Assembly (NCBI RefSeq): GCF_021165935.1
Contig: NZ_CP088953.1
Span: 310,001 to 374,000 of the forward strand
DNA from: Microbulbifer elongatus
GTDB taxonomy: Bacteria > Pseudomonadota > Gammaproteobacteria > Pseudomonadales > Cellvibrionaceae
DNA length: 64,000 nt
Direction: 5' to 3'
The translations under genes and the position numbers were made by a program. The number at the start of each line of letters is the position of its first letter. The first letter of the stretch is position 1. The notes under the pieces were generated by a model. The model was not told the origin of the DNA, ran no database searches, and saw only the letters and a program-made list of their open reading frames with translations. This document shows, in pieces, positions 1-64,000 of this stretch.

Positions 1-1631
1 TCTTCACCGGGGAGGAATTTCTCGATCTGAAGTTTTCCGGAATCCGGACGCAGAATCGCCTTCATGCGACGGTCGTCAATGTGGGTCTCGATTTCGAAAC
101 CGCGTGCGCCCTGGCTTTCTGCCTTGGCATTATCGATGCGCGCAATCCAAGTGAAGTGCTTCGGATAGGCGCCATCGGCGACGATGCCATCCAGGTCACC
201 CACCGGCTTGGTATCGCCGTCGCCATCCAGGGTATCCAGCTCCATGATTCCCTGCGGGCTCACCTCGAACCATTCCAGTTCATTATCGCCGAAGGAAAAA
301 TTGGTCTGCTCGCTACCGTTGATAACAACAGCACCCAGCTCACCCGGGTGAGTACAACCGTCGTAAACACTCCAGATAATGGCATTGGTTGCGGAAGGAT
401 CAACAGAGGTGGTCGGGGTACAGTTGTCGCCAACCGGTGCTTCCGGAGTTCCGGTCGCAGAGGCACTCCATTCGCTCGGGCCAACATTGTTTACACCGCG
501 CACCCACACATAGTAGGTAGTGCCATTATCCAGCTCGGTCAGAGTGGTCGAGGTCTCGGTCAGGCCAGACATTACTTCTGCCGCTGACACGTCATCGGTG
601 GTGCCATAAGCCAGATCATAGCTTGCCGCACCCAGCACAGAACCCCAGCTCACGGCCATCTGCGCGTCGGTGGCGAAGGTGGTCGGCGCTTCCGGCGCAT
701 CTGGAGCCACGGCGGGCTCAAATACGGTACAGGCCGGCAGATCAGCCTGCCCGTCTTCGGTCTGCTTCTCGATCAGCAGGTCATCGATAATTGCGGTACC
801 GCCGCTGGAAACACGCACTTGCAGGAATGAGTTTTCGGTGCCGATCACAGCATCCTTGATGTCGACAACATCGCCGCCGGCCTGCAGGTAAGTATCTCCA
901 GGAATATTGATCACCACACGCTCACCAGCAACCAGAGAGCCGGTCTCGACATCGAAAATTCGCGAGCCCAGGGACCCGCCGCCGTGAATGGAGTCGGCTT
1001 CGGAGCTGGTGTTGTTGTTCACATAAATCTGGGTTTTGGAGCCGGAACCGCTGGCAGATGACACACAGAAAGAAATGCGGTAAGGCTCGGACAGATCAAG
1101 TTCGCCCCAGCCGGAGCCGCCATCGGAACCAGGGGTGGAGTCTTTCTTGGGGTCTTTCCCATCTGCAGCCATATCGGACAGAGTCTGGCCGATACTGAAA
1201 CGCGCGTTGCTGATCAGCAGGGAAGCGTCGCCTGCATCGCTGACAATGCCCAGACGCTCTTTATTGTCGACGGTGATCTCCATATTGGGATCATCCTGGT
1301 CGAAGAAGCAGCAGGTGGGGTAGTAGAACGCGGGGCGTGTATCGACATACTCACTGCTATCCGCAGTGGCCAGCGCCTTGTAGTTCCGGCTGAAGAAGTC
1401 GATGGTGTCGCTCTGGTCGAAACCGGTGTATTCACCGAAATTTTCCAGCACCGGGAGGGGAGTATTGATAATCCCGCTCTCTTCCGGCGGTACAACAACC
1501 ACGGGTGGTGGTTCAGGCAGGTCGGCGATATCGCCCTCCCCTGCAGAACTGCTACCACCGCCGCCACAGGCGGTCAGTGTCCCCATAATGCACAGCGCGA
1601 GTGCGGACTTTGCCCAAGGTAAAGGTTTCAT
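1..1631 (-). CDS. Secreted FN3-domain lipoprotein, N-terminal part (runs off left edge)
   Basis: Reading the minus strand from the ATG at 1631 gives an open frame of 543 codons to the window edge with no stop. The start MKPLPWAKSALALCIMGTLTACGGGGSS is a lipoprotein signal with lipobox LTAC, so the mature protein is probably anchored in the outer membrane. A GAGAAGGGG-like ribosome site lies just upstream. Roughly residues 60-270 form an unrecognised beta-rich domain with a TCCFF cysteine pair, ending near IIDDLLIEKQ. Residues about 285-375 look like a fibronectin type III domain (WGSVLGAASYDLAYGTT, then TTLTELDNGTTYYVWVRGVNN). A further extracellular-type domain follows to the edge. The catalytic part, if any, lies outside the window. 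It sits next to the PL1 lyase gene and its promoter carries the same operator-like motif as the pectin genes, so a role in pectin degradation or binding is an inference. Confidence 0.75.
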   Translation of the reverse strand, partial: MKPLPWAKSALALCIMGTLTACGGGGSSSAGEGDIADLPEPPPVVVVPPEESGIINTPLPVLENFGEYTGFDQSDTIDFFSRNYKALATADSSEYVDTRPAFYYPTCCFFDQDDPNMEITVDNKERLGIVSDAGDASLLISNARFSIGQTLSDMAADGKDPKKDSTPGSDGGSGWGELDLSEPYRISFCVSSASGSGSKTQIYVNNNTSSEADSIHGGGSLGSRIFDVETGSLVAGERVVINIPGDTYLQAGGDVVDIKDAVIGTENSFLQVRVSSGGTAIIDDLLIEKQTEDGQADLPACTVFEPAVAPDAPEAPTTFATDAQMAVSWGSVLGAASYDLAYGTTDDVSAAEVMSGLTETSTTLTELDNGTTYYVWVRGVNNVGPSEWSASATGTPEAPVGDNCTPTTSVDPSATNAIIWSVYDGCTHPGELGAVVINGSEQTNFSFGDNELEWFEVSPQGIMELDTLDGDGDTKPVGDLDGIVADGAYPKHFTWIARIDNAKAESQGARGFEIETHIDDRRMKAILRPDSGKLQIEKFLPGE

Positions 1632-1748
1632 GCTCACCCCTTCTCTCTCATTGTTAGTCGTTATTCTTATGAGTCCGGATACTTCAGTCGGATGCCGCGC
1701 CGTTAGAATTGTTGTGCGCGGTAGCCACCCAGACTCAGCCAGATATTT

Positions 1749-1782
1749 ATTGGTTAGACAATGAAAGCAGATTGGTTAGGCA
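1749..1782 (-). promoter_or_regulatory. Tandem GntR-type operator candidates upstream of the FN3 lipoprotein gene
   Basis: Read on the minus strand, TGTCTAACCAAT (1760-1749) and TGCCTAACCAAT (1782-1771) are two near-identical sites whose starts are 22 bp apart, about two helical turns. They lie 118-151 bp upstream of the start codon. The ACCAAT half matches the motif found before the other pectin and uronate genes of the window. Regulator identity is inferred. Confidence 0.5.
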
Positions 1783-2032
1783 TATACAACCATTTGTACC
1801 AACTAAGCGCTGCAGTTATTGACATACCTGCCTGACCGGAAGAATTTGGCGCTATGGCGCATGTTTTTTGAGCAAATCTGGCGGATTAACGGGTATGTAA
1901 GTTTTCACACTTACCGCAAATTGGGAGGTTAATAGGGGCAATGGCGACCTGGAACCTGAGAATTGGCTTGTCCAAAAAGGTAGCCTTTTCGCCATTCTTT
2001 GGTTGATTGAAGCTGACTTCTCTGTACCGCTA
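1783..2032. other. Intergenic remnant of the pre-intron spacer; no gene seen
   Basis: This stretch, together with 3960-4027, would be the original spacer between the PL1 gene and the FN3 lipoprotein gene before the group II intron inserted. It is lower in GC than its surroundings. The only open frame (1852-2055 minus) is short and has no recognisable features. No RNA gene is recognised. Confidence 0.4.
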
Positions 2033-2106
2033 AATCGGGTAGGAGGCGCGGTCACCCGCGCCGTCCTCCCACACCACCGTACGTACGGATCCGTATACGG
2101 CGGTTC
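2033..2106 (-). ncRNA. Group II intron domains V and VI
   Basis: The minus strand from 2106 to 2073 reads as a domain V hairpin: GAACCGCCGTATACG pairs with CGTACGTACGGTGGT-like sequence. It is followed by a second GC-rich hairpin (GGAGG ... CCTCCTA) ending CTACCCGATT. This is the layout of domains V and VI with the 3' splice site. It overlaps the last two bases of the maturase gene. Confidence 0.75.
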
Positions 2107-3598
2107 ATGTTGTACTTAAGAGCCGGTGGTACTGAGCAACCACGGACATCAGACCAGCTCGAGCAAAGAAACGATTTGGCAGTGCATGTCGCAGGTGCAT
2201 TGCGCCTGCATTCCACCAAGCTCCCCGGCCGTTCACTGAGCTTTTCCACGCACGCTCCACACTTAATCCCAACCGAACCAGCATCCGCATCCGGGTAGAC
2301 GGACGTTTCCACTGACGCCATAGGATTTTGCGTATGTGGCGGCGTATCCAGATATCCAGTTCTCGCAAGATTCCTGTCACTCGCGTGTGGCGGTAGTAGT
2401 TCATCCAACCACGCAGCACTGGATTAAGGCTCTTCACCAGCTTCAGCAGGCTTAGCCCTCTTCCACGCCTGAACCGCTCTTTCAGGTTACCCTTGAGCCG
2501 CACTATCGACTTCGGCGCAATCTTTAGCCGCGCGTTTGAGTTGCTCCCGTACACGGTGTACCCCAAGAAGGTACGTCGGCTCGGGCGCGCAACATCACTT
2601 TTGCTCGGGTTTATCTTGAGCTTCAGTCGGCGCGACAGAAAGCGACTGACAGACTCGAGCACCCTCTTACCTGCGCGTTCGCTTTTGACGTAGATATTGC
2701 AGTCATCAGCATAACGACAGAAGCGGTGCCCTCGGGCTTCCAGTTCCTGATCCAATTCATCCAGCAGGATATTGGATAGCAATGGAGAGAGAGGTCCGCC
2801 TTGAGGCATGCCCTGGTAGCGAGCGGTTTCCAGTCCGCCGATCATCATACCCGCCTCGAGATAACGGCGGATCAGTTTGAGCAGCCGCTTGTCCTTGATT
2901 CTCCGTGCCAGCCGCGACATCAAGATGTCGTGATTGACCCGGTCAAAGAACTTCTCGAGATCCAGATCCACGACCCAGCCACAGCCTGCGGCAATGTGTT
3001 TGCGCGCTTGCCTGACGGCGTCTCCGGCGCTGCGCCCCGGGCGATAGCCGTAGCTGTGCTCGGAGAACACTGGATCGTAGAGAGGGTTGAGCACTTGATG
3101 TATGGCCTGCTGGATCAGCCGATCCATTACCGTGGGGATGCCCAGGGTTCTGGTTCCGCCATCGGGCTTGGGGATATCCACCGCCCTGATGGTCTGCGGC
3201 CGATAATCACCTGCCAATAAAGCTTCTCTGGTCTTTGGCCAATGTGTCTGTAGCTGAGCTTTCAGCTTGTCGACGGTTACACCGTCTACACCCGGAGCGC
3301 CTTTGTTGCGCATGACCCGTTTGTAGGCGGCGTGCATGTTGGCTCGCACCACCACGTCCGTCATCAGGTCACCGGTCTCTTCTGGAAACGGGTCTTCATC
3401 CACCGTGACGTCTGGCACCACCGACGGCTTGCCCATCGGGTACCACCCTCTGGGATAGATGTCGGCAACAAGCTGTTCTTGTTTTGCGGTGTTTGCGTCC
3501 GTCATCGAGAACTCGGGGTTTCCAATTTCCAACATGTTCCGCCCTTCAACCTGCGGTGACAGATCTACTATGGCTTCTGCTGACTTCTGTCGTCCCAT
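2105..3598 (-). CDS. ltrA: Group II intron reverse transcriptase/maturase (class C type)
   Basis: This 497-residue intron-encoded protein should bind its own intron RNA, help splicing, and reverse-transcribe the intron at a new DNA site. The RT fingers and palm begin near residue 90 ([16 protein letters not shown]). RT motifs include [39 protein letters not shown] and the catalytic YADD near residue 295. The maturase/X domain follows ([10 protein letters not shown] near residue 398). No HNH endonuclease domain is visible at the C-terminus, as is usual for class C introns, which depend on target structure. The gene lies wholly inside the intron, and its stop is close to domain V. Length is slightly above the usual 420-480 because of an extended N-terminus; a start further inside, for example the Met before TDANTAKQ, is possible. 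Confidence 0.93.
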
Positions 3599-3961
3599 CC
3601 CGATACCTCACAGCATCGGTAGCCATTGGCAGGACGGCAGACCTCCCAGGGTAATGCGCGTGACCTTCACACTTATACCCGCCGCATTTACGTCCGCAGT
3701 GTTCGTGCAAGTATTGGGCTTTGAAGAATTGTGCCTTCTTACCCGCTGCGACCGCCTAATATGCGATTTCTGTTCGTCGGGTCAGTGTTTTGCCTTCGGC
3801 TTCCTTCAGATTCCACCTCGCGGTGGACACCCTTGCCGTTCAGCTAATCGTTCCCCTTGCCGGGCCGATAGTGGACTTTCACCACCAAGTCATCCGGCCA
3901 CCACCACGCGTACCGGAACAGCGCCAGTCACGGCGCTACGCGCCATGCCTGGCGCACACAG

Positions 3962-3995
3962 AAAAACCCACCCGCCCTGAAGAGCGGATGGGTTT
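3962..3995 (-). terminator. Rho-independent terminator of the PL1 lyase gene; group IIC intron target
   Basis: On the minus strand, AAAACCCATCCGC and GCGGGTGGGTTTT pair around a short loop and run into TTTTTCT. It lies about 30 bp past the PL1 stop codon. The group IIC intron starts two to three bases after the T-run. Confidence 0.85.
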
Positions 3996-4027
3996 TGGTT
4001 CTGTGTGATCGAGTTACATCAGCGCCG

Positions 4028-7000
4028 TCACTGACAACTTGCGCCACCGAGACCAATCACATAATTCTGATCATTGGCCAGCGGAGAGTTGAACGGGATA
4101 TGTCCGTCTTTACCTGCAGTAGCAATAATGTAATCCGCCTGCGCCTGGCCCGCCGGGCGACCTTGTGCAGCGATCACATTGCGAGAGGCCTGTGAGTAGT
4201 TCTGCGAAAGATCCGATACGGAACCGGAGCTGTCGCTGATGGTATACACCAGGGACGAATCCAGGTTACATGCGGCATCGGAGAACCACACCTTGCTGCC
4301 TTCGCTGCGGAAGTTTCCACCGTCCACATCGCGGGCCAGCTGCTCACCGCGCTCATTCAACGCCTGTACCACGTCATCCTTTTCCTGGAAGTCGCGGTTC
4401 ATCATGAAGGTGTTGTCTTCCCAGAGTACCGTCGCCCCTACACGCACACTCAGGATGTCCTTGCGATAGTTCATAAAGAAGTTATCAAACATGTGCGAGG
4501 TGCCGCGACGGATCAGCGGGATACGACGCAGGGTGTTACCCAGGCTGTCGTAGTGATCGTCGGTGGTGATAAACGCATTGTGGTGCATGGTGGTGGTGAT
4601 CTGCTCGTTGATGGTCCGAGAGTCACTGGAACCGTGCAGGGATGCGCGCTTCACATTAATCAGTTTGTTGAAGGAAATGGTGATGTCGTAGGCACCCACT
4701 TTCACATCAAACGCCGCGTCACCGGTGGTGTCGAAGGTGTTTTTGTGAATCCAGATGTCGTGGGACGCACCAGTGTTTCGGATCATATCCGGATCGAGGC
4801 CGTGGTCCTCAACGTGACCGGCACCGCGGAAATCCAGGTGAGTCAGGATCACGCTCTGCTCGGTTTCCACCGGCTGACCGCTGCTGTCGGAACCGATGGC
4901 AAAACCGTTGAAGCGGAAGTAGCCGTTACTGAAACGTCCATCGAGGGTTTTGAGGGAGCCGATCTTGGCGTTGCGGATCGGCAGATCCTTGTCGTCCAGG
5001 CGATCGTTGAAGAACTCTGACAGACAGGAGTCACCGGACAGGCCATTGCTGGAACACCAACTGCGGAAATCGCGACACTGGGCTTCGCTGCCGTTGATGG
5101 CAGACTGCACGGAAGAGTCGCCACAGAAGTTGCGGTGCATGGAGATTTCGGTTTCCTCTCCGCTATTAACGGAGAAATCGAATTTGTCGAACACGATCCA
5201 GTTGTGCTCGTCGCCGGTGATGGCATCGAGGATCTGCTGCTCAACCGGCACGCTGCTGTTCTTGGTGATCACCGTCAGCTTGCTGTTGCCATTGGGGTCG
5301 TAACCGCCCATGGCGTTTTCACCGTAACCCACCGGACGGCCGAGGGTATCATACAGACACTGGACGATCTTCTGGTCGGTATCCAGCACGGAAGAATCGC
5401 GCCAGTTTACGTTCGGGTCAGTCGCTAGCGTATAGCACGCGTTGCTGATGCCACCGGAGGACGACCCGCCGGATCCGGAACCAGAACCACTGCCTGAGCT
5501 GCTACTGGAGCTACTCGACGAAGAACTGCTACCACCGGAGGAGCCGGAACCGCTGCCACCGGAAGAAGAGCTTGAAGAAGAACTGCTGGAGCCGCCACCA
5601 CTGGATGAGGAGCTGCCGCCACCATTACAGTCGCCTGCACTCGGGGCGGCACCAGAAATGGAAAGGCTGTCGATATTCGCGAGGCCACTGCTACCGGTCG
5701 CTTGCAGGCGGATTTCGTTGTAGCCCGCATTCAGCCACACGGTCACGGAACCGCTGTCAGCGTAGTTACCCCAGGCACCGGTGCCTGGCAGACTAACGTT
5801 AGTCTGCGCACCGTTATTCACCAGCACAGATCCCGGGCGGTCGCTACCGCCGTTAGCGTAGCGCCACTGCAACGCGTAATTTCCCGCAGCCGGCACCACC
5901 ACAGACCAGTTTACCCCCTTGCTAGTTTCGTTATCAGTGTTGGCATAACCACTACCGGTGTAACCACTGTGTTCCGATTCCACCACACCATCAACGGAGC
6001 AATACCCGACTTCGGATTCCTGCAGTACCAGTGTGCTCGGTGCAGTGCTGATTACTGCATCGTCACCATTGGAGTTGTACACCACCAGATTCTGGTCAGT
6101 AACCTTGATCCAGTAATAGTAAGTTCCATCCGCCAGGTTGGTATCGGTGTAGCTGTTACCCAGAACACTGGTAGCAATACGCAAGCGACCGGAGGGGTCC
6201 GGATCGGTATCCCGGTAGATTTCCTGATTCCGCACATCGATACCGCCGGTGTTCCAGCTCAATTGTGCGTCATGGCCGGAAGTACCCACGCTCAGGGTTA
6301 TGCCGTCACCGCCGGAAGAACTGGAAGAGCCGCCGGAAGATCCACCCGAGGAAGAGGAACTGGAGGAGGAAGACGAGCTGCCACCGGAAGAGGATCCACT
6401 GCTGCTCGCGTTATAGACTTCAAACTCGGCAATCTGCGGCGCACTGCTGGCACTATCAATCATCAAGTTGACTTTATCCATGCTGACATCGCCAACATAA
6501 ACCTGCAGCGCGGAACCAATGCCATTTCCAGAGGCAAGCTCAGCACCGCTATCGTTATTTACCAGACGCCAGCTCTGCACATTGCTACCGATTTCGCGGA
6601 TTACGACCGTATTGAAATCGCCGCCGAAGTTCTTCACCGAGATCCGCTCGCCACTTGTGGAGCTCGGTTGCCAGTAGCTGCCCAGATCGCCGTCCACAGC
6701 GTTACCGTAGCTGCTGCCACCGCCTTTACTGGACCCGTCGGCGTCGCCCGATAACGCGAGGTTTGGCCCCAGATCTCCGCCACCGGAACTGGACCCGCTG
6801 CCACCGGAAGAGCTGGAGCTGCTGGAACTGGAGGAGCTGACCGAACAGCTGCTGTCCGCTACCAGGTTCCCCTTGTTCGCGCCCGCAGTAGAGGCAACCA
6901 CTTGCGGCACTAGGTTGCCATTACATAGTTGATAACTGTATGGAATGTTGATGGAGGTGGTGGACGTCGGATTCGGGCCGGCCGGGTGGTTGTCATCGCC

Positions 7001-7912
7001 GTCTTCAGTCCAGGTAATATTGGACCAGATGTTGCCACTGACTTCCCAGTAACCCATATCATTGGTATAGAAAGTACCGAGCGGATCCTTCGAGTCCTCG
7101 AAGTAATTATTTTCTGCTTTTATTTTGCCGCCGATACGAGGGTTCATACCGGATTTATTGATGCCCAGATAGTGATTGTTATAGGCATGCGCAGTTGCGC
7201 CGCGTAATAACGGGGTACGGGAATCAATGTTCTGGTAGAGATTGTGGTGGAAGGTAACCGGGCCATTATTGGTATCGCCATCGCTGGAACCAACGAGACC
7301 ACCGCGACCAGAATTCCGCAGAATACTGTAAGAAAGGGTCACGTATTTTGTGTCCGCTTTCATATCGAACAGAGCATCGTAACCATCACTCTCGCCACCC
7401 TGCGCTTCGAGGGTCAGGTGATCCGCCCAAACATTGTAAACGCCACTTTCCATACCAATAGCATCACCACCGTTGGAGGTGGGAGAACCGGATTTTTTCA
7501 CGTTCCGCACATGCAAGTTCTGCAGAATGATGTTGGATGCGTTGCGCAGGTGAATTCCCAGCTCATCGAACAGCGCGCCGTTGCCAACACCGATGATGGA
7601 GATATTACTGACGTCCTTGATTTCAATCTTGTCGTCGGCGGTGTTACAGCTATCGCCGGACACCTTGCTGGTGTTGCCGTGATTGATGGTGCCTTCGACG
7701 TGGATGATGACGGGGGTGTCGTCGGATGCCCGGTTACAAAGGGCTTCGTGAATCTCGGTGCCGGTGGTGGCGTACACCACATTTCCGCCGGCACCACCAG
7801 TGGTGCCGCCGTTAAGCGTGGCGTACCCCGTGGCCTGAGCGGAGACATCCGCGGCCGCGACGCTGCCCAACAATGCGCCGAGCACTGCTGTTCTCTTCAG
7901 CTTGATTTGCAT
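4028..7912 (-). CDS. Secreted two-domain pectate lyase (PL1 + F5/8-like + FN3 + CBM35/6 + PL1)
   Basis: A 1294-residue secreted enzyme that should cleave polygalacturonate by beta-elimination. The signal peptide is about residues 1-26 (ends VSAQA). Residues about 30-350 are a PL1 right-handed helix with VWADHLTLEA, VTLSYSILRN and VTFHHNLYQNIDSRTPLLRG; the Arg-containing RxPxxR stretch is the catalytic region of the family. Ser/Gly linkers at about 357-379, 502-534 and 761-821 separate a discoidin/F5-8-like domain (about 385-500), a fibronectin III domain (about 537-637) and a CBM35/CBM6-like module (about 640-757). A second, divergent PL1-like domain fills about 822-1294 (TTMHHNAFITTDD, LRRIPLIRRGTSHMFDNFFMNY). 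One chain with two lyase domains of different type suggests complementary cleavage modes, which is inference. The linker style is typical of Cellvibrio/Saccharophagus/Microbulbifer secreted enzymes. Two operator-like sites lie upstream and a terminator downstream. Confidence 0.93.
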   Translation of the reverse strand: MQIKLKRTAVLGALLGSVAAADVSAQATGYATLNGGTTGGAGGNVVYATTGTEIHEALCNRASDDTPVIIHVEGTINHGNTSKVSGDSCNTADDKIEIKDVSNISIIGVGNGALFDELGIHLRNASNIILQNLHVRNVKKSGSPTSNGGDAIGMESGVYNVWADHLTLEAQGGESDGYDALFDMKADTKYVTLSYSILRNSGRGGLVGSSDGDTNNGPVTFHHNLYQNIDSRTPLLRGATAHAYNNHYLGINKSGMNPRIGGKIKAENNYFEDSKDPLGTFYTNDMGYWEVSGNIWSNITWTEDGDDNHPAGPNPTSTTSINIPYSYQLCNGNLVPQVVASTAGANKGNLVADSSCSVSSSSSSSSSSSGGSGSSSGGGDLGPNLALSGDADGSSKGGGSSYGNAVDGDLGSYWQPSSTSGERISVKNFGGDFNTVVIREIGSNVQSWRLVNNDSGAELASGNGIGSALQVYVGDVSMDKVNLMIDSASSAPQIAEFEVYNASSSGSSSGGSSSSSSSSSSSGGSSGGSSSSSGGDGITLSVGTSGHDAQLSWNTGGIDVRNQEIYRDTDPDPSGRLRIATSVLGNSYTDTNLADGTYYYWIKVTDQNLVVYNSNGDDAVISTAPSTLVLQESEVGYCSVDGVVESEHSGYTGSGYANTDNETSKGVNWSVVVPAAGNYALQWRYANGGSDRPGSVLVNNGAQTNVSLPGTGAWGNYADSGSVTVWLNAGYNEIRLQATGSSGLANIDSLSISGAAPSAGDCNGGGSSSSSGGGSSSSSSSSSSGGSGSGSSGGSSSSSSSSSSSSGSGSGSGSGGSSSGGISNACYTLATDPNVNWRDSSVLDTDQKIVQCLYDTLGRPVGYGENAMGGYDPNGNSKLTVITKNSSVPVEQQILDAITGDEHNWIVFDKFDFSVNSGEETEISMHRNFCGDSSVQSAINGSEAQCRDFRSWCSSNGLSGDSCLSEFFNDRLDDKDLPIRNAKIGSLKTLDGRFSNGYFRFNGFAIGSDSSGQPVETEQSVILTHLDFRGAGHVEDHGLDPDMIRNTGASHDIWIHKNTFDTTGDAAFDVKVGAYDITISFNKLINVKRASLHGSSDSRTINEQITTTMHHNAFITTDDHYDSLGNTLRRIPLIRRGTSHMFDNFFMNYRKDILSVRVGATVLWEDNTFMMNRDFQEKDDVVQALNERGEQLARDVDGGNFRSEGSKVWFSDAACNLDSSLVYTISDSSGSVSDLSQNYSQASRNVIAAQGRPAGQAQADYIIATAGKDGHIPFNSPLANDQNYVIGLGGASCQ

Positions 7913-8090
7913 GTGACCTTCCGTTGTTATTTTTACTGTTGATCAAGACGATCGGTCACTGAGTGAACCCCGGGGATACTGCGAGCAGGGAGGAACGGAC
8001 CAATCATCATCGCTGTGGGCGGCAGATACTGCGGGGTCCGCCCGATATTTGGCCAAATCGGCTTGTTTAGCCAAAGCTCTATATTCTCAT

Positions 8091-8174
8091 AAATTGGCAA
8101 TACCAAACATCAAGATAAGGTTACCACGCAATTCCCACCTGTAAAGCCCATTCATGAATGTGTTAGACCAATTT
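8091..8174 (-). promoter_or_regulatory. Two GntR-type operator candidates upstream of the PL1 lyase gene
   Basis: The minus strand at 8105-8091 reads TGGTATTGCCAATTT and the plus strand at 8161-8174 reads TGTTAGACCAATTT. Both match the TGGTnnnACCAATTT motif seen before dctP and the kdgK/uxaC spacer. They lie about 180-260 bp upstream of the lyase start, so a long 5' leader or a distal promoter is implied. No sigma-70 boxes could be fixed with confidence. Confidence 0.5.
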
Positions 8175-8229
8175 ATGGGAAATGTGCACTGTCGCAAGTC
8201 GTCGGCGGGGGCACTGGGTATCGGCAGGC

Positions 8230-8257
8230 AAAAAAAAGCCGGGCTAAAAAGCCCGGC
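8230..8257 (-). terminator. Rho-independent terminator of the TRAP transporter operon
   Basis: On the minus strand, GCCGGGCT, a four-base loop and AGCCCGGC are followed by a run of seven or more T. It lies about 95 bp downstream of the dctM stop. Confidence 0.9.
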
Positions 8258-8350
8258 AATGCCATCCTGATGATGATGCGAGGAAATCAATGAAACAAAA
8301 TGCCGCCTACTTGGATTGAGTAACTGGTGAGGAGAACCTCACCACTGAGG

Positions 8351-9652
8351 TTACTCGATCAATCCCAGCGCGCGCGGCAGGAACTCGCTGATTGCCGGCA
8401 CCAGAGTGACCAGCGCCAGTACCGCGAACATCATGAGGTACATGGGCAACAGCGGGCGTATCAACGCTGTGATTGAAGTTTTGGAAATACTCGCCCCGAC
8501 AAACAGCACACTGCCCACCGGCGGTGTACACAGGCCGATACACAGGTTAAGGATCATCACGATACCGAACTGCAGCGGGGACATACCCAGCTCCATCACT
8601 ACCGGCAGGAAGATGGGGGTAAAGATCAGCACCGCAGGAGTCATATCCATAAAGGCTCCCACAGCGAGAAGAATCAGGTTGATGGTCAGCAGGATCAGCA
8701 GCGGGTTGTCACTGAGGGTGATCAGCGCCTGGCTGATGGTCTGCGGAATATTCTGGTAAGACATGATCCAGGACATGGCCGAAGACGCGGCGATCAGGAA
8801 CATCACAATCGCAGTGGTCTCAACGGACTTGGTCAGCAATGCCGGCAGCTGATCCAGCTTCACCTCCTTGTACACCACACAGGACAGCAGCAGGGAGTAA
8901 AGCACCGCAATGGCACTGGCTTCGGTCGCGGTGAAGAAGCCGCTAATGATGCCGCCGATCACGATAAAGATCAGGAACAGGCTGGGCACCGCATCCACGG
9001 TTTTCTGCACCGCTTCTTTCATGGTGGGCTTTTCACCCACCGGGTAGCCTTTGGCTTTCGCCCACAGCCCGCACACCATCATCAGACCAAGCGCCAGCAA
9101 CAGACCCGGCAGGTAACCGGCGATAAACAGCGCGGCGATGGAAACACCACCGGAGGCCAGGGAGAAGACGATGAGAATATTGCTCGGCGGAATCAACAGG
9201 CCGGTGGTGGACGATGCCACGGTCACCGCGGTGTTGAAGTTTTTATCGTAACCCGCCTTGGTCATGGACGGAATCATGAAACCGCCGATGGCCGAAGTGG
9301 CCGCCACGGCGGAGCCGGAAATGGAACCGAACAGGGTACAGCTGATGATGTTCACGAACGCCAGGCCGCCGGGGAGCATACCCACCAACACCTTGGCGAA
9401 GTCGATAATGCGCCGGGCGATACCGCCGCTGCCCATCAACATACCCGAGAAAATAAAGAACGGAATGGCGAGCAGCGCGAAACTGTCGATGCCGCTGGCC
9501 ATACGCTGGGCCATGGTGATCATGGCCGGATCAAGATCGATGGTACACAGCATGGTGAGCACGGTGGCCGCACCAATACTGATGGAAATGGGCACATTCA
9601 GGGCGAGAAGGATCAGAAAACTGACCAGCAATACCAGAACTGCAACTTCCAC
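8351..9652 (-). CDS. dctM: TRAP transporter large permease subunit (DctM family)
   Basis: A 433-residue inner-membrane protein with about 12 hydrophobic segments, the usual size of DctM/SiaM large subunits. It forms the sodium-coupled channel of a tripartite ATP-independent periplasmic transporter. The family signature region is visible as GGIARRIIDFAKVLVGMLPGGLAFVNIISCTLFGSISGSAVAATSAIG near residues 76-125, and the mirrored region ends in MILNLCIGLCTPPVGSVLFVG. It is the last gene of dctP-dctQ-dctM, 15 bp after dctQ. Substrate cannot be read directly. Its place inside a uronate region, and the operator shared with the uronate genes, suggest galacturonate, glucuronate or an unsaturated uronate. 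Confidence 0.93.
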   Translation of the reverse strand: MEVAVLVLLVSFLILLALNVPISISIGAATVLTMLCTIDLDPAMITMAQRMASGIDSFALLAIPFFIFSGMLMGSGGIARRIIDFAKVLVGMLPGGLAFVNIISCTLFGSISGSAVAATSAIGGFMIPSMTKAGYDKNFNTAVTVASSTTGLLIPPSNILIVFSLASGGVSIAALFIAGYLPGLLLALGLMMVCGLWAKAKGYPVGEKPTMKEAVQKTVDAVPSLFLIFIVIGGIISGFFTATEASAIAVLYSLLLSCVVYKEVKLDQLPALLTKSVETTAIVMFLIAASSAMSWIMSYQNIPQTISQALITLSDNPLLILLTINLILLAVGAFMDMTPAVLIFTPIFLPVVMELGMSPLQFGIVMILNLCIGLCTPPVGSVLFVGASISKTSITALIRPLLPMYLMMFAVLALVTLVPAISEFLPRALGLIE

Positions 9653-9667
9653 GATGACTCTCCTCGC

Positions 9668-10252
9668 TTAGGCTTCGACGGCAGCTTCGGGCTGCTTTTG
9701 TTTTTGTTTGGCTTCCGCATCGGCCGAAGAGGCTTCTGCGTCATCGGTATAGGGATGCACTTCGGAATCGAAGTCGCTGGGCAGCTCTTCTTTCGCCGTC
9801 ACCAGCTCGATCAGATGATCGATGGAGAAGAGGCAGATCAGCAGACCGGAAAGCGGCAGTACGCTGTACACGTAACCCATGGGCAGGTTCAGTGCCGCGG
9901 AGGTCTGCTCCAGCTCGAAGGTGAGCAGCATCAGCTTGGCACCGCCGTAAACCATCGCCAGCGCGGCGAAGGCAAAACACACCAGCACCACAAAAATCTG
10001 CAGCGCGCGGCGCTTGGCACCGTGCAGGGCATTGCTCAACAAGTCGATACCCAGGTGGGATTTTTTACGATAGGCGTAGGCACCGCCGAGCAAGCCAATC
10101 CACACCAGCAGATAACGTGCAACTTCTTCGGTGTAGGAGCTTGGCTGCATGGGCAGGAAGCGAGTGAGGATCTGCCAGGTCACGTCCAGCACCATCAGTG
10201 CCAGCAGCGTACCGAGCACAAAGCCCAAGGCCTTTTCAATTTTCTGCATCAT
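9668..10252 (-). CDS. dctQ: TRAP transporter small permease subunit (DctQ family)
   Basis: A 194-residue protein with four membrane segments (about residues 10-30, 48-64, 88-108 and 128-150). It carries typical DctQ sequence: TWQILTRFLP, SYTEEVARYLLVWIGLLGGAYAYRKKSHLGIDLL. The C-terminal 40 residues are acidic, then rich in Gln, Lys and Ala, and probably cytoplasmic. It bridges the binding protein and the large permease. It lies between dctP and dctM with short spacers (45 and 15 bp), so one transcript is likely. Confidence 0.93.
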   Translation of the reverse strand: MMQKIEKALGFVLGTLLALMVLDVTWQILTRFLPMQPSSYTEEVARYLLVWIGLLGGAYAYRKKSHLGIDLLSNALHGAKRRALQIFVVLVCFAFAALAMVYGGAKLMLLTFELEQTSAALNLPMGYVYSVLPLSGLLICLFSIDHLIELVTAKEELPSDFDSEVHPYTDDAEASSADAEAKQKQKQPEAAVEA

Positions 10253-10297
10253 CTTTGCCTTCCACTGTTATTTTTTTAGTGGGCTTTTCTTCAGGAA

Positions 10298-11296
10298 TTA
10301 ATTAACGGCTTTGATCTGATCCAGCAGATCGCCAACATCGGTGCCCTTGTAGCTGTCGTGCAGCGGCTTCACCGCGTCGATGAAGGGCTGCTTGTCCGGG
10401 TAGATCACTTCCACACCGGCGGCCTTCACCGCAGCCAGGGATTCCTCGGTGGATTCCTGCCACAGCTTGCGCTGGTAGGCCACCGCTTCATCGACCGCCT
10501 TGTTCAGCCATTCCTGCTGCAGCGGCGTGAGCTTGTTCCACACCTCGGTGCTGATCAGCAGCAGGTCGGGCACGTAGGTGTGCTCGTCCAGGGTGTAGTA
10601 CTTGGACACTTCGTAGTGTTTGGAGAGATAAAAGCTCGGCGGGTTGTTCTCGGCACCGTTGACCACGCCTTGCTGCAGCGCGGTGTACAGTTCTCCCCAG
10701 CTCACCGGGGTAGCGGCGCCGCCCAGGGTGTTGACCATCTTGATTGCGGTCTGGCTGTTCTGAACACGGATCTTCTGGCCGTTCAGGTCTTTCGGGGACT
10801 GCACGGCGATATCGTTCATGTAGAAAGAGCGGCTGCCCGCATCCAGGTAACCCAGGCCGCGCAGGCGCGCGCGCTCACAAGCCAGCAGCAAATCCTTGCC
10901 AATGGGGCTCTGCAGTACATTCCAGAAGTGTTCGGAATCGCGGAATACGTAGGGAAGGTTGAAGACCTTCATCTCCGGCACGAAGCCCTCCATGGGGCTG
11001 GCGGAGACCTTGGTCATGGCCAGGCTACCGATCTGCAGCAGCTCGATCAGCTCGCGCTCGCTGCCCAGCTGGCCGCCGGAATAGATATCGATCCGCATGG
11101 TATCGCCGGACAGTTTGCGCAGGCGCTTATCCATATACACCATGGCTCGGTGTACGGAGTGCTGCTGATCCAGTGAGTGAGCCAGCTTCAGTGCCACCTG
11201 CTCATCTTTGAATCCGCAGCTGGCCAGCGCCAATGCCGCGGTCGACAACGCGATCGCCGCGAGGGTACGCAGCGCCTTTCTCTTTATTATCATCAT
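10298..11296 (-). CDS. dctP: TRAP transporter substrate-binding protein, lipoprotein type (DctP family)
   Basis: A 332-residue periplasmic binding protein of the DctP/TakP family that delivers substrate to the DctQM permease. Family landmarks are LAHSLDQQHSVHRAM, IDIYSGGQLGSERELIELLQIGSLAM, YLDAGSRSFY and the KDLNGQKIRVQNSQTAIKMVNTLGGAATPVSWGELYTALQQGVVNGAENN signature (about residues 165-215), including the ligand-carboxylate-binding Arg. The signal peptide ends in a lipobox (LALASC, Cys about residue 26), so this copy is probably membrane-anchored. Most family members in Gram-negatives are soluble. Start: the second Met codon (11293) has better spacing from an AGGT ribosome site than the first. 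An operator and a 16-bp palindrome lie upstream. Confidence 0.93.
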   Translation of the reverse strand: MMIIKRKALRTLAAIALSTAALALASCGFKDEQVALKLAHSLDQQHSVHRAMVYMDKRLRKLSGDTMRIDIYSGGQLGSERELIELLQIGSLAMTKVSASPMEGFVPEMKVFNLPYVFRDSEHFWNVLQSPIGKDLLLACERARLRGLGYLDAGSRSFYMNDIAVQSPKDLNGQKIRVQNSQTAIKMVNTLGGAATPVSWGELYTALQQGVVNGAENNPPSFYLSKHYEVSKYYTLDEHTYVPDLLLISTEVWNKLTPLQQEWLNKAVDEAVAYQRKLWQESTEESLAAVKAAGVEVIYPDKQPFIDAVKPLHDSYKGTDVGDLLDQIKAVN

Positions 11297-11403
11297 TGCT
11301 ACCTGTGGGCTTTTGGTACTTGGTACAGGTTCTATCTATTTATTTATTGTTCTGATTTGCCGCTTGGCCCTGTGGCTTGCCCACAAAGCTATTATGGCAG
11401 ACC

Positions 11404-11436
11404 AAATTGGTCATACCATGTTACCGATATCGGTAA
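11404..11436. promoter_or_regulatory. GntR-type operator and adjacent perfect 16-bp palindrome upstream of dctP
   Basis: The minus strand at 11418-11404 reads TGGTATGACCAATTT, the best-formed copy of the shared motif. Two bases away, 11421-11436 reads TTACCGATATCGGTAA, a perfect 16-bp palindrome of a different type. Both sit 108-140 bp upstream of dctP. This points to control by two regulators, which is inference. Confidence 0.6.
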
Positions 11437-11552
11437 GGGGGCGCAACGGGCAATCTCTGCCAACCCCCGCAGCACCTCACGCCATATCCGCGGGATTTGG
11501 CGCGAGATACCACATTACACGTTACCTCCAAGAAAGAAAGCCTGTTTTTTGA

Positions 11553-12902
11553 TCAAGCCGAAGGAGCCCCCTGCACCGGAGCAGTAACACCGCGCTTGCC
11601 GCTCAATTCCGCGAGCTGCTCCAGTGTTTTCCCTTTCGTTTCCGGCATCAGCTTCACGGTAAATAACAGCTGCAGCACCATCATGAAGGCAAAAAACATG
11701 AAGATCTGGCCAGGCTCAAACTGCGTCAGGAAGTACGGCATCAGCAAAGTAATCGCCGCAGCCAGCACCCAGTGTGTACCGGTTCCCACCGACGTCCCCT
11801 TAGACCGAACCGAATTGGGGAACACTTCTGCAATAAATACCCAGATCACCGCGCCCTGGCCAATTGCATGGGAGGCAATAAAGGCAAACACAAAGAACAC
11901 CACGAGCATTCCACCTGTTCCCGTGGAAAATGCCCAGGACACAACGGACAGGGAAAGGATGTAACCCAAGGAACCAATAAACATCAGGGTTTTCCGCCCC
12001 GCCTTATCAATCAGGTAGAGCCCCGCCATGGTAAACACGAGATTAACCAGCCCCACACCAGCGGTGGACAGCAGCGACGTACTCGCGTCCAGCCCTGCCA
12101 ATTCAAACACCCGTGGCGCGTAGTAGATAATGAAGTTGATTCCGGAAATCTGGTTAAATGCCGCAAGCAGAAACACCAGTAGAATTGGAAACAGGTAGGT
12201 GCGAGAGAACAGGTTGTCTTTACTCGCGGTCTGCGCTTCGGCTTCGATCTCACGCACCAGTGCGCTACTGTCTTTTTCGCCAAGCTCATCGAATATCACT
12301 TTGGCTTTGGCCGTTTCGCCGCGGTACAAGATCAGCCAGCGAGGACTCTCAGGCATTCTGAAAACCATCAACAGATAGATAAGGGCAGGGATCGCCTCTA
12401 CGCCCAACATGATCCGCCAATCGTGTTCACCAATACCGGACAGAAGATAATTGGATAAAAACGCCACAAGTATCCCGAACACAAGCTGGAACTGATAGGT
12501 CGCAACAAGGCGACCACGGCTTTCGGCCGGTGCTATCTCCGAGATGTAAGCCGGCACGGCAACCGATGAGATGCCCACACCTATCCCACCAATAAAACGA
12601 AGTACAGCGAAGCTATAAGGGTCCGGGGCAACGGCTGAGCCAAGGGCCGATACAAAATACAGAGCTCCGATCAAAATCAGCGTCGCCTTTCGCCCGAATT
12701 TATCGCACGGGTAATTGCCGGCCAAAGCGCCAATCACAGTCCCCCACAGGGCCGATGACATAATGAACAAACCATGGAAGAGCGGGCTGGTATCCCAAAC
12801 ACGCTGAATGGGCTGGTCAGCACCGGAAATGACTGCAGTATCAAAACCGAAAAGAAACCCTGCGACTGCTACCGTAATCGACCAAAATGTTATTTTTTTC
12901 AT
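11553..12902 (-). CDS. Sugar porter family MFS transporter
   Basis: A 449-residue inner-membrane proton symporter of the sugar porter (XylE/GalP/AraE) family with 12 predicted segments. Family signatures are FGFDTAVISGA in helix 1, DKFGRKATLILIGA, GVGISSVAVPAYISEIAPAESRGRLVATYQFQLVFGILVAF, PESPRWLILYRGE, DKAGRKTLMFIGS and the C-terminal PETKGKTLEQL. It follows uxuA with 22 bp between them on the same strand, so co-transcription is likely. Substrate is not readable; a uronate or a neutral sugar of the same glycan is plausible. There is no clear T-run terminator in the 255-bp gap downstream, which instead holds the dctP promoter. Confidence 0.92.
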   Translation of the reverse strand: MKKITFWSITVAVAGFLFGFDTAVISGADQPIQRVWDTSPLFHGLFIMSSALWGTVIGALAGNYPCDKFGRKATLILIGALYFVSALGSAVAPDPYSFAVLRFIGGIGVGISSVAVPAYISEIAPAESRGRLVATYQFQLVFGILVAFLSNYLLSGIGEHDWRIMLGVEAIPALIYLLMVFRMPESPRWLILYRGETAKAKVIFDELGEKDSSALVREIEAEAQTASKDNLFSRTYLFPILLVFLLAAFNQISGINFIIYYAPRVFELAGLDASTSLLSTAGVGLVNLVFTMAGLYLIDKAGRKTLMFIGSLGYILSLSVVSWAFSTGTGGMLVVFFVFAFIASHAIGQGAVIWVFIAEVFPNSVRSKGTSVGTGTHWVLAAAITLLMPYFLTQFEPGQIFMFFAFMMVLQLLFTVKLMPETKGKTLEQLAELSGKRGVTAPVQGAPSA

Positions 12903-12924
12903 CGCCGAATCCTTATTATAAATA

Positions 12925-14082
12925 TTATAAATTTTTCAGGGCATAGATTACGCCGCGTAACTCCGCCAGCCCCTTTAGTCGTCCCATATAGGAATACCCC
13001 GGCTTGACCCCCTCCTTTTCTGCCTCATCAAGCAGCAAGTGACCATGGTCGGGGCGCATTGGAATCTGAATCCCGTGTGCACGCTCGGCATCAAGCAGCA
13101 CCTTGATCAGGCCGACCATGTCGTTGTCACCATTCAAATGGTCAGATTCATAGAATGAGCCGTCCGGCTCACGAATCACATTGCGCAGGTGCACGAAATA
13201 AACCCGGTTTGCAAACTCATCCACCATACCGGGTAAATCGTTGTCCTCTCGCGCGCCGTATGAACCTGCACACATGGTCAGCCCATTGGACGGGCTTGGC
13301 ACTGCCTGGAGCAGTTTGCGCGCATCATCCTGGGTTGAGACAACCCGCGGGAGGCCAAAAAGACTGAAGGGGGGATCGTCGGGGTGGATACAGAGTTTGA
13401 CACCATACTGCTCAGCGACCGGGATCACCGCTTCCAAGAACTGGAACAGGTTGTTGCGCATCCCTTCATTGCCGAGCTTGATGAACTCGTCAATCGCCAG
13501 CCGAATACCTTCACGATCATAAGAGCCTTCGCCACCGGGCAATCCAGCTATGATATTCGCCTCAAGCTGCGTCTGCTCATACGGGCTCATTCTGTCGAGA
13601 CGAGCCTTCGCCTGTTCGATCAGTTCGGGGCGGTAGTCACTTCGAGCATTCTGACGCTGCAATATAAAAACGTCGTAAGCCACAAAGTCGGTCATTTCAA
13701 ACCGCAGCGCGTAGGCTTTATTGGGAAGCTGGTAGCTGAGGTTCGTTCTTGTCCAGTCGACCACAGGCATAAAGTTGTAACAGATCGTTTTCACTCCGGC
13801 CTTACCGGCATTGGCGATCGACTGCTTGTAATTTTCGATATGCTGCCGGTAGTTACCGGTTCGCGTCTTGATATCGTTGTGTACAGGGATACTTTCGATG
13901 ACGGTCCATTCCAGGCCCGCACCCTCGATCAGCGCCTTTCGCTGCTCAATCGCTTCCAGCGGCCACAACTCACCTGCGGGAATATGGTGCAACGCCGTAA
14001 CTATCCCGCTGGCTCCCGCTTGGGCGATCTTTTCCAAACTGATGGAATCATCAGGCCCAAACCAACGCCACGTCTCAATCAT
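12925..14082 (-). CDS. uxuA: D-mannonate dehydratase
   Basis: A 385-residue cytoplasmic enzyme that dehydrates D-mannonate to 2-keto-3-deoxygluconate in glucuronate catabolism. It needs a divalent metal. Family landmarks are METWRWFGP-like MIETWRWFGPDD at the N-terminus, GIVTALHHIPAGELWP, YNFMPVVDWTRT, CIHPDDPP, LTMCAGSYG, FVHLRNV and MRPDHGHLL near the C-terminus. The Cys/His/Asp metal ligands of UxuA lie in these motifs. Length is close to the usual 390-400. It is the first gene of a two-gene minus-strand unit with the MFS porter and is divergent from the TonB receptor gene across a 515-bp spacer. Confidence 0.96.
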   Translation of the reverse strand: MIETWRWFGPDDSISLEKIAQAGASGIVTALHHIPAGELWPLEAIEQRKALIEGAGLEWTVIESIPVHNDIKTRTGNYRQHIENYKQSIANAGKAGVKTICYNFMPVVDWTRTNLSYQLPNKAYALRFEMTDFVAYDVFILQRQNARSDYRPELIEQAKARLDRMSPYEQTQLEANIIAGLPGGEGSYDREGIRLAIDEFIKLGNEGMRNNLFQFLEAVIPVAEQYGVKLCIHPDDPPFSLFGLPRVVSTQDDARKLLQAVPSPSNGLTMCAGSYGAREDNDLPGMVDEFANRVYFVHLRNVIREPDGSFYESDHLNGDNDMVGLIKVLLDAERAHGIQIPMRPDHGHLLLDEAEKEGVKPGYSYMGRLKGLAELRGVIYALKNL

Positions 14083-14597
14083 ATACCCACCTTACTTAAC
14101 TTCCGTTTATTTTTTATTCAATTTTGGCCTTACCGGACATCCGAGATAGTAGAGTAAAGGGGTTGGGCTGGCAACAAAGTGGCTATTTTGACCGTCAAAC
14201 GAGACATACGGCGCCAAAATGATGAAAAAACACACAAAACACTCGACTTTCCAACGCGGTCCGGCAGCTTTTCTTCAGTAACTCCCGAGAGAAACCCTTT
14301 ACCAAACGCCATTTAACGGCCGGTTTCTGCAAAGCACCCTACCTAAGTGGCACTCCCCCAATCGAATCGGACAAGCCAAAACTGAACAAATCATAAGCAA
14401 ACTTGCAAGACTTGCGAACACCCGGATCACCGGCATGACCAAACAGTGGCATTTTGCGCCAAAAGCTCGGAAAAATGTCCAATTACGGTTGACTATCTAG
14501 CATCTGGCTGGGTAGCCTCCTTATCCGGTCATGCCAGATATGTAGCGGTGCGTAGTTTCAGGGCAGGCTCCAATAAACCTATAAAGGGATAAAAATA
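14083..14597. promoter_or_regulatory. Divergent uxuA/TonB receptor spacer with two GGTCATGCC operator candidates
   Basis: No gene is seen. The minus strand at 14441-14431 reads TGGTCATGCCG and the plus strand at 14526-14536 reads CGGTCATGCCA. These are two copies of one half-conserved palindrome on opposite strands, 95 bp apart. They fit the general FadR-type rule TGGTnnnRCCA but lack the AATTT extension of the pectin motif. TTTTGCGCCAAAA lies at 14452-14464, and GCGCCAAAA recurs near 14211. The GntR gene at 17550 is an obvious candidate regulator. Confidence 0.45.
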
Positions 14598-17387
14598 ATG
14601 AGAGAGAAACTAACCATGACGACCAAAGGGTCGCTTTCAATCCTCGCGCTGGCGGTCACATGCGGGCTCCCTTCTCTTGCGACGGCACAAACCGACAAGG
14701 AAGAGCAAGGCGGCCAGGGAGCGTCATCTGAGATCGAAGAGGTTGTGGTCCAGGGGTTTCGCAAGAGCCTGAATGACTCACTGAATGCCAAACGAGACTC
14801 GACTGAGCTAAAAGACGAAATCCACTCTGAAGATATCGGCAAATTCCCCGACCTCAACCTCGCCGAAGCAATACAGCGAGTGGCCGGTGTCGCTATTCGC
14901 AGAGATAATGGCGAAGGGGTAGAAGTAGAGTTACGCGGGCTCGGATCGCAATACACCAATACCATGCTGAATGGCCTGCCCGTCGCCACCGCGTGGAATG
15001 ACAATCGTGGCGCCGCCCTGGATAATTTTGCCTCAGAATTGTTTTCTCGTGTTTCCATTGAAAAAACTGCCTCGGCCAAGCAGGTAGAAGGTGGCATCTC
15101 GGGCGTTGTCAATATGCGGAATGCACGCCCCTTCGATTTCGATGAAGGCCTCTCAATCACGACGAGCGCACAGGGCGGCTACAACACCCAGGCCGAAGAG
15201 TTTGATCCTCGCGGCACCTTCATGGTCAGCAACACATTCGACACCAATAATGGGCGCATCGGTGTACTTGTTGGAGCATCCTACTCTGAGCGCAGTGTTC
15301 GAATTGATGGCTGGGAAACCCAGGACTGGGGTTCGCGGGCGGCGAATACCATTCGCGGTTTTGAATTTGCCGACGGTAACCGCTCGGGTATGCAAAGTAG
15401 TACCTGGGACACTATTGCCAATGATCCCGACGACCTGATTCCAGACGACACCACAAGCGGAGAACTGGAACAGGTAATCTTCCCCCGCCTACAGCGCACA
15501 GACTTGATCTACGGCGATCGCGAACGATTGGGCACGGTACTTTCCCTCCAGTGGGAAGCGAACGCAGATATGATTGCCAGTTTTGACTGGCTCCACTCTG
15601 AACTGGACGATCTACTCTACCGCGAGAACATTGACGCCGAAGTACGCAATGCAACAACACTGGACCCAGTCAATATTGTCGCGGACTCCGCGGGTTACCT
15701 GATCACCGGCACCTTGGAAAATGTGAACCGACGCAGTGAAAGCCGTCGCTTTTTCGATTTCCAGGAATTCGACCAGTATGTGGGTGAGCTGAACTGGCAA
15801 GCCACTGAAAACCTGAATTTGAATTTCAAGGCGGCGTATAACGAATCAAAGTACGAGCAGCGTCATTTAACCTTTCTGTCTTCAGCAAACGGTACTACCG
15901 CCACGTTTGATTACTCAGCCAACTCGGATATTCCCAGCGTTATTTCCAGTGTCGACCTTACGGATCCGGCGAATTTTGAGTTAAGTTCCATTCGCGCCGA
16001 ACCACAGGACCGGGGCACGACAAATACCAGCTTCCACTTTGATGGGGAATGGGGAGATGACAGCTCGCGCCTCGACTTTGGTATGGCCTGGGACGAGTTC
16101 ACCTACTACAACATCCGCTACCGCCGCAATGCTTCCGCTGATTCATTTACCGACCAGTGGGTAAACGGCAATACGCCAACTTCCGAGCAGGTCAATCACG
16201 TCCTTCCAATTAATGACTATGCATCTGATTTCAACAACCCTGATGGGGCCGTACTCTCTTGGGTGGTCACGGATTGGGCTGCGGCGGATGCGCTAACCCA
16301 GAACGGTCTCGACGCGATGTTAATGTCGGGCTGGCCTGAGGATGCCTATATTCCTGAGCTAAAAGAATCCAACTTGGCATTTTATACCCAATACAATGGG
16401 CGCTCTCAATTGGCCGGTCGTGAGCTTCGTTTCAATACCGGCATCCGTGCCATTAAAACCGATCAGGCGACCCGTAACATTTCAAATACCGGTGCACCGG
16501 TCGCGATTGACCGTGAGTATTGGGATTACCTCCCTTCCTTCAACCTCGCTTGGGATGCTCGCGAAGACGTAGTCGCACGGCTGTCTGCTGCACGCGCCAT
16601 GACACGCCCGGATCTCGGACAGCTTGAGGGAACGACATCTATTACCAGTGACTTCCTGGTAAGCAATGACAACCCGCGACTGTCGCCGTTCTATTCAGAC
16701 CAGATTGATGTAGGTGTGGAGTGGTACTTCGCTCCAGAATCAGTACTGTCTCTGAATCTTTTCCACAAGCAACTTAGCGGCTTCGTAGAACGTGATTTGG
16801 TGGAGGGGCCATTCCGGGATTCCGGAATCGCGATAAGCAGCCTTGACCCGGATATTTACCGTGGTCTGACACCAGACACCACGGTAACTTACTCCACATT
16901 CGTCAACTCTGACGAAACACGGGAAATGACCGGCTATGAATTCGCTTTTCAGATGCCGTTCGATGAACTTCTCCCGATCAACGGGTTTGGCACCATGGTC
17001 AACTACACCCACATCAAGTCATCCGATATTACCTACAACACCGCACTTGGAGAACTGGTGGACTCCATTGTCGGTCTGTCCCCGGATGTCGTGAATGTGC
17101 TTGCGTACTACGATCAGAATGACTGGGCGCTACGCGCATCCTACAACTACCGCTCCGCGTTTACTGAAGCCGGATGCTGCCGGAATAACCAGCCACTTCT
17201 ACGTACTCGAGAAAGCCGGGAACAGGTGGACCTGACCGCGTTGTACCGCGTGAATGACAATATCTCAATCAGCCTTGAGGGACTGAACGTCACGGGTGAA
17301 AAGCAGTACACCGCATTTGGAGATCGACTGAATCGCTGGATCAGTTCTGGCACTCAGTACATGCTGAGTGTCAGAGCTAGTTTCTAG
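14598..17387 (+). CDS. TonB-dependent receptor (Xanthomonas/Caulobacter carbohydrate type)
   Basis: A 929-residue outer-membrane receptor for energised uptake of oligosaccharides. The signal peptide is about residues 1-30 (ends SLATAQ). The TonB-box region follows (EIEEVVVQGFRKSLNDSLNAKRDS), then the plug with PDLNLAEAIQRVAGVAIRRDNGEGVEVELRGLGSQYTNTMLNGLPV (about 85-130), and a C-terminal barrel ending in the aromatic signature YMLSVRASF. An AAGGGA ribosome site fits the chosen ATG; an internal ATG six codons on is an alternative. It ends in TAG. It begins the mannoside-like cluster and is divergent from uxuA, so import of a glucuronate- and/or mannose-containing oligosaccharide is inferred. 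Confidence 0.95.
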   Translation: MREKLTMTTKGSLSILALAVTCGLPSLATAQTDKEEQGGQGASSEIEEVVVQGFRKSLNDSLNAKRDSTELKDEIHSEDIGKFPDLNLAEAIQRVAGVAIRRDNGEGVEVELRGLGSQYTNTMLNGLPVATAWNDNRGAALDNFASELFSRVSIEKTASAKQVEGGISGVVNMRNARPFDFDEGLSITTSAQGGYNTQAEEFDPRGTFMVSNTFDTNNGRIGVLVGASYSERSVRIDGWETQDWGSRAANTIRGFEFADGNRSGMQSSTWDTIANDPDDLIPDDTTSGELEQVIFPRLQRTDLIYGDRERLGTVLSLQWEANADMIASFDWLHSELDDLLYRENIDAEVRNATTLDPVNIVADSAGYLITGTLENVNRRSESRRFFDFQEFDQYVGELNWQATENLNLNFKAAYNESKYEQRHLTFLSSANGTTATFDYSANSDIPSVISSVDLTDPANFELSSIRAEPQDRGTTNTSFHFDGEWGDDSSRLDFGMAWDEFTYYNIRYRRNASADSFTDQWVNGNTPTSEQVNHVLPINDYASDFNNPDGAVLSWVVTDWAAADALTQNGLDAMLMSGWPEDAYIPELKESNLAFYTQYNGRSQLAGRELRFNTGIRAIKTDQATRNISNTGAPVAIDREYWDYLPSFNLAWDAREDVVARLSAARAMTRPDLGQLEGTTSITSDFLVSNDNPRLSPFYSDQIDVGVEWYFAPESVLSLNLFHKQLSGFVERDLVEGPFRDSGIAISSLDPDIYRGLTPDTTVTYSTFVNSDETREMTGYEFAFQMPFDELLPINGFGTMVNYTHIKSSDITYNTALGELVDSIVGLSPDVVNVLAYYDQNDWALRASYNYRSAFTEAGCCRNNQPLLRTRESREQVDLTALYRVNDNISISLEGLNVTGEKQYTAFGDRLNRWISSGTQYMLSVRASF

Positions 17388-17394
17388 AGGTCGG

Positions 17395-17428
17395 ATAGGC
17401 TCAGCCAATTAGTGTTGGCTGAGCCTAT
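17395..17428 (+). terminator. Perfect 14-bp hairpin downstream of the TonB receptor
   Basis: ATAGGCTCAGCCAA (17395-17408), a six-base loop and TTGGCTGAGCCTAT (17415-17428) form a perfect stem starting 8 bp past the receptor stop. No good T-run follows, so it may protect the mRNA 3' end or act with Rho rather than as an intrinsic terminator. Confidence 0.6.
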
Positions 17429-17549
17429 AAGTCTCAAATTAATTGCGCAGAGTTCGTGACTCGTAAACCACCGAAATCTCAATTTTTGCCACTGGGAAAG
17501 GCCGCTTCTACCGGGGTAGAATAGGTTTTTTACTTGACCTCAGTTACTC

Positions 17550-18254
17550 ATGATTTCAACAAATTCTACTGAAAAACGACTTTACATTCAGATTGCCGAA
17601 GCGCTACTGGAACCCATCAAAAAGGGGAAGCTCAAGTTCGGGCAAAAATTGCCACCTGAGCGCCTCCTGGCCGAACAGTTCAACGTAAGCCGGCCCACCA
17701 TTCGTGAGGCAATGATTGCCCTGGAAGTAAGTGGCATCGTAGAGATTCGGTCTAGCTCAGGAGTGTACGTGATCGGTTCCGCAGCGCGACTGGGCGAGAG
17801 CGTCAAGTCAAATATACCGGGGCCGTTTGAGATTTTGGAGGCAAGGCTTCATCTCGAGCCCGAAGCGGCCTATTTGGCGGCGCAGCGGATCAGTATGCAG
17901 GAAGTTCACGAACTAAAGACCATGCTGAAAAGAATGAAGGATCAGGAGAAACACGATTTATCGGGAACGCTGGACATCGATCGCAACTTCCACCTTCTGA
18001 TCGCGACCGCCAGCCGCAATTCCACGATATTTGAGATGGTCGACTGGCTTTGGCAGTTGCGAGACCGATCGAAGATCAGTTCTGTTTTTGATTCGATCGT
18101 CAGAGACCGAGGCCCGGTAACCATTATTGATGAGCATCAAAATATTGTTGATGCTCTTCAGCGCCGGGACGCGACCGGATCGAAGGAAGCTATGGCGGAG
18201 CATATTCAGCGGGTGATTAATGAATTCTCTGAATGCGCTCTGTATGACGACTAA
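17550..18254 (+). CDS. GntR-family transcriptional regulator, FadR subfamily (FCD domain)
   Basis: A 234-residue cytoplasmic regulator. The N-terminal winged helix spans about residues 8-75 (KKGKLKFGQKLPPERLLAEQFNVSRPTIREAMIALEVSGIVEIRSSSGVYVI). The all-alpha FCD ligand domain spans about 90-225 (FEILEARLHLEPEAAYLAAQ, DRNFHLLIATASRN, DEHQNIVDALQRRD, MAEHIQRV), with its metal-binding Asp/His positions apparently kept. The FadR/UxuR/ExuR group responds to uronates or their products in other proteobacteria. It is a paralogue of the interrupted regulator at 42017-42754 and shares its FEILEAR junction. It may control this cluster through the GGTCATGCC sites, and could also read the ACCAATTT sites if the other regulator is dead. 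Ligand is inferred only. Confidence 0.93.
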   Translation: MISTNSTEKRLYIQIAEALLEPIKKGKLKFGQKLPPERLLAEQFNVSRPTIREAMIALEVSGIVEIRSSSGVYVIGSAARLGESVKSNIPGPFEILEARLHLEPEAAYLAAQRISMQEVHELKTMLKRMKDQEKHDLSGTLDIDRNFHLLIATASRNSTIFEMVDWLWQLRDRSKISSVFDSIVRDRGPVTIIDEHQNIVDALQRRDATGSKEAMAEHIQRVINEFSECALYDD

Positions 18255-18442
18255 ATCGTTTCTCGGAAAGTAACTGATTATAAGTAACTAGTGCTCTATT
18301 CACCGCCTTATAAAAAATTAAATTGGTAGAAGTTCGGCAGGTTTTTTCTTTTTAGATAATAAATAGAATCTTGCATGAGTGCCCCATCGCCTTGGAAACT
18401 CATACGGCATGAAAATTCAATAATAATTACGGAAGTCCGTTG

Positions 18443-20749
18443 ATGAAGAAGTCAGCTTTCAAAGCCGCTGCGCTATTTGCGCTGGTACCTTTTCTCTCCA
18501 GTTGCGGCGATCAAACTGATTCGACTGCAACACAAAAGCCCTTATTGAAAGAACCGGTGGAATACGTCTGGCCATGGCTAGATTCCGCCAATTCTCGCTG
18601 GTTTTACTTTAACTCGGCAACCCGTCCATTTGGGCTAGTCAACTTGAGCCCGGATACAGAGCTGGAGGGCACTTGGGGAAGTGGGTACCGCTACAATACC
18701 CTCGAAGTGAAAGGGTTCAACCATGTACATGCATGGCAGCTTTCCGGCTTGTCAGTAATGCCCGTATCATCCCGGAAACCGCTTGAAGTACTTAAGGATG
18801 ATTATTTTAGTCCTTTCAGTCACCAGGATGAAATTGTTGCTGCCGGCTACCACAAGTTATCTCTGCAACGCTTCAATATAGATGTCGAGCTGACCTCCAC
18901 CACTCGCGTCGGCTTTCATCGCTATCAGTATGGTGACAACGAGCAACGTCAAGTTTTGTTGGATTTGCAGGGGAATTTTGGCCCGTCTGCTTTGAGGAAA
19001 GGATCCTTTTCTCAGGTGGATGCGAATACTTTTCAAGGGCATGTGATCAACGAACCGACCGTTCGACGACCACGGCCAACCCCTGTGTTCTTCCATATCG
19101 AATTAGATACACCTGTCAGCGGCATTGAGGAGTCTGGTGGCGAAATATTGTTGACCCTTGAAGAGGGCGCAAAGCCTGTCCTCATGAAAGTCGGCATTTC
19201 TTATGTAGATGAAGCCGGCGCAAAAAACAACGTGCAGGCGGAATTACCTCATTGGGACTTCGATAGAACAGCGGCGGAGTCCAGACAGGAGTGGAATAGT
19301 TGGCTGTCAAAAATTTCGGTAACTGGTGGCAGCGAACAAGACAAAATACGGTTTTACACAGATCTGTTTCACGCCTTACAGGGCCGCAGAATTGTATCTG
19401 ATGTAGATGGACGCTACTCCGATCAGACTTCAGAGCAACGTAAGATTAAGCAGATTCCCTTGGATGAATCTGGCACACCCAAGTTCACCCATCATAATTC
19501 GGATTCATTCTGGGGCGCGCAGTGGACCATCCAGACTCTCTGGCCTCTCGCCTACCCGAAAGTGGCCTCGAATTTCGTTAACTCTATGCTACTCATGTAC
19601 CAGGATGGCGGCTACATTCCTCGAGGACCATCTGGCGGCAATTATACCCATGTGATGACAGGTGCCTCGTCTACGCCCTTTATCGTTAGTGCGTATATGA
19701 AGGGGATTCGAGATTTTGATATTGAGCTGGCTTATGAGGGGCTCAAGAAAAACCACCTCCCGGGTGGCACCATGGGGCGCGCCGGTTACGAGCATTACAG
19801 CGCATACTCTGGCGGTCTCGAGTACTACATTAATGACGGCTACGTGCCCTATCCGCTACCCAAAAAGAATGAGGCCTTTCATCAGGACGGTGCAGGTCAA
19901 ACTCTGGAGTACGCGTTTCAGGACTGGACACTTGCTCAACTAGCGTTGGAACTCGGCAAAGCTGATGATGCGGACTATTTTGGCAAGCGCAGTAAGAACT
20001 ACATCAATCTCTTCGATGTTGAGACCGGGTTTATCCGCCCACGTGATACAAGCGGGAACTGGCTGACTGACTTTGACCCCTACGACTACCGGATTGGTTT
20101 CGTTGAGTCCAATTCCTCGCAAATGACCTGGTTCGTACCCCATGATTATTCCGGGCTGAGTGAGTTGATGGGAGGAAAGGAACAAGCTGCACTGAAGCTT
20201 AACCAAGCCTTTGAAACAGCATCCCAATCTGGCTTTACCTCAGGATCATCACATGATGAGGAAGGCCTCGCTCAAAATAGACGGGTTCCGATTAATTATG
20301 GAAATCAACCATCCATTCAGACTGCATTTGTTTTTAACGAACTAGGAAAGCCCCACCTCACTCAGCACTGGTCTCGTGAAGTTATTAAAGCTGTGTATTC
20401 CGATGTTTCCGAGAAGCAAGGTTTTAACGGTGACGAGGATCAGGGCCTGATGGGTTCTCTGTCGGTATTGATGAAAATTGGTTTATTCCAGCTTGATGGA
20501 GGGACAGGAAAAGATGCCATTTATCAGATAGGGAGCCCTATTTTTGACACGATCGAAATTAGCCTTGACGACCACTACTATCCTGGAAAGACCTTCACAA
20601 TCGAGACAAAAAATAATTCTGACAGAAATCGGTACGTTCAATCGATCACACTTAACGGCGAACCTCTTGACCGTTTTTACCTGACACATGATGAAATCGT
20701 TTCCGGCGGGCTACTGCTTCTGGAGATGGGCGAAACACCCAACATTTGA
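18443..20749 (+). CDS. Glycoside hydrolase family 92-like lipoprotein (alpha-mannosidase family)
   Basis: A protein of about 768 residues. The ATG at 18443 is chosen because GGAAG lies 8 bp upstream; a TTG just before it is less likely. The signal ends in lipobox LSSC (Cys about residue 20). GH92 features are visible: the N-terminal beta-sandwich motif RPFGLVNLSPDTE...GSGYRYN...GFNHVHAWQLSG, and the (alpha/alpha)6 part with FWGAQWTIQTLWPLAYP, YQDGGYIPRGPSGGNYTHVMTG, GAGQTLEYAFQDWTLAQLALELGKADDADYF, GFIRPRD, TWFVPHDYSGLSELMGG, INYGNQPSIQTAFVFNELG and GDEDQGLMGSLSVLMKIGLFQLDGG. Characterised GH92 enzymes are calcium-dependent exo-alpha-mannosidases that need the paired acidic residues. This copy is somewhat divergent, so linkage is uncertain. 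The mannose isomerase downstream supports mannose as product. Confidence 0.87.
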   Translation: MKKSAFKAAALFALVPFLSSCGDQTDSTATQKPLLKEPVEYVWPWLDSANSRWFYFNSATRPFGLVNLSPDTELEGTWGSGYRYNTLEVKGFNHVHAWQLSGLSVMPVSSRKPLEVLKDDYFSPFSHQDEIVAAGYHKLSLQRFNIDVELTSTTRVGFHRYQYGDNEQRQVLLDLQGNFGPSALRKGSFSQVDANTFQGHVINEPTVRRPRPTPVFFHIELDTPVSGIEESGGEILLTLEEGAKPVLMKVGISYVDEAGAKNNVQAELPHWDFDRTAAESRQEWNSWLSKISVTGGSEQDKIRFYTDLFHALQGRRIVSDVDGRYSDQTSEQRKIKQIPLDESGTPKFTHHNSDSFWGAQWTIQTLWPLAYPKVASNFVNSMLLMYQDGGYIPRGPSGGNYTHVMTGASSTPFIVSAYMKGIRDFDIELAYEGLKKNHLPGGTMGRAGYEHYSAYSGGLEYYINDGYVPYPLPKKNEAFHQDGAGQTLEYAFQDWTLAQLALELGKADDADYFGKRSKNYINLFDVETGFIRPRDTSGNWLTDFDPYDYRIGFVESNSSQMTWFVPHDYSGLSELMGGKEQAALKLNQAFETASQSGFTSGSSHDEEGLAQNRRVPINYGNQPSIQTAFVFNELGKPHLTQHWSREVIKAVYSDVSEKQGFNGDEDQGLMGSLSVLMKIGLFQLDGGTGKDAIYQIGSPIFDTIEISLDDHYYPGKTFTIETKNNSDRNRYVQSITLNGEPLDRFYLTHDEIVSGGLLLLEMGETPNI

Positions 20750-20759
20750 GGATAATAAA

Positions 20760-22082
20760 ATGACAACACGGCGAAATTTTCTGAAAGGGTCAGGCGCTCT
20801 TTTAGCCACCTCAGCTTTAGCAATGAGTGCTTCAAGCTATTCACGCATTATCGGTGCGAATGATCGAGTCAACATTGCCCTCATGGGAGCCAGAAGTCGC
20901 GGCAAGGCCCTACTGGATGGTTTTCTTAACAGTCCGAATTGTGCGATTACACACATATGCGACGTAGACCGACACGTACTCGCCTCAACCAGCGAAATGC
21001 TGGTGGGTCGCGGGCAGGTAAAGCCCACCCTCGAAGAGGATGTGCGCAAGACACTGGAAGACAAGGACCTTGATGTACTTGCCATTGCTACACCCGATCA
21101 CTGGCATGCGCCAGCCTCAATTATGGCGATGCAAGCCGGCAAGCACGTCTATGTAGAGAAGCCCTGCGGTCACAACCCGGCCGAGGGGGAAATGCTTGTC
21201 GCGGCACAGAAAAAGTACAACAAGGTTGTCCAGATGGGTAACCAGCAGCGGTCGTCTAATGAAACCGCGGAACTGATCAACTTAGTTCATCAGGGCGGTC
21301 TCGGTGATATATACAAAGTCTATACGTGGTACGCGAACAACCGTAAGTCCATCGGCAGCGGTAAAGTGATAGCCCCGCAAGAGTGGCTTAATTGGGACCT
21401 CTGGCAGGGACCCGCACCGCGCCGGGACTACCATAGCAACTACGTGCACTACAACTGGCACTGGTTCTGGCATTGGGGCACTGGCGAAACCTGCAATAAT
21501 GCGGCGCACGAGCTGGATATCGCGCGCTGGGCACTACAAGCTGACTTCCCCGAGAAAGTCGCGGTCGATGCATCTCGTAATTTTTTCAAGGAAGATGACT
21601 GGCAGATGTACGACACCATGAACGCAGAGTTCACCTTTTCTGGCGACAAAAAAGTAATCTGGGAAGGACACTCCTGTAACAAAGTGCTTAAGTTTGGCCG
21701 CGGTCGCGGAATCCTGATCTATGGCACCAAGGGTTACGCGCTCCTTGATCGCGGTGGTTACGAGATATATGACCTCGACAATACGCTCCTGAAGCAGAGC
21801 AAGGTCGATCAGAGTAATGACTCCGCAGATTTGATGGGTGGCGGCATCCTCACTCGCCAACACGTTCGTAATTTCATGGATACATTGCGCGGCGATGCCG
21901 TTCTGCAAGCATCTCCCATCGACGAAGGTCATAAGAGCACCCTGATGTGTCATTTGGCCAACCTTTCCTATCGTGCCGATGAAACACTCATTTGCGACTC
22001 CAAAACCGGACGACCCACATCGAAAACGGCCATGCAGTACTGGGGTCGTGAGTACGCACCTGGATGGGAACCAAAGGTCTGA
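20760..22082 (+). CDS. Tat-exported Gfo/Idh/MocA family oxidoreductase (first copy)
   Basis: Starts at the ATG at 20760, preceded by GAGG at good spacing; the longer frame upstream overlaps the GH92 gene and is discarded. The N-terminus MTTRRNFLKGSGALLATSALAMSASS is a twin-arginine signal, so the protein is folded with cofactor before export. A Rossmann fold follows (VNIALMGARSRGKALLDGF). The family EKP motif is VYVEKPCGHNPAEGEML, with the HWHAPASIMAMQAGKH stretch before it. The domain after it contains NWHWFWHWGTGETCNNAAHELDIARW. Periplasmic members of this family next to DUF1080 proteins have been linked to C3 oxidation of glycosides (3-keto pathway); the assignment here is by context. It sits 10 bp after the GH92 gene. 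Confidence 0.9.
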   Translation: MTTRRNFLKGSGALLATSALAMSASSYSRIIGANDRVNIALMGARSRGKALLDGFLNSPNCAITHICDVDRHVLASTSEMLVGRGQVKPTLEEDVRKTLEDKDLDVLAIATPDHWHAPASIMAMQAGKHVYVEKPCGHNPAEGEMLVAAQKKYNKVVQMGNQQRSSNETAELINLVHQGGLGDIYKVYTWYANNRKSIGSGKVIAPQEWLNWDLWQGPAPRRDYHSNYVHYNWHWFWHWGTGETCNNAAHELDIARWALQADFPEKVAVDASRNFFKEDDWQMYDTMNAEFTFSGDKKVIWEGHSCNKVLKFGRGRGILIYGTKGYALLDRGGYEIYDLDNTLLKQSKVDQSNDSADLMGGGILTRQHVRNFMDTLRGDAVLQASPIDEGHKSTLMCHLANLSYRADETLICDSKTGRPTSKTAMQYWGREYAPGWEPKV

Positions 22083-22111
22083 GGCAACTGAAGTAACGAG
22101 AGATTCAGGTC

Positions 22112-22981
22112 ATGGTGTATCAAAGCTGTTTTCATTCCATGGGAACCCGATTGCAGATGCTGTTGGTGAATGTCGATCAGATGTTCGGCGAGCACCTTCA
22201 GGCTCTCGTCAGTCACCGGGTTCTCGAAATTGAACAAGCTATCAGTGTATACCTGCCTGACTCTCCCCTGACTCGCGCAAATGACATCCTGACGAGCCAG
22301 GACTCGGTAGAGATCGACGATGCAGAGCTGCTTCTTGCACTACGCACTGCACAGCAGGGTCTCGAGGCCACGAAAGGTTTTTACAACGCATCCTGTGGCG
22401 AGTTAGTTCGACGGGTAAAGGAGGGGCGTCCTCTCGACGGAATTTATGCTCCGTCATTCTCAGTGGAAGATGAAAACCGGCTTGTGTGTAGCCACGTAGG
22501 TTTGGGATTCGATTTCGGCGGTTTGGGTAAAGGAATTGCGTTGGACTCCGTAAGAGGCATTCTCGTTGCCGAAGGCATTGAGAATGCCTTGATCTCCTTT
22601 GGCGAGAGTTCAATATTGGGAATTGGCAGCCATCCCCATGGCGATCACTGGCCCATCGCGGTGCCTGATCCGACTGATACCTCAACGAGCCTCATTGACA
22701 TCAAGCTGCGCGATAGTGGACTCACGTTGTCTTCCACCCTTGGCAATGGATTGCAACACGGTGAAATCCGGCAGCACATTGTTAACCCGATCGCCGGCAA
22801 GGTCGTGCTAGATCCGATCACTACCGCAGTACACTGCGACTCCCTGGCCTGGGGAGAGATGCTGAGCACAGCATCGCTCGTTTCCGGCTTTTCCTTTTCT
22901 ACAGGTTTGATTCCCGAAACGGCAGGCCTGAAACATACGCATATTTTCAAACACTTCAGCAGGGATTTTTCAGATGTTTAA
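22112..22981 (+). CDS. ApbE-like FAD:protein FMN transferase
   Basis: A 289-residue protein of the ApbE family, which attaches FMN covalently to a Thr or Ser of target flavoproteins. Visible family features are FHSMGTRLQMLLVN at the N-terminus, LGFDFGGLGKGIALDSVRGILVAEGIENALISFGESSILGIG in the centre (the GGLGKG core), and the C-terminal HIVNPIAGKVVLDPITTAVHCDSLAWGEMLSTASLVSG, the usual HxxDP/metal region with substitutions. No signal peptide or lipobox is evident, whereas most ApbE proteins act in the periplasm. It overlaps the next gene by 8 bp, so the two are tightly coupled. No obvious FMN-acceptor protein lies in the window. Confidence 0.82.
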   Translation: MVYQSCFHSMGTRLQMLLVNVDQMFGEHLQALVSHRVLEIEQAISVYLPDSPLTRANDILTSQDSVEIDDAELLLALRTAQQGLEATKGFYNASCGELVRRVKEGRPLDGIYAPSFSVEDENRLVCSHVGLGFDFGGLGKGIALDSVRGILVAEGIENALISFGESSILGIGSHPHGDHWPIAVPDPTDTSTSLIDIKLRDSGLTLSSTLGNGLQHGEIRQHIVNPIAGKVVLDPITTAVHCDSLAWGEMLSTASLVSGFSFSTGLIPETAGLKHTHIFKHFSRDFSDV

Positions 22982-24296
22982 CCTGTTCGAAAACCAGGAA
23001 TTTCAGCGGCGACGCCGCGAGTTTTTACGCGACATATCCTTCCTCGCAGGATCGACGGCTCTCCTGTCCGCTGCACCCTGGGCGCAAGCGCTGTCCGCAG
23101 AGAATTTCTCAGAGATCAAAAAAAATGGGCGCGCACGGCTCGCCGTGATCGGCGTCGGCTCTAGAGGGCGCGCACTGTTGCTGAATCTTCAGGCTGTCGC
23201 ACACGCTGAAATTACGGCAGTGTGCGATAGCTACCAGCCGCATCTCGACCGTGCCCACGGGCTCACGCAGGGAAAAGCAGATTCCTATCTCGACTACCGG
23301 GAAATACTCGGCCGAAAAGATATTGATGGGGTAGTCATTGCTACACCACTACACCAGCATAAACACATCACTATCGACGCTCTGAACGCCGGTATGCACG
23401 TGTTTTGTGAAAAATCCATGGCGCGCACTCTGGAAGACTGCCGGGAAATGGTGATTGCACAGAAGGCTACTGGTCGCATCTTACAGATAGGCCACCAGCG
23501 CCTGTTTAATCCTATTTACCTTCACGCCATGGACAAGATACGCAAGGGCGAACTGGGTGAGGTACATCAAATGCGGGCCTTCTGGCACCGCAATGGCGAT
23601 TGGCGTCGTTCACTGCCAAATAATGATGCTTCTTTTGAAAAACGCTTCAACTGGCGCCTGTATAAGGAATCATCTGCCGGTTTGATGACTGAGCTCGCAA
23701 GCCACCAGATCCAGGTAGCCAATTGGCTTTTTGATGAAGTTCCGGCTCAGGTCATGGGCTCAGGGAGTATCTGTTTCTGGAAGGATGGTCGTGAAGTCTA
23801 CGACCACGTTGCGCTAATTTACGAGTACTCAAAAGGGCGCAAACTGATTTATGACAGCCTGATCAGCAATAAAAAATATGGTCTGGAAGAGCAGGTTATG
23901 GGACATCTTGGCACCATGGAGCTTGAGGTGAATCGCCAGTACAGCGAGAACCCAGCTACTTCCAAAAACGTTAAGCAGTTGGCTGCAGAGATAGAGCGAG
24001 GTGAATGTAAACCCATCCCTATTGGTGGCGCCACCTGGCAGCCTGAAACCGGAACTCAGGAAGTGGGCACACCCATCCTGACCGGAGAGTACGAGGATAC
24101 ATTGCTACAAATGGAAGCATTCGCTGCTGCGGTGCTGAAGAACGAAGCTTACCCGGGTGTACTACGCGAAGGGTATCACGCATCCATTGGCGCCCTGCTC
24201 GGAGAGAAGGCAATGGATACCGGCAAGCCCGTAAAATGGCATGAACGATACATAATGCCAAAAGAAGCGGAAATAGCGACGCTATCTTTGACCTAA
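22974..24296 (+). CDS. Tat-exported Gfo/Idh/MocA family oxidoreductase (second copy)
   Basis: A 440-residue protein whose start overlaps the end of the ApbE-like gene. Residues about 11-40 form a twin-arginine signal (RRRREFLRDISFLAGSTALLSAAPWAQA). The NAD-binding fold begins ARLAVIGVGSRGRALLLNL. The EKP motif region reads HVFCEKSMARTLEDC, with Ser replacing the usual Pro after EK. The C-terminal domain carries NWRLYKESSAGLMTELASHQIQVANWLF, a typical catalytic His context. It differs clearly from the first copy, so the pair probably performs different redox steps or works on different sugars. Inferred role: periplasmic glycoside oxidation or reduction upstream of the DUF1080 protein. Confidence 0.9.
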   Translation: MFNLFENQEFQRRRREFLRDISFLAGSTALLSAAPWAQALSAENFSEIKKNGRARLAVIGVGSRGRALLLNLQAVAHAEITAVCDSYQPHLDRAHGLTQGKADSYLDYREILGRKDIDGVVIATPLHQHKHITIDALNAGMHVFCEKSMARTLEDCREMVIAQKATGRILQIGHQRLFNPIYLHAMDKIRKGELGEVHQMRAFWHRNGDWRRSLPNNDASFEKRFNWRLYKESSAGLMTELASHQIQVANWLFDEVPAQVMGSGSICFWKDGREVYDHVALIYEYSKGRKLIYDSLISNKKYGLEEQVMGHLGTMELEVNRQYSENPATSKNVKQLAAEIERGECKPIPIGGATWQPETGTQEVGTPILTGEYEDTLLQMEAFAAAVLKNEAYPGVLREGYHASIGALLGEKAMDTGKPVKWHERYIMPKEAEIATLSLT

Positions 24297-24325
24297 AACA
24301 TTTTAATGTACGAGAGGAAATAATA

Positions 24326-25705
24326 ATGAAGAAATTCAATATGCTACTGGCACTCACGATGGGTGTTTCAATGCACGCTAGCGCTGCTCAATGGCAAACG
24401 CTGTTTAACGGAGAGACCCTCGAAGGCTGGAAACAGCTCGGCGGCAATGCGAAATACACCGTAGAGGACGGTGCCATTGTTGGAACCTCCGTTGCCAATT
24501 CACCAAATAGCTTCCTCGCAACGGAACAAAACTTTGGCAACTTTATTTTCGAGGCCGAAATCAAGATCGACAGCGGAATGAACTCTGGCATCCAGTTCAG
24601 AAGCCAGTCACTGGAAAGCTATCAGAATGGTCGCGTGCATGGGTACCAGGCCGAGATCGACACCAGTAGCCGAAAATGGAGCGGAGGGATTTACGAAGAA
24701 GGCCGCCGCGGATGGCTGTATAACCTGTCGCGCAACGAAAGGTGCCAGGAAGCGTTAAACCTGGACGGCTGGAATCACTATCGGATCGAAGCTCTGGACA
24801 ATCATATCCGCACTTGGGTCAACACCGTGCCCTGTGCCGACCTCCTGGATAACACGGAGGGGCACTCAGAGGGATTTATCGCCCTGCAAGTGCACAGCAT
24901 CAAGGACAAGTCCCTGGTTGGAACCCAGATCGCGATGCGCAATCCGCAGGTCCTCACCGAGGATCTGGTAAAAAACAGCTGGTACACGCCTTCCGATGTG
25001 CAACAAATCAATTACCAGCCAAATACGCTGTCTGCGAAAGAAATGCAGGAGGGCTGGAAGCTGCTCTGGGATGGCAAAACCACTCAGGGTTGGAAGAGCG
25101 CTCGGGCCGAGGGATTCCCCAAAAAAGGCTGGGGTATCGACAATGGTGAACTGATTGTTTACTCCTCCGGCGGCCAAGAATCCCGCAATGGTGGAGACAT
25201 TATCACTGAAGAAGAATTCTCCGAGTTTGAGCTTGAAGTCGACTTCAAGATTACCAAGGGTGCAAATTCCGGGATCAAGTACTTTGTCGACCCCGACCTA
25301 CTCAAGGGACAAGGTTCAGCAATTGGTCTGGAATTCCAGATTCTGCACGATGAAAAACATCCCGATGCCAAGAAGGGACATCAGGGCAACCGCACTATCG
25401 GTTCGCTCTACGACCTGATTCCAGCGTCCAATCTGAGTGAAGCCAATCGTACGACAAAGCGCGTCAACCCTGTAGGCAGCTGGAATCGTGCGCGAATTGT
25501 AGTGAAAGATGGAAACGTGGAGCACTGGCTCAACAACATTAAAGTCGTGGAATACCCGCGAGGCAGCCAGATTTTTCGCTCGCTGGTTCAAATGAGTAAG
25601 TACGCCAAATGGAAGAACTTCGGCGAGTGGGAAAAAGGCCCTATCCTGCTCCAGGATCATGGCGATGAAGTTCACTTCCGCTCAATTAAGATCCGGGCTA
25701 TTTGA
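24326..25705 (+). CDS. Secreted protein with two tandem DUF1080 (3-keto-disaccharide hydrolase) domains
   Basis: A 459-residue protein with a Sec signal (residues 1-20, ends SASAA) and a GAGGAAA ribosome site. Residues about 22-218 form a first jelly-roll domain (WQTLFNGETLEGWKQLGG, FEAEIKIDSGMNSGIQFRSQ, HGYQAEID). Residues about 236-459 form a second one (GWKLLWDGKTTQGWK, FELEVDFKITKGANSGIKYFVD, LEFQILHDEKHPD, WNRARIVVKDGNVEHWLNN). Both match the pattern of Pfam 3-keto-disaccharide hydrolase/DUF1080 proteins (laminin-G-like fold). Members elsewhere cleave glycosides after C3 oxidation. Two such domains with different loops in one chain suggest one catalytic and one binding domain, or two specificities (inference). 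It lies 29 bp after the oxidoreductase and is probably in the same operon. Confidence 0.88.
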   Translation: MKKFNMLLALTMGVSMHASAAQWQTLFNGETLEGWKQLGGNAKYTVEDGAIVGTSVANSPNSFLATEQNFGNFIFEAEIKIDSGMNSGIQFRSQSLESYQNGRVHGYQAEIDTSSRKWSGGIYEEGRRGWLYNLSRNERCQEALNLDGWNHYRIEALDNHIRTWVNTVPCADLLDNTEGHSEGFIALQVHSIKDKSLVGTQIAMRNPQVLTEDLVKNSWYTPSDVQQINYQPNTLSAKEMQEGWKLLWDGKTTQGWKSARAEGFPKKGWGIDNGELIVYSSGGQESRNGGDIITEEEFSEFELEVDFKITKGANSGIKYFVDPDLLKGQGSAIGLEFQILHDEKHPDAKKGHQGNRTIGSLYDLIPASNLSEANRTTKRVNPVGSWNRARIVVKDGNVEHWLNNIKVVEYPRGSQIFRSLVQMSKYAKWKNFGEWEKGPILLQDHGDEVHFRSIKIRAI

Positions 25706-25781
25706 TAACACTCTGGTCAAGGCCCGCTGCCTCAGAATGCATTGAGGCAGCGGACCGCCGCACCGCGCTGGAACCCCCTCG

Positions 25782-26747
25782 ATGACTATTCCCATTCTCT
25801 GCTTTGGCGAAGCACTGATCGACTTTCTCAACACGGGGAAGCAAAAAAACGGTGAACTCGCGCTCAATCAATTCACCCAGTTCCCCGGAGGTGCCCCTGC
25901 GAATGCGGCTGTCGCCATTGCCAAACTGGGAGGCGCGGCACGCTTTTCTGGATAGGTAGGAAGTGACACTTTCGGTGAGTTCCTTGTACAGGCGCTCGAG
26001 CAATATGGGGTAGATACGAGGCACACCTACCATCACACCACTGCTCCCACTGCACTGGCGTTCGTATTTCTCGATGAGCAAGGCGAGCGCAGTTTTCTAT
26101 TCCACCGGGACAATAGTGCGGATATGGTAATGGAGCCCTCTCAGGTTGAGGACAACTGGTTTACAGAGCAACCTATCCTGCACTTTTGCAGTAATACCCT
26201 GACGCATCCAGGCATTACTGAAACTACCCGTACAGTTTTACAGCGTGCGCGCGCAAGAAACTGCCTGATCAGTTTCGACGTGAATCTCAGGCACAATTTA
26301 TGGCCGTCAGGTAGCGCAGATAGGGACTTGATCAACCAGTTTGTGATGCAAAGCCAGCTGGTGAAGTTTTCAGTCGATGAGCTCCAGTATCTAAGTAACG
26401 GCGATAACGACGTCTATCTAAGACGCTGCATTGAGAATGGTGTGCGGGCGATTGTGGTAACGGATGGCGGCAACCCGATCAACCTTTATGCGGAAGGAGT
26501 TCACCGGGTAATCCAGGCACCAAATACCAATGTTGTCGACACCACTGGCGGCGGTGATGCCTTTATTGGTGCGGTACTCTTCGGGTTAAGCCGAAGTGAT
26601 CGGTCAGCCATTGGGAAGATCGATCATTTATCCGCGCTGGTGGCATTTGCCAGCCATTGTGGCTCTATCGCCGTATCCCGCCCTGGTGCCTTCCCGGCAT
26701 TTCCCTCGTTTGATGAAGTTGAGGCATTCTATTGTGGACTTCACTAG
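25782..26747 (+). pseudogene. PfkB-family fructokinase-like gene with one in-frame TAG
   Basis: From the ATG at 25782 the frame reads as a PfkB sugar kinase of 321 codons with a single internal stop, TAG at 25953-25955 (codon 58), in ARFSG-stop-VGSDTFGEFL. Relatives usually have Gln or Lys there (for example FVGQVG or FVGKVG), so one base change explains it. Before the stop are PILCFGEALIDFLNT and FPGGAPANAAVAIAKLGG; after it are the substrate region, ISFDVNLRHNLW and the ATP/anion-hole motif DTTGGGDAFIGAVLFGL (about residue 252). No frameshift is seen. Expected reaction: fructose to fructose 6-phosphate, which suits the mannose isomerase gene that overlaps its 3' end. It is either a young pseudogene or expressed by readthrough. 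Its own terminator codon is also TAG. Confidence 0.85.
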
Positions 26748-27915
26748 CAAAGAATTTTTACGTAACCATATACAGTCGATTCTTGATTTTTATCTGCCGC
26801 ATATCCTCGACGAGAGTGGCGGCTTTTTTCAGAACTTCAAGGATGATGGTGAAGTATTCAACCCTGGGCAGCGGCACCTGGTGTCAAGCTGCAGGATGGT
26901 ATGGAATTTCTGTAAAGCCTACGAACTGTTCGGCGATCAAAAATACCAGCAGCTGGCCCAACACGGCGTTGACTACATTCGGGAAAAACATTGGGATGCA
27001 TCCCGCCAGGGCTACAACTGGACGCTGCGCGAGAATCACCAGGCGGATGATCAAACCAACCACTGTTATGGCCTGGCCTTTGTCATTCTGTGCTTTTCGG
27101 CCGCGCATCAGGCGGGGGTGAGCGGCGCTCAGGAAGACATACAGCGAGCCTACCACATACTCGAAACAAGACTGTGGGATGAGCAGTTTGGACTGTACGC
27201 AGATGAAGCATCACCGGACTGGTCGAGGATTAGTGATTACCGTGGTCAGAACGCAAATATGCACTGCTGCGAAGCGCTGCTAGCCGCCTTCGAGGCGACC
27301 AGTGAGTCTACCTATTTGGATCGTGCCTATCGTCTCGCAAAAACCGTATCAGTAAATCTCGCTGAGGAATCAAACGGTCTGATCTGGGAGCATTTCACGA
27401 AAGACCTGCGCATTGATTGGGAGTACAACAAAGACGACCCAAAAAATCTGTACCGCCCCTGGGGTTTCCAGCCAGGCCATCAGACCGAGTGGACCAAACT
27501 GCTGTTAACTTTGCACCAGCACAAGCCGGAAGACTGGATGCTGGAGCGGGCAAAATTTCTGTTCGATGTCGCACTGGACGCGAGCTGGGATAGTGAACGT
27601 GGTGGTATTTACTACGGATTTTCCCCGGATGGGGCTATCTGCGATGACGAGAAATATTTCTGGGTACAGGCGGAAACATTCGCAGCCGCCGCACGCCTGC
27701 AGATACAGATCGATGATCCGCACTATAAAGAGTGGTACAACAAAATCTGGCAGTACTGCTGGGACAACATGATTGATCACAAGCATGGTGCCTGGTACCG
27801 AATACTGTCTGCCGACAACAAAAAGCTTTCCGACGAGAAGTCTATTGCAGGTGGAAAGTGCGACTACCACTCGATCGGCGCGTGTTGGGACGTACTCCGG
27901 GTACTGGATAGTTGA
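26734..27915 (+). CDS. AGE-family epimerase/isomerase (probable mannose isomerase)
   Basis: A cytoplasmic (alpha/alpha)6-barrel enzyme of the N-acylglucosamine 2-epimerase family, here most like mannose isomerases or mannose 2-epimerases that act on free sugar. The GTG at 26734 is chosen because GAGG lies 9 bp upstream, giving VDFTSKEFLRNHIQ; an in-frame ATG at 26713 has no ribosome site and is the alternative. Landmarks are HLVSSCRMVWNFCKAYEL, DQTNHCYGLAFVILCFSAAH, NANMHCCEALLAAFEAT, RPWGFQPGHQTEWTKLLL, EKYFWVQAETFAAAA and GGKCDYHSIGACWD, which hold the conserved catalytic His residues. It overlaps the end of the kinase gene by 14 bp, so the pair mannose to fructose to fructose 6-phosphate is the likely unit. 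Confidence 0.9.
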   Translation: MDFTSKEFLRNHIQSILDFYLPHILDESGGFFQNFKDDGEVFNPGQRHLVSSCRMVWNFCKAYELFGDQKYQQLAQHGVDYIREKHWDASRQGYNWTLRENHQADDQTNHCYGLAFVILCFSAAHQAGVSGAQEDIQRAYHILETRLWDEQFGLYADEASPDWSRISDYRGQNANMHCCEALLAAFEATSESTYLDRAYRLAKTVSVNLAEESNGLIWEHFTKDLRIDWEYNKDDPKNLYRPWGFQPGHQTEWTKLLLTLHQHKPEDWMLERAKFLFDVALDASWDSERGGIYYGFSPDGAICDDEKYFWVQAETFAAAARLQIQIDDPHYKEWYNKIWQYCWDNMIDHKHGAWYRILSADNKKLSDEKSIAGGKCDYHSIGACWDVLRVLDS

Positions 27916-28007
27916 TTACTCCCGGAACGCTAAGCGGTTGCGCTCGCGGTGGAAATACCGCGGCCCGAATTCGCAGCTTGCGCCTTCGGGCCCGGGCTAT
28001 TCGCTGT

Positions 28008-28967
28008 TCAGCCGGGCTCCATCGCCCCAGCCGCGCGCCCCATATACTCCGCGCGGGGAATAATAGCTCCGCGATGACCGATCACCCGCGCCGCGCACTG
28101 GTTGCCCGCGGCAACCGACTGTGCCGGCGTGGCGCCCTGCAGTCGGGCTGCGAGATAACCCGCATTAAACGAATCCCCGGCACCCGTGGTATCAACCACA
28201 CGGCTGACCGGGGGCACGTCGATCGCGTCAAGCTCGCCATTAACCTGCATCAGAACGGGCTCTGCTCCGCGTTTGACAATCAGCTCGCTGACGCCAGCTG
28301 CCGTGTTTCGCTGTACACACTCCTCAACACGCGTATCACCCCACAAAGCCTGTTCGTCTTCAAACGTCAGCAGTGCCATATCGGTCTGTTGCAAAAAGTC
28401 CATCACCGCAATCTTCGCGACCTCTGCAGAAGCCCACAGGCGCGGACGATAGTTGCTGTCAAAAGCAACGCGACCACCATTGGCACGGTACTCCTGCAGG
28501 AACACCAGCAGTTCGCCACGCGCTTCCGGGCTCATGATCGCCAGGGTGATTCCGGAGAGATACAGGCAATCCATCTGACGCAGGTGCGCCTTGAGTGCTT
28601 CGCGGCGATCCGCATCCGCAAACAGCTCGCGGGCCGGGGACTCCCCTCGCCAGTAGGTAAAATAGCGTTCGCCATCGGCGGTGTTCTGGATCAAATACAG
28701 GCCGGGATTACGCCCCGGGAGCTGAGGGATAGCGCTGGTGTCGATGCCCTCCTGCGTGAGGCAGGCAAGTACTTCCTTACTGTGGGGGTCGTCGCCCAGC
28801 AAGGTTACATAACTGACGTTGACGCCACCGCGGGCAATGTAGACCGCCGTATTGTAAGTATCCCCAGCGAAGGGCTGCATAAACTGCGGCTTACTCGCGT
28901 CTCCGCTGCCAACCGCAGATTGCGGTGCGAGCTCAACCATGACTTCTCCCAGTGCTGCCAGTTTCAC
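28008..28967 (-). CDS. kdgK: 2-keto-3-deoxygluconate kinase
   Basis: A 319-residue PfkB-family kinase that phosphorylates 2-keto-3-deoxygluconate, the common product of the galacturonate, glucuronate and unsaturated-uronate branches encoded here. Landmarks are LAALGEVMVELAP, FAGDTYNTAVYIARGG, the KDG-kinase-type region RYFTYWRGESPARELF, LYLSGITLAIM, FDSNYRPRLW and the ATP-site motif VVDTTGAGDSFNAGYLAARL (about residue 258). It is convergent with the mannose isomerase gene and divergent from uxaC. No KDPG aldolase gene is in the window, so the last step must be encoded elsewhere. Confidence 0.96.
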   Translation of the reverse strand: MKLAALGEVMVELAPQSAVGSGDASKPQFMQPFAGDTYNTAVYIARGGVNVSYVTLLGDDPHSKEVLACLTQEGIDTSAIPQLPGRNPGLYLIQNTADGERYFTYWRGESPARELFADADRREALKAHLRQMDCLYLSGITLAIMSPEARGELLVFLQEYRANGGRVAFDSNYRPRLWASAEVAKIAVMDFLQQTDMALLTFEDEQALWGDTRVEECVQRNTAAGVSELIVKRGAEPVLMQVNGELDAIDVPPVSRVVDTTGAGDSFNAGYLAARLQGATPAQSVAAGNQCAARVIGHRGAIIPRAEYMGRAAGAMEPG

Positions 28968-29086
28968 TTCTCTCTCCCGTGCGCCACAGGCGCCAAATTT
29001 TTAGTTATTGATGGTTGTGGACTTGTATTCTACAACCACCAATCGGATTCCAACCAGCACAAAAATGTCTTACCAGAATGCTTGAC

Positions 29087-29339
29087 TGGTATAACCAATT
29101 TTTGGCACCATGCTAACAATCGTTGCTCACAACAGGGTTCTGTAGCGAGCATCGAGGTTTTCTCCATCGCCTGGCGCATCGGGTATAGGAGCCTGGTTTG
29201 GACCCCTTTGCTAACACTTCGCGCATACCGCCCGCTCCCGCAGCAGCCAGTGCTGCGCGGTGAGCCGGGCCCTTTTCTTTTATGGGCTCCATTTAGGTTT
29301 CTATCTGGCCCAAATGAGTTTCCGGCGCTGGTGAAACCA
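29087..29339. promoter_or_regulatory. GntR-type operator candidates in the kdgK/uxaC divergent spacer
   Basis: The 488-bp spacer holds no gene. At 29087-29101 the plus strand reads TGGTATAACCAATTT, one base different from the dctP site and 120 bp upstream of kdgK. At 29329-29339 TGGTGAAACCA lies about 117 bp upstream of uxaC. In addition, TTGTA (29023-29027) and TACAA (29031-29035) form a small palindrome near kdgK. One site per divergent gene is a plausible reading. Confidence 0.55.
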
Positions 29340-29455
29340 CACAACAATAAACGGATTCGGCCTCCTTCTTTTCTAGCGACAAGCCAAGCGAAAACCTCGC
29401 GAGAGACACGAGCCGCCGGTTCCAAATGGCAAACCCGAAATCTGGAAGCATCCAC

Positions 29456-30871
29456 ATGACACGCCCTCTGATCCTGCATCCCGACCGTCTATTTCCGGCC
29501 GACCAAGTAAGCCGGGATATCGCGCGCAATCTTTACCAGAGCGTGAAAGACCTGCCGATCATCAGCCCGCACGGTCACACCGACCCGTCCTGGTTCGCCG
29601 ACAACCAGCCCTTCGGCAACCCAGCGGACCTGCTGATCCGCCCGGATCACTATGTGTTCCGCATGCTCTACTCCCAGGGCGTTCCCCTGGAGAGCCTGGG
29701 CATCCGCACTCAGGACGGCACCCCGGTAGAACAGGACCCGCGCAAGATCTGGCAACTGCTGGCGGACAACTACCACCTGTTCCGCGGCACTCCATCGCGC
29801 ACCTGGCTGGATACGGTTTTCCACGATGTATTTGGGCTGGATGTTCAGCTCAACAGCGACACCGCCGAGCTGTACTACGACCGCATCGACAGCGCATTGA
29901 AAACACCGGAGTTCCTGCCGCGGGCGCTGTTCGAGCGCTTCAATATCGAGGTGATTGCCACCACTGAGTCCCCGCTGGACGACCTGCGTCACCACCAGAA
30001 GATTCTGGACAGCGGCTGGAAAGGTCGTGTGATCACCGCCTTTCGCCCGGACCCGGTGCTGGATCCGGATTTCGAGGGCTTTACCGATAACCTGGCGCAG
30101 CTGGCTGAGATCACCGGTGAAGACACTTCCACCTGGTCCGGTTACCTGGCGGCCCTGCGCAACCGGCGCGAATTCTTCAAAAAGATGGGCGCGACCTCTA
30201 CCGACCACGGCCACCCCACTGCGACCACCGCGAACCTGTCTGCGGCGGAAGCCGAGGCGCTGTTCCTGAAGGTAGTTACCGGTAATGGCAGTGCGGCAGA
30301 TGCGGAGCTGTTCCGCGGCCAGATGCTGACCGAGATGGCGCGCATGAGTATCGAGGATGGCCTGGTGATGCAGATTCACCCGGGCTCTTTGCGCAATCAC
30401 AACAAGGTGGTGTTCGAGCGCTTCGGCCGCGACAAAGGCTGCGATATTCCGTCCCCGACCGAGTACGTCAGCGCACTGCAACCGCTGCTGGAAGCAGTGG
30501 GCAACGAGCCGGAGCTGAGCATTATTCTGTTCACCCTGGACGAGACCAGCTACAGCCGCGAACTGGCGCCGCTGGCGGGCCACTACCCAGCGCTGAAACT
30601 GGGCCCGAGCTGGTGGTTCCACGACAGCCCGGAAGGTATGCGACGCTTCCGCGAGCAGGTGACCGAGACTGCCGGTTTCTACAATACCGTGGGCTTTAAC
30701 GATGACACCCGCGCGTTCCTGTCCATCCCAGCCCGTCACGATGTGGCGCGCCGCATGGATTGTGTATGGCTGGCGCAACTGGTCAGCGACCACCGCCTGC
30801 AGGAAGACGAAGCCTTCGAACTGGCTGCGGACCTCGCCTACAACCTGGCGAAGAAAGCTTACAAGCTCTGA
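29456..30871 (+). CDS. uxaC: Uronate isomerase (glucuronate/galacturonate isomerase)
   Basis: The start at 29456 (MTRPLILHPDRLFPADQ) has GGAAG six bases upstream; the frame extends further but without a ribosome site. The 471-residue product converts galacturonate to tagaturonate and glucuronate to fructuronate. Landmarks of this amidohydrolase-superfamily enzyme are the metal-site motif ISPHGHTDPSWFAD near residue 35, FNIEVIATTESPLDDL, MQIHPGSLRNHN, GPSWWFHDSPEGMRRFREQVTE and the C-terminal GFNDDTRAFLSIPARHDVARR. Length matches the family (about 470). Downstream lies a palindromic repeat and then uxuB on the same strand. Confidence 0.97.
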   Translation: MTRPLILHPDRLFPADQVSRDIARNLYQSVKDLPIISPHGHTDPSWFADNQPFGNPADLLIRPDHYVFRMLYSQGVPLESLGIRTQDGTPVEQDPRKIWQLLADNYHLFRGTPSRTWLDTVFHDVFGLDVQLNSDTAELYYDRIDSALKTPEFLPRALFERFNIEVIATTESPLDDLRHHQKILDSGWKGRVITAFRPDPVLDPDFEGFTDNLAQLAEITGEDTSTWSGYLAALRNRREFFKKMGATSTDHGHPTATTANLSAAEAEALFLKVVTGNGSAADAELFRGQMLTEMARMSIEDGLVMQIHPGSLRNHNKVVFERFGRDKGCDIPSPTEYVSALQPLLEAVGNEPELSIILFTLDETSYSRELAPLAGHYPALKLGPSWWFHDSPEGMRRFREQVTETAGFYNTVGFNDDTRAFLSIPARHDVARRMDCVWLAQLVSDHRLQEDEAFELAADLAYNLAKKAYKL

Positions 30872-30912
30872 ACTCTGTAGCTTGGTGGTGCTCTGGTCTG
30901 CCTTTGTGGCGC

Positions 30913-31018
30913 CGGAGCACCGGGTATCTGTTTTCAGAACCGCTGTGAACCCATCCCTGGGCGCTGCGGCGCAAACATCCTGTTTGCGACGCTTCTGAAA
31001 ACAGATCCCCGGCACTCC
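30913..31018 (+). repeat. Palindromic repeat with variable arms, copy A
   Basis: Arms CCGGGTATCTGTTTTCAGAA and TTCTGAAAACAGATCCCCGG close an element that contains the core GAACCCATCCCTGGGCG and an inner hairpin (GCGCAAACA ... TGTTTGCG). It starts about 42 bp after the uxaC stop. The core is shared with the copies near 34.6 and 58.7 kb, while the arms are not. Confidence 0.85.
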
Positions 31019-31083
31019 CGCTTAACGTTAGAGCCCAATACTTCGTAAGCGAATTCACATTCGCTCAACCGAGTAGAGAATTT

Positions 31084-32586
31084 ATGAGCCAAGAAAGACT
31101 CAACAACAAACTTCTGGAAAACCTCCCCGCCGAGGTGATCAAGCCGGCCTACGACCGCAACGAAGTCACCACCGGCATCGTGCACCTGGGCATCGGCGCT
31201 TTCCACCGCGCGCACCAGGCGTGGTTCACGGAAAACCGAATTGCCGCCGGGGAAAAGGACTGGGGCATTGTGGGCGCGAGCCTGCGCTCCGCCGGTGTAC
31301 GCGATCAGCTGGTGCCGCAGAACGGCCTCTATTCCGTGGTGGAGAAATCCAACGCGGGCACCAAGGTGCAGATCGTCGGTGCGGTGAGTGATGTGCTGGT
31401 GGGCCCGGAAAGCCCGCAGCAATTACTCGAGCTGCTGGCCCAGGAAAGCGTGCGTATCGTTTCCCTGACCATCACCGAGAAAGGCTACTGCCACGATCCG
31501 GCAAGCGGTGACCTGAACCCGCAGCACCCGGATGTGATTCACGATCTGGCGAATCCTTCACAGCCCAAGTCTGCTCTGGGTTACATCGTCGGCGCCCTGG
31601 CCCTGCGCAAAGAGCGCGGTCTGCCGGGCTTTACCGTGCTGACCTGTGACAACCTGCCGTCCAACGGCAAGCTGCTGGGCAACGTACTGGGTCAGTTCGC
31701 GGAGAAAGTCGACAGCGAACTGGCGGCGTGGATTGCGGAAAACACCACGACGCCGTCCACCATGGTGGACCGCATCGTGCCTGCGACGACCGACGCGGAT
31801 CGCGCAGAGCTGGAAGCGCTGATCGGCTGCCGCGACGAGGCGGCGGTGATGGCGGAGCCCTTCGCCCAGTGGGTTGTGGAAGACAATTTCCTGCGCGGCC
31901 GCCCGGAGTGGGACAAGGCCGGGGCGACCTTTGTAGACGATGTGGAAGTCTACGAGCTGATCAAGCTGCGTCTGCTGAACGGCAGCCACTCCCTGCTGGC
32001 CTACAGCGGCTATCTGGCGGGCTGCGAGACAGTGGCAGACGTGATGGCGGTACCGGCCTTCAACAAGCTGGCGCTGCACTTTATGCAGTCCGAGGCCACT
32101 ACCTCTATCGACGTGCCCGCCGAGTTTGATATTGCCGCTTACCAGGCACAACTGATCGAGCGCTTCGAGAACCGCGCTCTGCGCCACCGCACCTGGCAGA
32201 TCGCCATGGACGGTTCGCAGAAAATTCCGCAGCGCTGGCTCGGCACCCTGCGCCACCAGCTGGCGAACAACGGGGCGATCAATGGGTCTATCGAAGTGCT
32301 GAGCTTTGCGCTGGCCAACTGGATCCGTTACGTAGCCGCGGTGGACGAGAAAGGCAATACTATTGAGGTTTCCGACCCGCTGGCGGAGGAATTGAAAGCT
32401 ATCTGCGATCAGTACAAGCCGCAAGGGAATGAAGCACTGGCCGCAAGCTTCCTCTCATTTACCCCGGTGTTCGGTGACGACCTGAAGCAGAGCGCATCGC
32501 TGCAGGAGGCGGTGGTGGACTGGCTGAACAAACTGGATGCACAGGGCACACTGACCTGTGTGGAAGAAGCGTTCGCAAGCCTGTAA
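31084..32586 (+). CDS. uxuB: Mannitol-dehydrogenase-family oxidoreductase, probable fructuronate reductase
   Basis: A 500-residue NAD(P)-dependent polyol dehydrogenase of the long-chain mannitol dehydrogenase family. It probably reduces fructuronate to mannonate, feeding UxuA. Landmarks are TGIVHLGIGAFHRAHQAWFTE at the N-terminal nucleotide fold, TITEKGYCHDP, FTVLTCDNLPSNG, MVDRIVPATT, the catalytic-region KLRLLNGSHSLLAYSGYLAG (with the Lys/Asn/His set) and MDGSQKIPQRWLGTLRHQL. Length fits UxuB (about 485-500). Tagaturonate reductase (UxaB) belongs to the same superfamily, but this sequence looks like the UxuB/mannitol dehydrogenase branch. The ribosome site is weak. A T-rich terminator follows after about 100 bp. 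Confidence 0.93.
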   Translation: MSQERLNNKLLENLPAEVIKPAYDRNEVTTGIVHLGIGAFHRAHQAWFTENRIAAGEKDWGIVGASLRSAGVRDQLVPQNGLYSVVEKSNAGTKVQIVGAVSDVLVGPESPQQLLELLAQESVRIVSLTITEKGYCHDPASGDLNPQHPDVIHDLANPSQPKSALGYIVGALALRKERGLPGFTVLTCDNLPSNGKLLGNVLGQFAEKVDSELAAWIAENTTTPSTMVDRIVPATTDADRAELEALIGCRDEAAVMAEPFAQWVVEDNFLRGRPEWDKAGATFVDDVEVYELIKLRLLNGSHSLLAYSGYLAGCETVADVMAVPAFNKLALHFMQSEATTSIDVPAEFDIAAYQAQLIERFENRALRHRTWQIAMDGSQKIPQRWLGTLRHQLANNGAINGSIEVLSFALANWIRYVAAVDEKGNTIEVSDPLAEELKAICDQYKPQGNEALAASFLSFTPVFGDDLKQSASLQEAVVDWLNKLDAQGTLTCVEEAFASL

Positions 32587-32683
32587 GACGGTAAGTTTTT
32601 TGTGATCTATCTGCCGGCGGCTGTTCACGCTTAGTGAACAGTGATGTCGGCCTTTCCTTAGGGAATCAAACGTTTGTCGTTTC

Positions 32684-32713
32684 AATCCCGCAGCCTGTGC
32701 TGCGGGATTTTTT
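32684..32713 (+). terminator. Rho-independent terminator after uxuB
   Basis: AATCCCGCAGC, a four-base loop and GCTGCGGGATT are followed by TTTT. It lies about 100 bp past the uxuB stop and 25 bp from the convergent end of kduD. A second hairpin, CTGTTCAC/GTGAACAG at 32621-32641, precedes it. Confidence 0.9.
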
Positions 32714-32736
32714 ATGCCATCCGAAATAAAAAACCA

Positions 32737-33528
32737 TCACTCGTTCGACGGTTTACCTATTGTTGCCAGGATACCCCCATCCACGTAAACCACCTGACCG
32801 TTGACGAAGTTGCTCGCGTCACTGGACAGGAACACCGCGGCGCCCTGCAGGTCTTCCGGGTTACCCCAGCGGCCTGCCGGGGTACGGCCAATAATGAAAT
32901 CGTTGAACGGGTGGCCGTCCACACGGATCGGCGCGGTCTGGCTGGTGGCGAAGTAGCCCGGGCCAATACCGTTCACCTGGATATTGTGACGCGCCCACTC
33001 GGTCGCCATATTCTGGGTCAGCATTTTCAGGCCGCCCTTGGAGGCTGCGTAAGCGGAAACGCTGTCGCGACCCAGCTCGCTCATCATGGAGCAGATGTTG
33101 ATGATCTTGCCCGCGCCGCGCTCGATCATACGGCGCACCACCGGGCGGCTCATTACCATCACGCCGGTCAGGTTGGTTTCCAGAACTTTGTTCCACTCGG
33201 ACAGTTCCATTTCCAGCAGCGGTACGCGGCGGATAATACCGGCGTTGTTGACCAGCACATCGATCGAACCCTGCTCCTGCTCGATTACCGGCACCATTTC
33301 GTTCACTTCGTCTTCGTTGGTGACGTTGAACAGGTAGCCGTGGGCGTCGTAGCCTTTTTCACGCAGTTGCGCGACGGCGCCGTCGAGCTTTTCCTGGGAG
33401 GAGTGACCGGTGATCACCAGTTTGGCACCCGCGTTGCCGAGGCCTTCCGCCATCGCCATGCCGAGGCCGTGGGTAGCGCCGGTTACCAGGGCGAGTTTTC
33501 CGGTTAAGTCAAACAGTGACTTTGACAT
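32737..33528 (-). CDS. kduD: 2-dehydro-3-deoxy-D-gluconate 5-dehydrogenase (KduD, SDR family)
   Basis: A 263-residue short-chain dehydrogenase. It reduces 2,5-diketo-3-deoxygluconate from the KduI reaction to 2-keto-3-deoxygluconate. Landmarks are LTGKLALVTGATHGLGMAMAEGL (TGxxxGxG), VNNAGIIRRVPLLEMELSEWNKVLETNLTGVM, ICSMMSELGRDSVSAYAASKGGLKMLTQNMATEWA (Ser, Tyr, Lys catalytic set) and the KduD-like VNGIGPGYFATSQTAPIRVD. It is about 150 bp downstream of kduI on the same strand, with an inverted repeat between them. Confidence 0.95.
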   Translation of the reverse strand: MSKSLFDLTGKLALVTGATHGLGMAMAEGLGNAGAKLVITGHSSQEKLDGAVAQLREKGYDAHGYLFNVTNEDEVNEMVPVIEQEQGSIDVLVNNAGIIRRVPLLEMELSEWNKVLETNLTGVMVMSRPVVRRMIERGAGKIINICSMMSELGRDSVSAYAASKGGLKMLTQNMATEWARHNIQVNGIGPGYFATSQTAPIRVDGHPFNDFIIGRTPAGRWGNPEDLQGAAVFLSSDASNFVNGQVVYVDGGILATIGKPSNE

Positions 33529-33593
33529 TCTTTAACTCCAATTCTTTTGGTAGATGCGCCGCGCTTATCTACCCTACGGATGTTCGGTAATTT

Positions 33594-33665
33594 CTGGATA
33601 CCGGCCTTCGCCGGTATGACGCTAAGAATAATTCTTCGTCATCCCGGACTTGATCCGGGATCCAG
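33594..33665. repeat. Intergenic inverted repeat pair of the CCGGxxTTCGxxCCGG type
   Basis: CTGGATACCGGCCTTCGCC... at 33594 and its partner CGTCATCCCGGACTTGATCC... to 33665 are inverted relative to each other. Each half is itself a small hairpin ending in TGACG or CGTCAT. The same family recurs at 49981-50062. It lies between kduI and kduD. Confidence 0.75.
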
Positions 33666-33677
33666 TTAGGAAAAGGA

Positions 33678-34520
33678 TCAACGCAACTCGTGGGGCTGCA
33701 CAAAATCCATATCGTCGTAATCCAGGTTTTCACCCGCCATCCCCCAGATAAAGGTGTAGTTGGCGGTACCTACGCCGGAGTGCAGTGACCAGGTAGGAGA
33801 GATCACCGCCTGCTCATTGTGCATCCAGATGGTACGGGTCTGCCGGGGCGGGCCCATAAAATGGCATACCGCTTGATCTTCCGGCACATTGAAATACATG
33901 TAGGCTTCCATGCGGCGGCTGTGGGTATGGGCCGGCATGGTATTCCAGACACTGCCCGGCGCCAGCTCGGTCATCCCCATCTGCAATTGGCAGGTCTCGA
34001 TAACACCGTGTACCAGCAGCTGGTTGATCACACGCTGGTTGCAGGTTTCACTGGCGCCCCGCTCCATAACATTCGCGTCGGCCTTGCTGACTTTCACCGT
34101 TGGGTAGGCACGGTGTGCCGGCGCGGAGTTCAGGTAGAACTTAGCCGGATTGGATTTGTCCGCACTATTCAGTTTCACTTCGACGGAACCACGCCCCACG
34201 TAGAGCGCTTCCTTGTGACCGATCTCGTGTACCGTGCCATCGACCTCCACGGTCCCGGCGCCACCAATATTGATGAATCCAATCTCGCGGCGCTCTAGGA
34301 AATACTCGGAGCGCAGTTCCTCGACGGTTTCCAGTTGTACAGTTTTCTCCACCGGCATGATGCCGCCAACGATCATGCGATCTACATGGGTGTAGGTAAG
34401 GCGCACCGTATCCGCCTCGAAAAGTTTCGGTACCAGAAACTCTTTGCGCAGGCGGTCGGTATCGTACTTCACATAGTCACTCGGGTGACTGGCGTAGCGC
34501 TCTTCAAATAGAGTTGTCAT
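33678..34520 (-). CDS. kduI: 5-keto-4-deoxyuronate isomerase
   Basis: The start at 34520 (MTTLFEERYASHPSDYVKYDTDRLRKEFL) is preceded by GGGA at six-base spacing, and the 280-residue product matches the usual length. It isomerises 4-deoxy-5-hexoseulose uronate, the product of unsaturated galacturonide breakdown, to 2,5-diketo-3-deoxygluconate. Landmarks of this cupin are IVGGIMPVEKTVQL, YFLERREIGFINIGGAGTVEVDG, ALYVGRGSVEV, TELAPGSVWNTMPAHTHSRRMEAYMYF with zinc-binding His residues, and HNEQAVISPTWSLHSGVGTANYTFIWGMAGENLDYDDMD. It is the gene upstream of kduD. Confidence 0.97.
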   Translation of the reverse strand: MTTLFEERYASHPSDYVKYDTDRLRKEFLVPKLFEADTVRLTYTHVDRMIVGGIMPVEKTVQLETVEELRSEYFLERREIGFINIGGAGTVEVDGTVHEIGHKEALYVGRGSVEVKLNSADKSNPAKFYLNSAPAHRAYPTVKVSKADANVMERGASETCNQRVINQLLVHGVIETCQLQMGMTELAPGSVWNTMPAHTHSRRMEAYMYFNVPEDQAVCHFMGPPRQTRTIWMHNEQAVISPTWSLHSGVGTANYTFIWGMAGENLDYDDMDFVQPHELR

Positions 34521-34550
34521 GTTCATTCCCAGTAGTACTTCAACGATCCC

Positions 34551-34563
34551 ATTGGTCACAGGA
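34551..34563 (-). promoter_or_regulatory. Weak GntR-type operator candidate upstream of kduI
   Basis: The minus strand reads TCCTGTGACCAAT, sharing TGACCAAT with the dctP and TonB receptor sites but lacking a good left half and the TTT tail. It is 30-43 bp upstream of the kduI start, a position suited to a repressor. Weaker than the other sites. Confidence 0.3.
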
Positions 34564-34586
34564 GTCAAATGCGAAGGCGCTGATGG

Positions 34587-34677
34587 CCGGGCCCCTTTCG
34601 CGAGACCTTCTAAAACAGGGACGTTTTAGAAGAGCCCCCAGGGATGGGTTCACGGCGTGTCTCGCGAAAGGGGACCG
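34587..34677 (-). repeat. Palindromic repeat with variable arms, copy B
   Basis: Arms CCGGGCCCCTTTCGCGAGAC (34587-34606) and GTCTCGCGAAAGGGGACCGG (34658-34677) enclose an inner hairpin (CTTCTAAAAC ... GTTTTAGAAG, 34607-34632) and the core CCAGGGATGGGTTCACGGCG. On the minus strand the core has the same orientation to the upstream gene as in copy A. It begins about 54 bp after the GH105 stop. Confidence 0.85.
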
Positions 34678-34730
34678 GACAGCAGTGCCGCCACGGTGCC
34701 ATTTAATAGCACCCAATCGTTATGGGTTAA

Positions 34731-37241
34731 TTAAGATTCAGATTCCAACAGCTTGTACATCTCGACGCCGGAAGTGATAAACGGCGCGGTGCCTTTGGGG
34801 TCGTCGTCATAAATTGGCTCGCTCATGTAGTACTCGTAGCTGCCGTCGCGGCCAAAGCCGAGGCCCGCCACCTGGCACATATCGGTGATGCTGATGGTGC
34901 CGTCGGCGTGTACCTGTACGAACTCATCCAGCAGGCCCTGGTAAGCTTTTTTCGCGGTGGCCAGGTACTTCTCTTTCGGCAGGTAACCCTGGTTCAGCGC
35001 TTTGGCGTAGAAGTAGGTGAACATGGTGCTGGCGGTGGATTCCAGGTAGTTCCCACGCTTGCCCGGCTTGTCGATGATCTGCCACCAGGTACCGGTTTCC
35101 GCGTCCTGGTATTTTTCGATCACCGGTGCAATTTCGGCGATCATGCTCAGCAGGTACTGACGCTCTTCGGTGTTCTCTTCGGGAATAAAGTCCAGTACAT
35201 CCACCAGCGCCATGGCCAGCCAGCCCATACCGCGGGCCCAGTGGTAGCCGGAGAGACCGGTTTCCTTGTCTGCCCAGACCTGCTGACGCTTTTCGTCCCA
35301 GGCGTGGTAGAAGAGGCCGGTTTCCGGGTCTTTCAGGATTTCGTTCACCAGTTTGAACTCCGCCAGCACTTCTTCCACATCGGGTTCTTCGTGCATCAGC
35401 TGTTCGTATTGGGCCAGGAACGGAATGCCCATGTAAACGCCATCCAGCCATACCTGATACGGGTAGATTTTCTTGTGCCAGAAGGCACCGGCGCTGGTGC
35501 GCGGGTGTTGTTCCAGTTGCTCAAACAGGGTATCCACGGCTTTTTTGTAGGCCGGATCCTGGTTGCGCTCGTACATGCGCAGCAGCATGGTGCCGGCGCG
35601 GATGCTGTCGATATTGTATTTTTCCTGCACGTAACCGTTGATGCTGCCATCTTCGTTGACGAAGGAACCCATCACGGTCTGCACTGCATCCGCGTAGCGC
35701 GCTTCCGGTGCGACCATATTCAGTTCGTCGTAGGCCTGCAGCACCATACCGGTGGTGTACTCGAAATAGGACGGGCGCTTGCGGATGTGGTCATAACCAC
35801 CGAAGCGGTAATCCAGGGTTTTGCGCTCAAGCTCGGAGTCCGCCAGCTTTTTGCTCCATTCCAGCGCAACCTCTGCGGTCAGCGGCTTGTCGGTTTCGGC
35901 AACACTTGCCGCAGTGGTCAGGCGCTGACGCAGCGGCATGGTGAGTTTTTCCGCTTCCTGCTTCAGGTAAGTTTCAAACTCGGCCTTGGTGGTGATAGGG
36001 CCGTGCTCACTTTTGCTTTCGTTGGCCCAGGCCGCCACGAAGTAGTACTGCACTTCTTTGTCTGCCGGCTTCAGGATCGCCACCTGGTTGTGCTCGTCGG
36101 TGGTGGTTTCCTTGATCACCTTGTTCTTGGCAATCACCGCCATACCCAGGTTGGCGCCATCCAGGCTCTGCGGGCCGTAGGTGCCGAAATAGGTATAGGC
36201 GTGGCCGGTAATATCGGTATCGCCCAAGATCAACTCGGTGCCCTCGTGATTCACGATACCGGCCACCAGGTTATCCAGCTCTTCGCTGGTTTTTGCATTC
36301 ACTTCCACCAGGCGGCTGCCGGCGTGCATGGACAGTACGGCAGTCAGGTCGGTCTGCAGGTCGGCAACGGGCTTCCAGCCTTTGTACTGCACCTTGAACG
36401 AGGAGTAGAGCTCGCCGTTTTCGGCGATGTCTACTTGCCAATCCTGTACATCGCTTACGCGAATCACTTTTTCGCCGTCCCAGTAGCCGTAGCCACCAAC
36501 GCCAACGGAGCTGCCTACTTTCAGTACGTCCATGCCCCAGTCGGCCGGTTCGTGGTAGGAATCAAATCCGTCCTGTCCTACCCCCTGCAGCACCGGGGTC
36601 TGCACTTTTTTGCCGAAAATATCAAAGCCGTTGCGCCAGTCGAGGTACACGCGGTAACCCACCAAGTCGGATTCAATACCGGGACCTTCGTAGCGGATAA
36701 AGTAGGAGTGGTCGGTGTGCTCTTCAGGCACATCGAGGGAGCTTACGTTCTGGAAGCTGCCGCCCTTGTATTCACGCTCAACCCATTCTCCACCCACCTT
36801 GTGGGAGATTTCGGCCTGGGTGCGTTTCTCGCCTTCTAACGGCGCATCGGCTTCGGCGATACGCAGTTTCAGAGTTTCATCGACGGCAACATCTACAGTG
36901 AAGAGGATGCCGTCTTTGCTGCCATCGGCATCTTTGTCGATGGTCTGCACGGGAATCTGTTCAGCCTGGTTCCACACTGCAATCGGGGAGGCAAAACCGG
37001 CTTTCAATCCGAGTTCGTAGAAGCTGAGGTAAACCGCTTCGTCCAGGCGCGGGAAATCGGACGGATTGGATAGTTCCAGGTGGGCGATAGCGCTGGGCTT
37101 TTCTGCAGCCGGAGCCGCAGCCTCTTCCGGGGACTGCGCGGCCTTTTCGCCACAGGCAGTCAGGGTCGCCGCGGTGAGCGCGAACGCAAGGGCATTCAGA
37201 CCCCGCTTGCTTTGGGACGGATCAAACAGTTTCACAGACAT
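34731..37241 (-). CDS. Lipoprotein with DUF4861-like and GH105 domains (unsaturated galacturonyl hydrolase)
   Basis: The start at 37241 (MSVKLFDPSQSKRGLNALAFALTAATLTACGEK) gives a lipoprotein signal with lipobox LTAC; the longer frame has no ribosome site. The product is about 836 residues. Residues about 50-430 match the pattern of DUF4861 proteins found with pectin genes (YRVYLDWRNGFDIFGKK, DSYHEPADWGMDVLKVG). Residues about 470-835 form a GH105/YteR-like (alpha/alpha)6 domain: FWHKKIYPYQVWLDGVYMGIPFLAQY with the catalytic Asp, GLSGYHWARGMGWLAMALVDVL and ESTASTMFTYFYAKALNQGYLP. It should hydrolyse the unsaturated end of lyase-made oligosaccharides by vinyl-ether hydration, in the periplasm or at the inner face of the outer membrane. 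It follows the TonB receptor, separated by a long terminator hairpin. Confidence 0.9.
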   Translation of the reverse strand: MSVKLFDPSQSKRGLNALAFALTAATLTACGEKAAQSPEEAAAPAAEKPSAIAHLELSNPSDFPRLDEAVYLSFYELGLKAGFASPIAVWNQAEQIPVQTIDKDADGSKDGILFTVDVAVDETLKLRIAEADAPLEGEKRTQAEISHKVGGEWVEREYKGGSFQNVSSLDVPEEHTDHSYFIRYEGPGIESDLVGYRVYLDWRNGFDIFGKKVQTPVLQGVGQDGFDSYHEPADWGMDVLKVGSSVGVGGYGYWDGEKVIRVSDVQDWQVDIAENGELYSSFKVQYKGWKPVADLQTDLTAVLSMHAGSRLVEVNAKTSEELDNLVAGIVNHEGTELILGDTDITGHAYTYFGTYGPQSLDGANLGMAVIAKNKVIKETTTDEHNQVAILKPADKEVQYYFVAAWANESKSEHGPITTKAEFETYLKQEAEKLTMPLRQRLTTAASVAETDKPLTAEVALEWSKKLADSELERKTLDYRFGGYDHIRKRPSYFEYTTGMVLQAYDELNMVAPEARYADAVQTVMGSFVNEDGSINGYVQEKYNIDSIRAGTMLLRMYERNQDPAYKKAVDTLFEQLEQHPRTSAGAFWHKKIYPYQVWLDGVYMGIPFLAQYEQLMHEEPDVEEVLAEFKLVNEILKDPETGLFYHAWDEKRQQVWADKETGLSGYHWARGMGWLAMALVDVLDFIPEENTEERQYLLSMIAEIAPVIEKYQDAETGTWWQIIDKPGKRGNYLESTASTMFTYFYAKALNQGYLPKEKYLATAKKAYQGLLDEFVQVHADGTISITDMCQVAGLGFGRDGSYEYYMSEPIYDDDPKGTAPFITSGVEMYKLLESES

Positions 37242-37302
37242 CTCCACAAATTCGGGTTTTATTCTGTTGTTTGCCATTCGAAAAAAGAACGGCGGTAAAT
37301 CG

Positions 37303-37373
37303 AAAAACGGCCGGGTGCGACTTCGAATTCTCAACACCGGTGTTTCCACCGGCAGAATCCCTGCACCCGGCCG
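37303..37373 (-). terminator. Long terminator hairpin between the TonB receptor and the GH105 gene
   Basis: On the minus strand CGGCCGGGTGC (37373-37363) pairs with GCACCCGGCCG (37318-37308) and runs into TTTTT. An inner hairpin CCGGTG ... CACCGG sits at its top. It starts about 55 bp after the receptor stop. Confidence 0.8.
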
Positions 37374-37428
37374 CTCTATTCAGTACTGCATCGAGCTCTT
37401 AATCGTTACTTTTAATTAAAAGTTTGGA

Positions 37429-40074
37429 TTAGAACTTGTACTGAGCACCTACGTAGTACTGACGACCGGTAGTGTGGTCAACCACGATACGACCGGAGCT
37501 GTCGATCATCTGACGGTTGGCTTCGTTGGTCAGGTTGATACCTTCGAAGCTCAGCTTCCAGTTGTCGTTCACGTCGTAGCTGGCTACGAAGTCGATGTTG
37601 CCAGTACCTTCGGTGTACTCGGTGTCATTACCGTTACGCACAGCCGCCGGAGATTGAGTCAGGTAGTCACTACGCTTCGCGTAGGAAACACGTGCGCTCC
37701 AATCTTCGTTTTCGTAGTACACGGTGGCGTTGTAGGTATTTTTGGACATACCGGTCAACACGTCGTACATCGGGTTTTCTTTGGTGCCGTAATTCATCTC
37801 GGAATCTACATAGGTGTAGTTCAGAATGAGGCCGTAGTTGTCGAAGAACATCTGCTGATACTGCAGCTCGATACCGCTCAGCTCACCACCTTCACCGTTT
37901 ACGTTACGAGAAACATCCCAGATACTGGTTTCGTCGTAACTACCCTCATCGGCAAGCGCAGACGCGTCCAGGCCAGTTTCAGCCCAGGAAATACCGGAGT
38001 CGGTCTGACGGGTAATGAAGGAATCGATATCCTTATAGAAATAGGCTGCTGCGAATACCGCCTCATCAGAGAAGTACCACTCGTAAGACACGTCATAAGC
38101 CCGGGCACGGAACGGATCCAGTTTCGGGTTACCGTAGCTGATGCTGCCGTTAAACTGATCAATTTTACCGCCTGGAGTCAGCGACCCCAGAGACGGACGC
38201 GCCATGACGTCGGCCACGGACAAGCGCACGACCATGTCTTCATGGACGTCCAGCGCTAGGTTCAGAGATGGCAGGGTATCGTCATACTTGTTTTCGGCAG
38301 TGACGCCAACCAGGTTGCCACCGATGTCGGCGAGACCTGCGGATTCAACTTCAGTCGTTACCTGACGCACACCCACATTACCGCGCAGCGGCAGACCCGC
38401 AACTTCGGAACTCCAATCCAACTGCACAAAGTAGCCAAGGCTATCTTCTTTCACGTTACGGATATCTTGCGCACGCGGTGCCATACCGGCCGCAACTTCG
38501 TCAGCATAAGTGGCCAGGGTGGAATGCACATCGGGGGAGAACCAGCTAATACCCTTCATACTGGTTGTGCTGCCCGCGAGTTCAGTTGCGGAAATACCGC
38601 TGAACTTCGGACCAGAGCGCATTTCAGCCACATCGAACTCAAAGCTTTTCTGAGACACGCCACCTTTCAGCGTCATGGTGTCGTTCAGATCAAACTCCAG
38701 ATTGAACGCCGCGGTGTCAAAGCTGTTATCCACAGTGTTTGGACGATGACGCAATTCAACGAAGTCAAAATTGGACGGGTCGGAAGTATCGAAGTCCGCA
38801 AAATCAATGCTGCCGCCGGAGGTGGTGGCGTTGTAGGTAAAACTGTTCTGCACATTGATTGCATCAACGATGGCAGTGGTCTGCATCGGGTTGCTGTAGT
38901 TGGACTCGGATGTACCCCAAAGGACATCACCGCGCAGACGATCGGTAAACTCGTGAGATGCACGGATTGATACCTGGTCGAATTTGGTTTCCAACTCATC
39001 GAAACGGTGCTCAACACGTAGATCGTAATTATCTACCGTCATGGAAGTAATGGTGCCATTACTGTCCATGGTGTAATCCGTCACATCGTATTCCGGGTAG
39101 TTGCCGCCATCCTTCAAGCTAACAGATACAAACTCTTCTTCACGAGTAGCGTCGAACCGAGAGGTCAGATAATCAACCAGAATTTCGGTGCTTTCGGTGG
39201 GACGGAACTGCAGAGTACCGGTAAAGCCCTGGCGCTCCTGCTCGTGGGTAAACTTGCCGTAGCGCGGAATACACGGGAAGAAACCTTCGTTCAGTGCTGC
39301 CAGCTCACTGTCATCCGCACAGGCAGAGCAATTGGCAATTTCTTCACTGGCAGTCCAGCGCACTGTGGAGAAACCTTCCTCCAGAATATTGCGATCGGAG
39401 TAGGAGTAAGAAGCCATCCAGCCGAACGTCTCGGCTTCGTTCTTGCCGCCTACCAGGAAGGAGGTACGCGGATTCGCTTCCTGTGACTGGCTGTTATAGC
39501 CGTACTGCATGTTGGCCGCGAAAGTAAACTCATCAGCCATGTCCAGCGGTCGGCCGGTACCCAGGTCAACGGTTGCACCCAGGGAACCCTCGTCGAGGTC
39601 TGCCGCCATGGTTTTATGAACGGTCAGATTGGAGAACAGCTCGGAAGCAAAGGTGTTGAAGTCAAAGGTGCGATCGCGGTTCGCGCCGCCGGAGGAATCG
39701 GCACCGCCGGTAGTGGAAATCGCTTCCAGACCGTTGATGCGCACACGAGTGAATTGGGAACCCAGGCCACGAACGGCAATGTTACGGCCTTCACCGGCAT
39801 CACGGGTAATGGCGACACCCGGAATACGCTGCAGGGATTCCGCCAGGTTGAGGTCGGGGAAATCGGCGATATCTTCCGCCAGAATGGTGTCTTTGCTGCC
39901 TACAGCATCGCGTTTCTGGTCGAGGGCTTTTGCGAGGCTGGCACGGTAACTACCAGTTACCGTGATCTCTTCCAGGGCTGCATCGCCAATTTGGCTGTCT
40001 TGGGCTTGTGCAAAGGCCGGCACCGCAATCATGGCCATTGCAAGAGTGAGTGGTTTCAGCTCAAAGGTCTTCAT
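37429..40074 (-). CDS. TonB-dependent receptor for pectin oligosaccharides (inferred substrate)
   Basis: An outer-membrane receptor of about 881 residues. The ATG at 40074 (MKTFELKPLTLAMAMIAVPAFAQAQ) is preferred because GGAG lies nine bases upstream; the ATG three codons earlier overlaps that site. The TonB-box region is ALEEITVTGSYRASLAKALDQKRDA. The plug has FPDLNLAESLQRIPGVAITRDAGEGRNIAVRGLGSQFTRVRINGLEA. The barrel ends in the aromatic terminus YYVGAQYKF. It is of the same Xanthomonas/Caulobacter type as the receptor at 14.6 kb but shows only family-level resemblance. Its neighbours (GH105, GH28, kdu genes) and the operators upstream make galacturonate oligomers the likely cargo. Confidence 0.95.
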   Translation of the reverse strand: MKTFELKPLTLAMAMIAVPAFAQAQDSQIGDAALEEITVTGSYRASLAKALDQKRDAVGSKDTILAEDIADFPDLNLAESLQRIPGVAITRDAGEGRNIAVRGLGSQFTRVRINGLEAISTTGGADSSGGANRDRTFDFNTFASELFSNLTVHKTMAADLDEGSLGATVDLGTGRPLDMADEFTFAANMQYGYNSQSQEANPRTSFLVGGKNEAETFGWMASYSYSDRNILEEGFSTVRWTASEEIANCSACADDSELAALNEGFFPCIPRYGKFTHEQERQGFTGTLQFRPTESTEILVDYLTSRFDATREEEFVSVSLKDGGNYPEYDVTDYTMDSNGTITSMTVDNYDLRVEHRFDELETKFDQVSIRASHEFTDRLRGDVLWGTSESNYSNPMQTTAIVDAINVQNSFTYNATTSGGSIDFADFDTSDPSNFDFVELRHRPNTVDNSFDTAAFNLEFDLNDTMTLKGGVSQKSFEFDVAEMRSGPKFSGISATELAGSTTSMKGISWFSPDVHSTLATYADEVAAGMAPRAQDIRNVKEDSLGYFVQLDWSSEVAGLPLRGNVGVRQVTTEVESAGLADIGGNLVGVTAENKYDDTLPSLNLALDVHEDMVVRLSVADVMARPSLGSLTPGGKIDQFNGSISYGNPKLDPFRARAYDVSYEWYFSDEAVFAAAYFYKDIDSFITRQTDSGISWAETGLDASALADEGSYDETSIWDVSRNVNGEGGELSGIELQYQQMFFDNYGLILNYTYVDSEMNYGTKENPMYDVLTGMSKNTYNATVYYENEDWSARVSYAKRSDYLTQSPAAVRNGNDTEYTEGTGNIDFVASYDVNDNWKLSFEGINLTNEANRQMIDSSGRIVVDHTTGRQYYVGAQYKF

Positions 40075-40104
40075 GACTCTCATCTCCGCTTGTCGTCGTT
40101 ATTC

Positions 40105-40196
40105 TGGTAAAACCTTTTTGGTAATACCGCTTATTATCAATGCAGGTCGATAGTCGCACACGGATTACCAACTATCAACTTTTGGCTGACCAATTT
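40105..40196 (-). promoter_or_regulatory. Cluster of GntR-type operator candidates upstream of the TonB receptor
   Basis: TGGTAAAACCT (40105-40115) and TGGTAATACCG (40119-40129) are tandem near-palindromes 14 bp apart, immediately upstream of the start codon and its ribosome site. TTGGCTGACCAATTT (40182-40196) matches the extended pectin motif about 110 bp upstream. The arrangement suggests a strongly repressed promoter; regulator assignment is inferred. Confidence 0.5.
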
Positions 40197-40322
40197 TTTA
40201 CTTTTTTTGATTGCTTTACGGCCGATTAGGAAGAATATCGCGCCAGCCCGGCTTAATCCAGCGCGCGGGAGAGCGCGCTGTCGGGCTCAACGTGGTTGCA
40301 TTTGCGTTAGATGGCTGAGAGG

Positions 40323-41762
40323 TCAGCCGGGCTGGAATAGCTGACCATTGATCGATAATTGACTCACGGTCAGGCCAGTCACTTCTTCGATTACACCAAT
40401 GGAATCCGCGTGCTCAATGCGGCTGTTGGAAATTCGCAGATCGCGAATCGGGGCGCGCTCGAAGCCGCGGATCTGGAAGGCACGCCTGGCTTTCTTGCAC
40501 ACCAGGTTTTCCACCTGAATGTTGTAAACAGTGGGGTCAAAGTCGCCCTTGTCGCCTTCTTCGTAGTAGAAGTTGATGACGATGACGTCTTTTACCTCCC
40601 CAATGGTCAGATTCCGTACGTAGATATCGTGAATCTCGCCACCGCGCACGGAGTTGGTCTTGATCCGCAGCCCCCGCTCCAGGTGCGGGCTGCTCATCAC
40701 ACAGTCTTCCAGAAAGACGTTGCGCACGCCGCCAGAGATTTCGCTGCCCAGCACCAGGCCACCGTGACCATCGCGCATCTGACAGTTCCGCACCACCACA
40801 TTCTCGGTCGGCACATTGACGCGACGGCCATCCGCATTGCGACCGGACTTGATCGCAATACAGTCATCGCCGTTATCGAACAGGCAGCCTTCAATCAGCA
40901 CATTGCGGCAGGATTCCGGGTCGCAGCCATCGGAGTTTGGCCCATGGCTTCTCGTGGTCACACCGCGCACGGTGAGACTGTTGCACAGCACCGGGTGGAT
41001 TACCCAGAACGGAGAGTTCTCCAGGGTCACACCTTCGATCAGCACGTTATCGCACTCGTAGAACTGCACCAGGGGCGGGCGCAGGAAGGAGCCTTCGGCG
41101 TAGAGGCGCTCGGCCACCGGCACACCGGCCTCGACATCTTTCATCAATGCATCACGGGGGCCGTGCTAGGTATCACCTTCATTGGTGCTGTTGTCGCACT
41201 TGGTATTTTTCCCCTTCCAGGGCCACCAGGTGTGGCAGTCGGCACCGCCGTCGATCAGCCCCTTACCGGTCAGGGCGATATTCTCGCACCGATGGGCGTA
41301 GATCAGCGGGGAGTACCCCATCATCTCCATGCCCTCCCAGCGGGTTTTTACCGCGGGCAGATAGCGTTCGGGTTCGGGGATAAAGTGAATCTCCGCACCT
41401 TCCTGCAGGTGCAGCTCGGTATTGGAAGCCAGATGAATGGGGCCAGTACGATATTTGCCCGCCGGCACCACAATGCGCCCGCCACCGGCCTTGCGGCTTG
41501 CCTCCACCGCTGCGGCAAAAGCTTCGGAGGCATCTTCACCCTCGCCTTGCGCGCCCAGGTCGCGCAGATTGAAATCGCGCGCGGGAATCACCGGCAGCTG
41601 GATATCGGACAGAATCTTCGGCACCCGAGCCCAGGGGCCGGCATATTCGGCCCGTGGCGGGCGGCTCATGGCGACGGCCTGGGGCAGCAGCCCCGGCACA
41701 GCGGGTAGCGCGGCAGCGGCGGCCAGTGATTGCAGGAAGACTCGGCGGTTGAGTCCGGTCAT
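40323..41762 (-). pseudogene. Tat-exported GH28 polygalacturonase with one in-frame TAG
   Basis: The frame from 41762 to 40323 is exactly 480 codons with one internal TAG at 41168-41166 (codon 199): NEGDT-stop-HGPRDALMKDV. A CAG-to-TAG change (Gln) explains it. The N-terminus LNRRVFLQSLAAAAALPAVPG is a twin-arginine signal. All GH28 catalytic motifs lie after the stop and are intact: NSDGCD (about 274), GDDCIAIKSG (about 294), DGHGGLVLGSE (about 330) and GLRIKT (about 366). A product ending at the TAG would be inactive, so the gene is either newly dead or needs readthrough. Expected function: hydrolysis of galacturonan or pectic oligosaccharides in the periplasm. It lies between the TonB receptor and the regulator gene, with an operator-like site upstream. 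Confidence 0.9.
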
Positions 41763-41862
41763 AAATACCTCCCGGGACTTATTCTTTTACAGGCGTAGGA
41801 CTAGTGTTCATCGCTGACAGGTCACACAAATGGCAAGACCAGTTTCAAAGTCGGCTCAATAA

Positions 41863-41876
41863 TGTCATACCAATTT
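41863..41876. promoter_or_regulatory. GntR-type operator candidate upstream of the GH28 gene
   Basis: The plus strand reads TGTCATACCAATTT, a match to the right half and spacing of TGGTnnnACCAATTT. It is about 100 bp upstream of the GH28 start and about 95 bp past the terminator of the regulator gene. Confidence 0.5.
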
Positions 41877-41969
41877 AACCAGGACAATAACCATGCGGTC
41901 ACGCCGATCGTGAATCCGCCTGTCCGGTTCGCGACAAAACTCCTGGATCGCGGCCGAGATAGCAGGCAC

Positions 41970-41996
41970 AAAAAAGCCGGCACAGGGCCGGCTTTT
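41970..41996 (-). terminator. Rho-independent terminator after the interrupted GntR gene
   Basis: On the minus strand, AAGCCGGC, a five-base loop and GCCGGCTT are followed by TTTT. It lies about 20 bp past the regulator stop. Confidence 0.9.
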
Positions 41997-42016
41997 CGGG
42001 GAGGCGGGATTGAGTC

Positions 42017-42754
42017 CTAGGGCAGCGCAAAACGCTGACGCGCGGCGCTCATTTCACGGCGCGCCTGCTCCAGTGCCTCGGCTTCCGTGGCATCGAGCAA
42101 CTGCTGCACGACCCGCTGAAGGTGATCGCGCATGGCATTGCGCGCGCCGTCCGGGTCGCGGCTCTTGATCGCATCCAGAATCCGGCGGTGCTCTTCAATA
42201 CGGGGCTTGGACCCGGCCTGACGCACCTTTTCCAGAATGCGGGCGGAAACCGATGAACTGTTGCGCAGCTTCCACAGGTGCTCACAAACCGACACCACCG
42301 CGTCGTTGTGGGTGCATTGGGCGATATGCAGGTGAAACTTTTCATCCGCGACTTCCGCACTGGATTCCGTCGCATTCTCCGCGACCATTTCTTCCAGGAT
42401 GGACTCCAGCTGCTGCACCTCATCGTCGGTCATTTCGCGCGCAGCCAGGCCCGCGGCCTCGCCCTCAAACATCATGCGTGCCTACAGGATCTCGAATGCA
42501 CCGATATCGCTCTCCCCGGCGGAAAAGGCGCTGGCTTCGGAGTCGGTCACGTAGACCCCGGAGCCACCTTTCACTTCCACACAGCCTGCCAGCTCCAGCG
42601 CAATGATCGCCTCGCGCACGGTGGGGCGGCTGACCTCAAAACGTTCGGCCAGTTTGCGCTCTGCGGGCAGACGGGTACCGGCCGGGTAGTCACCGGCGGC
42701 AATGGCAGCGGCCAGTTTTTCGGCCACCTGTTGATAAAGTCTGGCACCCTGCAT
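42017..42754 (-). pseudogene. GntR/FadR-family regulator with one in-frame TAG (UxuR/ExuR-like)
   Basis: The frame from 42754 to 42017 is 246 codons with a single internal TAG at 42484-42482 (codon 91): GAFEIL-stop-ARMMFEGEAAGLAA. The paralogue at 17550 reads FEILEARLHLEPEAAYLAA, so the lost residue is most likely Glu (GAG to TAG). The N-terminal winged helix (residues about 8-75: PAGTRLPAERKLAERFEVSRPTVREAIIALELAGCVEVKGGSGVYV) is whole and precedes the stop. The FCD ligand and dimer domain (DEKFHLHIAQCTHND, EEHRRILDAIKSRD, MRDHLQRVV) follows it. A truncated product would have DNA-binding parts only. It is the natural candidate for control of the ACCAATTT operators. It also terminates at TAG, and a terminator follows. 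Confidence 0.88.
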
Positions 42755-43100
42755 TGAACTTCACTCCTGCAAATTTTGCTGCATCTGTTTTTGTTGGTGT
42801 TGCGCTCCGGGTACACCTATTTCGGTGCACCGCCGGCGCGGCCCATGCCGCACTCCGCTCGCGCGGCCGCCAGCCGACTCCCAACCGCTAGGTAATGGTA
42901 ATCCCGATTGGGTCACTTTCAGACAAACCTGCCTGACCCATCCGCCCCCGCTACCGCACCGCTCGTCCGGCTCCCAAGCCGCATTTTCCGGCAAGTTTCG
43001 TGTGAACCGGTGCATATATATAAGTTGGGGAAATATTGCACGGATTCTAGCAGATGGGGTTTAACCACCACAATACAGAAATAGCCAATACAGTCTTACC

Positions 43101-43138
43101 AAATTGGTCTACCCTTCCGATTGCGGCCTTACCAATAT
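43101..43138. promoter_or_regulatory. GntR-type operator candidates upstream of uxaA; rest of the 450-bp spacer without a gene
   Basis: The minus strand at 43115-43101 reads AGGGTAGACCAATTT and the plus strand at 43125-43138 reads GGCCTTACCAATAT. The sites are about 70-105 bp upstream of uxaA. ACCAAATTGGT at 43098-43108 is an 11-bp palindrome also found at dctP (11401-11411). The remaining spacer (42755-43205) is partly very GC-rich and shows no convincing gene or RNA. Confidence 0.5.
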
Positions 43139-43205
43139 AGTGTTAGATTGCAACCAATCATAACGACAACTGACCGCAAGTCCTTTTCAGCGGAGTCAGG
43201 ACAAG

Positions 43206-44729
43206 ATGGATCTCATTCATATACATACCGACGATAACGTCGCCGTCAGCAAGGCCCCTCTGCCCGCCGGCACGCTGGTCAACTGGCACGGCAGTCTGAT
43301 GCCGCTGGTGACCGATGTACCCGCGATGCACAAGGTCTGCGTGCACCCGATTGCAGCGGGCCAGCCCGTGATCAAGTACGGCCAGGTTATCGGCTTTGCG
43401 CGGGAGGACATTGCTCCCGGCACCCACGTGCACGAATTCAATATGCAGGCGGGCGACCATCAGGTGGAGCACGACTTCTGCCGGGACTATGTGCCGACGG
43501 AATACGTCGCGCCAGAGCTGCGTGCCACATTTATGGGATATCGGCGCCCCACAGGCAAAGCCGGCACCCGCAATTATCTCGCCGTGGTTTCCACGGTAAA
43601 TTGTTCGGTGACGGTGTCCCGGGCAATCGCCGCGCATTTTCGCGATAGTGGCAAGCTGCGTGATTTCCCCAACGTGGACGGTGTTGTTGCTCTGGGCCAC
43701 GACAGTGGCTGCGGTATGTCCACGACCGGCGAAGGCTACCAGACCTTACTGCGCACCCTCCACGGCTATATCGCACACCCGAATTTTGCCGGCGTTCTGC
43801 TGGTTGGCCTGGGTTGCGAGGCCATGCAGATCGGTAGCCTGATGCGCGAAACCGGTCTTCGGGAAGGCGACAACTTCCAGATAATGACGATCCAGCAACA
43901 GGGGGGGACTCGCGCGGCGATCGAGTCTGGCATCGAGCGCCTGACTGAAATGCTGCCGGCTGCCAATGCCTGCGAGCGCGAGGTCATCCCGGCATCCGAA
44001 CTGACCCTGGCGGTGCAGTGTGGCGGCAGTGATGCTTATTCCGGTATTACCGCCAACGCCGGTCTCGGCGCTGCTGCAGATATTCTGGTGCGCCAGGGGG
44101 GCACCGTGATCTATTCAGAAACCCCGGAGATTTTTGGGGCAGAACACTTACTGACTCGCCGAGCCTGCTCGCCTGAGGTCGCACAGAAGCTGGTCGACCG
44201 GATTACCTGGTGGGAGCATTACACCAGGATTAACGGTGTCGAGCTGAACAATAACCCATCCCCGGGAAACAAAGCCGGTGGCCTGACGACGATTGCCGAA
44301 AAATCCCTCGGCGCACAGGCAAAAGGCGGCACTACCGCACTGCAGGACGTTTACCTGTATGGTGAGCAGGTGCGCGAAAAAGGGCTGGTGTTTATGGACA
44401 GCCCGGGGTTCGACCCGGTATCCGTCACCGGGCAGGTGGCGAGTGGGGCGAACATCGTATGCTTCACCACCGGGCGCGGCTCGGCATTTGGTGGCAAACC
44501 GGTGCCGAGTATCAAGCTGGCGAGCAATTCGAACCTGTTTGAGCGTATGCGAGAAGATATGGATATCGACTGCGGCGGAATACTGGATAAACGGTTCACC
44601 GTCGCCGAGTGCGGCGAGATGATATTTCAGCATGTTCTGGCGATCGCTTCCGGCGAGCAGAGTGCCAGTGAAAGGCTGGACTACGGCGACAATGAATTTG
44701 CCCCCTGGCATATCGGCGCGGTGGTGTGA
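43206..44729 (+). CDS. uxaA: Altronate dehydratase
   Basis: A 507-residue cytoplasmic enzyme that dehydrates D-altronate to 2-keto-3-deoxygluconate, the galacturonate branch counterpart of UxuA. The N-terminal SAF domain is residues about 5-95 (HIHTDDNVAVSKAPLPAGT). The main domain has YRRPTGKAGTRNYLAVVSTVNCSVTVSRAIA, HDSGCGMSTTGEGYQTLLRTLHGY, LLVGLGCEAMQIG, VQCGGSDAYSGITANAGLGAA, NNNPSPGNKAGGLTTIAEKSLGAQAKGGTT and FTTGRGSAFGGKPVPSIKLASNSNLF. These are standard UxaA features with conserved Cys and His residues. No tagaturonate reductase gene (uxaB) lies nearby. A terminator shared with the convergent hypX-like gene follows. Confidence 0.97.
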   Translation: MDLIHIHTDDNVAVSKAPLPAGTLVNWHGSLMPLVTDVPAMHKVCVHPIAAGQPVIKYGQVIGFAREDIAPGTHVHEFNMQAGDHQVEHDFCRDYVPTEYVAPELRATFMGYRRPTGKAGTRNYLAVVSTVNCSVTVSRAIAAHFRDSGKLRDFPNVDGVVALGHDSGCGMSTTGEGYQTLLRTLHGYIAHPNFAGVLLVGLGCEAMQIGSLMRETGLREGDNFQIMTIQQQGGTRAAIESGIERLTEMLPAANACEREVIPASELTLAVQCGGSDAYSGITANAGLGAAADILVRQGGTVIYSETPEIFGAEHLLTRRACSPEVAQKLVDRITWWEHYTRINGVELNNNPSPGNKAGGLTTIAEKSLGAQAKGGTTALQDVYLYGEQVREKGLVFMDSPGFDPVSVTGQVASGANIVCFTTGRGSAFGGKPVPSIKLASNSNLFERMREDMDIDCGGILDKRFTVAECGEMIFQHVLAIASGEQSASERLDYGDNEFAPWHIGAVV

Positions 44730-44743
44730 TGCCATCCAGTCCG

Positions 44744-44780
44744 CCACAAAAAACCGGCATCCGATGCCGGTTTTTTGTGG
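44744..44780. terminator. Bidirectional terminator between uxaA and the hypX-like gene
   Basis: CCACAAAAAACCGGCAT, three bases, then ATGCCGGTTTTTTGTGG form a perfect 17-bp stem with A and T tracts on both sides. It suits termination of both convergent genes. Confidence 0.92.
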
Positions 44781-44804
44781 CCACCGATGGTCAAACGGCA
44801 GTAA

Positions 44805-46496
44805 TCAGGCCGTTTCCACCTCCTTTGGAAAATCCACCAGCGCCGACTGCAGATAGGCAGGCGTGCACTTGGGACACTGCTTGTACACAAAGGCTTTACG
44901 CGCGCGGTGATATTCTGCCTGCGGATCAAAGAAAGTGCGCCGCATAATCTCCAGCTCCTCACGACGATAGGCTGCCAGGGGCTTGATACGCTCATCCTCG
45001 GCGCGACGCTCCTGTTTCTCCGTCAACAACAGACTGACGCTTTCCGGTGCGGCCAGAGCCGTGCAGTAATCCCGCAACTCACGGTTAAAGGCCTCCGGAT
45101 CTTCCGAAAACAGCAGATCGGCATAACCGTCCTCCAGCGCCTCCGAGGCAAGCACCGGCATACAGGAGGTGGTGTAGCGCTTCGCCATCTCGCCACCCAA
45201 CCGGCGCGGCAACAGGTAGGTCCAGTACTCGGAACCGTATAGGCCCATGGTCTGATAATGGGGGTTGATCACAACCCCATCGCGCACGATGACCAGGTCT
45301 GACGCCAGCGCCATCATGGCCCCGCCAGCACCGGCATTGGAGCGCACCGCAGAAACCGTGATCTTGTCCTGGGTATGGATCACCTCTGCAACAAAATCAT
45401 CGATGGCGTTAATGTTTTCCCAGGACTCCTCGGCCGGGTCATCCGCCGCTTCAATGGTATTGAGGTGGATACCATTGCTCCAGAACTCATCCCCGCCCAT
45501 AAGCACAATCACCTTCACATCGGAAGCCGCCAGCTCGCGGTACTGAGCCAGCAACGCTTTGCACTGCCCGGTGGACATGGCACCGCCGTGAAAGGACCAG
45601 AATAGATAGGCCACATTATCGGTGTACTCGACCCAGATATCCTGCACCGCAGGCGGTGCTTCCGGAAGCGCATCCACCGGGTAATCCAGCAATGGCGGAA
45701 TCACGTCTGCCGCCGGTAATTTGAAGCTACCGGCGACTTTGGCGTGAGAAAGCCACACCGCACCATCTACCGTTGCCCGACAGATGCGGCCACCGGCACT
45801 GACCAGATACGCCCCCGGTGTGCCGGTAAATTCCTGCGCCGCCACGCCGCCGAACAGGTTAACGGTGACCCCGCCGATTTCTTCCCGAATACCGGGCAGG
45901 CTATCCGCGGCACGCAGTTTTTTCAGCACGACCGCGGTGGTGTCCTGCTGCCAGTCGATGGCGCGGTCCTTCTGCGTCATGGTAGGTAACAGACAACCGG
46001 GCGCACGGGCTTCATCCAGCGGGCGCGGCACGAAATCATTCTCCATAAAAGACTGGATCGCCTGCTTTACCAGTGCCACCGCGGTGGTGGTAACTTCGCG
46101 GCGATAAAGGCTGGATTTGGACGCGCCCGGACGCAGTGGAAAGTTTTGTGTACCCCAGATATCCCCGGCATCCATGGTGTCATTGGCCTGCAGCAGGGTG
46201 ACACCCCAGCGGGGCTGCTCCTGATGGATGGCCCAGTCCAGCGACGAAGGCCCGCGATCGCCTTCGATGCCGGGATGCACCACCAGACAGGGCAGCTGCT
46301 GCCATATCGCATCGGGAATTTTATGTTTTAAAAACGGACAGATGATCAAATTCGGACGAAAGCGCTCGACCGCTGCTTCCATCTCGGCGTCACTGGTCGC
46401 TAGTTGCACCAACAGTTCACACCCGGATCGAGACAGTTCGCGGTGCACGCGCTGACTCAAACCATTGAAAGCACTGCACAGTAGCAGTACGCGCAT
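44805..46496 (-). CDS. hypX: HypX-like protein (formyltransferase-like plus enoyl-CoA hydratase-like domains)
   Basis: A 563-residue fusion. Residues about 1-260 resemble the N-10-formyl-tetrahydrofolate formyltransferase part of HypX/HoxX, with the characteristic HPGIEGDRGPSSLDWAIHQ (about 73-91). Residues about 285-560 form a crotonase-like domain (FWSFHGGAMSTGQCKAL, VLMGGDEFWSNGIHLNTIEAAD, SNAGAGGAMMALASDLVI). Length and order match HypX, which makes the CO ligand of NiFe-hydrogenase from formyl-THF and CoA in aerobic hydrogen oxidisers. No hydrogenase or other hyp genes are in the window, so its partner must lie elsewhere or the protein has another job. It is transcribed alone, convergent to uxaA. 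Confidence 0.88.
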   Translation of the reverse strand: MRVLLLCSAFNGLSQRVHRELSRSGCELLVQLATSDAEMEAAVERFRPNLIICPFLKHKIPDAIWQQLPCLVVHPGIEGDRGPSSLDWAIHQEQPRWGVTLLQANDTMDAGDIWGTQNFPLRPGASKSSLYRREVTTTAVALVKQAIQSFMENDFVPRPLDEARAPGCLLPTMTQKDRAIDWQQDTTAVVLKKLRAADSLPGIREEIGGVTVNLFGGVAAQEFTGTPGAYLVSAGGRICRATVDGAVWLSHAKVAGSFKLPAADVIPPLLDYPVDALPEAPPAVQDIWVEYTDNVAYLFWSFHGGAMSTGQCKALLAQYRELAASDVKVIVLMGGDEFWSNGIHLNTIEAADDPAEESWENINAIDDFVAEVIHTQDKITVSAVRSNAGAGGAMMALASDLVIVRDGVVINPHYQTMGLYGSEYWTYLLPRRLGGEMAKRYTTSCMPVLASEALEDGYADLLFSEDPEAFNRELRDYCTALAAPESVSLLLTEKQERRAEDERIKPLAAYRREELEIMRRTFFDPQAEYHRARKAFVYKQCPKCTPAYLQSALVDFPKEVETA

Positions 46497-46693
46497 TTAT
46501 ACCTCCATGTATATTGATTGTTATTATTTACGTCCCCACATGCTTGCTACATACACGGTGAGACAACAGGATGATAATAAAAATTATCCCGAAATCAGCA
46601 AGCGATTTAGATTATCTCCCTTCAGTGAGAACCAGGTCCGACTAAATTGTTGCATTAAGTCTGCCAATTTTGCATCAGCCCCGGGTCGTAGAA

Positions 46694-46726
46694 ATAAAAA
46701 AGGCACGAGTCTCGTGCCTTTTTTAT
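46694..46726. terminator. Bidirectional terminator downstream of the small membrane protein gene
   Basis: AAAAAAGGCACGAG, a short loop and CTCGTGCCTTTTTT form a strong hairpin with T tracts both ways. It lies about 110 bp past the stop of the gene at 46838-47029. The rest of the gap to hypX (46497-46693) shows no gene. Confidence 0.9.
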
Positions 46727-46837
46727 CAGGTTTTTACGGTATTGAACGAATGACCGGTAAAAACGACGTATCGAATTTTTGTTCGGTTTCCATGCACCGT
46801 GGCGACGGCAATGGATGCCTGCGGGCACCACTGCGTG

Positions 46838-47029
46838 TCAGGAACGTTCGGGTGCTTTACTCAGCAGTACAATAATCAACGTAGCCAGTGGACCGAACAG
46901 CAAACTGATTATCCACCAGAAAAGCCCACTGCGATTTTTTCCCTGGGCAAGCCCCGCATTAATCAGAGACAGCGTTCCCCAGCCAACCAGCCACTCTCGC
47001 GACTGGATCATGACCTGATACTCTTCCAT
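46838..47029 (-). CDS. Small membrane protein, 63 residues, unknown function
   Basis: MEEYQVMIQSREWLVGWGTLSLINAGLAQGKNRSGLFWWIISLLFGPLATLIIVLLSKAPERS. It has an AAGGAG ribosome site at eight-base spacing and a terminator downstream, so it looks like a real gene. The C-terminal half (about residues 36-57) is one strong membrane segment, and the NAGLAQGKNRSGLFWW...GPLATL stretch resembles small phospholipase-D-nuclease-like or DUF-type membrane proteins seen in many gammaproteobacteria. It lies 52 bp downstream of pepB on the same strand. Function is not known. Confidence 0.75.
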   Translation of the reverse strand: MEEYQVMIQSREWLVGWGTLSLINAGLAQGKNRSGLFWWIISLLFGPLATLIIVLLSKAPERS

Positions 47030-47081
47030 GCGGCGGACTCCTTGAAAATGGGGGCTATAACCGTAAAAAAATCAGGCAGCG

Positions 47082-48371
47082 TTAACTGTCCTGCAGGAAA
47101 CGGGCAATCGTGCGGAAACCGTGCCCCTTGGCACCTTGCGCCCACTGATCGTTGGCACCGGGAAGGTAGGAGCCGGAAAGATCCATATGCACCCAGCCGC
47201 GCCCTTCATCACGTACGAATTTCGCGAGAAACGCCGCAGCAGTGGATGCGCCCGGGGTACCATCCATTCCGACGTTGGCAATTTCTGCAAACCCTGAAGG
47301 GATCTGCTCCAGATGAAATTTTTCCAGCGGCAGGCGCCAGGCTTTTTCATTTTCTGCTTTTGCTGCACTCAGCACCTTGTCCGCCATGGCATCTTCCAGG
47401 CTCAGTACCGAGTTGTAGTCCCGCCCGACTGCCATTTTCGCGGCACCGGTCAGGGTTGCTGCGTCGAGAATATACTGCGGGTTCTGGTCACTGGCCTCCA
47501 GCAGACCGTCCGCCAGCACCAGGCGCCCTTCCGCATCGGTATTCAGAATTTCCGCGGTCACACCATTTCTGTAGGTGATCACATCACCCAGTTTGAAAGC
47601 GGTTCCGGAGATCAGGTTCTCCGCACAACACAGGTACAGCTTGACGCGCTTCTGTAATCCTCGGGCGATAGCCAGTGCCAGGCCGCCGCTCACCATGGCC
47701 GCGCCGCCCATATCGGATTTCATATGCGCCATGCCCGCCGACGGCTTGATACTGTAGCCACCGGAGTCGAAGGTAATACCCTTACCCACCAGGCAGATAT
47801 CCACCGCAGCATCGCTTTTTCCGGTGGGGTTGTAGTCCAGCTGCAGCATGGCACCGCCCCGCTCACTGCCACGACCTACGTTGTAGATGCCCATAAAGCC
47901 TTCATCCAGCAGCGCGTCACCGTCGACGATGCGGTAGCTCACCGCATCCGGCGCGAGCTTCTGCAGCATGTCAGCAGCACTTTCCGCCAGGGCGCGGGGA
48001 AAGATGTTTTCCGGGGAGCCGTTGGTGATCTCGCGCACCCATAACCCGGCCGCCTTGCGCGCTTCCAGTTCCTCGCGCTCCGCGCCCTCCGCCAGCCCCC
48101 AGTCCAGTGTGCTTTTGCGGTTGGGATTGTAGTAACCCGCCCAGAATGCCCAGCGGCTCTCCAGATCCCAGTTGTCACCGGCAAGAGTGATGTCGGTGAT
48201 GCCCATACCATCCAGACGGCGCGCAGCGCGCTGTACTGCCACCAGAAGACCGCCGGTTGCGTCGGTGGCATGAATACGCGCTTCGGATTCCGCAAAGCTC
48301 AGCAGTGCATTTTTCCCCCAGTGCTCTGCCGCCGCAGTTGTTTCCAGCTTTACCTGCATCGCCGTTGTCAT
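47082..48371 (-). CDS. pepB: M17 leucyl aminopeptidase, PepB type
   Basis: The start at 48371 (MTTAMQVKLETTAAAEHWGKNALLSF) has AAGG at suitable spacing and gives 429 residues, close to PepB (about 427); the longer frame lacks a ribosome site. It is a cytoplasmic two-metal aminopeptidase that removes N-terminal residues from small peptides. Metal and catalytic motifs are VGKGITFDSGGYSIKPSAGMAHMKSDMGGAAMV (about 190-220, Lys and Asp ligands) and the M17 signature NTDAEGRLVLADGL (about 271-284) with catalytic Arg. The N-terminus is short, as in PepB. It stands apart from the sugar genes. Confidence 0.94.
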   Translation of the reverse strand: MTTAMQVKLETTAAAEHWGKNALLSFAESEARIHATDATGGLLVAVQRAARRLDGMGITDITLAGDNWDLESRWAFWAGYYNPNRKSTLDWGLAEGAEREELEARKAAGLWVREITNGSPENIFPRALAESAADMLQKLAPDAVSYRIVDGDALLDEGFMGIYNVGRGSERGGAMLQLDYNPTGKSDAAVDICLVGKGITFDSGGYSIKPSAGMAHMKSDMGGAAMVSGGLALAIARGLQKRVKLYLCCAENLISGTAFKLGDVITYRNGVTAEILNTDAEGRLVLADGLLEASDQNPQYILDAATLTGAAKMAVGRDYNSVLSLEDAMADKVLSAAKAENEKAWRLPLEKFHLEQIPSGFAEIANVGMDGTPGASTAAAFLAKFVRDEGRGWVHMDLSGSYLPGANDQWAQGAKGHGFRTIARFLQDS

Positions 48372-48543
48372 CTTCACACCTTGCTTGATTTCGAGAAATA
48401 GAATGATGGGTAGCCTAATGGCTGCCTGTGTCTGTGACACTGTATTGGGTCATTCTAGCAGCCTGCAAGGGCCAAAGGTTTGCGCGCCCCGGGACACTGC
48501 CGATACACTTCAGGGGTTAAAAATAACGACAAGGATGTGACTT

Positions 48544-49977
48544 ATGGCCGATGCCTGCCACTACCACTCCAGCGCCGATGCCGTCTGGCACTGCACTGGA
48601 TGCAGTAAGGAGTACTGCGGGGACTGCGTTCCCGGATCTGTGGATAACTATTATCAATCCACCCCCAAATGCATTCTGTGCAACAACCGGCTGGAAAATG
48701 TCGGCGCCAGCAACAAGGCCAAGCCGTTCTGGCAGATGGCCCCCTTCTACTTTCGCTACGCTATCAGCCCCGGTCCCCTGACCGTTTCCGCCATCTGTGC
48801 AGTGGCGGCGCTGGCCATCAGCGGACTTGGATGGCTCTCCATCTTTGTACTGGTGGCCATGCTGGCGGTGGTGATCCGCTACAACCTGCTGGTGATCGAG
48901 AAACTGGCCAGCGGCGACCTGAACGCCCCAACCTTCGGCGACGCCCAGGACGGGCGCAGCGCCGCGGTCTTTGCCCGTGTGATCGGCATGATACTGGTCG
49001 CCGGTGGCGGCGGTGCGCTGGTAATGAGCACCTTTGGCGAGGGCGCCACCCAGGCCTACTCCATCGCGCTGTCGCTGCTGGGCCCGGCGGCGATGATCGT
49101 GCTGGCGCTGGAACACAGCCTGCGGGCGGCAGTAAACCCCCTCAAGCTGCTGCATTTCACCCTGATTATCGGCTGGCCCTACTGGCTGCTGTGGTTGTCC
49201 ACAAGTGCGGTCTCGGCGGCGCCGGGCCTTCTGCTGCCGGTGGTCGCCGGCAAACTGCCGGTGTGGATGCTATTGCCGTTACTGGCCTTCGCCACCAGCT
49301 ATTTCTCGATCGTGACCAGTGCCATGATGGGCTACATCTGTCTGACCCGGCAGAAAAAGCTCGGCGTCACCTCACAGGTGGACGACCAGGACTATCTGGA
49401 GGAGCGGGAGTTTGACCGGCGCAAGGCGCTGGCGGATGCGAGTATTTTCCTGCGTGAAGGGCGCTTCGATGAGGCGCGCAAGACGCTGGTCAGCGTACTG
49501 CGCCAGCAGCCCAACGATATCCCCCTGAACGAACGCTATTACCGCCTGTTGCTGGCCACCGATGACAAGAAGGCCCTGCGGGAACTGGGGCCGCACCTGC
49601 TGGAACGGTTCGTTACCCTGAACCAGCCCCACAAGGCCGCGGAGCTGTATGTGGCGACCATGCAATCCCACGGCGCTCCGGCCATCGACAAGTCCTTATT
49701 GCGCCACCAGATCGCCGAGGCACTCTACCGCCAGCGCCAGTTCAAACCGGCACTGGCGTTGGTGAACAACCTGCACAAGGAAGACCCCCACTATACCCGT
49801 CTGGATAGCGCATACCTGTTACTGGCGAAAATCTATATGGACGGGTTCAACCGCACGGACAACAGCCGCAAACTGCTGGCGTTTGTGCGCGGTAAGTTTC
49901 CGAAAAGTGCGGTGCTTGGGGAAGTGAAACAGCTGGAGGCGATTCTCGCCGCGGAAGAAAACGCACAGCCTGCTTAA
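48544..49977 (+). CDS. Membrane protein with N-terminal B-box-type zinc motif and C-terminal TPR-like region
   Basis: A 477-residue protein. Residues about 5-47 hold a Cys/His cluster (CHYHSSADAVWHCTGCSKEYCGDC ... CILCNNRL) like B-box or double zinc ribbon motifs. About five hydrophobic segments follow between residues 75 and 275, the last near TSYFSIVTSAMMGYICL. The C-terminal half (about 295-470) is helical, with repeat-like units (ADASIFLREGRFDEARKTLVSVLRQQPNDIPLNERYYRLLLAT, AEALYRQRQFKPALALVNNLHKEDPHY) resembling tetratricopeptide repeats. The exact role is unknown; protein-protein interaction at the inner membrane is likely. It has an AAGGATG ribosome site and ends next to an intergenic repeat. 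Confidence 0.88.
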   Translation: MADACHYHSSADAVWHCTGCSKEYCGDCVPGSVDNYYQSTPKCILCNNRLENVGASNKAKPFWQMAPFYFRYAISPGPLTVSAICAVAALAISGLGWLSIFVLVAMLAVVIRYNLLVIEKLASGDLNAPTFGDAQDGRSAAVFARVIGMILVAGGGGALVMSTFGEGATQAYSIALSLLGPAAMIVLALEHSLRAAVNPLKLLHFTLIIGWPYWLLWLSTSAVSAAPGLLLPVVAGKLPVWMLLPLLAFATSYFSIVTSAMMGYICLTRQKKLGVTSQVDDQDYLEEREFDRRKALADASIFLREGRFDEARKTLVSVLRQQPNDIPLNERYYRLLLATDDKKALRELGPHLLERFVTLNQPHKAAELYVATMQSHGAPAIDKSLLRHQIAEALYRQRQFKPALALVNNLHKEDPHYTRLDSAYLLLAKIYMDGFNRTDNSRKLLAFVRGKFPKSAVLGEVKQLEAILAAEENAQPA

Positions 49978-49980
49978 CTT

Positions 49981-50062
49981 TCGTCACCCCCGCGAAGGCG
50001 GGGGTCCAGAATACCGAGGTGCCGAAAAAAAATTCTGGATTCCCGCCTTCGCGGGAATGACG
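49981..50062. repeat. Intergenic inverted repeat pair, second copy
   Basis: CGTCACCCCCGCGAAGGC... (49982 on) and ATTCCCGCCTTCGCGGGAAT...GACGG (to 50062) are inverted hairpin units separated by about 30 bp. It is the same family as 33594-33665 but with the two halves in the opposite order. It sits between convergent genes, where it could end both transcripts. Confidence 0.75.
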
Positions 50063-50072
50063 GTAGAGAGAC

Positions 50073-51479
50073 CTAAACCGCCGCCGGCTGTAACGTCCGC
50101 GCAAAATCCAGTGCCCTGCGCGCACGCTCTTCATCGCCGCAACGGCGGTAGTGTTCGACCAGGCCATTGGCCAGGCGCGCCATCAGCGGGTGGCGCTGCT
50201 GTTTTTGCTGCAGGCGCTGCAGTAAGACTTCCACCAATCCCCAGTGTTTTTCCCCCGCCGCCCGCTGCGCCAGAACAAGACACACACGCGCCGTGAGCGC
50301 ACGGGGCTCTCGGGTTTGGGCGAGATAGGATTCCAACCCTTCCGCTACCGGCGCAAAGTCCTGCTCGGGCATCTTGGCCAGGGCAAACAGCCCCAGCCAG
50401 GCGCGGTGGTGGGCCTCGCTTTCGGGTGCCAGAGCGGTGAGCTCGATGGACTTCCGGATCAGGGACAGGGATTCCGGATGCTGCCTGACCGCGGCGGTGG
50501 CGGCCTGACCCGCCTCCAGCAGCTTGCCGCTATTCTGCAGGGATTCGATACGCGCCAGCGCCAATTGCTCCGGGGTCGGAGGCAGGTCTTCTTCCACTTG
50601 GATCTCGCGGCTGGGGCGCACGCGAATCAGCGCCATGGTGCAGACAAACCCCGCAATCAGTCCGCCGAAGTGCGCCCAGTAGGCGATATTCTCGCTGCCG
50701 AAGAAATACCCGAAGACTTCCTTGCCCAACCACAGGGGCAGCACCATCAGTGCCGGTGCGGTGAATTCGCCAAAAGCAAAACCCAGGGTGTAGAAGAACC
50801 GCAGTCGACGAATCCCGTAGACGGCAACAAACATACCCATCACCGCAGAGACGGCACCGGAGGCACCGATCATCGGCATCATGCTGCCCGCTTCCACCCC
50901 CATGTGCAGACCGGCGGCGGCGAGGCCACCGACAAGATACAGACCGATAAACCAGGCGGCACCCAGTGCCAGTTCCACCGACAGACCAAACAGCAGCAGG
51001 AAGACCATATTGCCCAGCAGGTGATCCCAGCCGCCGTGCAGGAACATATGCCCCAATAACCCCTTGAGGGTGGGCTCTGCGGGTATCAGGCCAAAGGCGA
51101 AACTGGAGAGGCTGTCGCGCCGCTCGGCAAACTGCTGCCGCTGCGCAAGCCACTGCTCCGCCCCTTCCTGCTCCAGCCGGGTCACCAGCCAGTTATGGAA
51201 TTCGCGGCTCCACAGCAGCTGCTCGTAGATGAATTCTTCTCCGGCACCCTGCGCCTGGGTCCGCCACTCGGGCTTTTCCGCATCCACAAACTCGTAAAAG
51301 CGCCCCTCGTCCAGAACCGGCAGTTCGCTGGAGAAATAAAACTCTTCCGCCACCCGCCAGCGGTCTTCATCACCGCTCTGGTAGAGCACAAACACCAGCA
51401 GATTGGCGAGGATCAGCGCAAAACACACCAGTGGGGGCCGGCGCCAGTCGGGTTTGTTCTGAATCGGAATAATCAGCAA
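50073..51479 (-). CDS. Rhomboid-family intramembrane serine protease with long soluble tail
   Basis: A 468-residue protein. The first membrane segment is at residues about 15-35, followed by a loop of about 110 residues, then the rhomboid core (about 150-290): LLGHMFLHGGWDHLLGNMVFLLLFG, MIGASGAVSAVMGMF with the catalytic Ser about 208, and YWAHFGGLIAGFVCTM with the catalytic His about 269. Both catalytic residues are present, so it should be active. The cytoplasmic tail (about 300-468) is helical, with repeat-like spacing. The following mscS-like gene is on the same strand upstream. It ends in TAG. Substrates are unknown. Confidence 0.92.
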   Translation of the reverse strand: MLIIPIQNKPDWRRPPLVCFALILANLLVFVLYQSGDEDRWRVAEEFYFSSELPVLDEGRFYEFVDAEKPEWRTQAQGAGEEFIYEQLLWSREFHNWLVTRLEQEGAEQWLAQRQQFAERRDSLSSFAFGLIPAEPTLKGLLGHMFLHGGWDHLLGNMVFLLLFGLSVELALGAAWFIGLYLVGGLAAAGLHMGVEAGSMMPMIGASGAVSAVMGMFVAVYGIRRLRFFYTLGFAFGEFTAPALMVLPLWLGKEVFGYFFGSENIAYWAHFGGLIAGFVCTMALIRVRPSREIQVEEDLPPTPEQLALARIESLQNSGKLLEAGQAATAAVRQHPESLSLIRKSIELTALAPESEAHHRAWLGLFALAKMPEQDFAPVAEGLESYLAQTREPRALTARVCLVLAQRAAGEKHWGLVEVLLQRLQQKQQRHPLMARLANGLVEHYRRCGDEERARRALDFARTLQPAAV

Positions 51480-51617
51480 GAGGGGGCCTGCGGTCGGTTG
51501 GGCAGTGGGCCGTTGTTATCTGGGCCATCAGAATACAGGGGAGGAGAATAGAGGTCAGCCCCGATTTCTGCCCGAATGGCCACAATGACGGGTTTCGCGC
51601 CGCAGATAGCGCCAAAA

Positions 51618-53915
51618 TCAGTGACCGGTTGGCGCGTCCCCGTCTCCACCGCTCTCGCCCCCGCTACTGGCGCCATCATCCGGGGCATCCGGCCAGTCCT
51701 CGGCGCCGGCGGAACCCCGCCGCTCTAAGGGCTTGCGTACTCCGCCGGCCTCGGGTGACGCGCCATCTGCGGGCGCTGGGGGCAGCGGCGCCCCCTCTCC
51801 CCAACTGCGCACATGCAGGTCCCGCTGCGGGAAGGGGATCTCGATGCCGCGCTCATCAAACTCCCGCAGCAGTTCAATGTTGTAGAGCGCGTTCAGATCA
51901 CCGAGGGACGACACCGCATTGCTGTTGACCCACACCACCAGTTTGAAATCCAGCGCGCTGTCACCAAAGCCGGTGAGCCACACCTCGGTTTTGCGCTGCC
52001 AATTGGTAAAGGTGACCGGCACCCGTTCCGCCGCGGCCATGGCCGCCTCCCGCACCTGCTCCGGGTCGGTGCCATAGGCGACGCCGAACATCACGTGTAT
52101 CCGACGCACCGGATCTTCCAGCGTGTGGTTGGTGACCCGGCCGGTCACGAATTCGGAGTTGGGTACCAGGATATCCACGTTGTCGCGGGTGGTAATCCGG
52201 GTGGAACGCACATTGATATCGCGGATGCGCCCGAACACCCCGGACTCCAGTTCCACCAGGTCGCCGACCCTTAACGGCTGCTCGAACAGCAGGATAATCC
52301 CGGAGATAAAATTGGAGAAAATCGCCTGCATCCCGAAGCCGATACCCACCGAGAGCGCACCGGCAATCAGTGTCAGCTTGGAGGTGTCCAGCCCCACCAT
52401 GGTGAGAATGATGATGAAGGTGATCAGTACGATGCAGTAATTGAGAATCCGCCACAGGGTGTAGGCAGACTGCTCGGTAGTGCGGCTCTTGTGCACCATA
52501 CGCCGCAAAATAATATTGAGCAGGCGGGAGCAGGCCCAGGCGCCGATGATCACCAGGGCCATCTGCGCGATGTCTTTCAGGGTAATCGCCTGCTCACTGA
52601 TCGCGAACAGTTTGTAGTTGGCGAGATTGCGCCAGCCCGTGCGTATTTCCTGCAATTGATGCACGAAGCGTTCGCCAAGGGTTTTCCACCAGCCCTGCTG
52701 ACGCTGATACACATACAGCTGCGCGGTCTCGTAGCGCTTTACATCGTCGATCAGGTCGTTGGTCCGCCCCAGCGCACTGTCGATTTTCTCGAACTGGCGC
52801 CACCATTTCCGCATGCCCTCGGTGTCTTCCCCCACCCAGGCAACAATCTGACGCTGGCGCACATTGAGCTGCCGGGAAAGGTTGGCCTGGGCTTTCTCCG
52901 CGTTCTCGACCAGGTCCTTGTCGATGGACAGGTTCTCGTCCTCACCGCCCGGTGCCAGCACACTGTTGATCGCCTGCAGTAGCTCCTGCTTGCGAATCTG
53001 CAAGCGGTTTTCCAGCGCCTCCACACTGAACACCAGCATTTTGATCTGCTGCTCCAGGGTGACTGCAGCATCGGAGCTTTCAAAGATCAGGTGCTGGGAA
53101 TCGCTGCGCTCCCTTGCCAGTTCCTGCAGATTGGTTTTCTCCTCGGTACGCGCAGCCGCCAGCTTTTCCGCCACTTCGGCACTGTACTGCAGCTGTTTGA
53201 GCATACGCTCCAGCTCGGTACGGGCGAATGTCAGCTCCTCATCCCAGGCCGCCAGCTGATTCTTCAGCAGCAACTGCTCTTCGAGGGCCTGAATATGGGT
53301 AATCTGTGCGAGAAATACGTTCAGTGTGGCGCTGAGGAACTTGGGGTCATTGCGGTTGGTATCGCGCAGTACCATTACCCGCTCGCGCACTCGACTGAGG
53401 GACAGGGCGACGCCGTCGTCCAGCTGGTTTTTTTCCAGCTGCAGTCCGAGAAAACGCTGCTGCCCGCGGGCTACCGCCGCATCGGACTCCGCCCACTGCA
53501 ATACCGTCGGCTTAGCCGGAAACTCCACATCCGGTAGTATCTGCACGCTCTTCAGGCTTTCGCTTTTCTCCCAGGTTTTGCGAATACCGGCAATGCGCTG
53601 GTTTACCCGTTTCACCCGGTCGTCCAGCTGCGCCTCTTCCGGTAGGTTATTACTCCACGTCTGCCAGGCGCTTTCTACATCCGCTAGCCACTGTGTTTTC
53701 TGTTCCTGGGTGGCCTCCGGCCATTGGGTCCACCAGTCTGCCGCCAAGGCGTTGAAGTCCGGCACGACGGGGGAGAATTCTTTGGGCTTGGTGGAGGGGA
53801 GCTGGGCCCAGGAAAGCGCGGGGATCAGCAGCGTTGCGAAACACAGGCACAGCAACAACCACCGAGCGATATCTGCCCGGGGCGCGTGCTTGTTGTGGGC
53901 GTGACTGGCGATCAT
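51618..53915 (-). CDS. Mechanosensitive ion channel of the MscS family with large periplasmic domain
   Basis: A 765-residue protein with a signal-type N-terminus (WLLLCLCFATLLIPALSWAQ). A long coiled-coil-rich periplasmic part (about 40-430: LAEQ/ELERMLKQLQYSAEVAEKLAAARTEEK) is like that of KefA/MscK-type channels. Then come membrane segments and the MscS pore helix LIAGALSVGIGFGMQAIFSNFISGIILLFEQPLRVGDLVELESGVFGRIRDINVRSTRI (about 515-575). The soluble vestibule follows (NSEFVTGRVTNHTLEDPVRRIHVMFGVAYGTD), and a low-complexity Gly/Asp/Pro tail ends the protein. It relieves turgor on osmotic downshift. It is upstream of the rhomboid gene on the same strand with about 140 bp between. Confidence 0.93.
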   Translation of the reverse strand: MIASHAHNKHAPRADIARWLLLCLCFATLLIPALSWAQLPSTKPKEFSPVVPDFNALAADWWTQWPEATQEQKTQWLADVESAWQTWSNNLPEEAQLDDRVKRVNQRIAGIRKTWEKSESLKSVQILPDVEFPAKPTVLQWAESDAAVARGQQRFLGLQLEKNQLDDGVALSLSRVRERVMVLRDTNRNDPKFLSATLNVFLAQITHIQALEEQLLLKNQLAAWDEELTFARTELERMLKQLQYSAEVAEKLAAARTEEKTNLQELARERSDSQHLIFESSDAAVTLEQQIKMLVFSVEALENRLQIRKQELLQAINSVLAPGGEDENLSIDKDLVENAEKAQANLSRQLNVRQRQIVAWVGEDTEGMRKWWRQFEKIDSALGRTNDLIDDVKRYETAQLYVYQRQQGWWKTLGERFVHQLQEIRTGWRNLANYKLFAISEQAITLKDIAQMALVIIGAWACSRLLNIILRRMVHKSRTTEQSAYTLWRILNYCIVLITFIIILTMVGLDTSKLTLIAGALSVGIGFGMQAIFSNFISGIILLFEQPLRVGDLVELESGVFGRIRDINVRSTRITTRDNVDILVPNSEFVTGRVTNHTLEDPVRRIHVMFGVAYGTDPEQVREAAMAAAERVPVTFTNWQRKTEVWLTGFGDSALDFKLVVWVNSNAVSSLGDLNALYNIELLREFDERGIEIPFPQRDLHVRSWGEGAPLPPAPADGASPEAGGVRKPLERRGSAGAEDWPDAPDDGASSGGESGGDGDAPTGH

Positions 53916-54023
53916 GCCGTAACTTCCCTGTACCGCTGGAATTCACAACCGTCGGCGCACAGCGCAGGCTATACACCACACATCTGTTTCAGTGTAGATG
54001 AGCCGCACTGGTGGATTTCTTCC

Positions 54024-54878
54024 CTAGCGCTGACGGTCGTAACGCTGGATACAGTCCCGGTATTCCCGTTGATAAATACGCAATCGTTGACGGTCGAGAC
54101 TGCTGCCCCGCTGTGCCGCACTGGTGGCATCCTGGCGGCACAGGGACTCCGCCAGGGCGCGATTGTCGTAACGTTCGCCATTGGCATCGTAGCGCGGGCG
54201 GATGTTGGCATAAGGGCTCGGATCCCGGCGACGGGGGTCGCGGTATCCGTCCTCCTGCAGGGGCTCACTGTTCATCCCATCGGGACGGGCGCCACTGGGT
54301 GGGACAGGTGGATAGGCGCGCGGGATACCAGAGCGGTCGCGCAGATTTTCCAGTTCCAGGTCGGGATCGCCGTAGAGACGGTCTTCATAAGCGCCCACCA
54401 GGTCACCGTTATAGTACCGCCTCCACTCGTAGGGTGGCGTGGTCACCACATAACTGCGCCGGCGGGGCTCGTAACGATAAAAAGTGCCGGTACCACTGAG
54501 AAAAAACCGCCGGCCATCGATTTCAAACCCCTGGCTGCCGTACGGCAGGAACGTGAGTTCCGCCCCCAGTGGAGGTTCCACCCGCAGGTAACCGTCATCC
54601 TCCTGACGGTAGAAATACCCTCCCTGGTAAAAATAGATATTGCCACTCAAGATCAGGCGGACGGCATCGGCCGACAGCTGCTTCTGGCGATTGGGATCAC
54701 GGGCATAATCTTCCGCCGATTCCCCGCTGGACTGCCCCGCCGGGGGCGTGCTCTGCGCCTGCACTCCCGGAGGAACAGCGAGACTGGCTGCGGTCAGCAA
54801 TGCAGCAGCCAGCAGATGCGGCCTGACTCCGCAGATGGCACACCTGGAGTCGATCAACTTGGGCAAATTCACCGGCAA
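54024..54878 (-). CDS. Secreted protein with DUF6515-like surface domain, unknown function
   Basis: A 284-residue protein with a signal peptide after a short extension (HLLAAALLTAASLAVPPGVQAQ). The central part (about 75-150) has tyrosine-rich strands: GNIYFYQGGYFYRQEDDGYLRVEPPLGAELTFLPYGSQGFEIDGRRFFLSGTGTFYRYEPRRRSYVVTTPP. This pattern is seen in small periplasmic proteins of the DUF6515 type. The tail is rich in Arg, Asp and Pro and ends in a helical, Arg/Gln-rich segment with one Cys pair (SLCRQD...DCIQRY). It ends in TAG. A start further inside is possible. No functional clue from the neighbours; the 270 bp upstream hold no recognisable gene. Confidence 0.75.
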   Translation of the reverse strand: MPVNLPKLIDSRCAICGVRPHLLAAALLTAASLAVPPGVQAQSTPPAGQSSGESAEDYARDPNRQKQLSADAVRLILSGNIYFYQGGYFYRQEDDGYLRVEPPLGAELTFLPYGSQGFEIDGRRFFLSGTGTFYRYEPRRRSYVVTTPPYEWRRYYNGDLVGAYEDRLYGDPDLELENLRDRSGIPRAYPPVPPSGARPDGMNSEPLQEDGYRDPRRRDPSPYANIRPRYDANGERYDNRALAESLCRQDATSAAQRGSSLDRQRLRIYQREYRDCIQRYDRQR

Positions 54879-55148
54879 TTACCTCGCGGGATACCAGCAA
54901 CCACTGCGCTCCGCAGCTTGTCGCCAGGGCAACACACAGCAGCGCACGGTCTCCCGCCACCGCGAAAACCCGCCGGCGGAAGGCCGCGCACGCATAGTAG
55001 CCGGAGGCGCCGCTCTGCTCAGGAGACCGGCGATCGCGGCAGCGCCCACAGGTACGGAGCCTGCGCTGCGCCTGCCACTCGACCGACTACTTATTCAGTG
55101 TAGTTTCCCTGGTGAATAACCCCCATGGCGCCGATCTCGCCACGCCAT

Positions 55149-57086
55149 TCAGTTTGTCGGTCGGCGCAAAACCACGCTCAGACCAATGGCGGAAAAGCGG
55201 TTGTCCCCATCGTCGAAATAACCACTGGCATGCAACAGCTTCACGGCGGCACCGCCGGCCAGCCGGTCATCCAGCTCCGTGGCAAAGCTGCCGAAATCCG
55301 AGAAGAACAACAGTTCACGTCTGTCATCCGCCGGTACCGCGAGGGTGTAGATTCCACGACCAAAACGCTGGGCGTCCACTGGCGCGATCGACGGCAGCGC
55401 ATCGAGGGTAAACAGATCCGTGTGATGGGCACCGCGGCGGATATGATGGGCTGCGCCGATGGCGCCCTCCGCAGACAGGGTGAGTCCCGCTCCGTCCAGG
55501 CTGACAAACGCACCGGTATCCCCCTCCCCTTGCCAGCTCAGCAGCATTCGCGCGCGGGCATCGCTGAAATCGGCAACAGAAAGTGCATTGAAATCGGTCG
55601 GCGCACCCGCGTACGGCGCCACATAGCCGCGAATACTCAGGGGCGCGCCGGGATCGATGGCACCAAGATCCAGGCCGGCGGCACTCACCTGATACGCCGT
55701 GGGGCTCGCATCGTTCTCCGGCACATCACCGGTCCCGGAAAAGTCGAACAGCGAAATATCGCGACCGCCAAAAGCCAGCGCCGCCACCTGCAAAGTGTCT
55801 GAAACCCTTTCACCACCGGTGGCAGACAAACGGGTCAGTAATAAATGCGCTCGCCCACTCTGCGCCTGTAACGTCCCGCGCTCATGCTCCCACTCCCCGA
55901 GAATCCGAATGCGCTGGCCGATGGAGATATCGTCGATGGTCAGCGGCTCAAACGGCTTCAGGAGCTTCCGCACCACCGTGGTGTCAGCCAGCTGTACCGC
56001 TACCTGTTGATTGAACGCCAGCGCGCCGTCGGTGCGCACCAGAGTAGCGCCCCGCACGGTCAGCAGGTTGTCCGAGCGCGCCACCACATGCCCTTCGACC
56101 GCGTCCAGCTCGGCACCCGGTACGCTGGCGCCAACGAGCACCGCACGCGCGCGAAACACCCGCGATCCTCCCTCGTAAACACCCATGGCGAGTGTCGCCG
56201 TGCCCGCTTCCAGTTCGGCCAACGCCGCCAGACCGGCTGCGCCGACGTAGGCCTCGCCATTGATCTCCCAGGTGGTTTCGCTGTCGGTTTCAATATCGAC
56301 ACCACCAAAGCGCCCCTGGCTGCGATAGAACGGCCGCACCGCGATACGGTAATCATTTTCGTTTTCCGCCACAGTGATCAGCGGGCCTCGAATGCGGAAG
56401 TCCTTATGCGCGTGCGCGTTGACTTCCGCCACCAGCACGGGATACAGGGTCACAGCGGGCTCCGCGCCACTCACATCAACGGTATGCGAGGCCGCCAGAT
56501 CAAAATCTGCGGTAAGCATTGCGGGTATTCCCGGCGCGATCACCAGCTGGTTGCGATTGTCGATGGTCAACGCAAGCGTAATCTGCTCGATCTGCGCACC
56601 ACCTTCATCCACTACCGTCGCCGCACGCGCTTCGCCGGCCACTTCCACGCGTACATCGGCCTCGCGATAATCCAGCGTAATCTCGCCACCTATGTAAGTG
56701 CCCACCGGCACAGTCGCTGCGGTGACCAATTCGGTAACGTCCACGTATTGCGCGAAATCCACCGTATTGGCGCTCGGTAATACTTCAACCACCACGCCAT
56801 CGGCGCGCTCCAGGCTGAGCGACACCACAGCGACCTGGTACCGCAGGAAATCGCCGTCGGCATCGGTGATCCCCACAAACAGCGCACCGCATTGTTCTGA
56901 GTCGCTGCCGGTATCCGAGGTTTCGCACTGCGCATTGCTGGGTGGTGGCGGAGCGTTATTTTGTTCCCCGGCAGGGGCATTGCCACCAGCGCCACCGCCG
57001 CAGGCGGTTAGCAGAGTACTCAGTGCAAAGGCAGCCGACAGCTGGAACAGCCAGTGCCGGACCGGGGGTAGAGAGATTTTCCACAT
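55149..57086 (-). CDS. Large lipoprotein with DUF4382-like and DUF5666-like repeats
   Basis: The start at 57086 (MWKISLPPVRHWLFQLSAAFALSTLLTACGGGAGG) has GAGG at suitable spacing and a clear lipobox (LTAC); the longer frame is rejected. The product is 645 residues. Residues about 60-230 resemble DUF4382 (ALFVGITDADGDFLRYQVAVVSLSLERADG). The remainder has repeated beta-barrel units of the type VEGHVVARSDNLLTVRGATLVRTDGA ... IGQRIRILGEWEHERGTLQA, as in DUF5666 proteins. Such proteins are secreted and mostly uncharacterised. No operon partner is evident. Confidence 0.85.
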   Translation of the reverse strand: MWKISLPPVRHWLFQLSAAFALSTLLTACGGGAGGNAPAGEQNNAPPPPSNAQCETSDTGSDSEQCGALFVGITDADGDFLRYQVAVVSLSLERADGVVVEVLPSANTVDFAQYVDVTELVTAATVPVGTYIGGEITLDYREADVRVEVAGEARAATVVDEGGAQIEQITLALTIDNRNQLVIAPGIPAMLTADFDLAASHTVDVSGAEPAVTLYPVLVAEVNAHAHKDFRIRGPLITVAENENDYRIAVRPFYRSQGRFGGVDIETDSETTWEINGEAYVGAAGLAALAELEAGTATLAMGVYEGGSRVFRARAVLVGASVPGAELDAVEGHVVARSDNLLTVRGATLVRTDGALAFNQQVAVQLADTTVVRKLLKPFEPLTIDDISIGQRIRILGEWEHERGTLQAQSGRAHLLLTRLSATGGERVSDTLQVAALAFGGRDISLFDFSGTGDVPENDASPTAYQVSAAGLDLGAIDPGAPLSIRGYVAPYAGAPTDFNALSVADFSDARARMLLSWQGEGDTGAFVSLDGAGLTLSAEGAIGAAHHIRRGAHHTDLFTLDALPSIAPVDAQRFGRGIYTLAVPADDRRELLFFSDFGSFATELDDRLAGGAAVKLLHASGYFDDGDNRFSAIGLSVVLRRPTN

Positions 57087-57304
57087 CCTTGATTCCTCGT
57101 TATCGGTATTCGTTTCAACAGGGTGAGCAGGGGTGAATTCGGCCGATTCGAAGATAACAACGGAACTGCGGGGAAAAGGTTGACAGGCGGGGGCAGGAAA
57201 TATGCAGAGAGCAATATCTAGCGGAAAGGGAAACAGAAACGGGCGTGCACTTTCCCGCCGCTGTGGAAAAGTCACGCCCGTCTCAGGCTTTTATGACAGC
57301 CGGC

Positions 57305-58618
57305 TTATCCCAGGCCGGAAATCACTTCGCGCAGTTTTCCGACAATATCGTCGATCTCATGGGTCTCGATTATCAGTGGCGGTGACATACACAGCGCATC
57401 ACCAATGCCTCGCGCCATCACACCAGCGTCCCAGGCCAGCGCCGATGCCTTGGCTCCAAATTTGCCTTTCAGATTTTCCGGCGCGCGCAGCTCGATAGCG
57501 CCGACCAGGCCGTAGTTGCGGACATCGATCACATTGTCCAGATCCGCGAGGCTGTGCAGCGCATTTTCCCAGTAGGATCCAATATCCCCACCCGCGCGGG
57601 TCAACAGCCCTTCGCGATCGTAAATATCCAGCGTCGCCATCCCCGCCGCACAGGCCACCGGGTGTGCGGAATAGGTATAGCCGTGGAACAGCTCCACCAT
57701 CCCCTCTGCCGCCGCATCCATCACCGTGTTGTAGATCTTGTCGCTGACAAACACCGCGCCCAGCGGCACCGTGGCGTTGGTAATGCCTTTCGCCGAAGTA
57801 ATCATATCCGGCGTCACGCCAAACTCTTCCGAGGCAAACGGCGATCCCAGACGGCCCCAGCCGGAAATTACCTCATCAAAAATCAGCAACAGATCGTGCT
57901 GATCACAGATCTCGCGGATGCGCTTCAGATAACCTTTGGGCGGCAGAATCACACCGCCGGCACCGGAGAAAGGCTCAATAATCACCGCTGCGATCTGATC
58001 CGCGCCGTGGAACGCCACCAGACGCTCCAGATCCTCCGCCAGCTCCACACCCTGCTCCGGCAAGCCCTTGGTGAACGCATTGCGCTCGATATCCAGCGTG
58101 TGACGCAGATGGTTTGCCTTCAGCGGCTGGCCAAAGCTCTGATAATTCGGCGCGATACCACCTACGGAAATACCGCCGAAGTTCACCCCGTGGTAGCCCT
58201 TTTCGCGGCCGATAAACATGGTACGGGTACCCTTACCCCGTGCGCGCTGGTACTGCAGCGCAATTTTCAGCGCCGACTCCACCGCCTCGGATCCGGAGTT
58301 ACCGAAGAACACATGGTTCAGCGGATCCGGCGTGTACTGCACCAGACGCTCCGCATATTCAAAACTCAGCTCGTGGCCGAAATTGAAAATAGAGCTGTAA
58401 TCCAGCTTCATCGCCTGCTGGTGAATCGCCTCGGCAATCTCACTGCGACAGTGGCCCGCATTGGAACACCACAGGCCCGCGGTCGCATCGATGATCTTGC
58501 GACCAGACCTCTCAAACAGGTAAATCCCCTCCGCGCGCTCCACAATACGCGGCGCCGCCTTGAAGGTGCGGTTGGGAGTAAACGGCATCCAGAATGCGTT
58601 GGTATTCAGTTCGGACAT
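57305..58618 (-). CDS. Class III omega-aminotransferase (omega-amino acid:pyruvate type)
   Basis: A 437-residue PLP enzyme. It moves an amino group from an omega-amino acid or amine (beta-alanine, GABA or putrescine are candidates) to pyruvate. Landmarks are FWMPFTPNRTFKAAPRIVERAEG, DATAGLWCSNAGHCRSEIAEAI, FFGNSGSEAVESALKIA, EKGYHGVNFGGISVGG, EPFSGAGGVILPPKGYL, LLIFDEVISGWGRLGSPFA and TSAKGITNATVPLGAVFV with the PLP Lys (about 274). Length and N-terminus are typical of omega-amino acid:pyruvate transaminases. It is downstream of the semialdehyde dehydrogenase gene on the same strand, so the pair makes an amine-to-acid route (omega-amino acid to semialdehyde to dicarboxylate). Confidence 0.93.
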   Translation of the reverse strand: MSELNTNAFWMPFTPNRTFKAAPRIVERAEGIYLFERSGRKIIDATAGLWCSNAGHCRSEIAEAIHQQAMKLDYSSIFNFGHELSFEYAERLVQYTPDPLNHVFFGNSGSEAVESALKIALQYQRARGKGTRTMFIGREKGYHGVNFGGISVGGIAPNYQSFGQPLKANHLRHTLDIERNAFTKGLPEQGVELAEDLERLVAFHGADQIAAVIIEPFSGAGGVILPPKGYLKRIREICDQHDLLLIFDEVISGWGRLGSPFASEEFGVTPDMITSAKGITNATVPLGAVFVSDKIYNTVMDAAAEGMVELFHGYTYSAHPVACAAGMATLDIYDREGLLTRAGGDIGSYWENALHSLADLDNVIDVRNYGLVGAIELRAPENLKGKFGAKASALAWDAGVMARGIGDALCMSPPLIIETHEIDDIVGKLREVISGLG

Positions 58619-58680
58619 GATGTTCTCCGATTAAAATTTTTACGTGTCTCTAACGTAGTAAAAATATCGACGCGAAGGCA

Positions 58681-58783
58681 AAGTGCCGGGTACAGGTTTT
58701 CAGGAGCGTCGCAAACAGGAAGTTTGCGACGCAACGCCCATGGATGGGTTCACAGTGGTCCTGAAAACCTGTACCCGGTGCTT
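58681..58783 (-). repeat. Palindromic repeat with variable arms, copy C
   Basis: Arms GCCGGGTACAGGTTTTCAGG and CCTGAAAACCTGTACCCGG enclose an inner hairpin (GTCGCAAACAG...GTTTGCGAC) and the core CCCATGGATGGGTTCACAG. Relative to the gene upstream on the minus strand (gabD) the core has the same orientation as in copies A and B, starting about 46 bp after the stop. Confidence 0.85.
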
Positions 58784-58828
58784 TGCCGCCACAAAACCTA
58801 AAAGAAGGTTCGTCAGAAAAGACGAAGC

Positions 58829-60274
58829 TCAAACCCCATAGCAGCAATATTTGGTCTCATAAAACTCGGCCATGCCCTCGACACCGCCCTCGCGACCGAT
58901 ACCGGATTCCTTGCAACCACCGAACGGCGCCACCGTCGTGGAAAAGACACCCGCGTTACAGGCCACCATCCCGTACTCCAGCGCCTCCACCACCCGGTTC
59001 GCCCGGTGAATGTTTTCACTCATCACATAGGCCGCCAACCCGAACGGCGTATCATTGGCGCGCTCAATCACATCATCTTCATCAGAGAACTTCTGCACCA
59101 CCGCCAGCGGCCCAAAAATCTCCTCACGAGCAATGCGCATCTCATCGTGCACCTCCGTCAACAGCGTAGGCGCATAGAAATTCTCCCCGTTGGGCAGAAA
59201 ATCCCCGCCCAACAGAAGGCGCGCCCCGTTCGCCACCGCCTCTTCAACAAGGCCGTGCACCCGATCCACCGCCCGGCGGAAAATCAGCGGCCCAAACGTC
59301 GTCCCCTCATCCAGGCCATGACCCGGCTGAAGTCTTTCCATCTGCGCGCGCAACTTATCCACAAACACGTCGTGCACCGACTCGTGCACGTAAATCCGGT
59401 TGGTGGACACACAGGTCTGCCCCGCATTGCGCATCTTCGTCGCCATACAGGCGCTCACCGCCATATCGATGTCCGCATCGTCGAACACGATAAACGGCGC
59501 ATTGCCGCCGAGCTCCATCGACATTTTCTTGATGGTGCTCGCGCACTGGGCCATCAGCAGCTTGCCCACCGGCGTCGAACCGGTGAAGGTGAACTTCGCC
59601 ACCCGCGGATCCTGGGTCAGCACCTTGCCAATCGCGGCAGAATCGGTGCCCACCACCACATTCAGCGTGCCCGCCGGCAACCCGGCCTGCTCCGCCAGTG
59701 CACACAGGGCCAGGGCCGACAGCGGCGTTTCCGACGCCGGCTTGATCACCACCGTACAGCCGGCCGCCAGCGCCGGCGCCGCCTTGCGGGTAATCATCGC
59801 ATTGGGGAAATTCCACGGGGTGATGCAGCTCACCACACCCACCGGCTGACGGATGGTGTGCAGGCGCATGGCCGGGTTGTGCGTGGGGATAGTCTGACCG
59901 TAGGCGCGACGACACTCCTCCGCGTACCACTCGATATAGGAGGCGCCGTAGTCGATCTCACCCATGGCCTCTGCCAGGGGCTTGCCCTGCTCCAGGGTCA
60001 GCAGGCGGGCCAGATCCTCTCGGTTCTCAGCGATCAGCTGGTACCAGCGCTTCAGTACGGCGGCACGTTCGGCGGCGGTTCTGCGGCTCCATTCCGGGAA
60101 GGCGTCGTGGGCCGCGCCCACCGCGCGCTCAGCGTCGGCAGCGCTGCCATCGGCAATCTCTGCCAGCAACTCTCCAGTCGCCGGGTCAGTAACTGCTAAC
60201 TTACCGGCACCCTCGCACCACAGGCCATTGATGTAGTTCTGGGTCTTCAATAGCTGGCTATTATTCAATTTCAT
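58829..60274 (-). CDS. gabD: NAD(P)-dependent succinate-semialdehyde dehydrogenase
   Basis: The start at 60274 (MKLNNSQLLKTQNYINGLW) has GGGAG six bases upstream and gives 481 residues, the normal GabD length. It oxidises succinate semialdehyde (or a related semialdehyde) to the acid. Landmarks are NYINGLWCEGAGK, TPWNFPNAMITRKAAPALAAGCTVVIKPASETPLSALAL, FTGSTPVGKLLM, MELGGNAPFIVFDDADID with the general-base Glu (about 255) and NAGQTCVSTNRIYVHE with the catalytic Cys (about 287), then EEIFGPLAVVQKF. It precedes the aminotransferase gene and is divergent from the LysR gene, which probably controls it. Confidence 0.94.
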   Translation of the reverse strand: MKLNNSQLLKTQNYINGLWCEGAGKLAVTDPATGELLAEIADGSAADAERAVGAAHDAFPEWSRRTAAERAAVLKRWYQLIAENREDLARLLTLEQGKPLAEAMGEIDYGASYIEWYAEECRRAYGQTIPTHNPAMRLHTIRQPVGVVSCITPWNFPNAMITRKAAPALAAGCTVVIKPASETPLSALALCALAEQAGLPAGTLNVVVGTDSAAIGKVLTQDPRVAKFTFTGSTPVGKLLMAQCASTIKKMSMELGGNAPFIVFDDADIDMAVSACMATKMRNAGQTCVSTNRIYVHESVHDVFVDKLRAQMERLQPGHGLDEGTTFGPLIFRRAVDRVHGLVEEAVANGARLLLGGDFLPNGENFYAPTLLTEVHDEMRIAREEIFGPLAVVQKFSDEDDVIERANDTPFGLAAYVMSENIHRANRVVEALEYGMVACNAGVFSTTVAPFGGCKESGIGREGGVEGMAEFYETKYCCYGV

Positions 60275-60360
60275 CGAACACTCCCTAATCAGCCGGTATA
60301 TAAGCTTTTCATGGATTCTGGCCCGGTACTTCGACGGCGAATAGTAAGATCTTTGCAACT

Positions 60361-60383
60361 AAAGTTTAAATCCATCAAACTTT
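60361..60383. promoter_or_regulatory. LysR-type operator candidate in the gabD/lysR divergent spacer
   Basis: AAAGTTT (60361-60367) and AAACTTT (60377-60383) form a perfect inverted repeat with a nine-base spacer. It is about 90 bp from gabD and 45 bp from the LysR gene, a usual location for LysR autoregulation and activation of the divergent gene. Confidence 0.55.
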
Positions 60384-60425
60384 GTGAAATTCCCGATTCT
60401 AGGAACCTGCCCTGTAGGCGAGCCC

Positions 60426-61397
60426 ATGCCAGATTCGACCCCGAAACCCGCAACAAAAACCAAGCCAACCAGCAGCAAGCATGCCCTTTCCGGCCGCCTC
60501 AGTGATATGGACCTGCGGCTGCTTCGGGTCTTTCGCGAAGTGGTGCAGGCCGGCGGCCTGGCGTCTGCGGAGGTCGCGCTCAACATCAACCGCTCCACCA
60601 TCAGTGTGCACCTGACGGACCTGGAGACTCGCCTCGGGATGCAGTTGTGTATCCGCTCCCGCGGGCGCGCGGACTTCAAGCTCACCCCCGAGGGCGAGTC
60701 CCTGTACCAGGCCATCCTCGAACTGGACGGGCACCTGGCCACCTTCAAAAGTCAGGTCAACGCCATCCAGTCACAGCTCACCGGCAAACTGCGGGTGATC
60801 TTGCCGGACGATGCCCTGGCCATGCCCCAGCTGGATCTGCCCGCCACCATTGCGCGCCTGCGCGAGCGGGCGCCGCAATTGCAACTGGATATCCAGCTGG
60901 CAGCACCCCACGAGCTGGAACTGGAAATCCTCGCTGGCCGCGCCGACGTGGGCATCAACCCGCTGCACTCGCGCCGCCCCGGCCTCAGCTATCAGCCACT
61001 TTTCAGTCACCAGTCCCTGCTCTACGCAGCCGCCGGTCATCCGTGCACAGTCGCCGATACCGATGATGAACGGATTACCCAACAGGAGCTCGCCGCCCCG
61101 GACCACGCGGTGCTGTCCGGTGCCGCGCACCTGTACCGCCTGTTCCCCAACAAAAGCATCGCCAACCATATGGCCGCGCGCCTGGCGATGATCCTGTCGG
61201 GAAAATTTATCGGCTTCCTGCCCACCTATCTGGCGGAGGAATATGTTAGAAATGGGCAGCTGGCCGCACTGAGGCCAGAGCGCTTCTGCTACCAGATCCA
61301 GAATGCGATTACCTGTAAAAGCAGCGCGCTGGAACAGCCAGCGGTGCAGTTGTTCACCACTTCCATACGCATACACGACAGCCACGTAAAGCCATGA
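60426..61397 (+). CDS. LysR-family transcriptional regulator
   Basis: The ATG at 60426 (MPDSTPKPATKTKPTSSKHALSGRLSDMDLRLLRVF) is preferred over the upstream GTG; the ribosome site is weak for both. The product is 323 residues. The N-terminal winged helix (about residues 28-88) reads DMDLRLLRVFREVVQAGGLASAEVALNINRSTISVHLTDLETRLGMQLCIRSRGRADFKLTPEGESL. A periplasmic-binding-like effector domain follows (about 110-310). An unusual Lys/Thr/Pro-rich extension of about 25 residues precedes the HTH. Divergent orientation to gabD and the aminotransferase suggests it controls amine or omega-amino-acid catabolism. Confidence 0.92.
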   Translation: MPDSTPKPATKTKPTSSKHALSGRLSDMDLRLLRVFREVVQAGGLASAEVALNINRSTISVHLTDLETRLGMQLCIRSRGRADFKLTPEGESLYQAILELDGHLATFKSQVNAIQSQLTGKLRVILPDDALAMPQLDLPATIARLRERAPQLQLDIQLAAPHELELEILAGRADVGINPLHSRRPGLSYQPLFSHQSLLYAAAGHPCTVADTDDERITQQELAAPDHAVLSGAAHLYRLFPNKSIANHMAARLAMILSGKFIGFLPTYLAEEYVRNGQLAALRPERFCYQIQNAITCKSSALEQPAVQLFTTSIRIHDSHVKP

Positions 61398-62179
61398 AAA
61401 CCAAGTTTTATACAGAGCAAACGCTGAAATCATGGGATCAGGCTGCGGAAATCCACCACCGCAGAAACCCCGGTCTGGCAACCCAAACCAAAGCGCCGGA
61501 TTTCAACGCTCTACACGAGGAATTTAATCGCCTTGTTGACGCCAGGCTTGTAGCAGATTCGTCCGTCGCACAGATTTGCTGCAATAACGGAAAAGACCTG
61601 CTGTCGATAAAGAACAAAGGGGCGGGATACTGCCTGGGAATTGATGGCTCAAGTAAGTTCATCGAGCAAGCGCGCGCTCTTGCCAACCATCCGCACTACT
61701 CAGATGTAAATTTTGAAACACACAATGTCTACGAAATTCCGGAGCATCACCACGGGAAATTCGATATTGTCGCTATCACCGTAGGCGTACTGAACTGGAT
61801 GCCGGACCTCGATAAGTTCTTTACGGTTTGCAGCCGCCTTCTGAAACCCGGCGGCTTCATGCTGATGGAAGAAATGCACCCGGTGCTCAATATGTATGAA
61901 GAAGGAAACCCCTCATACATTGCCTACTCCTACTTTAACCGAGAGGCACAGATTGATACCCACGGGCTGGATTATTTCTCTGGTGAAAAGTACGACGCAG
62001 AGCCCAATTATTACTTCCAGCACACGTTAAGTGACATACTCTCCGCAGCGATCGCCAGTGGCCTGCAGCTGCAGACATTCGAGGAGTCTCGATCCAACAT
62101 CGGAAATTATTGTGGCGATCTGGCCAGCTCGCCACTCAGTCCGCCAATGGCTTTTATCGCCAGCTGGAAGAGAACCTGA
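61394..62179 (+). CDS. SAM-dependent methyltransferase (class I)
   Basis: A 261-residue protein whose ATG overlaps the LysR stop (ATGA), so translation is coupled. The Rossmann-like fold starts after a lead helix region: VAQICCNNGKDLLSIKNKGAGYCLGIDGSSKFIEQARALA (motif I region, with CCNNGKD replacing the usual DxGxGxG-like loop), DVNFETHNVYEIP, FDIVAITVGVLNWMPDLDKFFTVCSRLLKPGGFMLMEEMHPVLNMYE. The N-terminal 45 residues (YTEQTLKSWDQAAEIHHRR) are typical of small-molecule methyltransferases. Target is unknown. Codon use is less GC-rich than in the genes around it. Confidence 0.85.
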   Translation: MKTKFYTEQTLKSWDQAAEIHHRRNPGLATQTKAPDFNALHEEFNRLVDARLVADSSVAQICCNNGKDLLSIKNKGAGYCLGIDGSSKFIEQARALANHPHYSDVNFETHNVYEIPEHHHGKFDIVAITVGVLNWMPDLDKFFTVCSRLLKPGGFMLMEEMHPVLNMYEEGNPSYIAYSYFNREAQIDTHGLDYFSGEKYDAEPNYYFQHTLSDILSAAIASGLQLQTFEESRSNIGNYCGDLASSPLSPPMAFIASWKRT

Positions 62180-62202
62180 TTCAGGACAATGAACACAAAA
62201 AC

Positions 62203-62766
62203 ATGACAGAAAAGCAGAGAATGCTCGCCGGCGAAATGTACGACCCGGCAGATCCGGAGCTCGCCGAATTGCGCCTGGCGGCTCGCCTGCTGTTCGAACA
62301 GCTGAACACCGTCAGCCAGCAGGACAGGGTGCGACGGGATAAGTTGATCAGGCAATTATTTGGCAGCACTGGCGAGCAGATTCAGATCGAGTCTCCCTTC
62401 CATTGCGACTACGGCGAAAATATTCACGTAGGCGAGAATTTTTTCGCCAACTTTGGTTGTGTGATTCTGGATGTAGCCGAAGTCCGCTTTGGTGACAATT
62501 GCATGCTGGCCCCGCAGGTTGGCATCTATACCGCGACCCATCCACTGGATCCGGCAGAAAGAAACAGCGGGCGAGAGTACGCCAGGCCGATCACCGTTGG
62601 CGACAACTGCTGGATCGGGGGCATGGCGGTGATCAATCCCGGTGTCACCCTCGGCAACAATGTGGTGGTCGCCTCCGGTGCGGTCGTCACCAAGAGTTTT
62701 GGCGACAATGTGGTAGTGGCCGGAAACCCGGCGAAAGTCATTCGCACCATCGAACCGACCTCCTGA
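62203..62766 (+). CDS. maa: Maltose/galactoside O-acetyltransferase family (LbH fold)
   Basis: The ATG at 62203 (MTEKQRMLAGEMYDPADPELAELRLAARLLFEQLN) gives 187 residues, matching the Maa/LacA/NodL group. The N-terminal maltose acetyltransferase cap is followed by a left-handed beta helix of hexapeptide repeats (PFHCDYGENIHVGENFFANFGCVILDVAEVRFGDNCMLAPQVGIYTATHPLDPAERNSG, then GDNCWIGGMAVINPGVTLGNNVVVASGAVVTKSFGDNVVVAGNPAKVIRTI) with the catalytic His in TATHPLDP. It transfers acetyl from acetyl-CoA to a sugar hydroxyl. It lies shortly after the methyltransferase gene. Confidence 0.93.
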   Translation: MTEKQRMLAGEMYDPADPELAELRLAARLLFEQLNTVSQQDRVRRDKLIRQLFGSTGEQIQIESPFHCDYGENIHVGENFFANFGCVILDVAEVRFGDNCMLAPQVGIYTATHPLDPAERNSGREYARPITVGDNCWIGGMAVINPGVTLGNNVVVASGAVVTKSFGDNVVVAGNPAKVIRTIEPTS

Positions 62767-62785
62767 CCGGAATCGACGAAATACC

Positions 62786-63169
62786 ATGCTGAACGCCATC
62801 CATCACGCCGCAATCATCTGCTCGGATTATCCGCGATCGAAACACTTTTACACGGAAGTTCTCGGGCTGGAAATCATTGCGGAAAACTACCGCGCACAGC
62901 GCGATTCATGGAAGCTGGATCTGCGTCTTGCAAACGGCGGCCAGATTGAACTGTTTTCATTTCCCGATGCACCAGCGCGACCCAGTTACCCCGAGGCCCG
63001 AGGACTGCGCCACCTGGCGTTTGTGGTGGAATCCATTGACGAGGTGAAAGCCCGCCTGGAGTCGCGCGGTGTAGAGGTAGAGCCGGTGCGGCTGGACGAG
63101 TACACCGGCAAGCGTTTCACATTTTTCAGTGACCCGGATGGGCTACCGCTCGAACTCTACGAACAGTAA
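62786..63169 (+). CDS. gloA2: VOC-family protein, YaeR/GloA2-like
   Basis: A 127-residue protein of the glyoxalase/dioxygenase (vicinal oxygen chelate) superfamily, strikingly like E. coli YaeR: HHAAIICSDYPRSKHFYTEVLGLEI, RDSWKLDLRL, IELFSFPDAPARPSYPEARGLRHLAFVV and the C-terminal YTGKRFTFFSDPDGLPLELYEQ. The metal ligands (His, Glu, His, Glu) are present at the usual spots. The reaction of this subgroup is not settled. It lies 19 bp after maa, probably in the same transcript. Confidence 0.92.
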   Translation: MLNAIHHAAIICSDYPRSKHFYTEVLGLEIIAENYRAQRDSWKLDLRLANGGQIELFSFPDAPARPSYPEARGLRHLAFVVESIDEVKARLESRGVEVEPVRLDEYTGKRFTFFSDPDGLPLELYEQ

Positions 63170-63183
63170 ACCCCTGCACAAAT

Positions 63184-63234
63184 AAAAAACGGGGCGAAGG
63201 GTGACCGCGCTTGCGCGTCGCACTCTTCGCCCCG
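63184..63234 (-). terminator. Terminator hairpin for the partial gene at the right edge
   Basis: On the minus strand, CGGGGCGAAGAGTG and CACCCTTCGCCCCG pair around a GC-rich stem-loop and end in TTTTTT. It lies about 33 bp past the stop of the gene at 63267. It could also stop the VOC gene transcript from the other side. Confidence 0.88.
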
Positions 63235-63266
63235 CCAGTTTATCTTCAGCGGACAAAGTCTCCGTA

Positions 63267-64000
63267 TCAGGGTGTCGCCTTGGTGGCACCGCCAGCGCCA
63301 CTGGCTTTTTTGTCTTTTACCGACGCCTTACCCTGAATCTGACTTTGGTTATTGCCTTTGTCCGCAATGGCCGGCTTCAGTTCCGCCAGCATCATCTTCA
63401 TCTGGTTGTATTCGGCTTCGTTGGTCAGTTCCAGCATCAGCGGCTGGGCCACCTCGGCGAAGTACTCCGCATCTTTGCGATCGTACAGTTCCTGGGCCAT
63501 CCACTGGGCGATATGCAACTCGCGGGGCGCACGCAGGTAGGCCTGCTCCAGCATTTCCACGTACTGCTTTTTCGGGTAACCCAGCATCTGCATGGTGATC
63601 GCCAGGCCGTACCAGTTCATCGCTTCATCGGCCTGGTTGTTGACCAACCTGACGAACTTGTCGCGGGCTCCCTTCAGCATTTCCTTGCTGCGATCACCAC
63701 CCAGGGTGCTGATCTCACGGTTCAGCCACAACCAGGCCTGGGCTTTCTGATACCAGAACTTGTCGCGGTTCGACGGCGCCACCTGAGCCAGCAGGCGCGC
63801 GGCCTGATCGAAGTCACCGGCGCGGGTAGCGGCATCGGCGCGCACTGCGGTCAGCTCCGGCGAGTAGAGGTTGGCGCGCTCGGCGTACTCGACCAGGTCG
63901 TGAATGCCGTGCGGGTTATAGCCGGATTTCACCAGGAAGCGCGCCAGCTCCACGACGGTTTCCTGCCCGCTGAGCACCGTCAGTTTGGGGCGTTCCGGTT
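63267..64000 (-). CDS. C-terminal part of a tetratricopeptide-like repeat protein (runs off right edge)
   Basis: The minus frame is open from the window edge (PERPKLTVLSGQETVVELARFLVKSGYNPHG...) to the stop at 63267, so the true start lies outside. About 244 residues are visible. Helical pairs such as LTAVRADAATRAGDFDQAARLLAQVAPSNRDKFWYQKAQAWLWLNRE and AMNWYGLAITMQMLGYPKKQYVEMLEQAYLRAPRELHIAQWMAQELYDRKDAEYF are TPR-like. The tail is Lys/Gly/Ala-rich (KASVKDKKASGAGGATKATP). No catalytic motif is seen; probably the C-terminal part of a larger protein. Function unknown. Confidence 0.7.
   Translation of the reverse strand, partial: PERPKLTVLSGQETVVELARFLVKSGYNPHGIHDLVEYAERANLYSPELTAVRADAATRAGDFDQAARLLAQVAPSNRDKFWYQKAQAWLWLNREISTLGGDRSKEMLKGARDKFVRLVNNQADEAMNWYGLAITMQMLGYPKKQYVEMLEQAYLRAPRELHIAQWMAQELYDRKDAEYFAEVAQPLMLELTNEAEYNQMKMMLAELKPAIADKGNNQSQIQGKASVKDKKASGAGGATKATP

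What the first reader, a model, noticed from the sequence alone, without database searches (positions are those of the whole stretch)
25782..42754. Three genes of one uronate region each carry a single in-frame TAG and nothing else wrong
The kinase gene (TAG 25953-25955), the GH28 gene (TAG 41168-41166) and the GntR gene (TAG 42484-42482) have intact frames of 322, 480 and 246 codons broken by exactly one TAG each. No frameshift, TAA or TGA disruption was seen in any gene of the window. The missing residues are most likely Gln or Lys, Gln and Glu, each one base from TAG. Random decay should also give indels and other stops, so this bias is striking. Possible explanations are very recent inactivation of the region, an amber suppressor tRNA, regulated readthrough, or sequence error. 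TAG is also an ordinary stop elsewhere (17385-17387, 50075-50073, 54026-54024), so global reassignment is unlikely.
Basis: partly seen in the sequence, partly recalled or inferred. Interest (0 to 1): 0.82.

Follow-up and report, generated by a model that had tools for sequence, protein, structure and literature searches.

The report
Young amber-stop pseudogenes in Microbulbifer
Three sugar-use genes of a marine bacterium each carry one premature TAG stop where relatives have glutamine; they look like very recent knock-outs in one stretch of the chromosome, not a changed genetic code.

Summary
In detail: the sugar kinase, GH28 and ExuR-like GntR genes each have one in-frame TAG in an otherwise open frame. 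In 41.6% of the 4.20-Mb chromosome I recognised five interior stops, all TAG, all between 282.9 and 379.3 kb. A changed decoding machinery finds no support: no CUA tRNA among 44 tRNA hits, ordinary RF1, unchanged tRNA-Gln, and TAG ends 185 of 1146 genes. A C-to-T burst or error-rich stretch is disfavoured where the region aligns with strain HZ11, though missense G:C>A:T changes are somewhat raised in 270-330 kb. Apart from the TAG, GntR has 23 synonymous and 0 missense own-lineage codon changes, so the stops look young. A frameshifted TonB-receptor gene elsewhere shows that this genome also has other lesions. Best reading: recent nonsense pseudogenes in dispensable carbohydrate and accessory genes, with a TAG bias partly expected from codon use. 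The all-TAG cluster stays mildly unexplained (chance about 0.5-5%, post hoc).

The parts
25782..26747 (+). PfkB-family sugar kinase gene interrupted at codon 58
   Evidence: closest intact homolog 97% identical, named from Microbulbifer sp. ARAS458-1
25953..25955 (+). in-frame TAG of the kinase gene
   Evidence: Gln in 120 of 120 listed homologs
40323..41762 (-). GH28 (polygalacturonase/galacturonidase-like) gene interrupted at codon 199
   Evidence: intact homologs at 96% (M. elongatus) and 93% (HZ11) identity
41166..41168 (-). in-frame TAG of the GH28 gene
   Evidence: CAG in 14 of 14 Microbulbifer loci
42017..42754 (-). GntR/FCD regulator gene, ExuR-like, interrupted at codon 91
   Evidence: intact homologs at 98% identity
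42482..42484 (-). in-frame TAG of the GntR gene, at the start of the FCD domain
   Evidence: CAG in 14 of 14 Microbulbifer loci
33678..44729 (.). surrounding pectin/galacturonate cluster: KduI/IolB, DUF4861-GH88, TonB receptor, GH28, GntR, altronate/galactarate dehydratase

Best explanation
These are very young nonsense pseudogenes. In one Microbulbifer lineage, ordinary point changes turned Gln codons into TAG in a sugar kinase, a pectin-degrading enzyme and its neighbouring ExuR-like regulator. RF1 should stop translation there and leave truncated products; the GntR product would keep its DNA-binding part and lose nearly all of the FCD part. These are conditionally used carbohydrate genes, so their loss is tolerated or briefly favoured. 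Shown: the stops, Gln in relatives, conservation of the rest of GH28 and GntR, ordinary RF1 and tRNA-Gln, TAG in use as a normal stop. Inferred: loss of function, recency, weak or shifted selection. The TAG excess comes partly from CAG being common (3.8% of codons) and G:C>A:T being the largest class of changes; the rest I put down to chance.
For: Otherwise intact frames. No split-frame counterpart flagged among 55 HZ11 ORFs. Besides the TAGs, own-lineage codon changes are 23 synonymous to 0 missense in GntR and 53 to 5 in GH28, close to HZ11's 37:0 and 63:5, so purifying selection held until lately. Intact homologs at 93-98% identity. TAG ends 185 of 1146 genes. No CUA tRNA among 44 hits; RF1 and tRNA-Gln ordinary. 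Three of the five TAGs, the kinase's included, lie in stretches without an HZ11 counterpart, that is accessory DNA. The 152-residue GntR remnant, 100% identical, is listed in 2 contigs, though the second contig's origin is unknown to me.
Against: 5 of 5 recognised interior stops are TAG and lie within 97 kb; 3 of 3 readable sites were Gln; chance about 0.04-0.05 and 0.005-0.015. No clear frameshift or other stop in the same stretch. Strong conservation would also fit proteins that are still made. Loss of function was not tested.
Confidence: 0.62

Rival explanations
1. Consensus or base-calling errors in the deposited assembly put T for C at these sites, and the genes are intact in the organism.
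For: Single lesions in well-conserved frames, clustered in 97 kb. No reads were available.
Against: Stops are a small part of random errors, so five would imply many more changes: in 339-380 kb the own lineage has 345 G:C>A:T changes against 472 in HZ11, with 34 against 46 missense, and C>T at CAG in any frame is 17 of 1629 against 22 of 1841. No split frames in 55 matches. The GntR remnant is listed in 2 contigs. Not excluded: missense G:C>A:T in 270-330 kb is 85 against 58 (p 0.03), and three of the five TAGs lie where nothing aligns.
Confidence: 0.13
2. UAG is partly read as Gln in this organism, by near-cognate tRNA-Gln or an unseen suppressor, so the genes are still expressed at a low or regulated level.
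For: Gln at 3 of 3 readable sites and purifying selection on both sides of the stops. The tRNA list lacks Ile-GAT and Ala-TGC, so a tRNA may be missed.
Against: A trans-acting suppressor should act genome-wide, but the recognised interior TAGs sit in 97 kb, and 0 of 152 TonB, MFS and ABC domain matches hold a TAG. RF1 is 99% identical to that of a genus relative. TAG ends 16.1% of genes and is not followed by a second stop more often than TAA or TGA.
Confidence: 0.07
3. A local burst of C-to-T change, by a mutagen, a deaminase or targeted editing, hit this stretch.
For: Clustering and C-to-T at the readable sites; missense G:C>A:T in 270-330 kb 85 in the own lineage against 58 in HZ11.
Against: Total G:C>A:T changes are not raised: 421 against 448 in 270-330 kb and 345 against 472 in 339-380 kb; C>T overall is 565 of 17,090 against 631 of 19,339. 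Genes on both strands are hit.
Confidence: 0.07

Closest known systems
[quoted passage not shown] 2021, PMC7918605)
   Same: Single in-frame stop with purifying selection on the rest; the paper's own example is a TAG/CAG site; carbohydrate genes are its second-largest category
   Different: There stops shared by two or more genomes were studied and read largely as readthrough; here the stop was seen in one chromosome only and is read as recent loss
supE-type amber suppressor strains (recalled)
   Same: Gln at the TAG sites in relatives
   Different: No CUA anticodon among 44 tRNA hits; tRNA-Gln(TTG) unchanged
UAG reassignment with loss of RF1 (recalled)
   Same: TAG inside conserved genes
   Different: RF1 present and ordinary; TAG ends 16.1% of 1146 genes

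Membership tests
Young nonsense pseudogene | one interior stop in an otherwise intact, homologous frame | tested here: met
Young nonsense pseudogene | little or no relaxation of selection elsewhere in the gene | tested here: met
   GntR 23:0 and GH28 53:5 synonymous to missense besides the TAG; kinase not tested
Young nonsense pseudogene | sense codon at the site in sister genomes | tested here: met
   14 of 14 Microbulbifer loci for GH28 and GntR; kinase by proteins only
Young nonsense pseudogene | loss of protein function | not testable with these tools
   needs proteomics or assay
Amber suppressor strain | tRNA with CUA anticodon | tested here: not met
   none among 44 hits; list lacks Ile-GAT and Ala-TGC, so possibly incomplete
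Amber suppressor strain | interior TAGs spread over the genome | tested here: not met
   five recognised, all within 97 kb, in 41.6% sampled
UAG reassignment | RF1 lost or altered | tested here: not met
UAG reassignment | TAG avoided as terminator | tested here: not met
   185 of 1146 genes
Programmed readthrough | stop conserved across relatives | tested here: not met
   no stop in the 14 Microbulbifer loci at the GH28 and GntR sites
Pyrrolysine decoding | pylS and tRNA-Pyl | tested here: inconclusive
   no CUA tRNA seen; pylS not searched

The most novel reading that the evidence does not exclude
This lineage tolerates UAG at Gln positions through leaky Gln insertion, so that a CAG-to-TAG change works as a reversible down-regulator of niche genes gathered in one chromosomal stretch: an early step toward codon capture with RF1 still present.
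Probability: 0.05. Interest if true: 0.75.

Novelty: new member of a known kind. Interest (0 to 1): 0.27.

Why it matters
It is a clean case for asking whether a single in-frame stop is a true loss, an assembly artefact or a tolerated leaky codon. The counts here show that no change of code is needed. If several isolates shared the TAGs and still made full-length protein, an early stage of codon capture could be tested directly.

Tried and rejected
Suppressor tRNA, RF1 defect, global reassignment, C-to-T burst and CAG-specific error were tested and not supported. A shared motif at the sites was looked for by eye only; none was apparent. The residue at genome 282908 could not be read because homologs vary there. 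The first composition scan, without a six-frame comparison, gave 60 candidates, many judged antisense shadows; six-frame scans replaced it: 23 candidates in 544 kb, 54 in 944 kb, 42 in a further 800 kb, 53 in 1,744 kb with stricter rules. In these, TAA and TGA candidates and some TAG ones were set aside by eye as gene boundaries or shadows, not by homology. The scans cannot see frameshifts. A pattern search for tRNA tails was too loose to tell anything (256 matches against 131 in its control). Paper searches: one search found none; some searches gave listings, of which only PMC7918605 was opened (abstract, first part of Results, first part of Discussion). The strain name was not established.

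Full report
What is there. The window is G000:C1:310001-374000 of a single 4,196,952-base contig, 99.98% complete, from a relative of Microbulbifer sp. HZ11. The kinase gene has TAG at 25953-25955, the GH28 gene at 41168-41166 and the GntR gene at 42484-42482; the rest of each frame is open. Pfam finds PfkB across the kinase stop, a GntR domain before and an FCD domain across the regulator's stop, and GH28 after the stop of the third gene. NCBIfam's best matches, all below their cut-offs, are fructokinase, alpha-galacturonidase and ExuR. GH28 and GntR sit in a pectin/galacturonate cluster; the kinase sits 15 kb away among a GH92, oxidoreductases, a 3-keto-disaccharide hydrolase, a GlcNAc-epimerase-like protein and UxaC.

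What the residues are in relatives. At the GH28 site 14 of 14 Microbulbifer loci have CAG; at the GntR site 14 of 14 have CAG and 6 of 6 more distant loci have GAA or GAG (GH28 rows under 52% identity were dropped). Among listed homologs the kinase site is Gln in 120 of 120, the GntR site Gln in 31 and Glu in 88 of 119, the GH28 site Gln in 90 of 120. For the kinase only proteins were read, so its former codon is inferred. Intact homologs exist at 97% (kinase, Microbulbifer sp. ARAS458-1), 98% (GntR) and 96% (GH28, M. elongatus).

How common. I scanned 1,744,000 bases of the chromosome, 41.6%, for stops with coding signal on both sides. Five interior stops were recognised, all TAG: genome 282908, 335953, 351166, 352482 and 379344. 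The first is supported by homologs that run across it (6 of the 243 other genomes of the order have one); the last rests on the scan and on one printed flank resembling RHS repeats. Two further TAG candidates of the strict scan, 1828139 and 3517758, were judged gene boundaries by eye, as were the TAA and TGA candidates, some being antisense shadows. Outside the window both further TAGs fell in 80 kb of flanks out of 1,680 kb sampled (squared share 0.002; n = 2, post hoc). Whole-genome family searches gave 69 TonB, 35 MFS and 48 ABC domain matches: 0 with TAG, 0 with TAA, 1 with two TGA; that one looks like a frameshift. A strict scan of 596,755 bases of relatives gave 13 candidates, one of them a TAG with a start codon nearby that was not looked at.

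Other lesions. Against HZ11, 55 of 100 ORFs have a match in genome 270-414 kb, 6 were flagged, none split over two frames; against the uncultured relative 44 of 97 matched and 6 were flagged; against M. elongatus 24 of 53 matched and 4 were flagged. Besides the GH28 and GntR TAGs, most flagged stops lie within the first 31 residues of the relative's ORF and look like start extensions; a TAG at 270349 (residue 53 of 321) and a TAA at 364881 (residue 64 of 361) stay undecided.

Decoding machinery. 44 tRNA hits, none with a CUA anticodon. The list lacks Ile-GAT and Ala-TGC, which usually sit in ribosomal operons (recalled), so it may be incomplete. The two tRNA-Gln(TTG) genes are identical, and a G008 copy is 100% identical over the tRNA. 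RF1 is 82-99% identical to that of 25 other genomes of the genus, without stops. TAG ends 185 of 1146 genes (16.1%); a second stop within 10 codons follows 25.9% of TAG, 25.5% of TAA and 28.9% of TGA ends.

Is the region mutated? With HZ11 and an uncultured relative as references, in 339-380 kb (30,733 aligned sites) the own lineage has 345 G:C>A:T changes (280 synonymous, 34 missense, 2 stops) and HZ11 472 (386, 46, 0); HZ11 has one nonsense change of its own there, TAT to TAA at 357057. In 270-330 kb total G:C>A:T is 421 against 448, but missense is 85 against 58 (p 0.03), a result against my reading; over the whole region missense is 142 against 120. C>T at CAG in any frame is 17 of 1629 against 22 of 1841; C>T overall 565 of 17,090 against 631 of 19,339. 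The kinase TAG and the two outer TAGs lie in stretches without HZ11 counterpart, so this test does not reach them.

How old? Besides the TAGs, own-lineage codon changes are 23 synonymous and 0 missense in GntR, 53 and 5 in GH28; HZ11 has 37:0 and 63:5. The stops are young, or the proteins are still made.

Chance. Codon use predicts TAG at 52-56% of nonsense changes and CAG>TAG at 18-25%, under two sets of weights that I chose. Five of five TAG then has probability about 0.04-0.05, three of three CAG>TAG about 0.005-0.015. These are post hoc and leave out frameshifts.

Verdict. Recent nonsense pseudogenes are the simplest account. PMC7918605 (abstract, first part of Results, first part of Discussion read) finds such in-frame stops widespread and mostly short-lived, with carbohydrate genes the second-largest category but no major trend apart from mobile elements; its authors lean to readthrough rather than loss, which keeps that rival open. 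The regional all-TAG pattern is a mild anomaly that reads, sister isolates and proteomics would settle.

Noticed in passing
L171:5344-14415 (minus strand), genome 379344: A 3023-residue ORF ends at a TAG and the same frame goes on for 400 codons; separate pieces match SpvB, TcdB_toxin_midN, FG-GAP and RHS repeats, so it is related to Tc/RHS proteins. Described only.
   Followed up: no
L169:12455-13948 (minus strand), genome 282908: An accessory gene of unknown function with a CxxCH motif carries an interior TAG; homologs in 6 other genomes of the order have no stop.
   Followed up: partly
L316, genome about 913.8 kb: A TonB-receptor gene seems to change frame near its 3' end (two TGA in the old frame, a new ORF in another frame), so this genome also has non-amber lesions.
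   Followed up: partly
genome 270349 and 364881: A TAG and a TAA inside matches to HZ11 ORFs that are not plainly start extensions; undecided.
   Followed up: partly
L151:9161 and 11147, genome 429161 and 431147: Two composition-scan hits 1986 bases apart with identical scores and frame lengths, suggesting a local duplication.
   Followed up: no
genome 213791, 475641, 608203, 2432649: Nearly the same translated stretch turns up at four places, probably a multi-copy element.
   Followed up: no
G058:C2:1041630-1042337 (HZ11): A GntR-family paralog in HZ11 matches with two TGA inside, so the sister strain may hold a broken regulator too.
   Followed up: no
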